Source: Nymphaea colorata (Eukaryota; Streptophyta; Magnoliopsida; Nymphaeales; Nymphaeaceae). Taken from it: 64,000 bases of DNA. The stretch spans positions 1,357,544 through 1,421,543 of the forward strand of contig NC_045151.1 in assembly GCF_008831285.2 (NCBI RefSeq), read 5' to 3'. Position 1 is the first letter of the stretch; each line of letters starts with the position of its first letter. The notes under the pieces were generated by a model. It had not been told where the DNA came from. It was given only the letters and a program-made list of their open reading frames with translations, and ran no database searches. The translations under genes and the position numbers were made by a program. This document shows, in pieces, positions 1 to 64,000 of this stretch.

Positions 1-1439
1 AAATCTTAGCATTTATTTTTTGGATTAGTTCGCTTGAAGTGTGCTGATGAACTTTGTAGTTTACAAAGTGTAAAAACTGTTGAACTTCTTATCGAGTTAT
101 TCTACAAAGTAATTCAAATTCAGTTCTCATGAAAAAAGTTGAACAAGTCATCTCAAGAACACAAAAGTGGAGACAAAAGAAAGTTGCATCTTAATGTAAA
201 TTTATTTATTCACTTTTTCAATCATTCTATAAAAAGATGTGTCAATATGCCTTGCACAGTTCCATATCTAATGTTGGTCTGCTACATTAAGATGGTCAAG
301 TGCCTTTCTCTCTCTCTCTCTCTCTCTACTCCTCCCCCCCCCCAACACATTGATAAATCTACTCCAAAAAAGGGGCCAGATTCATAGAATTTTTTTTTAA
401 GTGTCCAATGAACCTAACCGATTTTTAGGTTAGGTTAATAAGACATTAATATATTGTTACTACTCCCAAACAGCCAATAAGGGGTCATTAAAAAGGTAGA
501 AAACATCGTGGGTATTCCATGAACCTATCCCAAAGATTGGAGAAGATTCATAGAAAATTGTTTTTAAGTGTCCATGAATGTACTCCAGTCTTCAAGATAG
601 ATTTATGGAACCCTAACAAAGTGTTCCATTTGGCAAACAACTCGGCCAGTAAGGAATTAGGATCCATATGATTATCAAAATCAGATGTAGTTTTCAAGGC
701 TGAACCTAAGTCAGCATCTCCAAAAGATCCAACCAGATTACATGTAAATGTCAGATCATATGACAAATGGATCATATTCTACTTTTAGAAATTCAAGTTT
801 GAACTCAAGTTTGAGTCTGTAACCAATTATAATAGATCCAATTAGGCCAGATTCAATGGCACTAGATCTGGAGTGAGTCCAACCTACAGACTACATTCAT
901 ATTTGCAAGATGATGCATTCGCAAAAATTGTGCCATTGATAAACTTGAAGGTTTTTGCATAATGGGCCCTTACCTCTTCTATACAATTACTATTCCCTAG
1001 TTAATATTCTGACCCTTTGTTCATGGGTTACCCCACAATGTTTTGACATTAAGAGGGGCTGTTTGACATCAGTAATACATTGTTACTGTTTCATAAATAT
1101 AACTAAAAAAAGGCAGATTCATAAAACATTTTTTTAATTGCCCAATGAATCTAACCAATTTTTTGGTTAAGTACAATTGGACAACATCATAATGTTACTA
1201 ACATGAATCAGACCAAAGGTTGGGACAGATTCATGGAACACTAGAATTAATGGTTCATAAATCTGGCCCAATCATTGAGCAGATTTATGGGACACTAACA
1301 TAGTGTCCTTTCAGCCAAACAACCCTTAAGTGTTCTCATTCACCTATGACCTTTTAGCAGTATGCTTGTCCTAATCCTTCCACTAGAGTTTACAAGTTGT
1401 TTGTGCCTTTAGCTATGATTGTTTGCCATGCATGGTTAC

Positions 1440-4400
1440 CTTCTTTGAGAAATTGATAGGATAAACTTCCTTCAAAAAATGTGTATACTCGAAAGTTCGA
1501 AGTTCTTGTAGTCTGGGCGCACATGCATCATAAGCCTCCATCAATTTTTCAACAGTCATCTGCTACATATAAAACAGATTTGGTTTAGTACATAATAAAA
1601 ATTTGTGCATTCGAGAGGTTGTCTTCCGAAGTTTCTTTATTTAGTTTCTTATTTTGTATTTTATGTACCTTTAAGAGGGCATCTTTTAAATTACCACCGA
1701 TTGAGGTCCAAGGTGATTTGAGATCACTGAGGATCTTAAATCGGAGGTTTTGGCCATGAATTGAGGATCTCAAATCCATATTTTTCTGTAGATTTGGAAT
1801 CCAATGTTTGTTCTCTCTTGTGGGCCTCACATAGACAGGATTTCGGATCAACCTTGGATTTGACATCCAAAGCTATCAAACATGCCCTAATTGTAATTCT
1901 AGCTTAAAATGCACATAAAAAACATATACTTACATTTCCATTCGATGTATTGGGATTCCCTAACAGGAACTTTTGTCCGTATTTTGCAGTAAAGAGATTC
2001 TAGAACACAATAAGAAGAAACTTTGTTAGCCTATAAATAACACTCTTCAAGTACTAGCATAAACAAAATAAAACTTATTATCTAATTGTCTGACACATAT
2101 ATTTTACCTGCTGGATATTGAACTTTTCAATCTCAACATCAGTAAGTGAAGAGTTTTTTTCTGTAACAAAAAATCACAAGCACAAAATTCAGCTTTTATA
2201 TCTCATTCAATCATATACCTAGTTTTCCAAAGGTTCCCCAAGTATGAGGCCCTAAAAAAGCCCTTTTTTCTTTTTTACTAGGCAACGAATGCAGTGAAAC
2301 CACCTGATTGTTTTTAAGATTGTCATTTGTAAAATTTTATATAACAAAAATGAATCAACCATAGGTTGTTCAAAAGTACTCAGTGTTAAATGCATAAAAA
2401 AACTCATTGGTGTATAATCTCAATTGAAATATATGTATAGATTGATCATTATTTTCTATTTAATGAGGATTTACATCATTTATTATTTTCCACTACATCA
2501 ACACTGTAGTTTGTACAATGTGCTTCCCTATTCATTTCCATATGTAGATGGAGAAAGAGAAAGAGCGGGGGAGAGAGAGAGGTCAAATGCATGAAAAATG
2601 GTTGAGGATTATCATATAGATTGAGGTGATGGGTTACAGTAACGGCTGAAGAATTGGGGGTGATTTCTCCAAATTTATGTTGTTTAATGGATGTACTAGA
2701 AAGAGGTAATTTATAACCACAGCTACATGTTGCATGTAATCATAAAAACTCTTTTATTCTTTCAAACGTGTAAATTACTGAGTAGATATTGTACCTGTGT
2801 CATTGTCCGATGCGTCATTACCTTGAGATGTTGTTGTGAGTGATTGTAGCTCAACTTCAATACTTTGTGCAAACATTTCCATTGACTCTCTGTGTTTTTC
2901 CGTGAGGCCAACGAAGAACATTTTGTCCAACCTTTTCTGAAACGTTGTAGTTACAATAAGTTTACTTTTTTTTTTCTTCTTTTTTTCCCATACCAAGGAA
3001 CCCTACAATAAGCAATACCATGACTAGCAAGACTTATGAGGATGGGCATCATATGGGACAGTTTTGTTTACAAAATGGCAAACTGAAGACTTGATCTAGG
3101 GAGTTCAACCTGACATCTTTCACATTAAGTTCTTATCACTTGCTCACCACCCATTTAGGGATGTCTTTAGATCAGATTCAAATAGGATATACTCTTAATC
3201 GTATCTGTTTTCTTCAGATATTCACATTTTCATATATGAATACAGACGAGAAAAAAAACATATTTGAATTTGAGTCTGAAATCTCAGTTCACAGTCCAAA
3301 TCTGAATTTTGAACAAAATCCAACCGATTCAAAATGTAAGAGCATGGGATATAGGATATTTATTTAAAACTTAATCTGATCCAAATCTGAATCCCGATCA
3401 GATATATATACATATATCTGAATCCGAATCCGATCGGATGTCATTTCCTGAATCCAATCTGATCAGGTTTCTAAATCGAATATCAAAATTGCTTTCCATA
3501 TCCGATTTTCTAGAATAGTTTAGTTGGATATTTGATTCAAATCAGATATATTAACATCCCTATACCCCAAAATGTTCATCCACTGGACTAAAGGGTTAGA
3601 CTAATTAAATTCTTTTTTCAGTTGATCAAAAGGTAAGGAATTGATGAATACCAAGGTTCACGTCTTTTATCACAATGCAGTCCAGCTGGGGTCTAATTAA
3701 CTAACCCCAGTTTTCCTAATGATGTCAATAGTACGAAGGTCAACCAGTCCTTATATTAGCTCAAATATGGGGTGTGACTACTTGGATTATGTAAGAAAAT
3801 CATATCTGATTGACGACCTGCATTAATTTCAATGCATGGCTTTTTTTGCTGGACCTGATGGATTTCAACTTAATTTCACAAAACACTACTAATTCAATTC
3901 AAATAATAACTGACATAATAACATTAATTTGAATTTAAGTCCAACTTGGTGACAATTCAATTAGCATTGTCATCATGCTCCACTCAGTAGGAGAAAGTAA
4001 TATCTATATTTAAACCAAATTTGAGCTATTAACATCCCTAAATTTGCATTGAAAAGTGTGATTTTCCATGTAAAATGTTGTAATTTATGAGTAATGATCT
4101 CATAAATAACGAAGTATTTAATTTGTAATTTCATCTTGTGAATGCTTACCTTTGCAACATCACATACATAATTGCCGAGTGAGGGGTGCATTCTTAGGCA
4201 ATGGCGAATTGCATGCGACTCTTCTAAACAAGATTTCTCTGTCAATCCTGCTACCTAACGTAAGAAACAAACATGAACAAAAGCTTAAGTGAATTTTCTA
4301 TAGTTAGATCATGAAAAGAAGTAACTGGTTTAAGAGTTATGTCCAAAAAGTTACTCTTTGGGTGAGAAACTTATCTAGCTTGTTTATCATGGGGAACCTA

Positions 4401-7400
4401 TAATCCCTTCTCAGATTACTTTAACACTCTGTTATGTTTGGATGGAGACATGTATCAGGACAATCCGAGAAAAGGGCTTTTTTGAGATTATGACTTGCAG
4501 TTGAGGGCTTGAATGAAGCTCTTCTGTTCTTATTTAGTGGCCTAAGATATCATTTAAATTCAAAATCTTTCCTTTTACATGGATAAATGCAAAGCAAGTG
4601 AATGACAACTAAGGCCCGAATGAGCAAGAGGTATTTCATCCCACCGCCCTAAAGAGAGCCAAATGTCACCCCGTACCCCCCATTCCCTTCGAATGCGAAG
4701 CCTGCTTTTGGTGCTTCAGGGTGCCACCCCCACACCGATTCAACTTGTGTGTCTGTGGATTCACCATACCCTTTTGCAGTACAAAGAGTTGATACCTTAG
4801 GGATTCGAAACAGAAACTGACTGCTTTTTAGGACCTGCTCTGTCTGTAAGTGAACTAGCAATTAAGGTCATAGAATAAACTGGCTTCATTAATATGTATA
4901 ATACATAAAGAATGAATAGTTATACCTGCAAAGTTATGGCATTATGTACCAGCTCATGGACAAGTGGATCATTGACAAAATCATGTAATGGCATGGCAAT
5001 TTGGTTTATGTTGTATGGGTTTATCTCTTCACTCATCATGCTTTGATTTCTCCTAGCATCCCTCTGCACAAAAATTATAGTCATGCCAATTAGAGGACTA
5101 CATATAGAATGTGTACTAAAATAGAGTCTTCCATGTAGTGATGGACAAAGTGTGAAGCCAACTCGGGCTCGACACAAGTTTAATCTTTAGAGGACTATCA
5201 ATATAATTTGTACTCAAGTAGTGTCTTCCATCTAGGGATGCACAACGAGTCGAGCCAATTCGAGCACGAGCTTGAGTTAAAACTCAAGGCATAAACAAGT
5301 GGAGTTTGAGTTACGCGAGCTAGATTTGCCTTGTGTCTTCCCTGTTTGTTAATCCTGAGGGGCATGCCAGTAATTTTTGTTAAATTTTAACACCCTTTTT
5401 GTGGTTTTCATTTTCATTTGAAGAAAAAAAAATATAAGAATCAAATGTCATTGGTTTAAACGAGTTTAAATGTCATGTCTTAAAGCTCGACTCAGTTCAA
5501 GTTTGGCTCACTCATAGTGCATCCCTACTTCCATGAAAAAAAAATTGTTCCGTCAGTAACTGATATCAAAGTTAGAAGGTCATGATATTCCAGAGTCTAG
5601 TAATCACAGTTGGAAAATCATGCAAGCTCTCAACTGCAGAACCGATTGTGGCTGTTATGGTAAAATGAACAACTAAGCAAATCAATTAATATTTTGCCAA
5701 TATCATTAGGCGTGGAAAGAATAACTTATCGGCCCACAAAATTCTTTTAGATAAATGGTGCCCCCCAAATAAATGTTACAGTTCATACAATTTTGAAAAA
5801 TTAAAAGTCTAAGAAAAATAGTAAGTAAAAGAATGAAAAAAAAAATGCATCCCCTGTCTATTTTGTGCAATTAAGGAAAGCAACCAATAGCATCCAATTT
5901 TTAACAAACAGCACTTGAATTATTCTAGGGTACTACAAAGCAAGGCCTCTGATCTCTCTCTCTCTCTCTCTCATGCGTTAATGAAAAATTTAATCATCAA
6001 AAGTCCACCACGTGAATTCTTCAAAGACAATCATGGGCTTCCATGGATATTGCCAAACAATTAAGAACAGTTGCAAGTATTTTATCATGAAGTATATACA
6101 GAAGATGCATCATGAGTAAGGATATGCAACTAGTCAACCCAACTCAACCCAAACTAGCTCATGTAAGACTCAAGCTCGAGGTTAAGTTAAAATTCGAGTT
6201 AAAACAAGTCAATTTGAAGTTACATGAGCTCCACTTGTTTAAACTCGACTCAGATCATGTCTTATTTTTATGCAATATCCAGGAGCACGTTAGTAATTTT
6301 TTATGAATTTCAACACTTTCTTTTTTTGTTTTCATTTTCATTTTAAAAAATATATATATGAATCAAATCACATAAGTTTAATCGAGTCATTCTCGAACAC
6401 GGTCTCGGTTTACTGAGTCAAGCTCGAGCCCACCTTATGAAGCTCAACTCGAACTTGACCCGAGCAATATGTGACTTGGGCAGAGCTTGATCTGGCTGAT
6501 CTTCAGCCTGAGCTCAGCCTCGCTTGTTGTGCATTCCTCATCATGAGAAAGCAAATTAAGTCTAAAATTCGTGAACATTATCAAATATTTTATCATCGAG
6601 CTTACCCTTGCAAAAAGCTCCACTGCCAACCTTGGCATCAAATGCTTAAACGGCCACATATCCAAGAGACACACATCATGAGGCCGCTCATAGCATTGTC
6701 TTTCTGCCGCTTCCGTGGCCGAAGTCATGTTTGGATAAAGCAGATACCTAGCCGCCCTTACTGTGGACAACTCATATATGCTGATCACTCGATCCAGCGG
6801 GTGGCGCACCATAGTCACCACTGAAGTCCTTTTCTTTGGCAATTTGGACAGCAGGCTATAGTCACCATGTGCATTATGCACTCTGCACTTTGGTTTTCTG
6901 CATTAGAAACAAGACCCAATATTAGTATATCTCTTATGTTTGCAGTACATGAGAACGTACACTGTATAAGGATGTTAATCTATATTATCTGTAACAGATA
7001 TCTGACTAAACCATTTTGAAAAAAAATCGGATTTGGAAAAAAAATATTGGACTAATAAATCAGATTAGATTCTGATATACATAAGTAGCCGATTGGAATT
7101 GGATTCAGTTCGGATTTAGTTTTAAATAAATATCGTATATCTAATGCTCTTACATTTTGAAAATCGACCAGATTTGGTTCATAAATCGGATTCAGATTCA
7201 GATATGAAAGTAAGAATCAAATTCGGATTGTGAAATCAGATTCGGATTCAGAAATGACTTTTCTTTGTACGCATATCCGTAAAAGTGGACACAGTTTAAG
7301 GGTATGTCCGATTTGAATCAGATCCATTTTCCTAACACTGCATGCCCAAGGCGGTAATTCTGGAAATCAAGTGAACAGACATTAGTTTCCAAAAATCACA

Positions 7401-7979
7401 GATGGTTGAAGTATCTGAATCTTTTCCCTTTAATTTCTCGTTGAAATGAAATGATTCAGCAAGTTCATATCCCAAAATTTTCCAGTTATCTCTCTTGTGA
7501 TTAAAACTAGTAGATGATCAATGGAGTATCCTAACCTTGAATCCCACCCTTGCATGTCACATGTGATGGGGCAGACTTTGTCATGATAGAGCTGCATGAG
7601 AAGGCTGGCACCATCCAATATGATCGATGGTGGACATCGCGCACAAATTCACAACCAGTTAGTGAGATGAGGTCCTTCAAGAGTTCAATAAACACTTATG
7701 ATATGCAGTTATACATAGCATGAATTTTTGTACATAAAAGTATGTCGAGAATAATAGAACAATATACAAGTTCGATGGCCAATTCAAAAATTTGTAAGAT
7801 CTATAACTATATCACATGGGAGCACCTCAACAGCTGCCACACCCATGTCGATGCTTGTGCTGATGCTTTGGACACAACATGTTCAGTGCAGTCAACTGAA
7901 CTGGATCAAAACTGACCATTTTAAATATACACATGACTAAACTAGCTGCAATACGAATAGTTTGTCATGACTAAAATGA

Positions 7980-8020
<41 letters not shown>

Positions 8021-8332
8021 AAAGACTAAATTAGCTGCAATACGAATAGTTTATAATGACTAAAATTTTTTTTGTTAAAATTGTTGTATTTTCGGCTCAA
8101 TTAGCTGCAATACGAATCATTTTTCTTAGAATTTTTACATTAATTTCCGGCTCATCTATGTAGTCACATTTTCCAGAGAAAGCTTAAAATTACTAGATAC
8201 CACTGTGGAGTGTGGACATTTTATGTGGATGACATAATTGAAGGACCAGTACCACACCACCTTCAAAAGACAAACTAAATACTCATGCAGATGTATGTGT
8301 GTGTGAGTGTGTGTGTGTGTGCGCGTGCGTGT

Positions 8333-8376
<44 letters not shown>

Positions 8377-9790
8377 AAATACTTGCCATTTTGTTAATGC
8401 AAATCCCCCAGTTCTGGGTACATGGAGGAAGAAAAGGAAGTCGTGTAAGCTCCTTAATTGCTTTGCTTCGATCTCATCATCAGAAGCATAAGATGAATCT
8501 GCCCAACTCTGGACAATATTCTCACAGCTCTCAAAACCATCCTCCATCGAGGGAGAAGCGGATGCCATTAACTTTATTGCTGCACAAATCAACACAGTTA
8601 TTACATAAATAAAAAGACAAGTGAAATGGATATAAGAAAATTAGAAATAAGTGAAAATAAAAGTATGTCCTGAGTGGTATAGCTCAAAAAAACGAGCTGA
8701 GGCGCATTATGCAGCATGTTTATGAATGGGCTTAGACGCGTTATGTGGCACATCTCTAGTTGGACTAGTTGGGGATTATGCTCCAGCATTATAAAATGGC
8801 GTGGGTCATGCAAGTTGAAGTATGTTGAGATCTCGCTGCCTGGTACCGAGTAGTTCCAGACCTTAGGGGCAAGAGGAAGGAGGGGATTCGGCTCTTGTTC
8901 AGCAGTGAGATTAATCCTCCAGCTCACCCAAAGTAAAAGCGCAACTAGTAATTAAAATGCTAGCATCCCTGGATTAGTCTGCATTAGATGTCAAATTTTA
9001 TGGGTGCAATACTATTAATTGGATCGCCTGAATGTGAGTTTCTAGAGGTTCAACCCTCTAAGTTCCTTAACAGGTAGCCCAAAAAATATTTGGGCCTAAT
9101 TATAAATCATGTTTCATTGCAAGCTGGTGATGTATAGTTTGAGAGTCCCAATGTTGCACAAAAGTAGAAAATATTCAAACTCATAATGGCCAAACCATGC
9201 TTGACTATTCCTCAGAATATGCTTTAAATTGGTAAATTGTGATTAAAGAATGTTCGACTTCAGCAACTGAATTCCTCAATTGTGTACATTAATGAGCAAA
9301 ACGTAGTGATTAGTTGGAAACATAATTTATATATAACTTGATTGTCTGCATATATTTATGTGTGTGTGTGTAAGCTTCATTTGATAAATTGTGATTAAAG
9401 AATGTTTGACTTCAGCAAGCGAATTCCTTATTTATTTACATTAACAAGCAACACATAATGATTAGTTGGAACCATAATTTTCATACATAACTTGATTGTT
9501 TTCATCAAAGGTGAAAATACATATGTGTACATGCTTCACATTGATAAATTGTGATTAAAGAATGTTTGACTTCAGCAATTGAATTCCTTAATTATTTACA
9601 TTAATAAGCAAAATGTAGTGATTAGTTGGAAAAGTAATTTATATAACTCAATTGTTTGCCAAACTCTCATAAACCTGACTTTAATGAGAATTATTTGGAT
9701 TGTTAATTCTATGTAGATCAGGCAGTGATATAAAGTTGTAAATAAAAAAGTAAAGTTATTTGTTAAGAGTCTGAGATACCCTTCAAAAGA

Positions 9791-9822
<32 letters not shown>

Positions 9823-11994
9823 GGATGAGTTTTCTTAAACCAACCCCTTATCTTCTTTAAAGGGTATTTCAGACTTTTGAAAAAATAACTTGACTTCTAT
9901 ATTTAAACTTAATCTCTACTATATGATCTTCTTAAAATTGACGGTACAAATTATTCCTATGAGCTCAGCATCGCAAGGGGTTGTTGAGGATGGCTAAAGG
10001 TGCATTTTCTAACCTGAAGTGAAGTTATTTTCCTTAGTTGGTATGAGAGGCTCGGTGTAGACAGTTTATGTCTAAATGTTTGGCACAAAGGTACTAAGTA
10101 AAACATTTTCACACAGGTGTGGCCTAAAGCATGTTGTAGTTTACTATGCCCTCCACTGTCACGGGCAGAAGGGAATAACATTATAGTGCTGCACAATGAG
10201 TCAAGCCAGCTCAAGCTTCACTCGAACTCAACTCGTTTATAAACAAGTCAAACTCGAGTTGAAATGTACGCTTAATATGTTAAACTAGTTGAGTTTGAGT
10301 TATAAGAACTCAACTCATTTAAACTAGACTCCGCTCGACTATATAATAAATGTTGAGTTATAATAGAAAATAGTTAAACAAGCAGCAACTAAACTGGTTA
10401 ATCGAGTTAATAAGTTAAAAGAAACAAGACATACTTATCATAAACAAGTCGAGTTCGAGCTCGCCATTGTATTGTCGAGTTGAGCTCGAGCTTGTTCTAT
10501 CGAGTTTGAGTCAAGTTCAAAACTCAAGTTTGAGCTCGAGCATTTTGAGTCGAGACGAGTTCTAGCTGACCCAACTCAAGCTCCATTCGGCTCGTGTGCA
10601 GCCCCACATAGCACATAAGCCAGCTGGGAGCAGGAATTAAACAAAATAAGGCGTGATAGTTGGACATAATAGCCTTATTGTTTATATTTTTACTTTATTG
10701 TAAATATTTATTTTATGTGAAAGTTACTTTAGTCCAATTTTAAAATTTTATATTATTTGAAAAAACAAGACCCTAGTGAGGGAGGATAAAAACTCTGAAA
10801 AACAAAGATTGTAGAGCTGTCAATATATCCGGTTTGGATCAGATATCCAATTGAGCGGCGCCGAAAAAGTCAGATATGAAAAAAAGATCATTTTTTATTA
10901 AGAATCAGATTCGGATTCAAGAAATAATTCCCAATTGGATTCGGACACAGATTCGAATATACATAAATATATGATAGGATTTGGCTATGGATTCAGATCG
11001 GATTTATTTTTAAACAGACATCCTATATCCAATGTTCTTACATTTTTTAAAAATCAGTCAAATTTGGTTCAAAATTCAGATTTGGATTCATATATGAATA
11101 TAAAAATCAGATTCGGGTTGGATTCACATTGTGAAATCTGATTTCAGATTCAGTTCAAATACAACCTTTTTTTTTTGTATTTGAATCCGACTTTGAATAT
11201 CAATATTTGAATATCTAAAAATGGATATGGTTTTGGGTATACCTGATTCAAATCCGGTCCATTAACATCCCTAGTAGTAAGGGGTTAATAAAAAGAGAGA
11301 AGCAGAGAGAGGAGGGGAGAGAGAGAGAGGATGGCAGGAACAGAGAAGGAGAATAACTGGTTGATTTAGCCTCCATAATGGCATCCCTAATCCAAGCTCA
11401 ATATTCCTCAAGATTGCATCCTCCACTTGACCATGGGTTGTGCTACCCATCACTTGGCTGATATAGAGAGAGAGATTTGACGTCGTTACTTTGCCATTGC
11501 TGTTTCCTAGTAGCTGCCAGCTGGTTGCGGAAGCAAAGGGTGTAGGTGTGTGCAGATCATATAACTTTTTTCCTCTGAAAATAGTGGGTATAGACAAAAA
11601 CAGTCGACTCAGGTTGACTGAATTAGGTGACATGCGTTAAATCAGCACTGCAATCACGTTGCATCATTGCAGGTGCAGCGTTTGTTTGTTTGTTTTGGTG
11701 CATTCATGTGACATAATTGAAAGTGCATGAGCTAAGCTATTTGGTGAAAAAGTATGGGGACCTTCTAAAAGCTTTTGAAGATCATGTGGTTGCAAAATCA
11801 TTTGTCCACAAGTGGCCAAAACTCTGTACAATTGTATTTAATGAAAACTTGAAAATGATAATGAAGTCGAAGCCTGTCCTGTCACCTTTTTCCTTTTTGA
11901 ATTTCTTCTAGTCATCCATCTTGAAAAAGATCAACTGCCCAGTTTATTCTTTAGGAGTTTAACACATAAGAGAATGGGGTGTTTGCGTGTGTGA

Positions 11995-12042
<48 letters not shown>

Positions 12043-12662
12043 AATCTTGAATGTATATATATATAAGGATTTTAGGTTTAGTTTTCAAACACCTGTGCGC
12101 AACCTATGGTCGTTCCTGAGGCCTTACCTACTGCCTCTGTGACCTGGGTCATTAACAAAGGTTGCTTGCTAACTAAACGGTAAACCAAAAACGCCTTAAG
12201 AAAAGGATAGCAGAAACGAGAAAATCTACACTTACTTGTAAATGCCAGCTCTTATAGCGATAACATTTCAGTAGTATAAAAATTTATGTTTTTAAACTAC
12301 TTGAGCCGTCGATTTTTTATTACTATAGAAACACTATTCGTTTGGCCACAGTTTTTGAAGATATTTAGCAACGATTTTTGGTACTTTTAGCGACAGAAAA
12401 GAAAATCCATTTGCCAATAGATTTAGTTGGGTTGAAATCACATAGACATACACACATATTTATAAGGTTAAATCCTCCAATCATCGGATCTTTGGCCGAT
12501 ACGATCGATAGGCTGAAGGTTTTGATCATCCAAATATATAAGCAGCATATTCACAACGTTTTAGAAGCCAAAGAGAGGTTGAGAAGAAAATTTGTTCAAG
12601 TTACCATATGCACATGCTGCCAGCAGAACCACCACAGAATTCTTGGCCGCCCAACCAGCCAT
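1440..12662 (-). CDS. TPST: Tyrosylprotein sulfotransferase-like gene, copy 1 (TPST-1), partial at left edge
   Basis: Plant TPST moves sulfate from PAPS to tyrosines of secreted peptide precursors in the Golgi. Exons I could place, 5' to 3': 12605-12662, 8383-8579, 7536-7604, 6606-6897, 4926-5063, 4150-4254, 2795-2936, 2108-2160, 1934-1999 and 1440-1559. From 6897 leftwards all have AG/GT borders and compatible phases. Exon 1 starts MAGWAAKNSVVVLLAACAY, a signal peptide, and joins in phase to exon 2. Exon 2 holds FFLHVPRTGG (5'-PAPS site). Exon 4 holds TSVVTMVRHPLDRVIS (3'-phosphate site). Later landmarks are WPFKHLMP, IAMPLHDFV, AIRHCLRMHPSLG and FFVGLTEKHRES, all matching the Arabidopsis TPST order. 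The two C-terminal exons should lie just left of base 1, judging by TPST-2 spacing. Exon 2 ends in phase 0 at the only GT donor, but exon 3 needs phase 2, so this copy may be broken there. The family call is firm; intactness is doubtful. Confidence 0.85.
1671..1893. mobile_element. MITE-like element in TPST-1 intron 9
   Basis: Bounded by GAGGGCATCTTTTAAATT at the left and TATCAAACATGCCCTAATT at the right, with short inverted GGGC/GCCC-type ends. Inside are repeated motifs of the GATTTGAGATC kind in both orientations. No coding capacity, which fits a small non-autonomous DNA element. The partner at 18121-18347 sits at the same intron position. Confidence 0.5.
3140..3565. repeat. Dispersed repeat family A (ATCCGAT-rich), intron 6 of TPST-1
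   Basis: About 400 bases of degenerate GAATCCGAT/ATCAGAT motifs, ending near AACATCCCTA. Further members are at 6960-7340, 10810-11275, 19770-20180, 23290-23625, 26370-26510, 42700-42985 and 57225-57510, in both orientations. No coding capacity. Several occupy equivalent introns in the two TPST genes (3140 with 19770, 6960 with 23290). Confidence 0.7.
5220..5530. repeat. Dispersed repeat family B (GAGCTCGAG-rich), TPST-1 intron 4
   Basis: Sequence built of CTCGAG/GAGCTTGAG motifs, with AAACTCAAGG..AAACAAGT, a central Poly-T rich piece and a closing half. Other members are at 6115-6500, 10195-10605, 21750-22155, 22690-22850 and a fragment at 33690-33830. No coding capacity. Confidence 0.65.
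6960..7340. repeat. Dispersed repeat family A, TPST-1 intron 3
   Basis: Opens with AAGGATGTTAAT and continues with GGATTCAGATT-type motifs. Same position as 23290-23625 in TPST-2. Confidence 0.65.
7979..8021. repeat. TA/CA microsatellite
   Basis: Alternating TA then CA dinucleotides in TPST-1 intron 2. A similar compound tract is at 24306-24341 in TPST-2. Confidence 0.9.
8296..8373. repeat. Compound GT/GA microsatellite beside TPST-1 exon 2
   Basis: A GT-rich tract is followed by a GA tract of about 35 bases, ending at 8373. On the minus strand the CT tract begins nine bases into intron 2, right after the GTATTTATA donor at 8382. TPST-2 lacks it. Confidence 0.9.
9231..9661. repeat. Three tandem copies of a 150-160 base unit in TPST-1 intron 1
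   Basis: Units start at about 9232, 9383 and 9543 with TAAATTGTGATTAAAGAATG. Each runs through GATTAGTTGGAA and ATATAACTTGATTG. Copies 2 and 3 are closest. TPST-2 has a TA microsatellite (about 25688-25717) at the corresponding place instead. Confidence 0.85.
10195..10605. repeat. Dispersed repeat family B, TPST-1 intron 1
   Basis: Full-length member between AATGAGTCAAGCCAGC and GGCTCGTGTGCAGCCCC. It has no clear partner in TPST-2 intron 1, so it was gained after the duplication or lost from the other copy. Confidence 0.6.
10810..11275. repeat. Dispersed repeat family A, TPST-1 intron 1
   Basis: Long member running from GCTGTCAATATATCC to CCATTAACATCCCTAG. A shortened counterpart is at 26370-26510. 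Confidence 0.65.
12000..12039. repeat. AT microsatellite
   Basis: Forty bases of alternating AT in TPST-1 intron 1. Similar tracts lie at 25688-25717, 26658-26686 and 27341-27380 on the TPST-2 side. Confidence 0.9.
12605..12662 (-). CDS. TPST: Exon 1 of TPST-1: detached signal-peptide exon
   Basis: This is a 58-base exon of 19 codons plus one base, starting at the ATG at 12662 and ending ATG|GTAACT. It encodes a hydrophobic leader with VVVLLAACA. The leftover g joins the ca that opens exon 2 (8579) to make an in-phase Ala. The matching segment 27540-27597 lies upstream of TPST-2 with the same length, start, phase and GTAACT donor, which is the main support. The intron that follows is about 4 kb. 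Confidence 0.75.
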
Positions 12663-12985
12663 CTCTCTCACTTCCTCCAAGCCTACAAGAAGATAAAAAA
12701 CCTACTTATCATTGCCAAAAAGAAAAGAAGGGTACTCCATTGTCTGATTCTGATCAAGCGGAACCTTATCCTCCAATAACTCAAAGAGGAACTTCTGGTA
12801 CCAGAGAAAGGGACATACCTTTTCTTAACAAAAACTAGTGACAAGTGGTTCCCTATTTGGGGAAGGAAGAAAGAACAAATACACGCGAAAAAGGAAGAAG
12901 TAAAGAAATGAGGTGAGAGAGAACTTACCACCATTGAGACTTTATAAGCTAGTTGGGTTCCAAGTTCTCATAATAATTTTTTATT

Positions 12986-15541
12986 CACTATCAAGAAAGG
13001 GACAAAATTAATGCTGTTCATCCTTTGGCTATCATTTTAGATTTAGGTGTTCAAAGTTAGGAAAATGTCTTTTCTATTTAGCATGAAACAAAGGTGCACC
13101 AAAGGGATTCCAAGGCATTTTTGCTACTTCTAAAAAAGTACTGGGCATTTTTCTCTGACTTCATGTCTTTTTACCCTTGTTGGGGCACATCTGACAGACC
13201 ATGGACATCCTGATAAGATCTGAAATTGAGCCAAAATGACATGAGGAATGTCCATGGCATTAAACACACAATTTACTATCTACCATTTTCCAATTGGTCT
13301 CAGAAATAGGTGCTTGGATCATCGCTTTGGTTGAACTTTCATGTCTCTCTTTCACCATCTAGCTAGGAGAGAATCTTTCATTTAATCGATACGGGCATTT
13401 GGTCATTTCTAGTTCATAACACATGGCATCTTGTTATGGGTCATAACATATAACTTGCTTGGAGTCAAGAAAAAAAAAAAAGAAAGAAAAGTTTCCTTTT
13501 TGGAAACTGACCAAAATAGTCAATTTGCTTTTTTTTTGGCTTACTGTTGCTGAATTGACAAAAAAGGGGCCCTTTTATCTCATGATAAGTTGAACATCCG
13601 TCTTTCCATGAGCGTTTTGAAAGTTAAAAGATGATTTCGCACATAAGGAAAGGATGATTTTGTCCATGAGTTTGCTTTTGGAAATATCTCCCGGTTCTTT
13701 GTGTGATTTGGGCTTCAAAAAATGACATAAAGGTCACCAGAATGAAGCATTATTGGTGATTGGCTCCATTAAGCATTATTGAATTTGATTGCATTGCTGG
13801 CCTCTGCTGGTGTTCTACCTGATTGTCTCAATGTGAAACCTTTACAGTGGGACCCTAATGGTGCTATTCTCCTGTAGTGGCAAAAGTAGTATCCTAAGGT
13901 TTTTCCTAAGGTGATTTTTTTTTTTTTGTCTTCGTATCCATCTATATGATCAATGCTGTTACAATTGATACTAAAAAGGGCATAAATAAATGCCAGGAAA
14001 TATATATTTCTATGGATCAACAATTGGACAATTCGTCGCCAACTATACGTCTTACGTTAATAATTTTTTAATATGTCTTGTGAATACAGATTCATAACCT
14101 CGGGAAAATTTAAACAATATAAATAGTTTATGCATGGGAATCCAATTTGATTTTTTTGAGTAAAAGTGACTTTAATTGAATATAGAAAGGAAAAACATGT
14201 GTAGTTGGTTAGTAATCAGCCATGAGGAAAGAAAATAGTTGTTATTGATAACAAATAGTAGATGTAAGGAATTACTCTAATGTAGTTTCTTCAAAAGTAC
14301 AAAAAATAAATGAAGCTTTCATATGCAAGCCATATATGCCAATGGCATTTTCTCATTACCATCTCCGCATTCGTAGTTATCACAGTCATTACCTTGTTCG
14401 TAGTTTTAACAAATACTGTCTAACTTCTCATAGAGTTTTTCTTAAAGGAATTTCATCCTTATCCGTTTAAATGAAACCTATTTGGTCAATGGAAGAAGCA
14501 ATGGTTCTCATCAACTGAAGAAGGTTGACAGGACAAATATGAGATTCTTGGCAGTCGTGTTATCTTTGAATTCCTTGTCGGAGAAGTTTTCTAGTGACAA
14601 ATGATAAGCCCATAGCAACCTGTGGCTGTTTTAGATCATCCACAGCCCAAAGGGATCTGGGATAAGGAAAGTTTGTTGTAAAGGTGGCTGGAACCATGCC
14701 GATGTTTCATTGACGGTGAAGAGATGATTTCTCTGCATGATTTTAGACAGATCAATGGGGACCAAAGTTATTTACAGTTTTGTACCTTTGATTGCCATTT
14801 CCTTTTGCTCTACAAAATTCTTTATATTCTCTTCAACATTTTTGATAAAGCAAGGGGATTTTGGATTGCATAATGTGCTTCTTCAAAGTGAAAAATCAAA
14901 TTCTAGAGGAAGAATAGGAATGAAGTCCTTAGCCCGTTGTGCATTTACAGCCTATTCCCCTGTCACCATAGGAAAGTGTAAAATTAACCGCTGTCAGCCA
15001 AAGTTCAATGTTGCATTACTACGCTTATATTTTAGTTTTGGATCAGAGAGGTAGAGCCACCGCCTGGTAGAGAACTGAATCTCCCACCTAACCCATTGTC
15101 CTCATAGGGCCCGTATGTCAAAACAGCCATAACTGCTCCATGGATCTGCTGCAAAATTCAATGCAGATTCATGTAACATTTTTTAAGGTGTTCCAAGAAT
15201 CTACTTCAATCTTTGCCCTACTTTTAGTGCTTTGGGGTATTATTCCAATTGCACTTCAACTTGTGCATCGGAAACCCCTTTTTGTAGCACTAAAGGTTGA
15301 CACCTCTAACACTTTAAATGAAGAGTAGCCCCCACCCCAAGCCATTACACCAACCCCCTCGACAGCTCCCTTATGTTTAGTTTGAAATTCAAAATTTAAT
15401 GAGCATTACATATAAAAAAGTTCATAACCGAAACTTGGGTTCCAATACTGGTCATTAGACCTAATTGTCTTAAGCATCTTAGAGGGCCAAAAATATATAG
15501 AAGGAAACTTGTGATCTTCAACATCTGAAATAGATGGATGA
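12986..15541. other. Intergenic region between TPST-1 and TPST-2
   Basis: AT-rich and without a supportable gene. It holds a piece of repeat C (about 13195-13370). The stretch 14450-15060 has longer open frames in several directions, but none recognisable or clearly spliced. It should contain the promoter of TPST-1 (right of 12662) and the 3' end of TPST-2. Confidence 0.5.
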
Positions 15542-18500
15542 TTAATTATCCTTGAGCTTTGAAGGTCCCCGCTGTGCATTTAGGAGGAGAGCAAGAATGC
15601 ATAAAAGCACTGTGGCAGCAAGAACGACCCTTTTAGACAACCAATTCCTTCTGCTATTAACATTTTGGCTCACCTGCACCAATCAATAAGATGATAGATG
15701 CACTTTTGTTAATTTTGTTCAGACAATACAATAAAATATAATTCTTGTAAAAAAATTCTAACCTCTCAATGAAAATAGCTGAATAGTGCATGAATGTTTT
15801 ATTTCTTCTAAGATAAAACCTAATGCCCTAAGTACACTTAAAAGAAAAGGCATTTTACATTGTGTGTGTGTGTGTGGGTGTAGACAATCTCTGAGATATG
15901 AAAGGTTCATAGTAGTATTTTGGAAGGTTGTTATGCCACAAAAATTGTGGTGTCAATCTCGAAGGTTGTATAATATATGTGACATAGCTTTAGTACATTG
16001 GGGTGTGTGGCTGTTGCAGGCAATTGCACGCACCAGCCTATAAAATTGGTTTTGTTTACATATTGATACTTCATTCACATTTATTATTTTTTACGTATGA
16101 GTGCTCCTTAAGATTTGGAGTTTATAATAAGAGTGCCCCTTATCTAGAAATCTCTAAGGGAATGAAGGATTGGTGGGAGCTTTGGCCTTCTATCGGCACC
16201 CCGATCATCCGAAAATGCAAATGAATGAACAATTCTATAAACATTCTAAAATGGGACAAGCCTAATATGTTTCTTTACTTTACTGGTTGCAAGACCGAAG
16301 GAATACAAACCAATTTGCTATGTCTTTGCTTGAAACTTTCTTGTTGTTGTTTGAAGACAACCTCAGCATGCTTGTGAAGTTGTACGTCAAGATTGTTAAA
16401 CAATAATATCTGTTGAATGACACTATTATGGATATGTTTGCGTGCCTGCAAAATCAAACAACAAATACAAAAAGTTGAATATATGCTATGAACTTTTAGT
16501 CTCTATGAAAACCTCAATTACCTAATCACTAGAAAAATAGGTGCAATTAGTGCCACTGAAAAAGCATCACAAATGGAATTTACTGGCGGTAATTCTTCCT
16601 CAATGGGACTGATAATGAAAGTAACATGGGCAATTCATTTTGTTATGAAATATACACCTGTCAGAAATGAACCTCATTTATAATGATGGGATCATTGCCA
16701 TTGAATCGGACTTAGTGAGGACAATACAAAATCAGTAATTAGTATAGATGGCGACCATCTTACTGACTTTGAAACCATCAATGATTTCCAGACACTAACG
16801 CTTCGTTAGCAACACTGATGGACATTTGATAGTCAAGCATCAATATAGATTTTCTATCTGTCATGCCTGGTCAGCCATATAAGCCTCTAGCTGAAATTGT
16901 TAGCCACTTAGGACCATAGGTGACATCCCGTCCCCTAGCCATCTAAGCTTTATTGTCATAAACAAATTTCCTGGTTCAATAATCAAGAAAGTTTAGCTGA
17001 TTGATAACATAGTTCTTGGAATTTTCATTTGCTTGACATCAAGTTGCTGGATTCCCCAACCCTTTCAAACTCGAGATCAATGGTAAAAGTATATTTATGT
17101 ACTTAAAAATAACTCCTATTGTTTAGTTAAGTTGGCTAATCACATTGAAGGCCTTGACAAAGTATGACTACAATAACCCACACGATAAATGTAACAAATG
17201 AATCTAACTAAACAAGAATGCAATTAGAGAGGTGAATGAAGAGAGAAAACAAATACACATGATTTGACTGAAACGGCTCCAGTTCACACAAAAAATGACC
17301 ACCACTTCCTTCTTCACAATTTAGTCATTTTTTCTTTGATACTATGCCAAATGGATTTTTTTTCTAATTCTAAAAATTCAAGCTTGAACTCAAGTTTGAA
17401 TCTGAATCCAATTAGAATAGATTCAATTAGGCTAGATTCAATAGCACTAGATCTTAACTAAGTCCAATCTATGCATTACATCGCTCTATGCAAGATGATG
17501 CATTTTCAAAAAGGGTGCCATAGATAAACTAGAAGGTATTTTCATAATAAGCCCTTACCTCTTCAAGTACTATTCCCTAGTTAACACCTTGAGACATGGT
17601 TAATGGATTGCCTTAGAATGTTTTGAGATTTAGGGGTTGTTTGACAACAGTAACACATTGTTACTGTTTAAAAAAACTGCCTCAAAGAGTAGGGCAGATT
17701 TATAAAACTCCTTTTTAAATTTTCCAAGGTTGGTTAGGTGCATTTGGGGAAATACCATAATGTTACGGTTTCCAAATGGCCCCTAAGGGGTCTCATCACC
17801 TATGAGATTGCAGTAGTAAGTTTATATTGATCCTTCCATGAGAGTTTACAAGTTGATTTTGCCTTTAGCTATAAAAGATTCCCATGCATGGTTACCTCAT
17901 TTGAGAATTTGATAGGATAAACTTCTTTCAAAAAATGTGTATACTCGAAAGTCCGAAGTTCTCGTAGTCTGGGGGCACATGCATCATAAGCCTCCATCAA
18001 TTTTTCAACAGTCATCTGCTACATGTAAAACACATTTGGCTTAGTACATAATAAAAATTTGTATATCTGAAAAATTGCCTTCCTAACTTTTTTTGTTTTC
18101 TTATTGTGTATTTTATGTAGCTTTAGGGGAGCATCTGTTTGCCTTCAATCTGAGATTCAAGGTGATTTGAGATCACTAAGGATCATAAATCTGAGGTGTT
18201 GACTAAGTATTGGGGATCACAAATCCTTATTTTTCTGTAGACTTGAAATCCAATGTTTATTTACCTTGTGGGTTTCACATAGACAATATTTCAGATCAAC
18301 CTCAGATTTGAGATCCAAAGCTATCAAACACACCCTAATTGAAATTCTAGCTTAAAACACATATGAAACACATATACTTACAATTCTTTTTGACATTTTT
18401 GGATTCCCTAGGAGAAACTCTTGTCGATACTCTGGGGTAAATTCATTCTAGCCCACAATAAGGCAGAAACTTTGTTAGCCTATAAATAACACGCTTTAAG

Positions 18501-21500
18501 TAACATAAAAAAAATAAAGCTTACTATCTAATTGCAGACATATATGTTTTACCTGCTGCAGAATTAACTTTTCAATCTCAACATCAGTAAATGAAGAATC
18601 TTTTTCTGTAATAAAAAAACACAAGCACAAATTTCAGCTATTGTATCTTACTCAAACGTATACCTAGTTTTCCAAAGGGTTGCCCAAGTACCAGGGCCTA
18701 AGAAAGCTTTCTTTTTTTTTTCTAGATAACCACTGCAATGAATTCACCTTGTTGGTTTTAAGATTCCCATTTGTCAAGCTTTATATTAAAAAAATGAATC
18801 AAACATAAGTTGTCAAAAGTACTTGGTGTTCAAATTCATCAAAAAATTACATTGTGTATAATTTTAATTCAACTATACAAACGCATTAATCATTATTATC
18901 CATTTAATGAGAACCAGCGTTTCTTGGACATTGAAAATGAATGAGGGCAGTCTCTATGTCAAAATGAATTAAACAGAAGCTGTTCAAAATGTACTTGGTG
19001 TTACAATTCATAAGAAAATCACATGGGTGTATAATCTTAATTGAACTATCAGATAGATTAATGTTATTTTCCATTCATGAGGATTTAAATTATTCATTAT
19101 TTTTCATTTAATAAGGATTGGTGTTCCTTGGACATTGAAAATGCATGAGGGCAGTCTCTTTGTCAAAATAGTTTGTGCAATGCCCTTTCCAATGCAGATC
19201 TTTATGTACATGGAGAGAGAGAGGGAGAGAGAGAGAGGTCAAATGCATGAAAACTATTGGTTGAGGATTATGCTATGGAGCTAGTGAGGTGATGGGTTAT
19301 AATAATGGCTGACAAGTTGGGGGTGATTTCTCCAAATTTTATCAATGCTCTTTTTTTGTTTGATGGATGTATTAGAAAAAGACAATTTATTACCACAGCT
19401 TCTACATATAACATGTAACACCAAAAAAAAATATTTTCTTCTTTCAAACAAATATATCACTAGTAGCCATTGTACCTATGTCATTGTCTGCTGTGTTGTT
19501 ATCTTGAGGTGCTGTTGACAATGCTTGTAGCTCAGCTTCAATACTGTGTGCAAACATTTCCATTGACTCTCTATGTTTCTCGGTGAGGCCAACGAAGAAC
19601 ATTTTGTCCAACCTTCTCTGAAATTTTTAGTTACAATAAGAAAAACCTTGTGACTACAAGAATTATGAGGATGGACATCATATGAGAATTGTTTATAAAA
19701 TGGCAAACTAAATGAAGACTTGATCTGGGGACTTCTATCTAACATCTTTCACATCAAGTTTTTATCACTTGTTCACCACCTATATAGGGGCATTCACTGA
19801 TCGTATTCAAATCGGATATGCTCTTAATCTTTTCTGCTTTTTCAGGTATTCACATATATTTGGATTTGAATACATGCGAGAAAAAATCATATTTGAATCT
19901 GAATCTGAAATCCGATATCACAATCCGAATCTGAATTTTGAACCATATCCAACTGATTTTTTAAATGTAAGAACATTTTAAACGTAAAACCGATCCAAAT
20001 CCAAATTCAATCAAATGTTTATGTATATCTCAATCTGAATGCGATCGGACATCATTTCTTAAATCCAATTCGATTAGATTTTCTGATCGGATAACAAATT
20101 TGTTTCCATACCAAATTTTTCTGGAACAGGTTGGTCAGATGTTTGAATCAAATTGCATATATTCACATCCATGTACCCATGAATGTTCATCCACCTGACT
20201 AAATGGCTAGACTAATTAAAGACCTTTTTCAGTTGATCAAAAGCCAACAAATTAATGAATACCAAGGTGCACATCTTTTGGGAAAACGAGGCCCAGCTGG
20301 GGTCTAATTAAGTAACCCCAGTTTGCCTAATGATGTCAATGGTATGAATGTGAACCAGTCTTTATATTATTTCAAATATGGAGGTAACTACTTGGATTAT
20401 GTAACAAAAACATATCTCGTTAGCAACCAGTCTTAATTTTAATGCATGACTTTTCTTACTGAATCTGATGGATTTCATATTAATTTCAGAAAACACTATT
20501 AATTCAATTTATATAATACATGACCTATTACATTAATTTGAATTTAAATCGAACTTGGAAACAAATCAATTAGCAACATTATCCTCCATTCAGCAAGAAA
20601 AAGTAACATCTCGCTGTACTCAACCCAAATTTGAGCTATTGACATCCCTAAATTTTCAGTGAGAAGTGTGATTTTTCCTTGTAAAATGTTGTAACTTATG
20701 TGTAATGACCTGATAAACAATGAACCATTTGATTTGTGATTTTGTCTCATAAGTGCTTACCTTTGCAACATCAAGTACATAACTGCCGAGGGACGGGTGC
20801 ATTCTTATGCAGCGGCGAATTGCATGCGACTCTTGTAAACATGATTTCTCTGTCAATCCTGCTACCTAAAGCATAAAGAAACGAGTAGAGAAGCTCAAAT
20901 GAATTTTCAGTAGTTATATCATGAAAAAACGTACTTGGTTTTGGAGTTATGTCCAAAAAGTTAATCTTTGGTTGAGAAACTTAGCAAGCTCGTTTATCAC
21001 AGTGGACCTATAATCCCTTCACATATTGCTTTAACACTCTGTTACGTTTGGATCGAGACATATTTCGAGAAATTCAAGAAAAGGCCTTCTCCGAGATTAT
21101 GTCTAGAAGTTCAGGCCTGGATTGAAGTTCTCCTGTTCTTAGTCAGTGACCAAAGATATCATATAAAGCTAAAATCTTTCTTTTACATAGACAAAATCAA
21201 AGCAGGTGAACAACAACTAAGGTTTGGGTGAATAGGAGGGGTATTTCATCCTACTATTTAGAAGAGCGGTGGAGCTCACACCCAACACCATGTTCATGTA
21301 GGGTACATGAGCTGCTTTTGGTGCTTCAGGGTGACTCCCTTATAGTGCTTCAACTTGTGCATCAGTGATCTCCCTTATTCATCACGGAGAATTGGTACCC
21401 AGAGAGTTCAAAACAAAAACTGGCGGTCTATCAGCCCCTTCTCCATCCATATACAAGTGAACTAACAACTAAGTTCATAGAATGGAATGAATTCATTAAT

Positions 21501-22661
21501 ATGCATAAAATATGAGGAATGAATGGTTATACCTGCAAAGTTATAGCATTATGAACCAGCTCGTGCACAAGAGGATCATTGACAAAATCATGTAATGGCA
21601 TGGCAATTTGGGTTATGTTGTATGGGTCTATCTCTTTGCTCATCATGCTTTGATTTCTCCTAGGATCCCTCTGCACAAAAATTATAGTCATGCCAAATAG
21701 AGGATTATATGCAAAATGTGTACTCAAATAGTGCCTTCCATGTAGAGATATACAATGAGTCAAGCCGAGCTTGACTCATTTGTAGAGAACTACATATAAA
21801 ATATGTACTCAAATATTGTCTTTCATTTAAGGATGTACAATGAGCCGAGCCAATTCGGCTTTGACGAGCTACGGCTTGACTTAAAACTCAAGTTATAAAC
21901 AAGTCAAGTTCGAGTTACATGAGTTTGACTTGGCTCGTGTCTTCCCTATTAGTTAGCCTTCAGGGACATGTCAGTAAGTTCTGATGAAATTTAGCACCCT
22001 TTTTGTGGTTTTCATTTAAAGAAAAAATATATATGAATCATGTGACACGAGCTTAAACGAATGGAGCTCGATCTCAGACTCGGTTTATCGAGTTGAGTGC
22101 AAGCTCGTCTCATAGCTCGAATTGAGCTTGAGTTCTTTTCACTCATTGTCCATCTTTACTTCCATGAAAAAAAAATGATCAATAATTGATATCAATTAAA
22201 GTTTGAAGGTCATGATATTGTGGCATCTACTAATGACACTTAGAAAAGCATGCAATGTTCACAACTGTAAGAACTGACTGTGGCTGTTTATGCTAGAAAG
22301 AACTACATTCATATAGGGTGACTTACAAATTCCTTTCAATTGTAAATCCACAACTAAGCAAGTAGTTTAATGTTTTGCCGATATCATTAGCCCTGAAGGT
22401 AAGGAGGCCAAGCAAACTCTCAACTAAATTTTATTGGAAAAATAACTTATGGGCCCCCAAAATCTTTTCAGCTAAATGGTGCCCCTCAACTAAATTTTAT
22501 AGTTTCTCACTAAAAGTTTGCAAATTAAAAGTCTAGTTACGAAAAATAGTAAATAAAATGGTGATGAAAAAAAAATGCTTCCTTTGTCAATTTTTTGCAA
22601 TTAAGAAAAATAACCAATAGCATTCAATTTTAACTAACACTTGAAATTTTCTAGGGTAGGC

Positions 22662-22693
<32 letters not shown>

Positions 22694-24305
22694 TATTTAA
22701 AAAAAAATATGTATGAATCAAGTGACACTAGTTTAAACAAGTCGAGGTCGAGCTCACTCATAAAGCTCGACTTGAATTGAAGCCAAGCAATATGTGACTC
22801 AAGCACAAGCTCGAGCTGACCGCAAGCTCAGCCTCGCTTGTTGTGCATTCCTAATCATGAGGAAGCAAATTAAGTGTAAGATTGATGAATATTGCCAAAT
22901 ATTTTGTCACAATCAAGCTTACTCTTGCAAAAAGCTCCACTGCCAACATTGGCATCAAATGCTTAAAGGGCCAAATATCCACCAGACACGCAGTATGAGG
23001 CCGCTCAGAGCGTTGCCTTTCTGCCTCTTCCGTGGCCGAAGTCATGCTAGGATAAAGCAGATATCTAGCTGCCTTTACAGTGGACAACTCATATATGCTA
23101 ATCACTCGATCCAGCGGGTGTCGCACCATCGTCACCACCGAAGTCCTTTTCTTTGGCAATTTGGAGACAGTACTATAGCCACCATGTATATTTTGCACTC
23201 TGCACTTTGGTTTTCTGTATTAGAAACAAGACCCACATACAATATTAGTATAGCATTTATGTTTTCATGTACAATATATCCCAAGTGTAACAGATGTTTG
23301 ACTGAACCATTCTGAAAAAAATCGGATATGTGAAAAATTTGGCTAAGAAATAGGAATGGATTCAGATATACATAAATATTTGATTGGACTTAGTCTTAAT
23401 TAAATATTTTAGATATTAAAAATCAGCTAGATTCAGTTCAAAAATCGGATTTGGATTCGGACGTGAATGTAAGAATTTGGTTCAGATTGTGAAATTGGAT
23501 TTCGGATTCGGATATGATTTTTTTTTTTTTGTTCATATTCAAAACTGAATATTTGAATATCTGAAAAAGCGGATATGGTGAAGGGTACATCCAATGAATT
23601 TGATCCGTTGACATCCCTAACAATTCCTATCCAATGCAGTAATTCTGGAAATAAATTGAACAGACATTAACTTCTAAAATCACAGATGGAATAGTGAAGG
23701 ATTCAGAATCTTTTCCCTTTAAACTCTCGTTGAAATGAAATGATTCAGTAAGTTCAAGTCCCAAATCTCGTCTATGATTAAAACTAGTCGATGACCAGTA
23801 GTGGAGTATACTAACCTTGAATCCCACTCTTGCATGTCACATGTGACGGGGCAAACATTGTCAGGATACAGTTGCATGAGAAGGCTGGCACAAGCGAAAA
23901 GATGATGGACGTCGCGCAGAAATTCACAATCAGTTAGTGAGATGAGGGCCTTCAAGAGTTCAATCAACACTTATGATACACATTTATACATAGCATGAAT
24001 TTATGTATATAAAAAAATATATTGAGATTCATATAACAATGGACAACTTTGACGGTTAAATCAAAATTTGTAAGAGATTTAAAATAAATTGTCTCAGTTT
24101 TATGGTTTAGAAGACTATGATCTATACCTATGCAGCAACATGGGTGCACCTCAACAACTGCTGCACCGGTGTTGATGCTGGTGATGGTGCTTGTGCTTCA
24201 CCAATGCAACATGTTGGGTGCAGTCAACTGAACTAGACCAAAACCGACCATTTTAAATATGCACCCGACTAAACTCCCCATAATACTAATAGTTTACAAT
24301 GACTA

Positions 24306-24340
<35 letters not shown>

Positions 24341-25686
24341 AACATACAGCATCCGCACTTAATTTTTTTTTTTTTGTTAAAAATGTTGTACCATCACCTG
24401 CACCCTTCAACCATTTGACAAAGATCTACGCATTAGAATTTTAATTTCTGGCTCTTCTATGTAGTCACATTTTCCATACAAAGCTTAAAATTAGTAGATA
24501 GAGCGTGCATGTGTGTGTGAGTATGTATGAATATATACATATATATTTATATTTATAGTTGTATATGTGTGTGAAATGTTGTATATTTTCGGTCACAATT
24601 TGCGGGAGTGGGGTAGAAGTACTTGCCATTTTAGAAATACAAATCCCCAGTTCTGGGTACATGGATGAAGAAAAGTATGTCTTGTAAGCTCTTTAATTGC
24701 TTTGTCTCATTCTCATTATCAAAGGCGTAGGATGAATCTGCCCAACTCTTCACAATATTCTCGCAGCTCTCAAAGCCATTCTCCATGGGGGAAGAAGCAA
24801 ATGCCACTAATGTGATTGCTGCACAAAGTAGAATAAGTTCTAGTCTCCATGAATAATCGATTCAGCAACCATGTAATCTAGAAGAAGCCAGAAAAATAAC
24901 AAACCATCCAGCCATTAAATTAATAAAAAGTATAATGAAATGGATATGAAAAAATTAGAAACTAGTAGAAATAAAAATGCATCTTGAGTGGCCGGTTGAA
25001 ACGCGATATGCAGCATGTCATTGGGCAGTTTGAGACGTGTTATGTACTGGCACTTCTCTAGTTCGACTGGTGGGGAGCTATGGTCATGTATCATAAAATG
25101 GGGTGGTCATACATGCATGTTGAAGTACGTAGAGATCTTATTGTTTGGTACCAAAGCAACTCCGAACCCTAGGTGTAAGAGGAAAGAAGGAGGCTTCGGC
25201 AATCGTTCAGGTAGTGAGATTAATCCTCCTACTCACCGGGAGTAAAAGCGCAATTACTAAAATGGTAGCACCTGTGCAAGGGGGAGCCAGAAAATTCTGG
25301 CTAAGGGGCACCAAATATAAAATTTTAAATTTTAAGAGGCACTAATATGTAAGTAAAAAAATTCTCAAAAATGTAAATACAAAATTAAGTTTTTTTTTTT
25401 TTTGGGTTCAGTGTGGGCAACTGCCCACACCTCCCTCCGCCCCTGCAGCCGTGGATGAGTCTACATTAGACATAAAAATTTAAGGGCTCTCTACTATTAA
25501 TTGTTTCTCCAGCATGGAGTTTCTCAAGGTTGAACTCTGACTTGCTTAGTTCTTTAGCAGATAGGCCAAAAAAATGTTTTCGCCTAATTAAAAACTTTTG
25601 GGCAACATAAAATTGCATGCTTTGTGATGTAAAGTTTGAGAGTCGTAATATTGCACAAAAATACTGCATATTATTACTCATAATGA

Positions 25687-25719
<33 letters not shown>

Positions 25720-27334
25720 AATCGTGAAGATTAAATTGTAGATATAAGATCACGTTATTCTTTAAACCAAACCCCTTATCTTTTTTAAAGGTTATTTTGG
25801 ATTTTTGAGAAAATAACTTGACTTCTATATTTAAACTTAATCATCTTCTTAAAATCGACAGTACAAATTATTCCTATCTCAAGTTTCACCTAATTCCAGA
25901 CGCGCAAGGCATTATTGAGGATGGCTAAAGGCGCATTTTCGAACCTGAAGTGAAGTTACCTTCCTCAATTGGCATGAGCAAGAGTTATGGGGCAGAAGGT
26001 TTATGTATGTTTGGTACAAAGAGGGTAAATAAAACAATGTCACAAAGGTGTCGCTGAAGCATTTTGTTGTTTATTATGTCCTTCACCGTCATCGGCGGAA
26101 GGGCATAACACGTAAGTCGGCTTGGTGCACGAATTTTTTGTTAAAAAAAAAAAAAAAGGAGTTTGACTGTTATACATAATAGCTTTATTTGTTTGTATTT
26201 TTTATTTATTTTAAATAATTTTTTATTGAATGTTACTTTGGTCCATTCAAAATTTTACATGAAATAAATGTTTTCTTTGGATAAAAGACGGACAGAAATA
26301 CTATAACACCTTAGTGAGAGAGAAAAGGTGGGAAAGGGGTATGGAACAAGGTATAAATGGAGTGATTGTAGGGATATCGATATAAATCGGATATTCCAAA
26401 TCGAATTATTTGACCACATAGTGCCAAAAAAATTGGGTTTGAAAGAAAAAATAATATCTGTCAAGATAAATTCAATCATATTCGAATTTAAGAAATAACA
26501 TTTGATCAGGTTGTCTAAGCACCAAACGTCGCATGACAAAAATGGTGGGTGTGGACAGCAACAGTCGACTCAGGTTGACCGAGTTAGGTGCCACACGTTA
26601 AATCAACACCTGCAATCATGTTGTATCATTGGAGGTGCAGGGTTTGTTTGTTTTGGTGTATATATATATATATATATATATATATCCAAGACCACTTGGG
26701 TTAGGTTTAAACAATCAATTTTAAGAGGTCTGGTTTTTAACCCGGACCCCGGACGTACTAGTCTTTGATCTATCAATTACTGCATATATATAAATATATA
26801 GAAATTGGTGGAAAAAAGATGCTTAGGTCAGGATAAAAACTAGACCTCTTAAATTTTTGCTAAAAAAAATATTCAAAAAAATATAAACATCCTAATATAT
26901 TTATAAAAACTATTTTGATATAAAACATGCTTTCATTCAAATTGTTTTTATAAACAATGCACATTTTTTAATTTATCAAAATAGTAATGCTATGTAAGCC
27001 ATTCATTTCTTCTTGTTATAAAAAAAGGGTATTAAAATCTAACAAATGATGAACTTCATATATGTTTTGCATCAACATATTCAAAAGATCATACCTGCAA
27101 GGTTTGACAGCAAAAAAAGCATGTTAAACGTATATATATATGTGTGTGTGTGTGTGATAATATTGAAATTTGCCAGCTATTTCTAGTTGTCAAGTGGATT
27201 TTTCTTTAGTTTTTCATCACCAAAATCCATCAAAAGAGATGTATTGGTCACAGTTTTGTTTGACCACAGTTTTTCAAGATATTAGAAATGATTTTTGGTA
27301 TTTTTAGCGACAGAAAAAAATCCATTTGGCAAGA

Positions 27335-27385
<51 letters not shown>

Positions 27386-27597
27386 GTGAAATCCTCCAAT
27401 CATTAGATCTTTGGCCAATTATAACCCCCAATGAAATGCATTATTCACAATGTTTCAGAAGCCAGTGAGGTTGAGAACAACACTAGTGGGCAATGCCTAG
27501 TAGATGATCATCATTACACAAAATCGTCTTTCAAGTTACGGCACGCACCTGCTGCCAGCAGAACCACCACAGAATCCTTGGCCGCCCAACCAGCCAT
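15542..27597 (-). CDS. TPST: Tyrosylprotein sulfotransferase-like gene, copy 2 (TPST-2), complete
   Basis: Twelve exons: 27540-27597 (signal peptide), 24641-24818 (or 24623-24818), 23816-23884, 22923-23214, 21533-21670, 20761-20865, 19476-19617, 18553-18605, 18382-18447, 17896-18015, 16284-16445 and 15542-15673. Using the donor at 24641 all phases fit and give about 504 residues; Arabidopsis TPST has 500. Landmarks are FFIHVPRTGD, TSVVTMVRHPLDRVIS, FFVGLTEKHRES, VIQQILLFNNLDVQLHKHAE and a final exon with a membrane helix (VVLAATVLLCILALLLNA) and a short basic tail. That is type I topology with a lumenal catalytic domain, as in plant TPST. The PRTGG loop reads PRTGD, and about six residues that follow it in Arabidopsis have no counterpart. 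With the alternative donor at 24623 the frame meets a stop. It may therefore be a weak enzyme or a pseudogene. Protein identity to TPST-1 is high (42 of 46 residues in exon 5). Confidence 0.87.
18121..18347. mobile_element. MITE-like element in TPST-2 intron 9
   Basis: Counterpart of 1671-1893, ending TATCAAACACACCCTAATT. It lies at the same place between exons 9 and 10, so insertion predates the TPST duplication. Confidence 0.5.
19770..20180. repeat. Dispersed repeat family A, TPST-2 intron 6
   Basis: Counterpart of 3140-3565 with the same orientation and ending. Confidence 0.65.
21750..22155. repeat. Dispersed repeat family B, TPST-2 intron 4
   Basis: Counterpart of 5220-5530. Confidence 0.6.
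23290..23625. repeat. Dispersed repeat family A, TPST-2 intron 3
   Basis: Counterpart of 6960-7340, ending GACATCCCTAAC. Confidence 0.65.
25262..25449. repeat. Short element with GGGAGCCAG...CTCCGCCCCTG ends
   Basis: It begins GCAAGGGGGAGCCAGAAAATT and ends CTCCCTCCGCCCCTGCAG, with AT-rich GGGGCACCAAATAT sequence between. Such GGAGCCAG/CTCCGCC borders are common in plant small repeats. Related degraded pieces are at 15990-16165, 28741-28830, 38655-38850 and 39885-40075, the last two repeated after the gap. Confidence 0.5.
27540..27597 (-). CDS. TPST: Exon 1 of TPST-2: detached signal-peptide exon
   Basis: The ATG at 27597 opens MAGWAAKDSVVVLLAAGAC. The exon ends in phase 1 at a GTAACT donor. 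Exon 2 (from 24818) continues ITLVAFASSPMENGFESC, so the hydrophobic leader spans the junction and cleavage near the ASS is plausible. A first intron of about 2.7 kb separates the two. Its counterpart is 12605-12662. Confidence 0.75.
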
Positions 27598-28210
27598 CTC
27601 TCTCGCTTCCTCCAAGTCTACTAGAGAATGAAAAAAAAGTACTTATCATTGCCAAAAAGTACTCCATTGGATGATTCTGGTCAAGCGGAACGGAACCTTA
27701 TCCTTCAAGAACTCAAAGAGGAACTTCTGATATCAGAGAAAGGGAAATACCTTTTCTTAACAAAACGAAGAAGAAGTAAAATGAAGTGTGAGAGAACTTT
27801 CGACCAATGGGGCTTTATAAGCTAGTTGGGTTCCAAGTTCTCATAATAATTTTTCTTCACCACAATCAAGAAAATGTCATTTCTGGAACCTTTTTTTTTT
27901 TAACCCATACCATTTTTGTCTCTATGGAACACAGACTCTTTCATTTAATTGAGAATTTGAGAGGCACATTTTGGTCATTGCCAATCCATAACACATCAAT
28001 AACATATGACCAACTGGCCCCTCGTGAAAGAATACTAATTCAATTTGCCCTTTTTCTTTTGTTCACCATTGTTGGTACTGGCATCCCGCCGGCCCGGGCT
28101 CGGCTTAACTCGAAAAACTCGAGCCCAGCCCAGGCTCGATAGGATTAAATTTAAAAATATATTTTTAATATAAATCATATATAAATATATTTTAAATATA
28201 AAAAAATGGA

Positions 28211-29055
28211 TTGTTTCGATATCTTTTTATGTTAGGGATGTCATGTCAATCTCACATCCAAGTGCAGAAAGATTGTGCATCGGAGTTGGTGCATGAAGAA
28301 TCACCTTCAGGTGTTAGACGTCAGTTTGATTTTTGTGTGTACTATTTTTTGAACTTTGAGTTGGCATGTGGAGACGACGTGTCCTTAGTTTGATTTTTGT
28401 GTGTACTATTTTTTGAACTTTGAGTTGAAAGGTGTATTACGGGATCTCAAAGCAAACCTGAACTGTCTGCATGCAAGGGAAACAAGAATTGGTTTTTGCA
28501 TTTCACATTCTACCTACATGAAGAATTGATAGAAATACCACCTACCTATTTGAATACACGCAACCTCAATTTCTTCTAGCAAAGATAAGAAGTTCTTCTC
28601 CCAGTGCATGAAGTAAATCAATGGTTTTCTCATTCGGAAAGCACACCTTAGGATCTTGTTTTCTGTCTATATAATTCCAGCTATTGGATGAACTGTTATT
28701 AAGTTGTAGTTTCAAAAATGATATGTATGATCCATCCAGTGGCGGAGCCAGAAATTTTTGGCTATGGGGCACTAGTACATAGTTTGTGAAAAAATTTTCT
28801 GTTATTTTAAAAATAAAGCAAATATTGGCGTGGGCAAGCTGGATTGAGACTCCATTTCACATTAGAAACTAGGTACTCATATAATGTTTGGATCTCTCTG
28901 ATCGAGAATTCAATATACCCTTTTTCGTATTAAGTTGGGTGTAGAACCAAATGATTTGAATTTTGCCAAAATGACATGAGGAATGTCCATGGTAGTTAAA
29001 CACACAATTAACTGCCTATCATTTTTCGTTTGGTCGCAGAAATAGGTGCTTGAAT
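28211..29055. repeat. Low-copy repeat C, copy 1
   Basis: It shares long collinear blocks with 30640-31390: the GTGCAGAAAGATTGTGCAT block, the GAAATACCACCTA block, and CATGAAGTAAATC..ATGGTTTTCTCATTC. A piece near 13195-13370 shares the ATGACATGAGGAATGTCCATGG and TAGGTGCTTGGATCAT parts. I see no preserved frame. Confidence 0.6.
28323..28427. repeat. Direct repeat of 41 bases
   Basis: AGTTTGATTTTTGTGTGTAC and the following 21 bases occur at 28323-28363 and again, identical, at 28387-28427. Confidence 0.9.
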
Positions 29056-30639
29056 ACATACTTTTTATAATGTATGAAAAAAAATAAAATGTAAAATTCA
29101 CATCTTAAATTGAAGACATAAATTACATTATTTATCGTTTTACTCTAATGTCACCAAAATGGGTTTCTGAATTGCCCAATGGTTTAGTGAATTGGTGAGT
29201 CGAACCGGAATCATAGTCGTGAATTGGACAGATTAGAAAATATATCTTTGAAATTGAGAAATCAAATGAAAATGTAAAAAAAAATAGAAAATCAGAAAAA
29301 AAGGAAAAAAATAGAATAACGTAAAAGAACAAACGCACTTCAAGGCATAATGACCCGATAAAACTATGCCAATTTTGCAAAGAAATTAGAAGATGAAAGA
29401 GAACTTTTCCTTTAAGGGAATATCACACTTTTGGAACAATAACATTCTGTTTTAACTTTGGCATTTACGACTAGTTAACTACGTCTTAAAAAAGGAATTT
29501 TGTAAAAGCTTATTATGATATTCATTTTGTAAAAGGAGAAAATTTGATGGGTCTTTCTCAAAAATAGTGAAGGTCTCACCACTGAAGCACCCTTGGAAAA
29601 AAAAAGAAGAAAAAAAAAAGGTAATTCGAGAAAACCTTTCGGAGCCCCAAGGTCTTTAGTCGTACCAGCAGATTGATTTGAGTAGATATTATGCTTTGTC
29701 TTCTTACTAGCCCCTATATGCAGTAGAAGAGTTGTGTGTGCCGTTCAGTGCACGCAACATACATATACCAGAAGAAACAAAGGGACATTTTTGAACTTAT
29801 TAAAAAAATGTCCTTTTAAGTCTTTTTACTTTTTTCAACTTTTCTTTTATCCTTACAAAAATGTTTTTTTTTTCTTATTTAAATGGAGAACCATGCTGAC
29901 ACACAAAATTTAGTGCACCAAAACAGCCTATGGAGTCTGAAACCTGTGAAGGAGGAAGGGCAGTTTGGGTTCTCATTTAGGCAGCTTACACTAACTCATA
30001 CTAACTTTTATGTATTTTTACATTCTAGAATTTATATGTCTATTGCGTTTTAAGTTTTTACATTGAAGTTGAATGAAACCTAAGTAGACTTATGCTACAC
30101 CAAACTACTTTGAGACTTGAATGAAACCTAAGTAGACTTATGCTACACCAACCAACCAACATGAGTGTCCCACTTGTCACCCTTTCTAATCAAGGATCTC
30201 TCTCTCTCTCTCTATGACACTTGTCACCAAGTTTTGTCTAATGGTACACCAATCAATACGAGTGCCCGCGCTTCAAGGGACTTTCTCTCTCACACCCACA
30301 CTGAATGACACTTTTCATCAAATTTTGTCTTAATACATCCCTTTCGTTTCATCCTATAGCCTTTCGCCTTTGGAGAAAGCATTATTGAGGTACTAGGACC
30401 AGTAGCCTTACGTTTATAAACAAGGTACAATAAATTTTGATTTGATGGTTATCTACAAAATAAGGGTATGGTCTTACATGTCCAACAAAGATGACAATAA
30501 TTGAAAATCTTTGACATATATATGTTGTCTATCTTGTTATAGGTTCTACGTGAAAGGCTGAGTTGTGTGCACCGCCCTAGAGCATGAAACAAATATGAAT
30601 CAAATGGATTTCAAGGCATTTTTGCTATTTTCAAAAAAG
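29056..30639. other. Intergenic, no gene seen
   Basis: AT-rich sequence with the 33-base direct repeat and a CT tract near 30193-30214. I see nothing coding. Confidence 0.6.
30071..30151. repeat. Direct repeat of 33 bases
   Basis: GAATGAAACCTAAGTAGACT and the next 13 bases occur at 30071-30103 and 30119-30151 (period 48). Confidence 0.9.
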
Positions 30640-31690
30640 AAATGGATATTTTTTTATACTACATATTTTTTTCCCTTATTGGGTACATTTGGCAGGTCAG
30701 GGACATCCTTATAATTTTGCATCCCAGTGCCCAAAGATTGTCCATGGGAGTCGTTCATGAAGAATCGCCTCAAGGGCAACATAACTGGTTGGCATAAGAG
30801 ACGTAGAGGCAATGCATCCTCAGTTTGATTTTCATGGGTGCTACTTTTTTGAGTTGCAAACTGTAGTATCATGTATGATACTCAAATTGAAATGTGTACC
30901 ATATGACCACCCTAAAAAAACAGCGCTGAAGATCGTGTGGACAAGATGAAGGAGAAGTGGCTTTTGTGTCTAGCATACCACCTACATCAAGAATCAATAG
31001 AAATACCACCTATGTTGGTGATATACTACCAGCCCCAATTCTTAGTAAAGGATCGGAAATTTTCTTTGAGTGCATGAAGTAAATCTATGGTTTTCTCATT
31101 CAGAAAGCACATCTTGGGATCTTGTTTTCTAACTACACAATTGAAGCTATTGGATGAACCGTTATTAAATGGTAGTTTCAGAAATGATCTACATGATCCA
31201 TCATATAAGAAAATTGGTGTTCTTGTGGATCTCGCTTAGCAAGGATCCAATACCCCCCTTGTTCGCCTGAGTATTGAGTTTGGTGTGGCACCAACTACCA
31301 AGTGATCCGAAATTGAGCCAAAATGACCTGAGGAATGTCCGTGGCAATTAACTGCCTATCATTTTTCGATTGGTCATAATTGACTGAGACTCAATGTGTG
31401 GCCTAGATTTTCCAAGGTTCACAAACTTGGCTTGCCATAATTCCCGTTTGGATCCCTACTTTCTAGGCATGGTTGGTTGGTTGCAACTCCCCAAGTTTGC
31501 CACCTACATTTCTGGCTCCTACTTCAATCTCCTCCTAATTTCTTTTGCTCTCAAACGAACCATGTTTTCTTGTTCGGAGTCTGCCAATTCTTCTCTTATA
31601 AATTGAGTTGCCTTAGATTGCCCTCGCAGAAGTAGGCACTTGGATCATCTCTTCGATTGAACCTTCCTGTCTCTCTTTCATCAACCGGTG
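30640..31690. repeat. Low-copy repeat C, copy 2, reaching the lysine-rich gene's likely leader
   Basis: Collinear with 28211-29055. Its right end (GTAGGCACTTGGATCATCTC, GAACCTTCCTGTCTCTCTTTC) also matches 13310-13370. This end overlaps the proposed non-coding exon of the 32756 gene, so the other copies may be duplicated pieces of its 5' region. Confidence 0.5.
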
Positions 31691-32755
31691 GATCATCACG
31701 TCCGTTCATCCGGCGGCATAGAAAGGTAGGTGTTTCTCATCATCGGTGAGAAAATGGGCTGCCATGGAATTGAAACCATGCTGCTGGGATGGTATGTGCT
31801 AGGAGGAGTGCTTTGAGTTTTGGTTCATGTGAGCTTAGACTGCTAGGACAAATATTTCAAAAATTAATGAAAGAAAGAGAGGTTGGCTTTGCAATGTTCT
31901 ATAGGTCAAGCTAGCTGTATCTATATTTGAAATATTGTTGTTTTTTCTAATTGAAAGTACTGTTTTTCAACCTTGGTTGTGGCAGAAATGAATTTTGATT
32001 AAAAAAATTACACATTTGAATAATTTTTTTCTGTAAGACTCAAGATTGTTTTACCCATCTCTTTCTCCCAATACCCTGGGATGCGAAGGTTTTGAGAAAT
32101 GATTCATCAAGTAGATGATGGGATTGGGGAAGCGAAATGGTCCTATCAAACATTTACAGATAAATGGACGGATCGTTGTTGGTATTCAGTCTGGTCTGAT
32201 TTCTGGTTGTTGACTTGTTGGTATTCAACCTGCCTCTCTTTTTTGCTTTTATGTTCCCAGAAGATTCGGACAAAAAATATTTTTTCCTTTTCTTTTCTTT
32301 TCTTATTTTTTCAAGCCGGCTTGTTTTTTTTTTCATGCTTCGAAAACCTTTAGAGGTCTTTCATAAGTTTATGGTCTAGAGAAGAAGCTCACTGCAGCGA
32401 CCATGGGTATCCTAACCTAGACTCCTTGTGAGTGACTGCCTTCTTGCTATCCCCTTCAAGGTGACTCAGGGAAATACTTGCAAATGCATTCGTTCACTAC
32501 ATACAAGCCATCTTGTGCCAAATATAAATTAATTGATAAGAATGAAGTAATCATCTGAAGATCTTCAGCAGCAGCCTGCATCACAAAAAAAAGTCGAGAA
32601 ATATGCTGTTTAATTGTTTTATATTATGTTGGCATACGTGTATTTTTTTTTTCTTTCTTTCTTTTAAGACTCTTAAAGGGTGTCTAAATCGACATTTGCT
32701 TTGGATTACGCTTGACTATTGCAGGATATCAGAAGATCACGAGCGGTAAGCCAAT

Positions 32756-33157
32756 ATGGAAGGAAAGCATGAGAACAAAGAAAAGGAAAATCAAGAGCCA
32801 CATAAGAAGGAAAAAGTGAAGAGCCCGAAAAAGGATAAGGAGCACGACAACGAATCTAAGGAAGGGGCACCGAAGAAGGAGAAGGACAAGAAGAACAAGG
32901 AAGCACAGCTTGATGAAAATGGCAATGCAGTGGAGAAAGAAAAGAAAGGCGACAAGAAGAAGAAGAAAGACAAGGAAGGAGCAAAAGGAAAGCTGACAGA
33001 CGCAGCCAAGATCAAGCAAAAGATAGAGAAGATAGACGCGAAGCTGGCCATGCTGGTGGAGAAGAAGGCTGAGATGATGAGGATGCTTAAGGATGCAGAA
33101 GATCAGTGCAACAGCCAAGCCACCAAGTCAGATTCATCAACCGTAACTTCCGTATAA
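32756..33157 (+). CDS. Small lysine-rich charged protein, function unknown
   Basis: One coding exon gives 133 residues. Residues 1 to about 85 are almost only K, E, D, N and G, with KK and KEK runs and no hydrophobic stretch, so probably disordered. Residues from about 88 form a likely coiled coil or helix (KIKQKIEKIDAKLAMLVEKK), followed by a polar Ser/Thr tail. The region is richer in G/C and purines than its AT-rich surroundings, as expected for real coding. A splice acceptor (TTGCAG, ending 32724) lies 31 bases before the ATG, so a non-coding first exon is likely. A candidate is about 31621-31726, ending AAAG|GTAGGT. Similar K/E-rich short proteins occur in plants without known function. 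It could bind nucleic acid or act as a chaperone-like protein, but nothing seen proves either. Confidence 0.75.
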   Translation: MEGKHENKEKENQEPHKKEKVKSPKKDKEHDNESKEGAPKKEKDKKNKEAQLDENGNAVEKEKKGDKKKKKDKEGAKGKLTDAAKIKQKIEKIDAKLAMLVEKKAEMMRMLKDAEDQCNSQATKSDSSTVTSV

Positions 33158-34551
33158 GTTTCCGCGTTTGATACAAAATATGTGTTTGGACATGAGGCTT
33201 TTCTTGTATAAATAAGAAATTAACTAGAACTTAGGAAAAGATCATGTAAAAGGTTGGAGCTTACCACATACCTATATAGACTAAAGTAAATGCGTGAATC
33301 ATGTATAATGATTAAGAGTTGTTCGATTAACTTGATTGGGACTTGAAAACCAGTAATGAAGCCATTTTGTACGTATAATCGGCTCCATACTTAACATACA
33401 CACGCACACAAGTTGGAGGCTTAATTCTATTCACCTAGCTAATTACTACTGGGATCTGCGTACTGCAAAGTCCTTTTTGCGTTCTGACATGGAGTGGCGG
33501 TCTGCCTGTGAAATTTCTTCTTCTATGTGCTCCTCATATGGGTGGGCGGGTGTAGCATAATTGCTGACGCTGATGCTGACGATATGACTCCAGTTTGATT
33601 CTATGGATCACGATATTCGAGTTGAAAGCCATTATGACTACCCAGATCCCAACACAGCTTTAGACTTGGGAGCAAGGTGAAAGAGGCTAGGAATGTTCAA
33701 CCAGCTAGTCGAGCCCAAGCTGAGCCAGATCGAATTTGGCTCAACTCACATATTGCTCTGCTTGAGCTCGAGCCAAGCTCTATGAGGTCTGCATCGGAAC
33801 TCACTGATCCGAGCTCTTGTAATTTCCGTTCCAAATATTTTCTCAGTGATTGTTAAACGGATTAAGAAGTTCATCATCACTTTGTGTGGAATCTCGCCGG
33901 TACTTACTTTAATAAAAGTTCCCGATGTTCAAGGAGTCTTCGCATTGGAGTTTTCCATTGATGGGGAGGCAATCACATGTATGATAGATTAAACCATTTT
34001 GGCCGGGTCTCCTACTTCTGCTATTTCTTAGCTGCTTGCAAGTGGATTTACCAACCAACCGAGAGAGAAAAAATCAGTAGCTACAGAGAAACAGGCCTTG
34101 CACGTTTCCACCAGAAGATTCCAAAATGATCCATACATCTGATTTTAGACGTTTCTTCAGAAGGAACAACCAATGAATTGAATGGGCAGGACACTCGCTG
34201 ATAGAATAGAACCCACAAATTGTTTCAGTTTTTTGTATTGTTTTGTTCTTTCCATTGTTTTTAAACGATCTTCTTGTGCCACGAACAGGTATTTGAATAA
34301 CAGACATAGGACGCATTTTTCTCTCAAACATGTTAGATCCAGATTAGATCAGACATCAACACTTATAAGCAAGATATGTACTTACATCGCACTAGCACAA
34401 TCAAGCAAAGAGAAAAGAAACTGGCGCTAAATACAGAAGAGTAAAGCAACGAAGGTTACATATAAAAACTTAGAAAGTGCGCCTAATAAAGGAAAACAAG
34501 GAGAACGCAAGACCTGGATGAGAAAGACTCGTATATTTTCAACAGAGGAAA
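33158..34551. other. 3' region of the lysine-rich gene and HIR-A downstream region
   Basis: An AATAAG motif near 33211 could serve as polyadenylation signal for the plus-strand gene. A family B fragment is at 33690-33830. The two genes converge here. No further gene seen. Confidence 0.5.
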
Positions 34552-37500
34552 CTAAGAATGAGATACTGATGCCTGAAGTAGGCCATCTCTAATCTGGGTC
34601 GCCACATCTCTTACGGCTCCAGGCCCATGTGGAATGAAAACGGCCGAAGATTTTGATGCAGCTCCAATTTCCTTCATTGTGTCAAAATACTGTGTCACTA
34701 ACACCATATCCATAATATCTTTTGCTGTTGTACCTGGGACATTCTCGGAAAATACAAGTACACTCTCTCTTAGGCCATCCACAATAGCTTGGCGCTGCCG
34801 AGCAATGCCCAATCCTGCTAAGTACTTTGATTCAGACTCTCCTTCTGCTCGCTTGATTTGCAGAATTTTCTCAGCCTCGGCCTTTTCATTTGCTGCCATT
34901 CTAAGCCTTGCAGCTGGATGCATCAAGTTAAAATTAGCAATAAACTTAGTGAATTTGTACACTTCCGCCAACACATATCTACATGCAGAGGCAGTAAACA
35001 AACAAATATAATGCCTTACTTGACAATCCAACAGCATCTAAGCTCCCAGAAAATGTGATTTCAAATGGTAACCCAAACAAGTGTCACTCACACACGCATG
35101 CATGTTACATAAAAAGCACAATAGAGAGAGAGAAAGACAGAGACCACATACCAGCATTGATCTCATTCATTGCTCGTTTCACCTTTTCGTCTGGTTCTAT
35201 ATCAACAATGAGTGTCTGCACAATCTCATATCCATATGCTGACATTGCCTATAACAAATAGTATAATAGAACTTTAGAAGCTGATATTCATAAGATGATA
35301 GTAGTAACTGCAAAGCTGTTGGCCCCAGGGTTTTTTGTGGAACTGATGAATTGCACCAATCAGCTCTGCGTATGATGTTATGACAAATCAACTGCATTAA
35401 TATAGAGATAATCGTGGTACACTGCCATGGCATGCATTTGGAATTACCAAAGGACAACTTGGCAGGGAGAAGGCTGACAGAAGCTTTAATAGCTCAGTAG
35501 AGCGAGCATCAGGACTAATAATTCATGGGGCCATCCCCCAACAGCAAGATAGGGTTTCTGAAATGTTCCAGCTAAATAAGATTTAAACTACCTTTTCAAG
35601 CTCGGCCTCCACAGCTTTTGCAATCTCACTCTTTTGCTCAAAGGCATCATCCAAATCAAGTTTTGGAACGGTGGCCCTTATCACTGAAACTCAAAGATAG
35701 GTCAATCTCTTCAATGGCATATACATGCACATAACCTCACAGCACAGAGATGGATGTTGAATATTACCGTCAAAAACATATGCCTGTATCTGAGACCTCG
35801 TATTTGTCAGTCTGTAAAATGCATCGCTTGCTCTTCCGGCGAGGGCACAAAATTGGATAGAAGCAACCACGTTGACAAAAACATTGTCCTAGAACAAAGG
35901 AAAATATTAGAACATTTTGAGAATTTGTAGTCCTACAGTCAGCAAATCCTGGGACCTTAGCACTGTGCTCATGAGACAGATTTTCATTTCCATTCACCTT
36001 GATAAATAAAATGAATGACAACCACTGGGCGTGGAATTGGTCAAAAGCATAAAGAGAAAACATGGTGAGACTAATTAATATGTTTTGTGCTCAGTCACTT
36101 GGGTGAGAGTATGAAGGTATAAGTTCAGATATATACCCACAAAATTGAAGCAAAACCATTCATGACTTCACATATGTAATCCCATTCAGTGAATGTTAGA
36201 GAGAACGAGAAAATAAAGTGAAAAGTCAAGCCTTGAAGTTAAAACTATGGAACAAGATGGGTCAGATATATGCCTCGGTCCAAAAGGTAACCAGATGATC
36301 TGGTGTGCCCAGTTTAAAACTGCCATACCAACAGAGGTATGCCAGCCATTCCCAAGTACCCATGTTACATAGAATCTGGCACCTTTTGCCAGACAATTTT
36401 AGACACTTGATGCCTTACTTGGAAAATTTAGGCACTTAAAATTCTATTTGGTCAAGATGTGCATGAAACTTTTCCCAGCCCTTTAAAACCTACAAGCTAA
36501 CCAAAAATACCAAGAAGAGGTTGATGCTCCAAATATCATGACCTCAGTGTCAGCGAAAAAGCTCCAAAGTCAATTTGTTTAAACTTTAAACCTTTCAAGG
36601 GCTACTTTATCAGAATTAAAAGAACCTAAAAGCAAGAAGCTAGAGAAATTTTACATGAACCTACAATAAGATCTACACAATAAGATTATCAAAACAGAGA
36701 GCACAAAACTAGGATATTAAGCAATTTTCTTGCATATGAAGATTTAAAGATATAAAGTGAGACAACTTAATCAATACGAACTAAAAGAATAATTCTTTTT
36801 AACACTTGAACCACAGAAAAGAAAACACTTGCATTCATAATCCGTTATATGCTAGAGATGCCACTGGTTGAGAAATATCAGGTCTCTTCTACTTTTCCAA
36901 ATGGATGACATCGAGAATAAGAAACCAAATGTGATCTATTTGTGTAACGCATCCACCACAAAGAAAGTGCTACAGAAACTGATATTTAAGAAAGCCACTT
37001 ACACATGGACTTTTGTTTTGACTCAATGTTTTTTTTTTCCTCTTTTCCACTTCCTGTGCTGCATTCCAGTCTTACAATTTTGGTTTATTCTCTCACCCAT
37101 GAAAATCAATAAGTTCAGAGGCAGCAGTTTCTACAGACTTTCCATTGTCATTGTCTCAACTCTCAACGCATCAATATCTAAAATTTAGCACCCAGTAAGT
37201 CATGCCAACAGAAATCCAGTTAGGCTAGCTTTGCCATAGCCAGTGACGAGAAACTAAAATGGACGCCCTTACAAGAACCTCCGGAACTTGAAATTGAATA
37301 AATCACATCAAGGTGATCCTTTGGCATGTCATACGTATACAGTAATGCACATAATGTCCAAAGATGTGCATAAAAGTGAAAGATTATACAGATTCATAAC
37401 CTACCCACAATGTGATAAACACTTTGGTGATTTGATCTTCAAAGTGCCCTTGGTGGAGGAAAAAACTAGTACTTTTTTTGCATGTAAAATGTACCCGTGA

Positions 37501-39125
37501 TTGACATGTTGAAAAATTTACTAGTACAAAAATTTACTAGTACAGCACATGCACATCCACTGTGTCCTGTTCTGGTTGTCTCTTGACGTAAAATCTCCTG
37601 GATATGCCTTTTGCGCAACAGGAGTCCCCACCCCCAACCTTCTCTTTGCTTCAGCCTGTAGCAGAGGTGAAGAGATGCACAATCTCGATAATCTCATTTC
37701 TTAGAGGCCTCAAGACAACTCATCTAGCCAGGTAAGATGACAATTTATAGGCTTAATCGTCTTTGTTTTGAAGAAATACAGGGTTGCTCCTTTGTCCATG
37801 CAAGCATTTCCAGAATTCTTTGACAGCCTTCACACTCCCCATATTGAAACCTCCAAGTCTCATCATCAATTAACACAAACAATCACCAAGATGCTAATTG
37901 TAAAACCTGTGTGAGCATCTTTTCTTAACAGTCCTAACTTCTTAACAAGAAAATCCGATATGAACTCTTCATTGATGTAAAAATTTTTCCACAATATGCA
38001 CCAAAGTTCAGAGAGCTACTAATAAAAAGTAAAATGGTGATACTAAACAGAAGAAAAACCCAAAGGAAAAGCTTAAAGAGATCAAAAGACAAAAGTTGCC
38101 AATGCGTGTTGCTTTTCTACTAGTTTCTACTAGAAATGGTCATTAAGCTTTTCCTTTGGGTTCTTCTTCTGTTTTAGTTTCTTAGCTCTTTAATATATAT
38201 ATAGTAAGGCTCGAACAGAATAATAAAAAAAGAAAGAAGCAGAAAAGCATGGATATACATTAAAGAGCAATTAAGTACATCAAAATAGAACATCAAGCTT
38301 TCAAGCATTGATACAGTCTCAGACAGGTCAAAAAGTACTCTATCCATCATTAGAGACATCACACTCTTCTGGGTATCCAAAACAAGAGGTCAACTGATAG
38401 TTATCTGATTACCAGGAGAACTAGAATATAAGTAAACAATAATGAGGACAAACTTAAGCATATCCCGGAAGATGTTAGGGGAAACAAAGAGCAGCCTATG
38501 TGACTCCAAAAGAAATAGAAGCCACAACTTTGAAACTGACTAGAACAGGCAAGTGAAAGATGGTGACAGCCACATGCTAGAAATATTCTTTAAAAGAAGA
38601 AAAACAAGATAAATATATAAATAAATAGACACCACTCACAAACACCATGAAATCAGGGGCAAAGCAAGGGGGGACCATGCAACCACCCGAAAACCCCCAA
38701 CACTCTCAAATTTTGTTAAAACAAAATTTCATAGTTAAAACTCCAAAAAATTTGCGTTTGGCACCTGCCAACTTTTGAAAAAACATAGTTTGGCCACTGT
38801 AAAAAAAAAATAATTGGCCCCTCCCAAACAAAATTTCTAGCTCCGTGCCTGCATGAAATAAAGGGGCACTATGAAAACTATAATACACGATATAGACTCC
38901 TTCCCCTGAGAAAAAAGAAGAAGATCAATGTACCCTTGTCTTAGTTTCACAACGAACATCCAGCTGTTGCAACCTAAGTGTGAGCCTTCCAGCAATCTGA
39001 TGACCAAGAAACCAAGGTACAAAATGGCATCCTGGCTCTAGTACATCCTCAAACCTTCCAAATCTCTCCTTGACAGCGACACTTGATTGCTTCACTTGTA
39101 CGCAGCAGCAAAGGTAATTTCCCAT
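34552..39125 (-). CDS. HIR: Hypersensitive-induced response protein A (SPFH/band-7 family)
   Basis: Five coding exons: 38934-39125, 35768-35888, 35592-35683, 35152-35248 and 34552-34913. Phases all agree and give 287 residues, the normal HIR length. It starts [11 protein letters not shown]: Gly2 fits N-myristoylation and Cys6-8 fit palmitoylation, giving plasma-membrane attachment. The band-7 domain follows with [38 protein letters not shown] and [20 protein letters not shown]. The C-terminal part has [20 protein letters not shown], the [15 protein letters not shown] helix and [23 protein letters not shown] proteins oligomerise in membrane microdomains and associate with NLR immune receptors. 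It differs from canonical HIR at [17 protein letters not shown] (usually IQYRALANKANDAYYKL). Intron 1 is long (3 kb). A splice acceptor touches the ATG, so the 5' leader is spliced. Confidence 0.95.
38655..38850. repeat. Related short element in HIR-A intron 1
   Basis: From GGGGCAAAGCAAGGGGGGACC to TTCTAGCTCCGTGCCTGCATG. It is the same border type as 25262-25449. Its copy at about 53215-53405 has lost many single bases. Confidence 0.45.
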
Positions 39126-39884
39126 CTGTAGAGGAATACATAAGAAGCATGGAATTTAAAAGAAGCAAATAAAGCTGCATAGGCAGACACCTGGAAAGGC
39201 ATATATCTCATTGCTAGTATAATCAAATGGAATTTCATGATAACCATGTCTAGCAAACTTGGTCATTGAGAGTGGTAACATAAAAAGCTTCATTCTATTG
39301 CCATATTCAACCAATTCACTGGCTAAATTGGTTGTGGATTCACTGGCTAAATATCACAAAATTATCCAAGTCATAGTTTAAGCTAGTGGTTCTGCTTTTT
39401 CTCAGCAACAATGAAATGCTGAAATTCTTGAGTTTTTTGTTTAGCAATATGTTCAATTATGTAAAGGGACAGTACTCTTTATCTGTAGCAGTGTTCTGAT
39501 GCAACGATCAACCACATTCTGGTGCTGCGATGAGACAAAATACCGAACTGATGCAAATCAAATCTTAGATGCATTTCATTTAATGAAATTCTGAAGCAGT
39601 GCTCCCACTTGCCTTTTCCTGTACTCGTTTTGAACAATCTAGTTTTCTTGTTCTTAGAAATAACCAACGTTTTTATAGACGGCAGGGCATATAGTTCATT
39701 TTCATAGTTCAGTGAAACTGTTTAGTTTATATTACAGAAGTAGATTCAGTAAAGTGGTATTTGGGAACCCTTTTTCTCAAAGAAAACTAATGTGAAGGTG
39801 TCCCAGAAGAATTAGCATGATCAATGCGAAATTCAACAAAAAATTCTACAAACTAACCATAAACATTAGACCTTTCACATATGT

Positions 39885-40075
39885 GTGGCCCCGTGATGGT
39901 GGCAAAGCTATGTTGCAACTGGTGTGGGCAATTGACCACACCAGCCCACAAAATTTACTTTATTTATATATAGAAACTTCATTAATTTTCAGTTTTTTAC
40001 ATATGAGTGATCTTTAAATTTTGAAATTTTAAAATTAGAGTGCCCCTTGACTAAAAATTTCTAGATCCTTCACTG
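39885..40075. repeat. Related short element in the HIR-A leader intron
   Basis: Contains GGTGTGGGCAATTGACCACACC and GAGTGCCCCTTGACTAAAAA. A close relative is at 15990-16165 (GGTGTGTGGCTGTTGCAGGC ... GAGTGCCCCTTATC). Confidence 0.45.
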
Positions 40076-40980
40076 TCCTGTGACAATTGAGTGGAAGCCA
40101 TCGCAATAAGTTCACAGATAAAGAACACAGTGCACATTGCCCTTACTTTTGCAGCAGCAACGGAGAAGAATATGAAACTTGAAGAAGATGTGGACCAAAG
40201 AAACCAAGGAACATTACTTGCACATGTAAGCTACCGATTTGTATGGACAAGGCATTTGCTGGAAATGCTAACGTTAACAAATTAAAGAGGCTTGAAAGAG
40301 CAAGAAGTGGATTAATCATCTTAAATATCCTTTGGGAATGGTCCCCTTCATAATACAGGTTCAAATCATAGTGACAAATATCTTTTTTGGGTTTTAAACG
40401 GCCAGATTTTTCTTGTGTATAATATGGTGAGATTGAAAAAATTAAAAAATATCATAAGTTTAAAAAAATAAAATCTTAAAAATTAAGAAAAAAATAAAAT
40501 AAATAAGAAACTAATAATAGAAGATCAGAAAATAAGTAGATAAGCAACAAATAAAAATTACAAAATGAAAACAAGCAGTCTGGCTTTAAAAAACATGAAA
40601 AAAACGTTTAAAATGAAAAAGAAAAATCTTTTTGGCTTTTTTTTCGTTTTGACGTCTTTTGCAACTGTGATTCAAATATACTGACATCAGGATCAGGATC
40701 CTTTTGGAAAAGCTAACTCGACATTGAGCGGCTAACAATGATAAAATAGTTGACTGATGCTTATCACAATGGGCCTGAACTACAGTTAAAGCCAAAAGTT
40801 AACATTTGAACAGGCTTACCAAACTCGAGCTTTACACGTAGCAGACACTAATATCAGTAGCAGGTTTAAAACTTTAAACAAAGCAACAAACAACATAGCC
40901 ACAAAATATCCTTCTCCTTTCACGTCACCAAGTCTGGTGAAGCACGAGAGGCTGAAGCAGTCGAAATATTCAAAGCGTAC

Positions 40981-41008
40981 CTCTCAGAATGAAGAGCGCT
41001 GGTGAAGA

Positions 41009-41046
<38 letters not shown>
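40981..41046 (-). promoter_or_regulatory. Probable non-coding first exon (5' leader) of HIR-A with GA-rich start
   Basis: Read on the minus strand, a 35-base GA tract (41012-41046) is followed by about 30 bases and a good donor (CTGAGAG|GTACGC, exon end 40981). The HIR-A ATG at 39125 is directly preceded by an acceptor (CTCTACAG), which implies a leader intron 39126-40980 of 1855 bases. HIR-B has the same layout. The transcription start itself is inferred. Confidence 0.55.
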
Positions 41047-41049
<3 letters not shown>

Positions 41050-41156
41050 TTAACCTGCTCTAGCCTAAATAGACAAGGCATCAGGAAGTAAACGCCTTGA
41101 AATGTCTAATAACTGATGTAAGCCTGACCGGGATTATTCTATAATATGCCTAAAAG

Positions 41157-41205
<49 letters not shown>

Positions 41206-41318
41206 TTAACCTGCTCTAGCCTAAATAGACAAGGCATCAGGAAGTAAACGCCTTGAAATGTCTAATAACTGATGTAAGCCTGACCGGGATTATTCTATAA
41301 TATGCCTAAAAGTCCATC
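41047..41318. repeat. Tandem duplication of the HIR-A promoter segment with CT tract
   Basis: A unit of about 116 bases starting GGATTAACCTGCTCTAGCC occurs at 41047 and again at 41203 (period 156). A 42-base CT tract (41161-41202) separates the copies, and another CT tract (41012-41046) precedes the first. The two 116-base units look identical. On the minus strand the unit holds AT-rich TATA-like stretches a short distance upstream of the GA tract, so the duplication places two promoter/leader modules in series. Confidence 0.85.
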
Positions 41319-42699
41319 TTTTGTGAAATTCAAAGCTCAAAACAGCCTTAACAAAGGAGAAGAAATTGTTGACGACGATAGAAAACAATTAACTACAGTG
41401 AGGTCCCACATTCTGGGGTATTAAAGAAAACACAAAGAAGAAGAAAAGAGGAAGGGAATCAACACAGGAACTAACGTGGTTAGACTTGACTGAAGCCCAC
41501 GTCCACGGGCAGGAAGCACTCACACCAGAATTTTATTGATATGCAGAGCAGTAAATATAATATCAATGGTGAGTCCGATTAAAAAGAATCGAAACATCTT
41601 CTCATTACAAGGCAGGTCATTCCTGCGCTCATTACAGGAGTGAATTTACGGTAAGAACATTTTTCCGAGACTGGTTTGCATATTCTTATAAAGTGCAAAC
41701 ATGACAGGAGTTTCTCTGAATTTTAAATGTATTTAAAAGCAACCACCTAATACTTAACAACTTAAAACAATTTTAAAAATCATTTAGTATAAGAATCACA
41801 TGCAATCAATGCATTCTTAATAAAACTTTCCTGGTGCCCTTCGAGCATCACCCAAAAAGGGAAAAGGAAAAGGCATGATGGTCTCCTCGTAGTTGTGCTA
41901 TGTCATCACAGGTAAGGACGTGCATGGAGTAGCCATATATCTCATTACAATAGACCACGATTGAATATGTGGGAACTGGGACACAAAAATCTTGGAAAAT
42001 TCCATGGCAAAACAAACATGGAACTTCAATTACGTGTGTTTTTATTCGGTCCAGGTTTTTCTTTTCCAAGATTATAATAACACCTTATAGGTGGAACTTT
42101 TGAGAGAGAGGGAGCATGAGAGACATGTGGTACTAGAGTTTGTGGAATAAAAGTTTCAGGTCACCATACAAGATGTAGTAGGTGGAACTGGAACTTTTGT
42201 TCCACTTGACAACCCTTTGGTATTAAATGTCTGGCATTTTAACGTCGGGCATTTTAGATCTGAAAACCATTTAGTTGGATTTGGTGAAGAAACTTGGATC
42301 TGATTGCCAATCGGGTTCAAATCTAACATGCAATTTCACAACTAAATCTGAACCCAAGTCCAACATTAAGCTGAGATCTTAAAAAGATACTGATTAAAAT
42401 ATAAACTTGAACCTTACGGTAGTCATATTCCAACCTGCTTTTGCAAAAAAAAGGACCTAATACAAGATAGGATGAGAAGCCAATCACCGTTTCCCTTAGC
42501 CAACCCTGATTTTTAAGATGCCGACTCTCCGGATTAATATGGCTTGCAAGTTATCTGATAATATCTTCCCTGTAGAGGCCTGAAAAAAAAAAGAAGGAGA
42601 AGGTAAAGTTGAAGCATCGCATTGCTCAAAGGGAAATCCAAGACCGAAGAAATTACCACATAATACTAAAAGCTGGGGAAGGAGAGTCTCTCTCTTAAG

Positions 42700-42985
42700 A
42701 TATTTAATATCCGATTAAGAAATCGAATAGGATTCAGATTTAAAAAATAGCATTCAATTGAATTTTGATTCAGATTCGGATATACATAAATGTCTGATTT
42801 GACTCAAATTTGGATTCGGCTATGAATATGGAAATCAAATTCAGACTGTGAAATTGGATTTTGAATTCAGATTCATATATAACTTTGCTGGTTCATGCTC
42901 AAATTGAAGTCAAATGCCAATATAAAAAAAAAAACTGATATGATTAAGGGTATATGATATATCTTATTCGAATTCGAATCTGTTG
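42700..42985. repeat. Dispersed repeat family A, upstream of HIR-A
   Basis: Contains ATATCCGATT, GGATTCAGATT and ends near CTGTTGACGTTCC. It is repeated at 57225-57510 in the post-gap copy. Confidence 0.6.
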
Positions 42986-44524
42986 ACGTTCCTTGTGCCC
43001 CCACTCAAACACTCTATCAAGCCTGATGTCACGCCAAATCGAAGACAAAACGTAATAAAAGAAACGTGGGTCAGCAGTACAAAAATTTCAAACCATAGAC
43101 TTCAGAAAAACTGCAGAAAGATCGCTTGCAACGGAGAAGTTTCCAGCCAGAGAGGGTTTGGCGTCGTAAAAACATTGTTGGAAACGAAAATGATGACGAC
43201 CCAAGTGAGAATATGCTAAGGCAGAGGAAAAAGACTTTAAGACCAAGCGAATTTTTAATCCGCAATAGCTGATTATCAAGATGAAATTGCTTACGAACAT
43301 CCTTTCAAGTTGCCTTCAAAAACTTTCGTGCATAAGTAGATGAGATCTAATCGCTTCAGATTAACAATCGTTTAGATGGCTTGATTTTCGCATTAAGCAC
43401 AAGGAAGGTGTATTGTATTTTTCGGGGTTCGAAGAGATGCAACCAAGGGGTTTTGCCCCCATTCGATCCTTTCTAAAACAAAACCAAATTGATAGAAAAA
43501 ACACAAACGAATTAAACCGTCAAAGTATATCATTACTGGCTTTTTTTTTTTAATATCGGTCTTTTGTTTTCAACTGTTTTATTTCTGATTTTGCTGCTTG
43601 TGTCGATTTTATGTTTGATTTTTGCGGTAAGAATCGAGTTTTGCTAAAGTGGACGTTTCACACTTAACTCTGTTTTGTTTCTGCGATTTCATAAAATCTC
43701 CTTATTTCGAATATTTGAATGTTTACTGCAGTAACTGGTTATTTTTGTTAGTTTCAGTGAGTATGGTTCTGCAGCATGGCGTTTAGGCAAGCTTACAAAT
43801 AGCTGAGTTGCTAAAAAGGTTTCTTTTGTGGGTGAGATTCAGGATTGTGCTGTGTCACTTTCTTTTTCACCTACAACCAATAAAGAGAAATGTAGCCACA
43901 TTTCTCGTTTGCAGTGTGAATTAATACCACTTTGCTCTTTAGGTGTCATCTCCGCTTTAGGACGAGATTAGAGTAGTATTACCGTTTTGTTTACAATTTG
44001 ATCTTCTTTAGCTTGAATAACTCTATACTTGTTTCAGGTTATACTTCATTTAGGTGGTCTTTAATTGCTTTCAACTCTACTGTGATTCTGTTTCCAGACT
44101 TTTCATCGTCATTATATTGTTTTCTAATGTTGTTTAGTGCGTTTTATGCGTACTTGTTTAGTGCTGTTTTAAACCTACTTGTTTAGGTATACCCACATGT
44201 TAAATTAATTTGGTTCTCTAGTACTATTTAGTACGTTTTATAGCTACTTGTTTAGGCTATACTGATACTTCTCCGTTTGACAGTTTGATCATCATTTAGC
44301 TTGTTAATAACTCTATATAGCTTACAGGTTATACTCCATTTAGGTGGATTTTAACTTATTCTAACTCTATATGGTTCCATTTTTACTTATATTGCTTTTT
44401 ACTTAGTTAATTGCATATGAATTTTGTTTTAAATGTAGATAGATTTTTTGTAGATACTATACATAGCAGAAGAGGAAGGCTGACAACTTGAAACAACTAG
44501 CCTGCATTGGCATAGAAGACAGTC

Positions 44525-44806
44525 TTATAAACCAAAGGCTCTCTTTGCCTTTTCAAGGATTTGCTGCTCAGCAAGCAAAAGATCAACACGAGTGGAGATG
44601 ACACTCCAGGCTTCTTTTTCCAGACGCTTTGGTAAGCGACCCAAGGAAGTTTGATTATAATCTAATTGAATTGAACGGGGAAAAGATGAAGCGCATTTAA
44701 TTGGTCGAGGCAAACGGATGGGAAATGTCCAAGGCTTGATCCTATAATCAAGTAGTTCTTTCGAGAGAAACGTTTGGCAACAATAATACATAATTAAATA
44801 ATACAT
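44525..44806 (-). other. Unrecognised open frame of 93 codons, possibly a gene or element remnant
   Basis: The frame ends with a polar helical stretch (KRLEKEAWSVISTRVDLLLA then EQQILEKAKRAFGL and stop). I do not recognise it. There is no convincing upstream exon. The part before 44806 joins low-complexity sequence whose motifs (missing-letter repeats such as CAGATTCATAAGACAATAAC) resemble repeats at 1060-1330 and 17630-17800. In the duplicate copy the frame is longer (59052-59495) only because of a homopolymer difference. Most likely a decayed element, or a last exon of an unknown gene. Confidence 0.25.
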
Positions 44807-45342
44807 TGTTATTGTCTTATGAATCTGCTCAAGAAATGGAGTAGATACTATGTATCGTCTTTTTTTTTTTTTGGGGTAAGTTCATAATACAGTAACATAG
44901 TATTAATGTTACCAAACGGTAACGGCCCCAAAGAGACGGAGCACTTCCCCCTAATCAAACCATTCACTCAGGACGAGGAGTGACTGACAAGGGATTTTGA
45001 AGAAGTGAGGCGTACCGAAATACCTGTACGTGAATGGTTTTATGTTACATAGATTAACACAGAAAAAGGAACAAAACAACAGGAAACAAGTTGGTGGCTT
45101 ACAAACCGCATAAACAATACTTCACAAGCTTGAAATGTACAAAAAAGATGTTCTGATCCTTTTTTTTTTTTTTTCCGTTTTCCTCGTTGCTTATAGACGT
45201 AGTCACATATATCCACACAAGCAAACAAAAAAGAAAAACAAAACCAAACCAATTAACCAAACCAATAACCACAATACCATCTAGTGCAAGAAGTAAGCTT
45301 TCAAATGATGCTTCAAAGTCTCAGACAATCCCCATGAGTGTT

Positions 45343-48300
45343 CTACTGCGGTGTAGCCTGAAGCAGCCCATCCCTGATCTGAGAAGCGATATCCCGCACT
45401 GCACCTGGGCCATGAGGGATGAAAACAGATGATGACTTTGATGATGCACCAATCTCCTTCATTGTGTCAAAGTACTGGGTGACCAGCACCATGTCCATGA
45501 CATCCTTGGCGGTGGTTCCAGGCACATTTACAGAAAAAGCAAGCACACTGTCCCTCAGACCATCGACGATTGCCTGCCGCTGACGGGCTATGCCAAGCCC
45601 AGCCAGGTACTTTGATTCTGCATCTCCCTCGGCCCGCTTGATCTGCAGTATCTTCTCCGCTTCTGCCTTCTCATTAGCTGCTACCCTCAATCTGGCAGCT
45701 GCAATTCAATTCCAGTATGTTAAGGCCCAAACTGCATTCGATCATAGCTACAGTACCAAAATTACGTTAAGATTCTCCATCAGCTGCCTATATACATGTA
45801 AAGCTCTAACAACTCTGCTATTGGCGATCAAAGCCCCAACAAAATAGACCGGCATAGAATTTTAGAAACAGAGGTTGGTTCAGCCGACTACCTCTGACAC
45901 CTTCAGGCTTCAGCCAAATGACACCAAAAGTTCGTTTCGAATATTGGATACATACTATAATATTTGGCCTACTTGGTAGAAGAATTGAGAAGGAAAAGCA
46001 TGATTGAGACCCTCTTAAAATCGTAGTTCAACAGTACAAGCCTAGGATAAACAAACTCTTTTGATCAGTTCAGTGACCTCTATGACTGAACCCGATTTAG
46101 AACTGTTCGGTAACCAGGAGAACACTAGATCCAACATTCATAATCATATCTGCCCAACTTAGGTCAAGAGAGTCTACCTGCATTTATTTCATTCATTGCT
46201 CGCTTAACATGTTCGTCCGGGTTGATATCAACAATAAGTGTCTGGACTATCTCGTAGCCATATGCTGACATGGCCTACATGTAGAAATAATTTTTTTTTT
46301 CAACAAACATAGAGAAGTTCACTACATTACCACTAAAGCTCACAAGATAAACAATATGAAAATTACCTTCTCAAGCTCATCTTCTACAGCTTTAGCAATT
46401 TCATTCTTTTGTTCAAATGCATCATCCAGGTTCAACTTTGGAACACTAGCCCTAATGACTGCACACACACACACAAAAAAAAGACTTAACTTTCTTGTCC
46501 TAATGGCTGCTCAAAGAAAAGAAAAAAGTTGCTTATTCCTTTTTGTTTGCTTTGAATATCTCCGTCCATGAAAAGTTTCCATTAGTACAATACAGAAGAA
46601 TCTCAATATGACAGAACTTAATAGCAAGAAGCCAATCCCATCTCATATTTCAAGCAAACACACTTACAATAGTAGCCTATGATACAGAACAAATGAGTGA
46701 AATAATAGAAAAGACTATTCAAAAGTGAAGAGGAAAAGTTGTCTGTGACACATCAGAGAATGCTCTTCACATGCCTACATTTTATCATTCACGTGCAATG
46801 GTTATGCTTGAAAGAAATGGGCGAGGCAATTGAACCACCTACTTCAACGCAAAGAGGAACTGTTGTTCCCTGATGCCTTAGAATATGTTTGTATGCCTGA
46901 ATTACAACAAGTTGGAGTTCATGCCTTTTGAAGCAAATTATAATATCATGGCCTTTATACATAATGGTGGACTGCTACGTTTAATACACCAGCTGAAAGA
47001 ACACATAGAGTAAGCAAAATAGAGGGGCTTGAACCCTCAATTACTTTTTCTTCGTGTGTACTTCATTAAGGGCAACCATAGTTGCAGTCTTTGGTTTCTT
47101 GGCATGGACAGTTATGTGTCCCTCTTGTACTTTCTTTCAGTGTAATACATACCATATGATACGGAGCCGTATTGTCCAACACGTATCGTGTGTGCCCGTG
47201 TTGGCCGTATCTTACGATACGGCTCTGTTTTTGCAAAGGCATCCAATGCCTCTTTTTTGTTGAGATTTATTTTTTTAAAGTTCCTCTCTCCTTCATAGTG
47301 CACTAATATATTATGGCCAAAACAAAAGAGGAGTGAGAGGGATTAAACAACACAAATTGATGCTTCACCTTTCTAATAAATATAGAACACCAAAATGAAT
47401 TTAAATGATTTTGCCTTATTGGAACAAATTTGAAATCATATATGAAAAAGAAAAAACATAGGATCTGCCAACCCTGCCTTCTGATTGACAATAAGTCATA
47501 TTTTTACACACTTCCATCTGCAAACAGAATGCACTTTTAGTTTAACATACCATCAAAAACATAAGCTTGTATCTGCTCACGTGTGTTGCTGAGCTTGTAA
47601 AAAGCATCCGCAGCTTTATCTGCCAAGGCACGATACTGAACAGATGCAACAACTGTAACAAATACATTATCCTGCAAAATGAAAGACAATTTAGCATCAT
47701 TGAGCCAGCAGGGTTTTAGCCAGATGAGGACTGACCTCTTTCCATCCGTAAAGTAAGTAATAGTCAAGGAACCATGGATCTAACATTAATTAAGATGCTT
47801 AGCAATCCACAAACATGGCAACTGGAGTGCTGGTATTATAGCAGCCAACACTGTTAATGAGTTGGATGTAAAGTTCACCTAAATCAGTAGGTCCAACAGT
47901 GACAGATGACCCGGATCAAGATCCTGACAGTCTTAATAGATTTTAACAATGAAAGCAAGGATCCACGTTGACAAAAAAAATTATAACTTCCAAGCATCAT
48001 TACAAAAGAAATATTCATTACAAGAGAAATATTGAACTTGGTAAAAAAAAAAAAAAAAAAAGAGGAAACCTGAATACTGAATCAATTAAAGCTGTCTTGT
48101 TGAAACATAGACAAGGTTCAGGAAAGTAAAACCAACTCACCTACCAAAGGTCAAAAAAAAAACCCATGTGGATACCATCTCTGAGATATGTTAAATAAGG
48201 CAAACGTGAATAGTTTTTCAATTCAGATCAAAAATTATTTACATGGATCACATAATCCACCACATAGAATATGTGTTTACTTATTCAAATATGAACAATT

Positions 48301-48699
48301 TATGCATCATAAAATGTTTAGCAGGTTTTCTTGTGACCCAAATGCATAAAGGATTCATATTTCAAATGGTCATCTTCATAACTTAAGACCCTAGATCTCC
48401 TAAAATGGTATACAATCCATGGTCACGACTTGTGACTACATCTTGCTGTCTGTGAATGGATGAAACAGAATGGGAACTGAATATAAATGCAAGCTAAGAG
48501 AACAATCGACCTTAGTTTTCGTCTCACAATGAACGTCAAGTTGTTGCACTCGCAGTGAAAGGTAGCCTGCTACTTGTCTTCCCAAGCACCAAGGAAGTAA
48601 GTGGCATCCTGGTTCAAGCACCTCATCAAACTTTCCAAATGTCTCCCTAATAGCAACTGTTGACTGGTCTACTTGCAAGCAGCAGAACAATTGCCCCAT
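45343..48699 (-). CDS. HIR: Hypersensitive-induced response protein B (SPFH/band-7 family)
   Basis: Five coding exons: 48511-48699, 47551-47671, 46367-46458, 46178-46274 and 45343-45698, giving 284 residues. The N terminus [20 protein letters not shown] keeps Gly2 and Cys6-7 for lipid anchoring. [68 protein letters not shown] and [20 protein letters not shown] are textbook HIR segments. Exon lengths 2-4 (121, 92, 97) equal those of HIR-A, so the pair arose by duplication. This copy is closer to canonical HIR and is probably the more conserved member. Role by family: membrane-microdomain scaffold in defence and hypersensitive cell death. A leader intron (48710-50529) is likely. An almost exact second copy stands at 59874-63231. 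Confidence 0.97.
47150..47235. repeat. CGTATC-rich imperfect palindrome in HIR-B intron 2
   Basis: GATACGGAGCCGTATTG ... CCAACACGTATCGTGTG ... GTGTTGGCCGTATC ... GATACGGCTC forms nested short inverted repeats, a GC-richer island in AT-rich intron. It is repeated exactly at about 61682-61767. Probably a remnant of a small DNA element. Confidence 0.55.
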
Positions 48700-50529
48700 G
48701 ATCTACGTTCTACAGAATGGGAATGGTAATCAGCATCAAAGGTTCAAAAGTGAAAAACAACGAAGAACCAGATAAACTATATCCTTGTTATCACGAGTAA
48801 GAAAATTGTCATAGCATCCAGGCTCCAACAACAAGAACAAGTTCCCGCAGATGAAAGTTTCACCACTGTTGAAGATCAACTAACTGTGGCATATCATTAC
48901 AACATATATCAGGAAACCAAGAGTCACAGACCACATTAGGCAGCAAAAGATCTTAGCAAGCTTCCATGTTTCATGAGTCCAATTGGCAAGATCTTCAATT
49001 TTATAGGAGCTTAATTTGAATTCACCCTCCCTCATGGTCACAGAAGGACGGCAAAAAGTAGAAAGACATGAGTAAGCAAACAATAAACAGTTGATTAATC
49101 GACTAGATTTGCAGAATGTTATGAAAAGCAAAAGCTAGAGCTACGGAGCAACAAACCAATGTGCCTTTTAGATGTTGAGAAACCAATAGCTTGGCAACGC
49201 CTTCAATAACTAATGAAATATCTCTCAACGACTAGGTGATTGGACACAATTTAAACGGCTTGACCACAGAAAGCTTCCAGGAAGCGACAATGAAAACTTA
49301 TCCTGGCCGAATATTCTAACTTCACGACACCGCAACCCTATCTGATGAGATTTCTCTCGTTCTCATCACTCCTTGTTTCGACGTAGCATGAGAAATGACT
49401 TTTGCACTGGGAACGAATTCAATACATGCAAGCAACCCACAGCAAATGGACATAAGCTTTTTAGTCTCTGCCCATCAAAGTCAACGAATAAAATATAGGA
49501 AAAGCACAGGCTAAGCAACAACTGAATGACCAAAACTATATGGTTTAAAGTTCAAGTATCTGTCAACAAGGACGAGATAAGAAAAACATGGTGTATGAAA
49601 CAACACATAAAACCGTTGAGAGAAGATGAAAAAGAAAACCAGGAAACTAACTATTGCCCAGCAGATGCTTCTTCGATCTGGTACTTGTTCGTAGAAACAA
49701 GAAAACAAAAAGTGAGGTAATTTACTGTTGGTATCCGGTACTTATAAATGAAGTACGAAGAACGATGGCCCACAAGGAACCTTCTTTCTCACTAAGCGAG
49801 ACACAAGGAAGCATCCCAGTGGTTTCCTAACTTTCCCTAATCCTTATACCCTCCAAGACAAGGCACTTCCACCTTTACCAGGAAAGACCGCCAGCAAGGG
49901 CCCAGGTCAGCCTGATAACTGGCGACTGTCGACTTTAGATTATATTAAATAAGCATTTTTTATAGTGCAGCCGAATCAGGAATCAATAACTTGTGGTATT
50001 ATCAGTTTCCCAAAGGAGAAAAATTTCAAAAAGGGCCATAATTAGCGAAAAAAATAAAGGCGGAATTTACCGGCGTGAACACTTCAGGAAATTCAGAAAA
50101 AAAAAGTTTGAAAAAAAGCACATAAATTGCATTAAACCTTCCGTAATTCGAAACTCGGAAATTTTCCAAGGATTAGCAGAGCGATTGATCCAGTTTAGCA
50201 AAATTGGGCATCAAAGGAAAGAGATAAGCCAGATAATCTGTTAATTGCAGGAAAAAAAAAAGTGAAATTATGAAGATATAAAAGCGCTCGAGCATTCTCA
50301 AAGTTCCAACCAGAACAGCCTCGCGCTCAGAGAAATCAGGGTTTTCTTCTACGATTCCCATCGATTGGTTCTACAAGGACCGTCAGAATTGCTATAATTC
50401 CCCCAAAAAGAATACACAATTCGTTAGCCGTAAACAAGAAAAGGCACATCCCGAGTGCCGAGACCGAAAGTCTTAAGCCTATCTTCCAAGAAAACCAAAT
50501 AACAGAGAAATTAAGAAAGAGAATCCTAC

Positions 50530-50745
50530 CGATGATCCGCCGAGTTCGACAAGAGAGAAAGAGCGAAGGTAAGACTAGGAAATGTCCGATTCGCTAAGCT
50601 TAGCCGATACGTATTCCGGGCCCACGATCAACAGATTACAGAATTACTTAAACCGACCGATCCCGCACAACAAAAGCAGAGCAAAAGGAAGACGACGTGC
50701 TCTCTCTCTCTCTCTCCGTCCTCCCTCGCTACCGTATATTATACT
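50530..50745 (-). promoter_or_regulatory. HIR-B core promoter and non-coding leader exon
   Basis: On the minus strand an AT-rich TATA-like motif (about 50734-50745, TATAATATAC) is followed some 25-35 bases on by a GA tract (about 50700-50716). A GC-richer leader then ends at a GT donor (ATCG|GTAGG, exon end 50530). A matching acceptor, CTGTAG ending 48710, lies just upstream of the HIR-B ATG. The resulting leader intron is about 1.8 kb, as in HIR-A. The start site is inferred from spacing only. Confidence 0.55.
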
Positions 50746-51174
50746 GGAGTTTGATTAATTGCCCCCAAAGACTTATGAACTACGGTATTGCGAAAAATCG
50801 GTTTTGAGAATGATGCGTGGTACGGTCAGGCTGGCGGTCGATCGGATCCCCATTTTGAAACAGTAAGCCTGGATCCAAATCTGAACCAGATCCAACGCAC
50901 TCCAACTGCTCGAAGTCCAGCCCAACTTTTTGAGCCTTGGCCGGCCCCATAGCCAGCCCTAACTGGGTGGGTTACTTTTCTCAACTATGTTTATTGGATC
51001 TGGACTCGAGCAGTTGGAGTGCGTTGGATCTGGTTCAGATTTGGATCCAGGCTTACTGTTTCAAAAATGGGATCCGATCGACCGCCAGCCTGACCGTACC
51101 ACGCATCATTCTCAAAACCGATTTTTCGCAATACCGTAGTTCATAAGTCTTTGGGGCAATTAATCAAACTCCAG

Positions 51175-51384
51175 TATAATAACGGTAGCGAGGGAGGACG
51201 GAGAGAGAGAGAGAGAGCACGTCGTCTTCCTTTGCTCTGCTTTTGTTGTGCGGGATCGGTCGTTTAAGTAATTCTGTAATCTGTTGATCGTGGCCCGGAA
51301 TACGTATCGGCTAAGCTTAGCGAATCGGACATTTCCTAGTCTTACCTTCGCTCTTTCTCTCTTGTCGAACTCGGCGGATCATCG
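51175..51384 (+). promoter_or_regulatory. Mirror image of the HIR-B promoter and leader exon (right arm of fold-back)
   Basis: This is the reverse complement of 50530-50745, so it reads promoter then leader on the plus strand and ends at ATCG|GTAGG (51384). The TATA-like motif has lost two bases (TATAATAACGG). No HIR coding sequence follows before the gap. If real it would be a divergent promoter; I think it is an artefact. Confidence 0.6.
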
Positions 51385-52414
51385 GTAGGATCTCTTTCTT
51401 AATTTCTCTGTTATTTGTTTCTTGGAAGATAGGCTAAGACTTCGGTCTCGGCACTCGGATTGCCTTTCTTGTTTACGGCTAACGAATTGTGTATTCTTTT
51501 TGGGGGAAATTATAGCAATTCTGACGGTCCTTGTAGAACCAATCGATGGGAATCGTAGAAGAAAACCCTGATTTCTCTGAGCGCGAGGCTGTCTGGTTGG
51601 AACTTTGAGAAGCTCGAGCGCTTTTATATCTTCATAATTTCACTTTTTTTTTCCTGCAATTAACAGATTATCTGGCTTATCTCTTTCCTTTGATGCCCAA
51701 TTTTGCTAAACTGGATCAATCGCTCTGCTAATCCTTGGAAAATTTCCGAGTTTCGAATTACGGAAAGGTTTAATGCAATTTATGTGCTTTTTTCAAACTT
51801 TTTTTTCTGAATTTCCTGAAGTGTTCACGCCGGTAAATTCCGCCTTATTTTTCGCTAATTATGGCCCTTTTGAAATTTTCTCCTTGGGAAACTGATAATA
51901 CCACAATTATTGATTCCTGATTCGGCTGCACTATAAAAATGCTTATTAATATAATCTAAAGTCGACAGCTCGCCAGTTATCAGGCTGACCTGGGCCCTTG
52001 CTGGCGGTCTTCCTGTAAAGGTGGAAGTGCCTTGTCTTGGAGGTATAAGGATTAGGGAAAGTTAGGAAACCACTGGGATGCTTCCTGTGTCTCGCTTAGT
52101 GAGAAAGAAGGTTCCTTGTGGCCATCGTTCTTCGTACTTCATTTATAAGTACCGGAATACCAACAGTAAATTACCTCACTTTTGTTTTCTTGTTTCTACG
52201 AACAATACCAGATCGAAGAAGCATCTGCTGGCAATAGTTATTTCCTGTTTCTTTTCATCTTCTCTCAACGGTTTTATGTGTTGTTTCATACACCATGTTT
52301 TCTTATCTCGTCCTGTGACAGATACTTGAACTTTAAACCATATAGTTTTGGTCATTCAGTTGTTGCTTAGCCTGTGCTTTCCTATATTTTATTCGTTGAC
52401 TTTGATGGGCAGAG

Positions 52415-52514
52415 NNNNNNNNNNNNNNNNNNNNNNNNNNNNNNNNNNNNNNNNNNNNNNNNNNNNNNNNNNNNNNNNNNNNNNNNNNNNNNNNNNNNNN
52501 NNNNNNNNNNNNNN
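52415..52514. other. Assembly gap of 100 N
   Basis: Exactly 100 N, the conventional filler for a gap of unknown size. The sequence on its left is the end of the fold-back right arm. The sequence on its right starts in the middle of HIR-A intron 1 (equivalent to 37948). Confidence 1.
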
Positions 52515-53477
52515 AGAAAATCCGATATGAACTCTTCATTGATGTAAAAATTTTTCCACATATGCACCAAAGTTCAGAGAGCTACTAATAAAAAGTAAAA
52601 TGGTGATACTAAACAGAAAAAACCCAAAGGAAAAGCTTAAAGAGATCAAAAGACAAAAGTTGCCAATGCGTGTTGCTTTTCTACTAGTTTCTACTAGAAA
52701 TGGTCATTAAGCTTTTCCTTTGGGTTCTTCTTCTGTTTTAGTTTCTTAGCTCTTTAATATATATATAGTAAGGCTCGAACAGAATAATAAAAAAAGAAAG
52801 AAGCAGAAAAGCATGGATATACATTAAAGGCAATTAAGTACATCAATAGAACATCAAGCTTTCAAGCATTGATACAGTCTCAGACAGGTCAAAAAGTACT
52901 CTATCCATCATTAGAGACATCACACTCTTCTGGGTATCCAAAACAAGAGGTCAACTGATAGTTATCTGATTACCAGGAGAACTAGAATATAAGTAAACAA
53001 TAATGAGGACAAACTTAAGCATATCCCGGAAGATGTTAGGGGAAACAAAGAGCAGCCTATGTGACTCCAAAAGAAATAGAAGCCACAACTTTGAAACTGA
53101 CTAGAACAGGCAAGTGAAAGATGTGACAGCCACATGCTAGAAATATTCTTTAAAAGAAGAAAAACAAGATAAATATATAAATAAATAGACACCACTCACA
53201 AACACCATGAAATCAGGGGCAAGCAAGGGGGACATGCAACCACCCGAAACCCCCAACACTCTCAAATTTTGTTAAACAAAATTTCATAGTTAAAACTCCA
53301 AAAATTTGCGTTGGCACCTGCCAACTTTTGAAAAACATAGTTTGGCCACTGTAAAAAAAAATAATTGGCCCCTCCAAACAAAATTTCTAGCTCCGTGCCT
53401 GCATGAAATAAAGGGGCACTATGAAACATAATACCGATATAGACTCCTTCCCTGAGAAAAAAGAAAGATCAATGTAC

Positions 53478-53666
53478 CCTTGTCTAGTTTCACAACGAAC
53501 ATCCAGCTGTTGGCAACCTAAGTGTGAGCCTTCCAGCAATCTGATGACCAAAAACCAAGGTACAAAATGGCATCCTGGCTCTAGTACATCCTCAAACCTT
53601 CCAAATCTCTCCTTGACAGCGACACTTGATTGCTTCCTTGTACGCAGCAGCAAAGGTATTTCCCAT
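53478..53666 (-). pseudogene. Frameshifted copy of HIR-A exon 1 next to the gap
   Basis: This corresponds to HIR-A exon 1 (38934-39125) but carries at least five one-base indels (four losses, one gain), leaving 189 instead of 192 bases. The frame breaks after MGN. Exons 2-5 of HIR-A have no copy after the gap, because the duplicate starts inside HIR-A intron 1. The surrounding 52515-55200 shows the same one-base losses in non-coding sequence, so uncorrected read errors are likelier than true decay. Confidence 0.85.
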
Positions 53667-55507
53667 CTGTAGAGGAATACATAAGAAGCATGGAATTTAA
53701 AAGAAGCAAATAAAGCTGCATAGGCAGACACCTGGAAAGGCATATATCTCATTGCTAGTTAATCAAATGGAATTTCATGATAACCATGTCTAGCAAACTT
53801 GGTCATTGAGAGTGGGTAACATAAAAGCTTCATTCTATTGCCATATTCAACCAATTCACTGGCTAAATTGGTTGTGGATTCACTGGCTAAATATCACAAA
53901 ATTATCCAAGTCATAGTTAAAGCTAGTGGTTCTGCTTTTTCTCAGCAACAATGAAATGCTGAAATTCTTGAGTTTTTTGTTTAGCAATATGTTCAATTAT
54001 GTAAAGGGACGTACTCTTTATCTGTAGCAGTGTTCTGATGCAACGATCAACCACATTCTGGTGCTGCGATGAGACAAAATACCGAACTGATGCAAATCAA
54101 ATCTTAGATGCATTTCATTTAATGAAATTCTGAAGCAGTGCTCCCACTTGCCTTTCCTGTACTCGTTTTGAACAATCTAGTTTTTGTTCTTAGAAATAAC
54201 CAACGTTTTTATAGACGGCAGGCATATAGTTCATTTTCATAGTTCATGAAACTGTTTAGTTTATATTACAGAAGTAGATTCAGTAAAGTGGTATTTGGGA
54301 ACCCTTTTTCTCAAAGAAAACTAATGTGAAGGTGTCCCAGAAGAATTAGCATGATCAATGCGAAATTCAACAAAAATTCTACAAACTAACCATAAACATT
54401 AGACCTTTCACATATGTGTGGCCCCGTGATGGTGGCAAAGCTATGTTGCAACTGGTGTGGGGCAATTGACCACACCAGCCCACAAAATTTACTTTATTTA
54501 TATATAGAAACTTCATTAATTTTCAGTTTTTTACATATGAGTGATCTTTAAATTTTGAAATTTTAAAATTAGAGTGCCCTTGACTAAAATTTCTAGATCC
54601 TTCACTGTCCTGTGACAATTGAGTGGAAGCCATCGCAATAAGTTCACAGATAAAGAACACAGTGCACATTGCCCTTACTTTTGCAGCAGCAACGGAGAAG
54701 AATATGAAACTTGAAGAAGATGTGGACCAAAGAAACCAAGGAACATACTTGCACATGTAAGCTACCGATTTGTATGGACAAGGCATTTGCTGGAAATGCT
54801 AACGTTAACAAATTAAAGAGCTTGAAAGAGCAAGAAGTGGATTAATCATCTTAAATATCCTTTGGGAATGGTCCCCTTCATAATACAGGTTCAAATCATA
54901 GTGACAAATATCTTTTTTGGGTTTTAAACGGCCAGATTTTTCTTGTGTATAATATGGTGAGATTGAAAAATTAAAAAATATCATAAGTTTAAAAAAATAA
55001 AATCTTAAAAATTAAGAAAAAATAAAATAAATAAGAAACTAATAATAGAAGATCAGAAATAAGTAGATAAGCAACAAATAAAAATTACAAAATGAAAACA
55101 AGCAGTCTGGCTTTAAAAAACATGAAAAAACGTTTAAAATGAAAAAGAAAATCTTTTTGGCTTTTTTTTCGTTTTGACGTCTTTTGCAACTGTGATTCAA
55201 ATATACTGACATCAGGATCAGGATCCTTTTGGAAAAGCTAACTCGACATTGAGCGGCTAACAATGATAAAATAGTTGACTGATGCTTATCACAATGGGCC
55301 TGAACTACAGTTAAAGCCAAAAGTTAACATTTGAACAGGCTTACCAAACTCGAGCTTTACACGTAGCAGACACTAATATCAGTAGCAGGTTTAAAACTTT
55401 AAACAAAGCAACAAACAACATAGCCACAAAATATCCTTCTCCTTTCACGTCACCAAGTCTGGTGAAGCACGAGAGGCTGAAGCAGTCGAAATATTCAAAG
55501 CGTACCT

Positions 55508-55533
55508 CTCAGAATGAAGAGCGCTGGTGAAGA

Positions 55534-55574
<41 letters not shown>

Positions 55575-55681
55575 TTAACCTGCTCTAGCCTAAATAGACA
55601 AGGCATCAGGAAGTAAACGCCTTGAAATGTCTAATAACTGATGTAAGCCTGACCGGGATTATTCTATAATATGCCTAAAAG

Positions 55682-55730
<49 letters not shown>

Positions 55731-55845
55731 TTAACCTGCTCTAGCCTAAATAGACAAGGCATCAGGAAGTAAACGCCTTGAAATGTCTAATAACTGATGT
55801 AAGCCTGACCGGGATTATTCTATAATATGCCTAAAAGTCCATCTT
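55508..55845 (-). promoter_or_regulatory. Second copy of the duplicated HIR-A promoter/leader
   Basis: Repeats 40981-41318: a leader donor near 55508, a CT tract at 55537-55571, a 116-base unit, a CT tract at 55686-55727, then the second unit. Tract lengths equal the first copy. It stands before the frameshifted HIR-A exon 1 copy, so no product is expected. Confidence 0.8.
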
Positions 55846-58800
55846 TTGTGAAATTCAAAGCTCAAAACAGCCTTAACAAAGGAGAAGAAATTGTTGACGA
55901 CGATAGAAAACAATTAACTACAGTGAGGTCCCACATTCTGGGGTATTAAAGAAAACACAAAGAAGAAGAAAAGAGGAAGGGAATCAACACAGGAACTAAC
56001 GTGGTTAGACTTGACTGAAGCCCACGTCCACGGGCAGGAAGCACTCACACCAGAATTTTATTGATATGCAGAGCAGTAAATATAATATCAATGGTGAGTC
56101 CGATTAAAAAGAATCGAAACATCTTCTCATTACAAGGCAGGTCATTCCTGCGCTCATTACAGGAGTGAATTTACGGTAAGAACATTTTTCCGAGACTGGT
56201 TTGCATATTCTTATAAAGTGCAAACATGACAGGAGTTTCTCTGAATTTTAAATGTATTTAAAAGCAACCACCTAATACTTAACAACTTAAAACAATTTTA
56301 AAAATCATTTAGTATAAGAATCACATGCAATCAATGCATTCTTAATAAAACTTTCCTGGTGCCCTTCGAGCATCACCCAAAAAGGGAAAAGGAAAAGGCA
56401 TGATGGTCTCCTCGTAGTTGTGCTATGTCATCACAGGTAAGGACGTGCATGGAGTAGCCATATATCTCATTACAATAGACCACGATTGAATATGTGGGAA
56501 CTGGGACACAAAAATCTTGGAAAATTCCATGGCAAAACAAACATGGAACTTCAATTACGTGTGTTTTTATTCGGTCCAGGTTTTTCTTTTTCCAAGATTA
56601 TAATAACACCTTATAGGTGGAACTTTTGAGAGAGAGGGAGCATGAGAGACATGTGGTACTAGAGTTTGTGGAATAAAAGTTTCAGGTCACCATACAAGAT
56701 GTAGTAGGTGGAACTGGAACTTTTGTTCCACTTGACAACCCTTTGGTATTAAATGTCTGGCATTTTAACGTCGGGCATTTTAGATCTGAAAACCATTTAG
56801 TTGGATTTGGTGAAGAAACTTGGATCTGATTGCCAATCGGGTTCAAATCTAACATGCAATTTCACAACTAAATCTGAACCCAAGTCCAACATTAAGCTGA
56901 GATCTTAAAAAGATACTGATTAAAATATAAACTTGAACCTTACGGTAGTCATATTCCAACCTGCTTTTGCAAAAAAAAGGACCTAATACAAGATAGGATG
57001 AGAAGCCAATCACCGTTTCCCTTAGCCAACCCTGATTTTTAAGATGCCGACTCTCCGGATTAATATGGCTTGCAAGTTATCTGATAATATCTTCCCTGTA
57101 GAGGCCTGAAAAAAAAAAAGAAGGAGAAGGTAAAGTTGAAGCATCGCATTGCTCAAAGGGAAATCCAAGACCGAAGAAATTACCACATAATACTAAAAGC
57201 TGGGGAAGGAGAGTCTCTCTCTTAAGATATTTAATATCCGATTAAGAAATCGAATAGGATTCAGATTTAAAAATAGCATTCAATTGAATTTTGATTCAGA
57301 TTCGGATATACATAAATGTCTGATTTGACTCAAATTTGGATTCGGCTATGAATATGGAAATCAAATTCAGACTGTGAAATTGGATTTTGAATTCAGATTC
57401 ATATATAACTTTGCTGGTTCATGCTCAAATTGAAGTCAAATGCCAATATAAAAAAAAAAACTGATATGATTAAGGGTATATGATATATCTTATTCGAATT
57501 CGAATCTGTTGACGTTCCTTGTGCCCCCACTCAAACACTCTATCAAGCCTGATGTCACGCCAAATCGAAGACAAAACGTAATAAAAGAAACGTGGGTCAG
57601 CAGTACAAAAATTTCAAACCATAGACTTCAGAAAAACTGCAGAAAGATCGCTTGCAACGGAGAAGTTTCCAGCCAGAGAGGGTTTGGCGTCGTAAAAACA
57701 TTGTTGGAAACGAAAATGATGACGACCCAAGTGAGAATATGCTAAGGCAGAGGAAAAAGACTTTAAGACCAAGCGAATTTTTAATCCGCAATAGCTGATT
57801 ATCAAGATGAAATTGCTTACGAACATCCTTTCAAGTTGCCTTCAAAAACTTTCGTGCATAAGTAGATGAGATCTAATCGCTTCAGATTAACAATCGTTTA
57901 GATGGCTTGATTTTCGCATTAAGCACAAGGAAGGTGTATTGTATTTTTCGGGGTTCGAAGAGATGCAACCAAGGGGTTTTGCCCCCATTCGATCCTTTCT
58001 AAAACAAAACCAAATTGATAGAAAAAACACAAACGAATTAAACCGTCAAAGTATATCATTACTGGCTTTTTTTTTTTAATATCGGTCTTTTGTTTTCAAC
58101 TGTTTTATTTCTGATTTTGCTGCTTGTGTCGATTTTATGTTTGATTTTTGCGGTAAGAATCGAGTTTTGCTAAAGTGGACGTTTCACACTTAACTCTGTT
58201 TTGTTTCTGCGATTTCATAAAATCTCCTTATTTCGAATATTTGAATGTTTACTGCAGTAACTGGTTATTTTTGTTAGTTTCAGTGAGTATGGTTCTGCAG
58301 CATGGCGTTTAGGCAAGCTTACAAATAGCTGAGTTGCTAAAAAGGTTTCTTTTGTGGGTGAGATTCAGGATTGTGCTGTGTCACTTTCTTTTTCACCTAC
58401 AACCAATAAAGAGAAATGTAGCCACATTTCTCGTTTGCAGTGTGAATTAATACCACTTTGCTCTTTAGGTGTCATCTCCGCTTTAGGACGAGATTAGAGT
58501 AGTATTACCGTTTTGTTTTACAATTTGATCTTCTTTAGCTTGAATAACTCTATACTTGTTTCAGGTTATACTTCATTTAGGTGGTCTTTAATTGCTTTCA
58601 ACTCTACTGTGATTCTGTTTCCAGACTTTTCATCGTCATTATATTGTTTTCTAATGTTGTTTAGTGCGTTTTATGCGTACTTGTTTAGTGCTGTTTTAAA
58701 CCTACTTGTTTAGGTATACCCACATGTTAAATTAATTTGGTTCTCTAGTACTATTTAGTACGTTTTATAGCTACTTGTTTAGGCTATACTGATACTTCTC

Positions 58801-59873
58801 CGTTTGACAGTTTGATCATCATTTAGCTTGTTAATAACTCTATATAGCTTACAGGTTATACTCCATTTAGGTGGATTTTAACTTATTCTAACTCTATATG
58901 GTTCCATTTTTACTTATATTGCTTTTTACTTAGTTAATTGCATATGAATTTTGTTTTAAATGTAGATAGATTTTTTGTAGATACTATACATAGCAGAAGA
59001 GGAAGGCTGACAACTTGAAACAACTAGCCTGCATTGGCATAGAAGACAGTCTTATAAACCAAAGGCTCTCTTTGCCTTTTCAAGGATTTGCTGCTCAGCA
59101 AGCAAAAGATCAACACGAGTGGAGATGACACTCCAGGCTTCTTTTTCCAGACGCTTTGGTAAGCGACCCAAGGAAGTTTGATTATAATCTAATTGAATTG
59201 AACGGGGAAAAGATGAAGCGCATTTAATTGGTCGAGGCAAACGGATGGGAAATGTCCAAGGCTTGATCCTATAATCAAGTAGTTCTTTCGAGAGAAACGT
59301 TTGGCAACAATAATACATAATTAAATAATACATTGTTATTGTCTTATGAATCTGCTCAAGAAATGGAGTAGATACTATGTATCGTCTTTTTTTTTTTTTT
59401 GGGGTAAGTTCATAATACAGTAACATAGTATTAATGTTACCAAACGGTAACGGCCCCAAAGAGACGGAGCACTTCCCCCTAATCAAACCATTCACTCAGG
59501 ACGAGGAGTGACTGACAAGGGATTTTGAAGAAGTGAGGCGTACCGAAATACCTGTACGTGAATGGTTTTTATGTTACATAGATTAACACAGAAAAAGGAA
59601 CAAAACAACAGGAAACAAGTTGGTGGCTTACAAACCGCATAAACAATACTTCACAAGCTTGAAATGTACAAAAAAGATGTTCTGATCCTTTTTTTTTTTT
59701 TTTTCCGTTTTCCTCGTTGCTTATAGACGTAGTCACATATATCCACACAAGCAAACAAAAAAAGAAAAACAAAACCAAACCAATTAACCAAACCAATAAC
59801 CACAATACCATCTAGTGCAAGAAGTAAGCTTTCAAATGATGCTTCAAAGTCTCAGACAATCCCCATGAGTGTT

Positions 59874-62800
59874 CTACTGCGGTGTAGCCTGAAGCAGCCC
59901 ATCCCTGATCTGAGAAGCGATATCCCGCACTGCACCTGGGCCATGAGGGATGAAAACAGATGATGACTTTGATGATGCACCAATCTCCTTCATTGTGTCA
60001 AAGTACTGGGTGACCAGCACCATGTCCATGACATCCTTGGCGGTGGTTCCAGGCACATTTACAGAAAAAGCAAGCACACTGTCCCTCAGACCATCGACGA
60101 TTGCCTGCCGCTGACGGGCTATGCCAAGCCCAGCCAGGTACTTTGATTCTGCATCTCCCTCGGCCCGCTTGATCTGCAGTATCTTCTCCGCTTCTGCCTT
60201 CTCATTAGCTGCTACCCTCAATCTGGCAGCTGCAATTCAATTCCAGTATGTTAAGGCCCAAACTGCATTCGATCATAGCTACAGTACCAAAATTACGTTA
60301 AGATTCTCCATCAGCTGCCTATATACATGTAAAGCTCTAACAACTCTGCTATTGGCGATCAAAGCCCCAACAAAATAGACCGGCATAGAATTTTAGAAAC
60401 AGAGGTTGGTTCAGCCGACTACCTCTGACACCTTCAGGCTTCAGCCAAATGACACCAAAAGTTCGTTTCGAATATTGGATACATACTATAATATTTGGCC
60501 TACTTGGTAGAAGAATTGAGAAGGAAAAGCATGATTGAGACCCTCTTAAAATCGTAGTTCAACAGTACAAGCCTAGGATAAACAAACTCTTTTGATCAGT
60601 TCAGTGACCTCTATGACTGAACCCGATTTAGAACTGTTCGGTAACCAGGAGAACACTAGATCCAACATTCATAATCATATCTGCCCAACTTAGGTCAAGA
60701 GAGTCTACCTGCATTTATTTCATTCATTGCTCGCTTAACATGTTCGTCCGGGTTGATATCAACAATAAGTGTCTGGACTATCTCGTAGCCATATGCTGAC
60801 ATGGCCTACATGTAGAAATAATTTTTTTTTTCAACAAACATAGAGAAGTTCACTACATTACCACTAAAGCTCACAAGATAAACAATATGAAAAATTACCT
60901 TCTCAAGCTCATCTTCTACAGCTTTAGCAATTTCATTCTTTTGTTCAAATGCATCATCCAGGTTCAACTTTGGAACACTAGCCCTAATGACTGCACACAC
61001 ACACACAAAAAAAAGACTTAACTTTCTTGTCCTAATGGCTGCTCAAAGAAAAGAAAAAGTTGCTTATTCCTTTTTGTTTGCTTTGAATATCTCCGTCCAT
61101 GAAAAGTTTCCATTAGTACAATACAGAAGAATCTCAATATGACAGAACTTAATAGCAAGAAGCCAATCCCATCTCATATTTCAAGCAAACACACTTACAA
61201 TAGTAGCCTATGATACAGAACAAATGAGTGAAATAATAGAAAAGACTATTCAAAAGTGAAGAGGAAAAGTTGTCTGTGACACATCAGAGAATGCTCTTCA
61301 CATGCCTACATTTTATCATTCACGTGCAATGGTTATGCTTGAAAGAAATGGGCGAGGCAATTGAACCACCTACTTCAACGCAAAGAGGAACTGTTGTTCC
61401 CTGATGCCTTAGAATATGTTTGTATGCCTGAATTACAACAAGTTGGAGTTCATGCCTTTTGAAGCAAATTATAATATCATGGCCTTTATACATAATGGTG
61501 GACTGCTACGTTTAATACACCAGCTGAAAGAACACATAGAGTAAGCAAAATAGAGGGGCTTGAACCCTCAATTACTTTTTCTTCGTGTGTACTTCATTAA
61601 GGGCAACCATAGTTGCAGTCTTTGGTTTCTTGGCATGGACAGTTATGTGTCCCTCTTGTACTTTCTTTCAGTGTAATACATACCATATGATACGGAGCCG
61701 TATTGTCCAACACGTATCGTGTGTGCCCGTGTTGGCCGTATCTTACGATACGGCTCTGTTTTTGCAAAGGCATCCAATGCCTCTTTTTTGTTGAGATTTA
61801 TTTTTTTAAAGTTCCTCTCTCCTTCATAGTGCACTAATATATTATGGCCAAAACAAAAGAGGAGTGAGAGGGATTAAACAACACAAATTGATGCTTCACC
61901 TTTCTAATAAATATAGAACACCAAAATGAATTTTAAATGATTTTGCCTTATTGGAACAAATTTGAAATCATATATGAAAAAGAAAAAACATAGGATCTGC
62001 CAACCCTGCCTTCTGATTGACAATAAGTCATATTTTTACACACTTCCATCTGCAAACAGAATGCACTTTTAGTTTAACATACCATCAAAAACATAAGCTT
62101 GTATCTGCTCACGTGTGTTGCTGAGCTTGTAAAAAGCATCCGCAGCTTTATCTGCCAAGGCACGATACTGAACAGATGCAACAACTGTAACAAATACATT
62201 ATCCTGCAAAATGAAAGACAATTTAGCATCATTGAGCCAGCAGGGTTTTAGCCAGATGAGGACTGACCTCTTTCCATCCGTAAAGTAAGTAATAGTCAAG
62301 GAACCATGGATCTAACATTAATTAAGATGCTTAGCAATCCACAAACATGGCAACTGGAGTGCTGGTATTATAGCAGCCAACACTGTTAATGAGTTGGATG
62401 TAAAGTTCACCTAAATCAGTAGGTCCAACAGTGACAGATGACCCGGATCAAGATCCTGACAGTCTTAATAGATTTTAACAATGAAAGCAAGGATCCACGT
62501 TGACAAAAAAAATTATAACTTCCAAGCATCATTACAAAAGAAATATTCATTACAAGAGAAATATTGAACTTGGTAAAAAAAAAAAAAAAAAAAGAGGAAA
62601 CCTGAATACTGAATCAATTAAAGCTGTCTTGTTGAAACATAGACAAGGTTCAGGAAAGTAAAACCAACTCACCTACCAAAGGTCAAAAAAAAAACCCATG
62701 TGGATACCATCTCTGAGATATGTTAAATAAGGCAAACGTGAATAGTTTTTCAATTCAGATCAAAAATTATTTACATGGATCACATAATCCACCACATAGA

Positions 62801-63231
62801 ATATGTGTTTACTTATTCAAATATGAACAATTTATGCATCATAAAATGTTTAGCAGGTTTTCTTGTGACCCAAATGCATAAAGGATTCATATTTCAAATG
62901 GTCATCTTCATAACTTAAGACCCTAGATCTCCTAAAATGGTATACAATCCATGGTCACGACTTGTGACTACATCTTGCTGTCTGTGAATGGATGAAACAG
63001 AATGGGAACTGAATATAAATGCAAGCTAAGAGAACAATCGACCTTAGTTTTCGTCTCACAATGAACGTCAAGTTGTTGCACTCGCAGTGAAAGGTAGCCT
63101 GCTACTTGTCTTCCCAAGCACCAAGGAAGTAAGTGGCATCCTGGTTCAAGCACCTCATCAAACTTTCCAAATGTCTCCCTAATAGCAACTGTTGACTGGT
63201 CTACTTGCAAGCAGCAGAACAATTGCCCCAT
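59874..63231 (-). CDS. HIR: Second copy of HIR-B, probably an assembly duplicate
   Basis: Exons at 63043-63231, 62083-62203, 60899-60990, 60709-60805 and 59874-60229 encode the same 284-residue protein as 45343-48699. Introns match base for base apart from a few one-base differences, for example an extra a before exon 3. A poly-A run of 19 bases has the same length in both copies. A real paralogue would be expected to differ more in introns and repeats. Treat as the same gene until long reads show otherwise. Confidence 0.9.
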
Positions 63232-64000
63232 GATCTACGTTCTACAGAATGGGAATGGTAATCAGCATCAAAGGTTCAAAAGTGAAAAACAACGAAGAAC
63301 CAGATAAACTATATCCTTGTTATCACGAGTAAGAAAATTGTCATAGCATCCAGGCTCCAACAACAAGAACAAGTTCCCGCAGATGAAAGTTTCACCACTG
63401 TTGAAGATCAACTAACTGTGGCATATCATTACAACATATATCAGGAAACCAAGAGTCACAGACCACATTAGGCAGCAAAAGATCTTAGCAAGCTTCCATG
63501 TTTCATGAGTCCAATTGGCAAGATCTTCAATTTTATAGGAGCTTAATTTGAATTCACCCTCCCTCATGGTCACAGAAGGACGGCAAAAAGTAGAAAGACA
63601 TGAGTAAGCAAACAATAAACAGTTGATTAATCGACTAGATTTTGCAGAATGTTATGAAAAGCAAAAGCTAGAGCTACGGAGCAACAAACCAATGTGCCTT
63701 TTAGATGTTGAGAAACCAATAGCTTGGCAACGCCTTCAATAACTAATGAAATATCTCTCAACGACTAGGTGATTGGACACAATTTAAACGGCTTGACCAC
63801 AGAAAGCTTCCAGGAAGCGACAATGAAAACTTATCCTGGCCGAATATTCTAACTTCACGACACCGCAACCCTATCTTGATGAGATTTCTCTCGTTCTCAT
63901 CACTCCTTGTTTCGACGTAGCATGAGAAATTGACTTTTGCACTGGGAACGAATTCAATACATGCAAGCAACCCACAGCAAATGGACATAAGCTTTTTAGT

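Follow-up and report, generated by a model that had tools for sequence, protein, structure and literature searches.

Do two nearly identical copies of a stretch of Nymphaea colorata DNA, lying on either side of a scaffold gap, represent two loci of the plant genome, or a single locus that was assembled twice? The window analysed here is the whole stretch of 64,000 nucleotides presented above (C14:1357544-1421543, from an assembly of 407.8 Mb in 783 contigs), and positions past 64000 are window coordinates carried on into the flanking DNA that we fetched. A first-pass annotation of the window described an 11.5-kb direct duplicate and took it to be probably one locus assembled twice, which is also the best reading of the results reported below. 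Absent from that account was an inverted copy that precedes the gap (50921-52414). The segments on which the argument turns are the following.

37948-50920, + strand: the locus as contig 1 carries it (forward arm), overlapping contig 2 at 52515-65461
50921-52414, - strand: fold-back tail with which contig 1 ends, the reverse complement of 64001-65552 in contig 2
52415-52514, no strand: scaffold gap of 100 N, the sole N run in the 293 kb examined
52515-64000 and on to 65461, + strand: contig 2 copy of the locus, followed by sequence that is absent from the forward arm of contig 1
52515-55180, + strand: poorly corrected start of contig 2 (right border approximate), with 41 deletions, 3 insertions and 1 substitution relative to 37948-40650

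Overlap of the two contigs

Comparison of the window with itself by BLAST aligned 37948-49465 with 52515-64000 at 99.45% identity, with 1 mismatch and 59 gap openings, in agreement with the earlier description of a duplicate that departs from its partner by small indels. The duplicate is therefore real, but its assigned extent of 11.5 kb is not: the match ends at 64000 because the window ends there, whereas the fetched DNA from 64001 onward is contig 2 carried on, without N, and the copies reach 50920 and 65461 (64001-65461 against 49466-50920: 0 mismatches, 6 gap openings). The full overlap measures 12,973 bp in contig 1 and 12,947 bp in contig 2, and relative to contig 1 the second contig carries 43 deletions, 21 insertions and 1 substitution (64 indels). 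Most of the 23 and 27 substitutions in a MAFFT alignment were shifted gaps, and with mismatches penalised more strictly, as with BLAST, there were 0 to 2 substitutions per comparison.

The clustering of indels after the gap that the first-pass annotation had noticed was borne out by the counts, 45 of the 65 overlap differences falling in 37948-40650. The remaining 20 are spread over the 10.3 kb of 40651-50920; all are single-base or short indels with no substitution among them, and the 14 that lie within the window are without exception in homopolymer runs. Eighteen of these 20 are bases missing from contig 1, so that contig 1 too drops bases, though rarely. The cleanness of these 10.3 kb in both contigs indicates decent support for each of them there, support that a copy made from one or two reads would lack, which is a point against a single locus assembled twice. 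The two stretches of worst quality are the contig ends at the scaffold gap.

Two CT tracts (35 and 42 bases) and a 19-base poly-A have the same length in both copies, as had been claimed, but two T runs vary by one base between them (13/14 and 15/16), and tract equality is therefore not general. A tandem repeat with an exact 156-base unit (2.0 copies, 100%, one CT tract per unit) is found in both contigs, at 41012-41319 and again at 55537-55844.

A search of the genome with 49466-50920 listed three matches, all of them local pieces of the locus, and a search with 38500-39500 gave at least 13 matches, of which 2 were full-length, both of them here, and at least 11 were partial at 70-78%. The search scores the best candidates only, so that repeats may be undercounted; among the matches listed there was no further full-length copy of the locus. 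Within 293 kb around the gap, the overlap and the inverted segment were the only repeats to reach a length of 1 kb with an identity of 92% or higher.

The kind of difference between the copies

The window holds its own control for the way in which true duplicates diverge, in the form of an old tandem duplication in which pieces of 759-13322 match 17343-31351 (72-100% per piece, most of them 76-88%, at an offset of mostly ~16.3 kb). Its 27 aligned pieces, a few of which overlap or lie in AT repeats, add up to 8589 bp and contain 1275 mismatches and 239 gap openings. Set against this ratio, the single substitution and 64 indels of the overlap are of the kind that sequencing errors leave, and not of the kind that substitution leaves (Fisher's test, p 2e-47); the same holds for the clean part of the overlap (0:20, p 2e-16) and for the inverted tail of contig 1 (0:47, p 8e-37), the overlap and the tail having been pooled (1:105) in an earlier form of the test. 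The ratio of substitutions to indels relative to a true duplicate in the same window, along with the strand bias of missing bases described below, serves here as a cheap test for false duplication that needs the sequence only.

The old tandem duplication includes a Sulfotransfer_2-like exon copy at 6444-6902, with a similar frame at 22851-23219. Of six raw ORF stretches compared with Pfam, one was matched, to Sulfotransfer_2 at 20.7 bits, below the cut-off of 22. A tandem repeat of period 152 (2.7 copies, 81% matches) occupies 9219-9643.

The inverted end of contig 1

Within the window, 49466-50920 is the reverse complement of 51000-52414 (BLAST: 96.6%, 2 mismatches, 46 gap openings), and the end of contig 1 from 50914 to 52414 is the reverse complement of contig 2 from 65552 to 64001 (0 mismatches, 48 gap openings). 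Aligned with contig 2, the 1.5-kb tail shows 47 deletions, 0 insertions and 0 substitutions. Thirty-eight of the 47 deletions fall where the same base occurs at least twice in succession; one of the 47, an 8-base gap at the junction, may be part of the fold and not an error. The bases missing from the tail, read in the forward sense and compared as far as 65544, are A 33, C 16, T 1 and G 0, a strand bias that departs from the composition of the bases in runs (A/T, p 7e-5; C/G, p 3e-4). With 49 A or C missing and 1 T or G, reads of one strand are indicated. Reads from the other strand should correct errors of this type, and the one-sided loss argues that such reads were lacking in the tail. In the poor start of contig 2, where the missing bases are A 26, G 8, T 6 and C 5, the bias is weak (A/T, p 0.04; C/G, p 0.4), which is a point on the other side.

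The forward arm ends at AGTCCAG (equivalent to 65455-65461) and the return begins at its near-complement CTGGGACT (65545-65552), with a loop of 83 bases between the two halves of this inverted match. Such a short match would fit a strand that folded back on itself. The borders of the fold are 91 bases apart (from the equivalent of 65461 to 65552), on the same locus and on opposite strands. When the assembled contigs are compared, contig 2 crosses the fold site unfolded, and the 79-base spacer is genomic sequence, part of the strand that was turned. A palindrome extending into this spacer was considered and set aside, half matched against half being no better than background. Six adapter sequences were compared with the fold on both strands, and none of the 12 scores rose above background, the lowest background fraction being 0.39. 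A fold-back in contig 1 can explain why that contig stops where it does.

The HIR-like genes

The duplicated stretch carries one complete gene and the first exon of another, which the first-pass annotation had assigned to the HIR type. The name is its own, and is backed here by similarity to a query sequence.

34567-39125, - strand: HIR-like gene 1, SPFH/Band 7; exon 1 (38934-39125) is inside the duplicated stretch and open
45352-48699, - strand: HIR-like gene 2, SPFH/Band 7; inside the duplicated stretch
53483-53635, - strand: putative false duplicate of exon 1 of gene 1, with its residues scattered over three frames; contig 2 has no other part of this gene
59883-63231, - strand: putative false duplicate of gene 2, all 5 exons of which are identical to their counterparts in 45352-48699

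With exons joined by hand, both HIR-like genes matched PF01145 (SPFH/Band 7; E 9e-31 and 5e-28). The first exon of gene 1 has an open frame in contig 1, whereas its counterpart in contig 2 is frameshifted. The exons of gene 2, 858 bp in all, contain none of the 14 differences that the clean zone shows within the window, a result that chance would also give with numbers as small as these. In line with the expectation that gene counts taken from this scaffold would overstate HIR genes, gene 2 is the one repeated, and if the contig 2 copies are false the local number of HIR-like genes is two and not three. To judge from their sequences, genes 1 and 2 form a tandem pair of older date, a very different case from the false copy.

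The last exons of the two genes (34571-34896 and 45356-45681) align without gaps at 75% identity, with 80 mismatches. Upstream of gene 1, or in its first intron, 38705-38850 has dispersed partial relatives in the genome at 70-78% and is possibly an old mobile-element fragment. A Lys/Glu-rich open frame of 135 aa at 32750-33157 was without a Pfam match at E 0.001, and the window gave 0 Rfam matches.

A proposed origin, and its alternatives

Taken together, these observations make it very probable that one locus is present in two contigs that overlap but were placed one after the other in the scaffold, the first of them ending in a fold-back artefact. Contig 1 would have been assembled rightwards to 50920 and would then have run into a chimeric long read made of a strand followed by its complement, so that it ended in 1.5 kb of its own locus, reversed. 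Contig 2, built from reads with the true continuation, would start 12.9 kb further to the left, within the coverage of contig 1, and run on rightward. With the inverted tail in place the contig ends would not have matched end to end, and the scaffolder would have inserted its 100 N, which may be why both copies were kept.

The fold-back itself would have been born in the library or during sequencing and not in the genome, and the reads appear to have been nanopore-like, the loss of bases in the tail resembling nanopore error more closely, to judge by the error profiles of the platforms. Fold-back reads amount to ~0.55-0.6% of ONT genomic reads in the data given in PMC12870357, whose authors think that they arise in library preparation and whose passage on three PacBio samples reports no systematic problem. 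In nanopore sequencing, according to the account in PMC7229812, bases are miscalled and missed in the second arm of an inverted duplicate. This effect would degrade a real inverted duplicate too.

A second reading retains the fold-back tail and regards the two contigs as the parental haplotypes of a diploid locus, a haplotig having been left in the scaffold (a heterotype false duplication). The 10.3 kb that are clean in either copy, as would be expected with separate reads for each, speak in its favor. Haplotypes that differ should show substitutions, however, and there are none in 40651-50920 and one in the whole 12,973 bp; the 20 clean-zone differences are of the indel type already described, and the 14 that fall inside the window all sit in homopolymer runs. 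We regard this reading as improbable, while noting that identical haplotypes are indistinguishable by sequence from a single locus.

More improbable still is a genuine duplication of very recent date whose copies flank an inverted part, brought about by fold-back or by template switching in replication. The succession of forward, inverted and forward segments has the right geometry for such an event, and so does the short inverted match at the fold. Nevertheless, the copies differ by missing bases and not by substitutions, the errors in the tail are strand-biased, the gap sits exactly between the inverted part and the second copy, and a conserved exon is frame-damaged solely in the poor stretch. 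A version in which an extremely recent duplication with an inverted part arose at the HIR gene pair through fold-back synthesis at the inverted match, all missing bases coming from poor consensus alone, is equally hard to credit.

A further reading, in which one contig ended in a 26-kb palindrome that was cut at 52414 and had its outer arm reversed, drew on the exact abutment of the mirror image of 52414 (49466) with the counterpart of 64000 (49465), for which the chance is ~1 in 13,000 given an arbitrary window end, but it is refuted by the DNA past the window, where contig 2 runs on through the locus and beyond without N, and the abutment is a coincidence of the window cut. An excess of differences over the final 400 bases up to 64000 (3, p 0.016), considered as a sign of a contig end, is moot, since the contig continues.

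If one locus in two overlapping contigs is the right account, the redundant sequence on C14 comes to ~14.4 kb, made up of the fold-back tail and the second copy. Users of the assembly would count one HIR-like gene twice, and might take the frameshifted copy of gene 1 exon 1 for a pseudogene and the fold-back tail for an inverted duplication.

Relationship to known artefacts

Homotype false duplication, as set out in the relevant passages of PMC9516828, consists of under-collapsed copies caused by sequence errors, and false duplicates that are separated by a gap are likewise traced there to sequence errors. The present case shares with this class its near-identical copies that differ by sequencing errors and its false gene gain, and its copies too lie on one scaffold on either side of a gap. 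It departs from the class in the fold-back tail that lies between the copies, and the class as described there is defined by depth and k-mers.

The tail in turn resembles the fold-back artefact reads described in PMC12870357, in which the latter part of a read aligns to the locus of the former part, but on the other strand; the 91 bases between the borders here are within the limit of 200 bases used in that paper, and a further likeness is that no adapter-like sequence was found at the fold. Unlike in that paper, the fold is seen here in an assembled contig and not in reads. Palindromic long reads, which in the account of PMC6218980 arise through whole-genome amplification or missed SMRTbell adapters, are similar in being artificial inverted duplications able to reach assemblies. 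Reads with missed adapters, as that source describes them, differ from the fold here, at which SMRTbell adapters were without a match. The locus has the appearance of an assembly error of a known type and not of biology.
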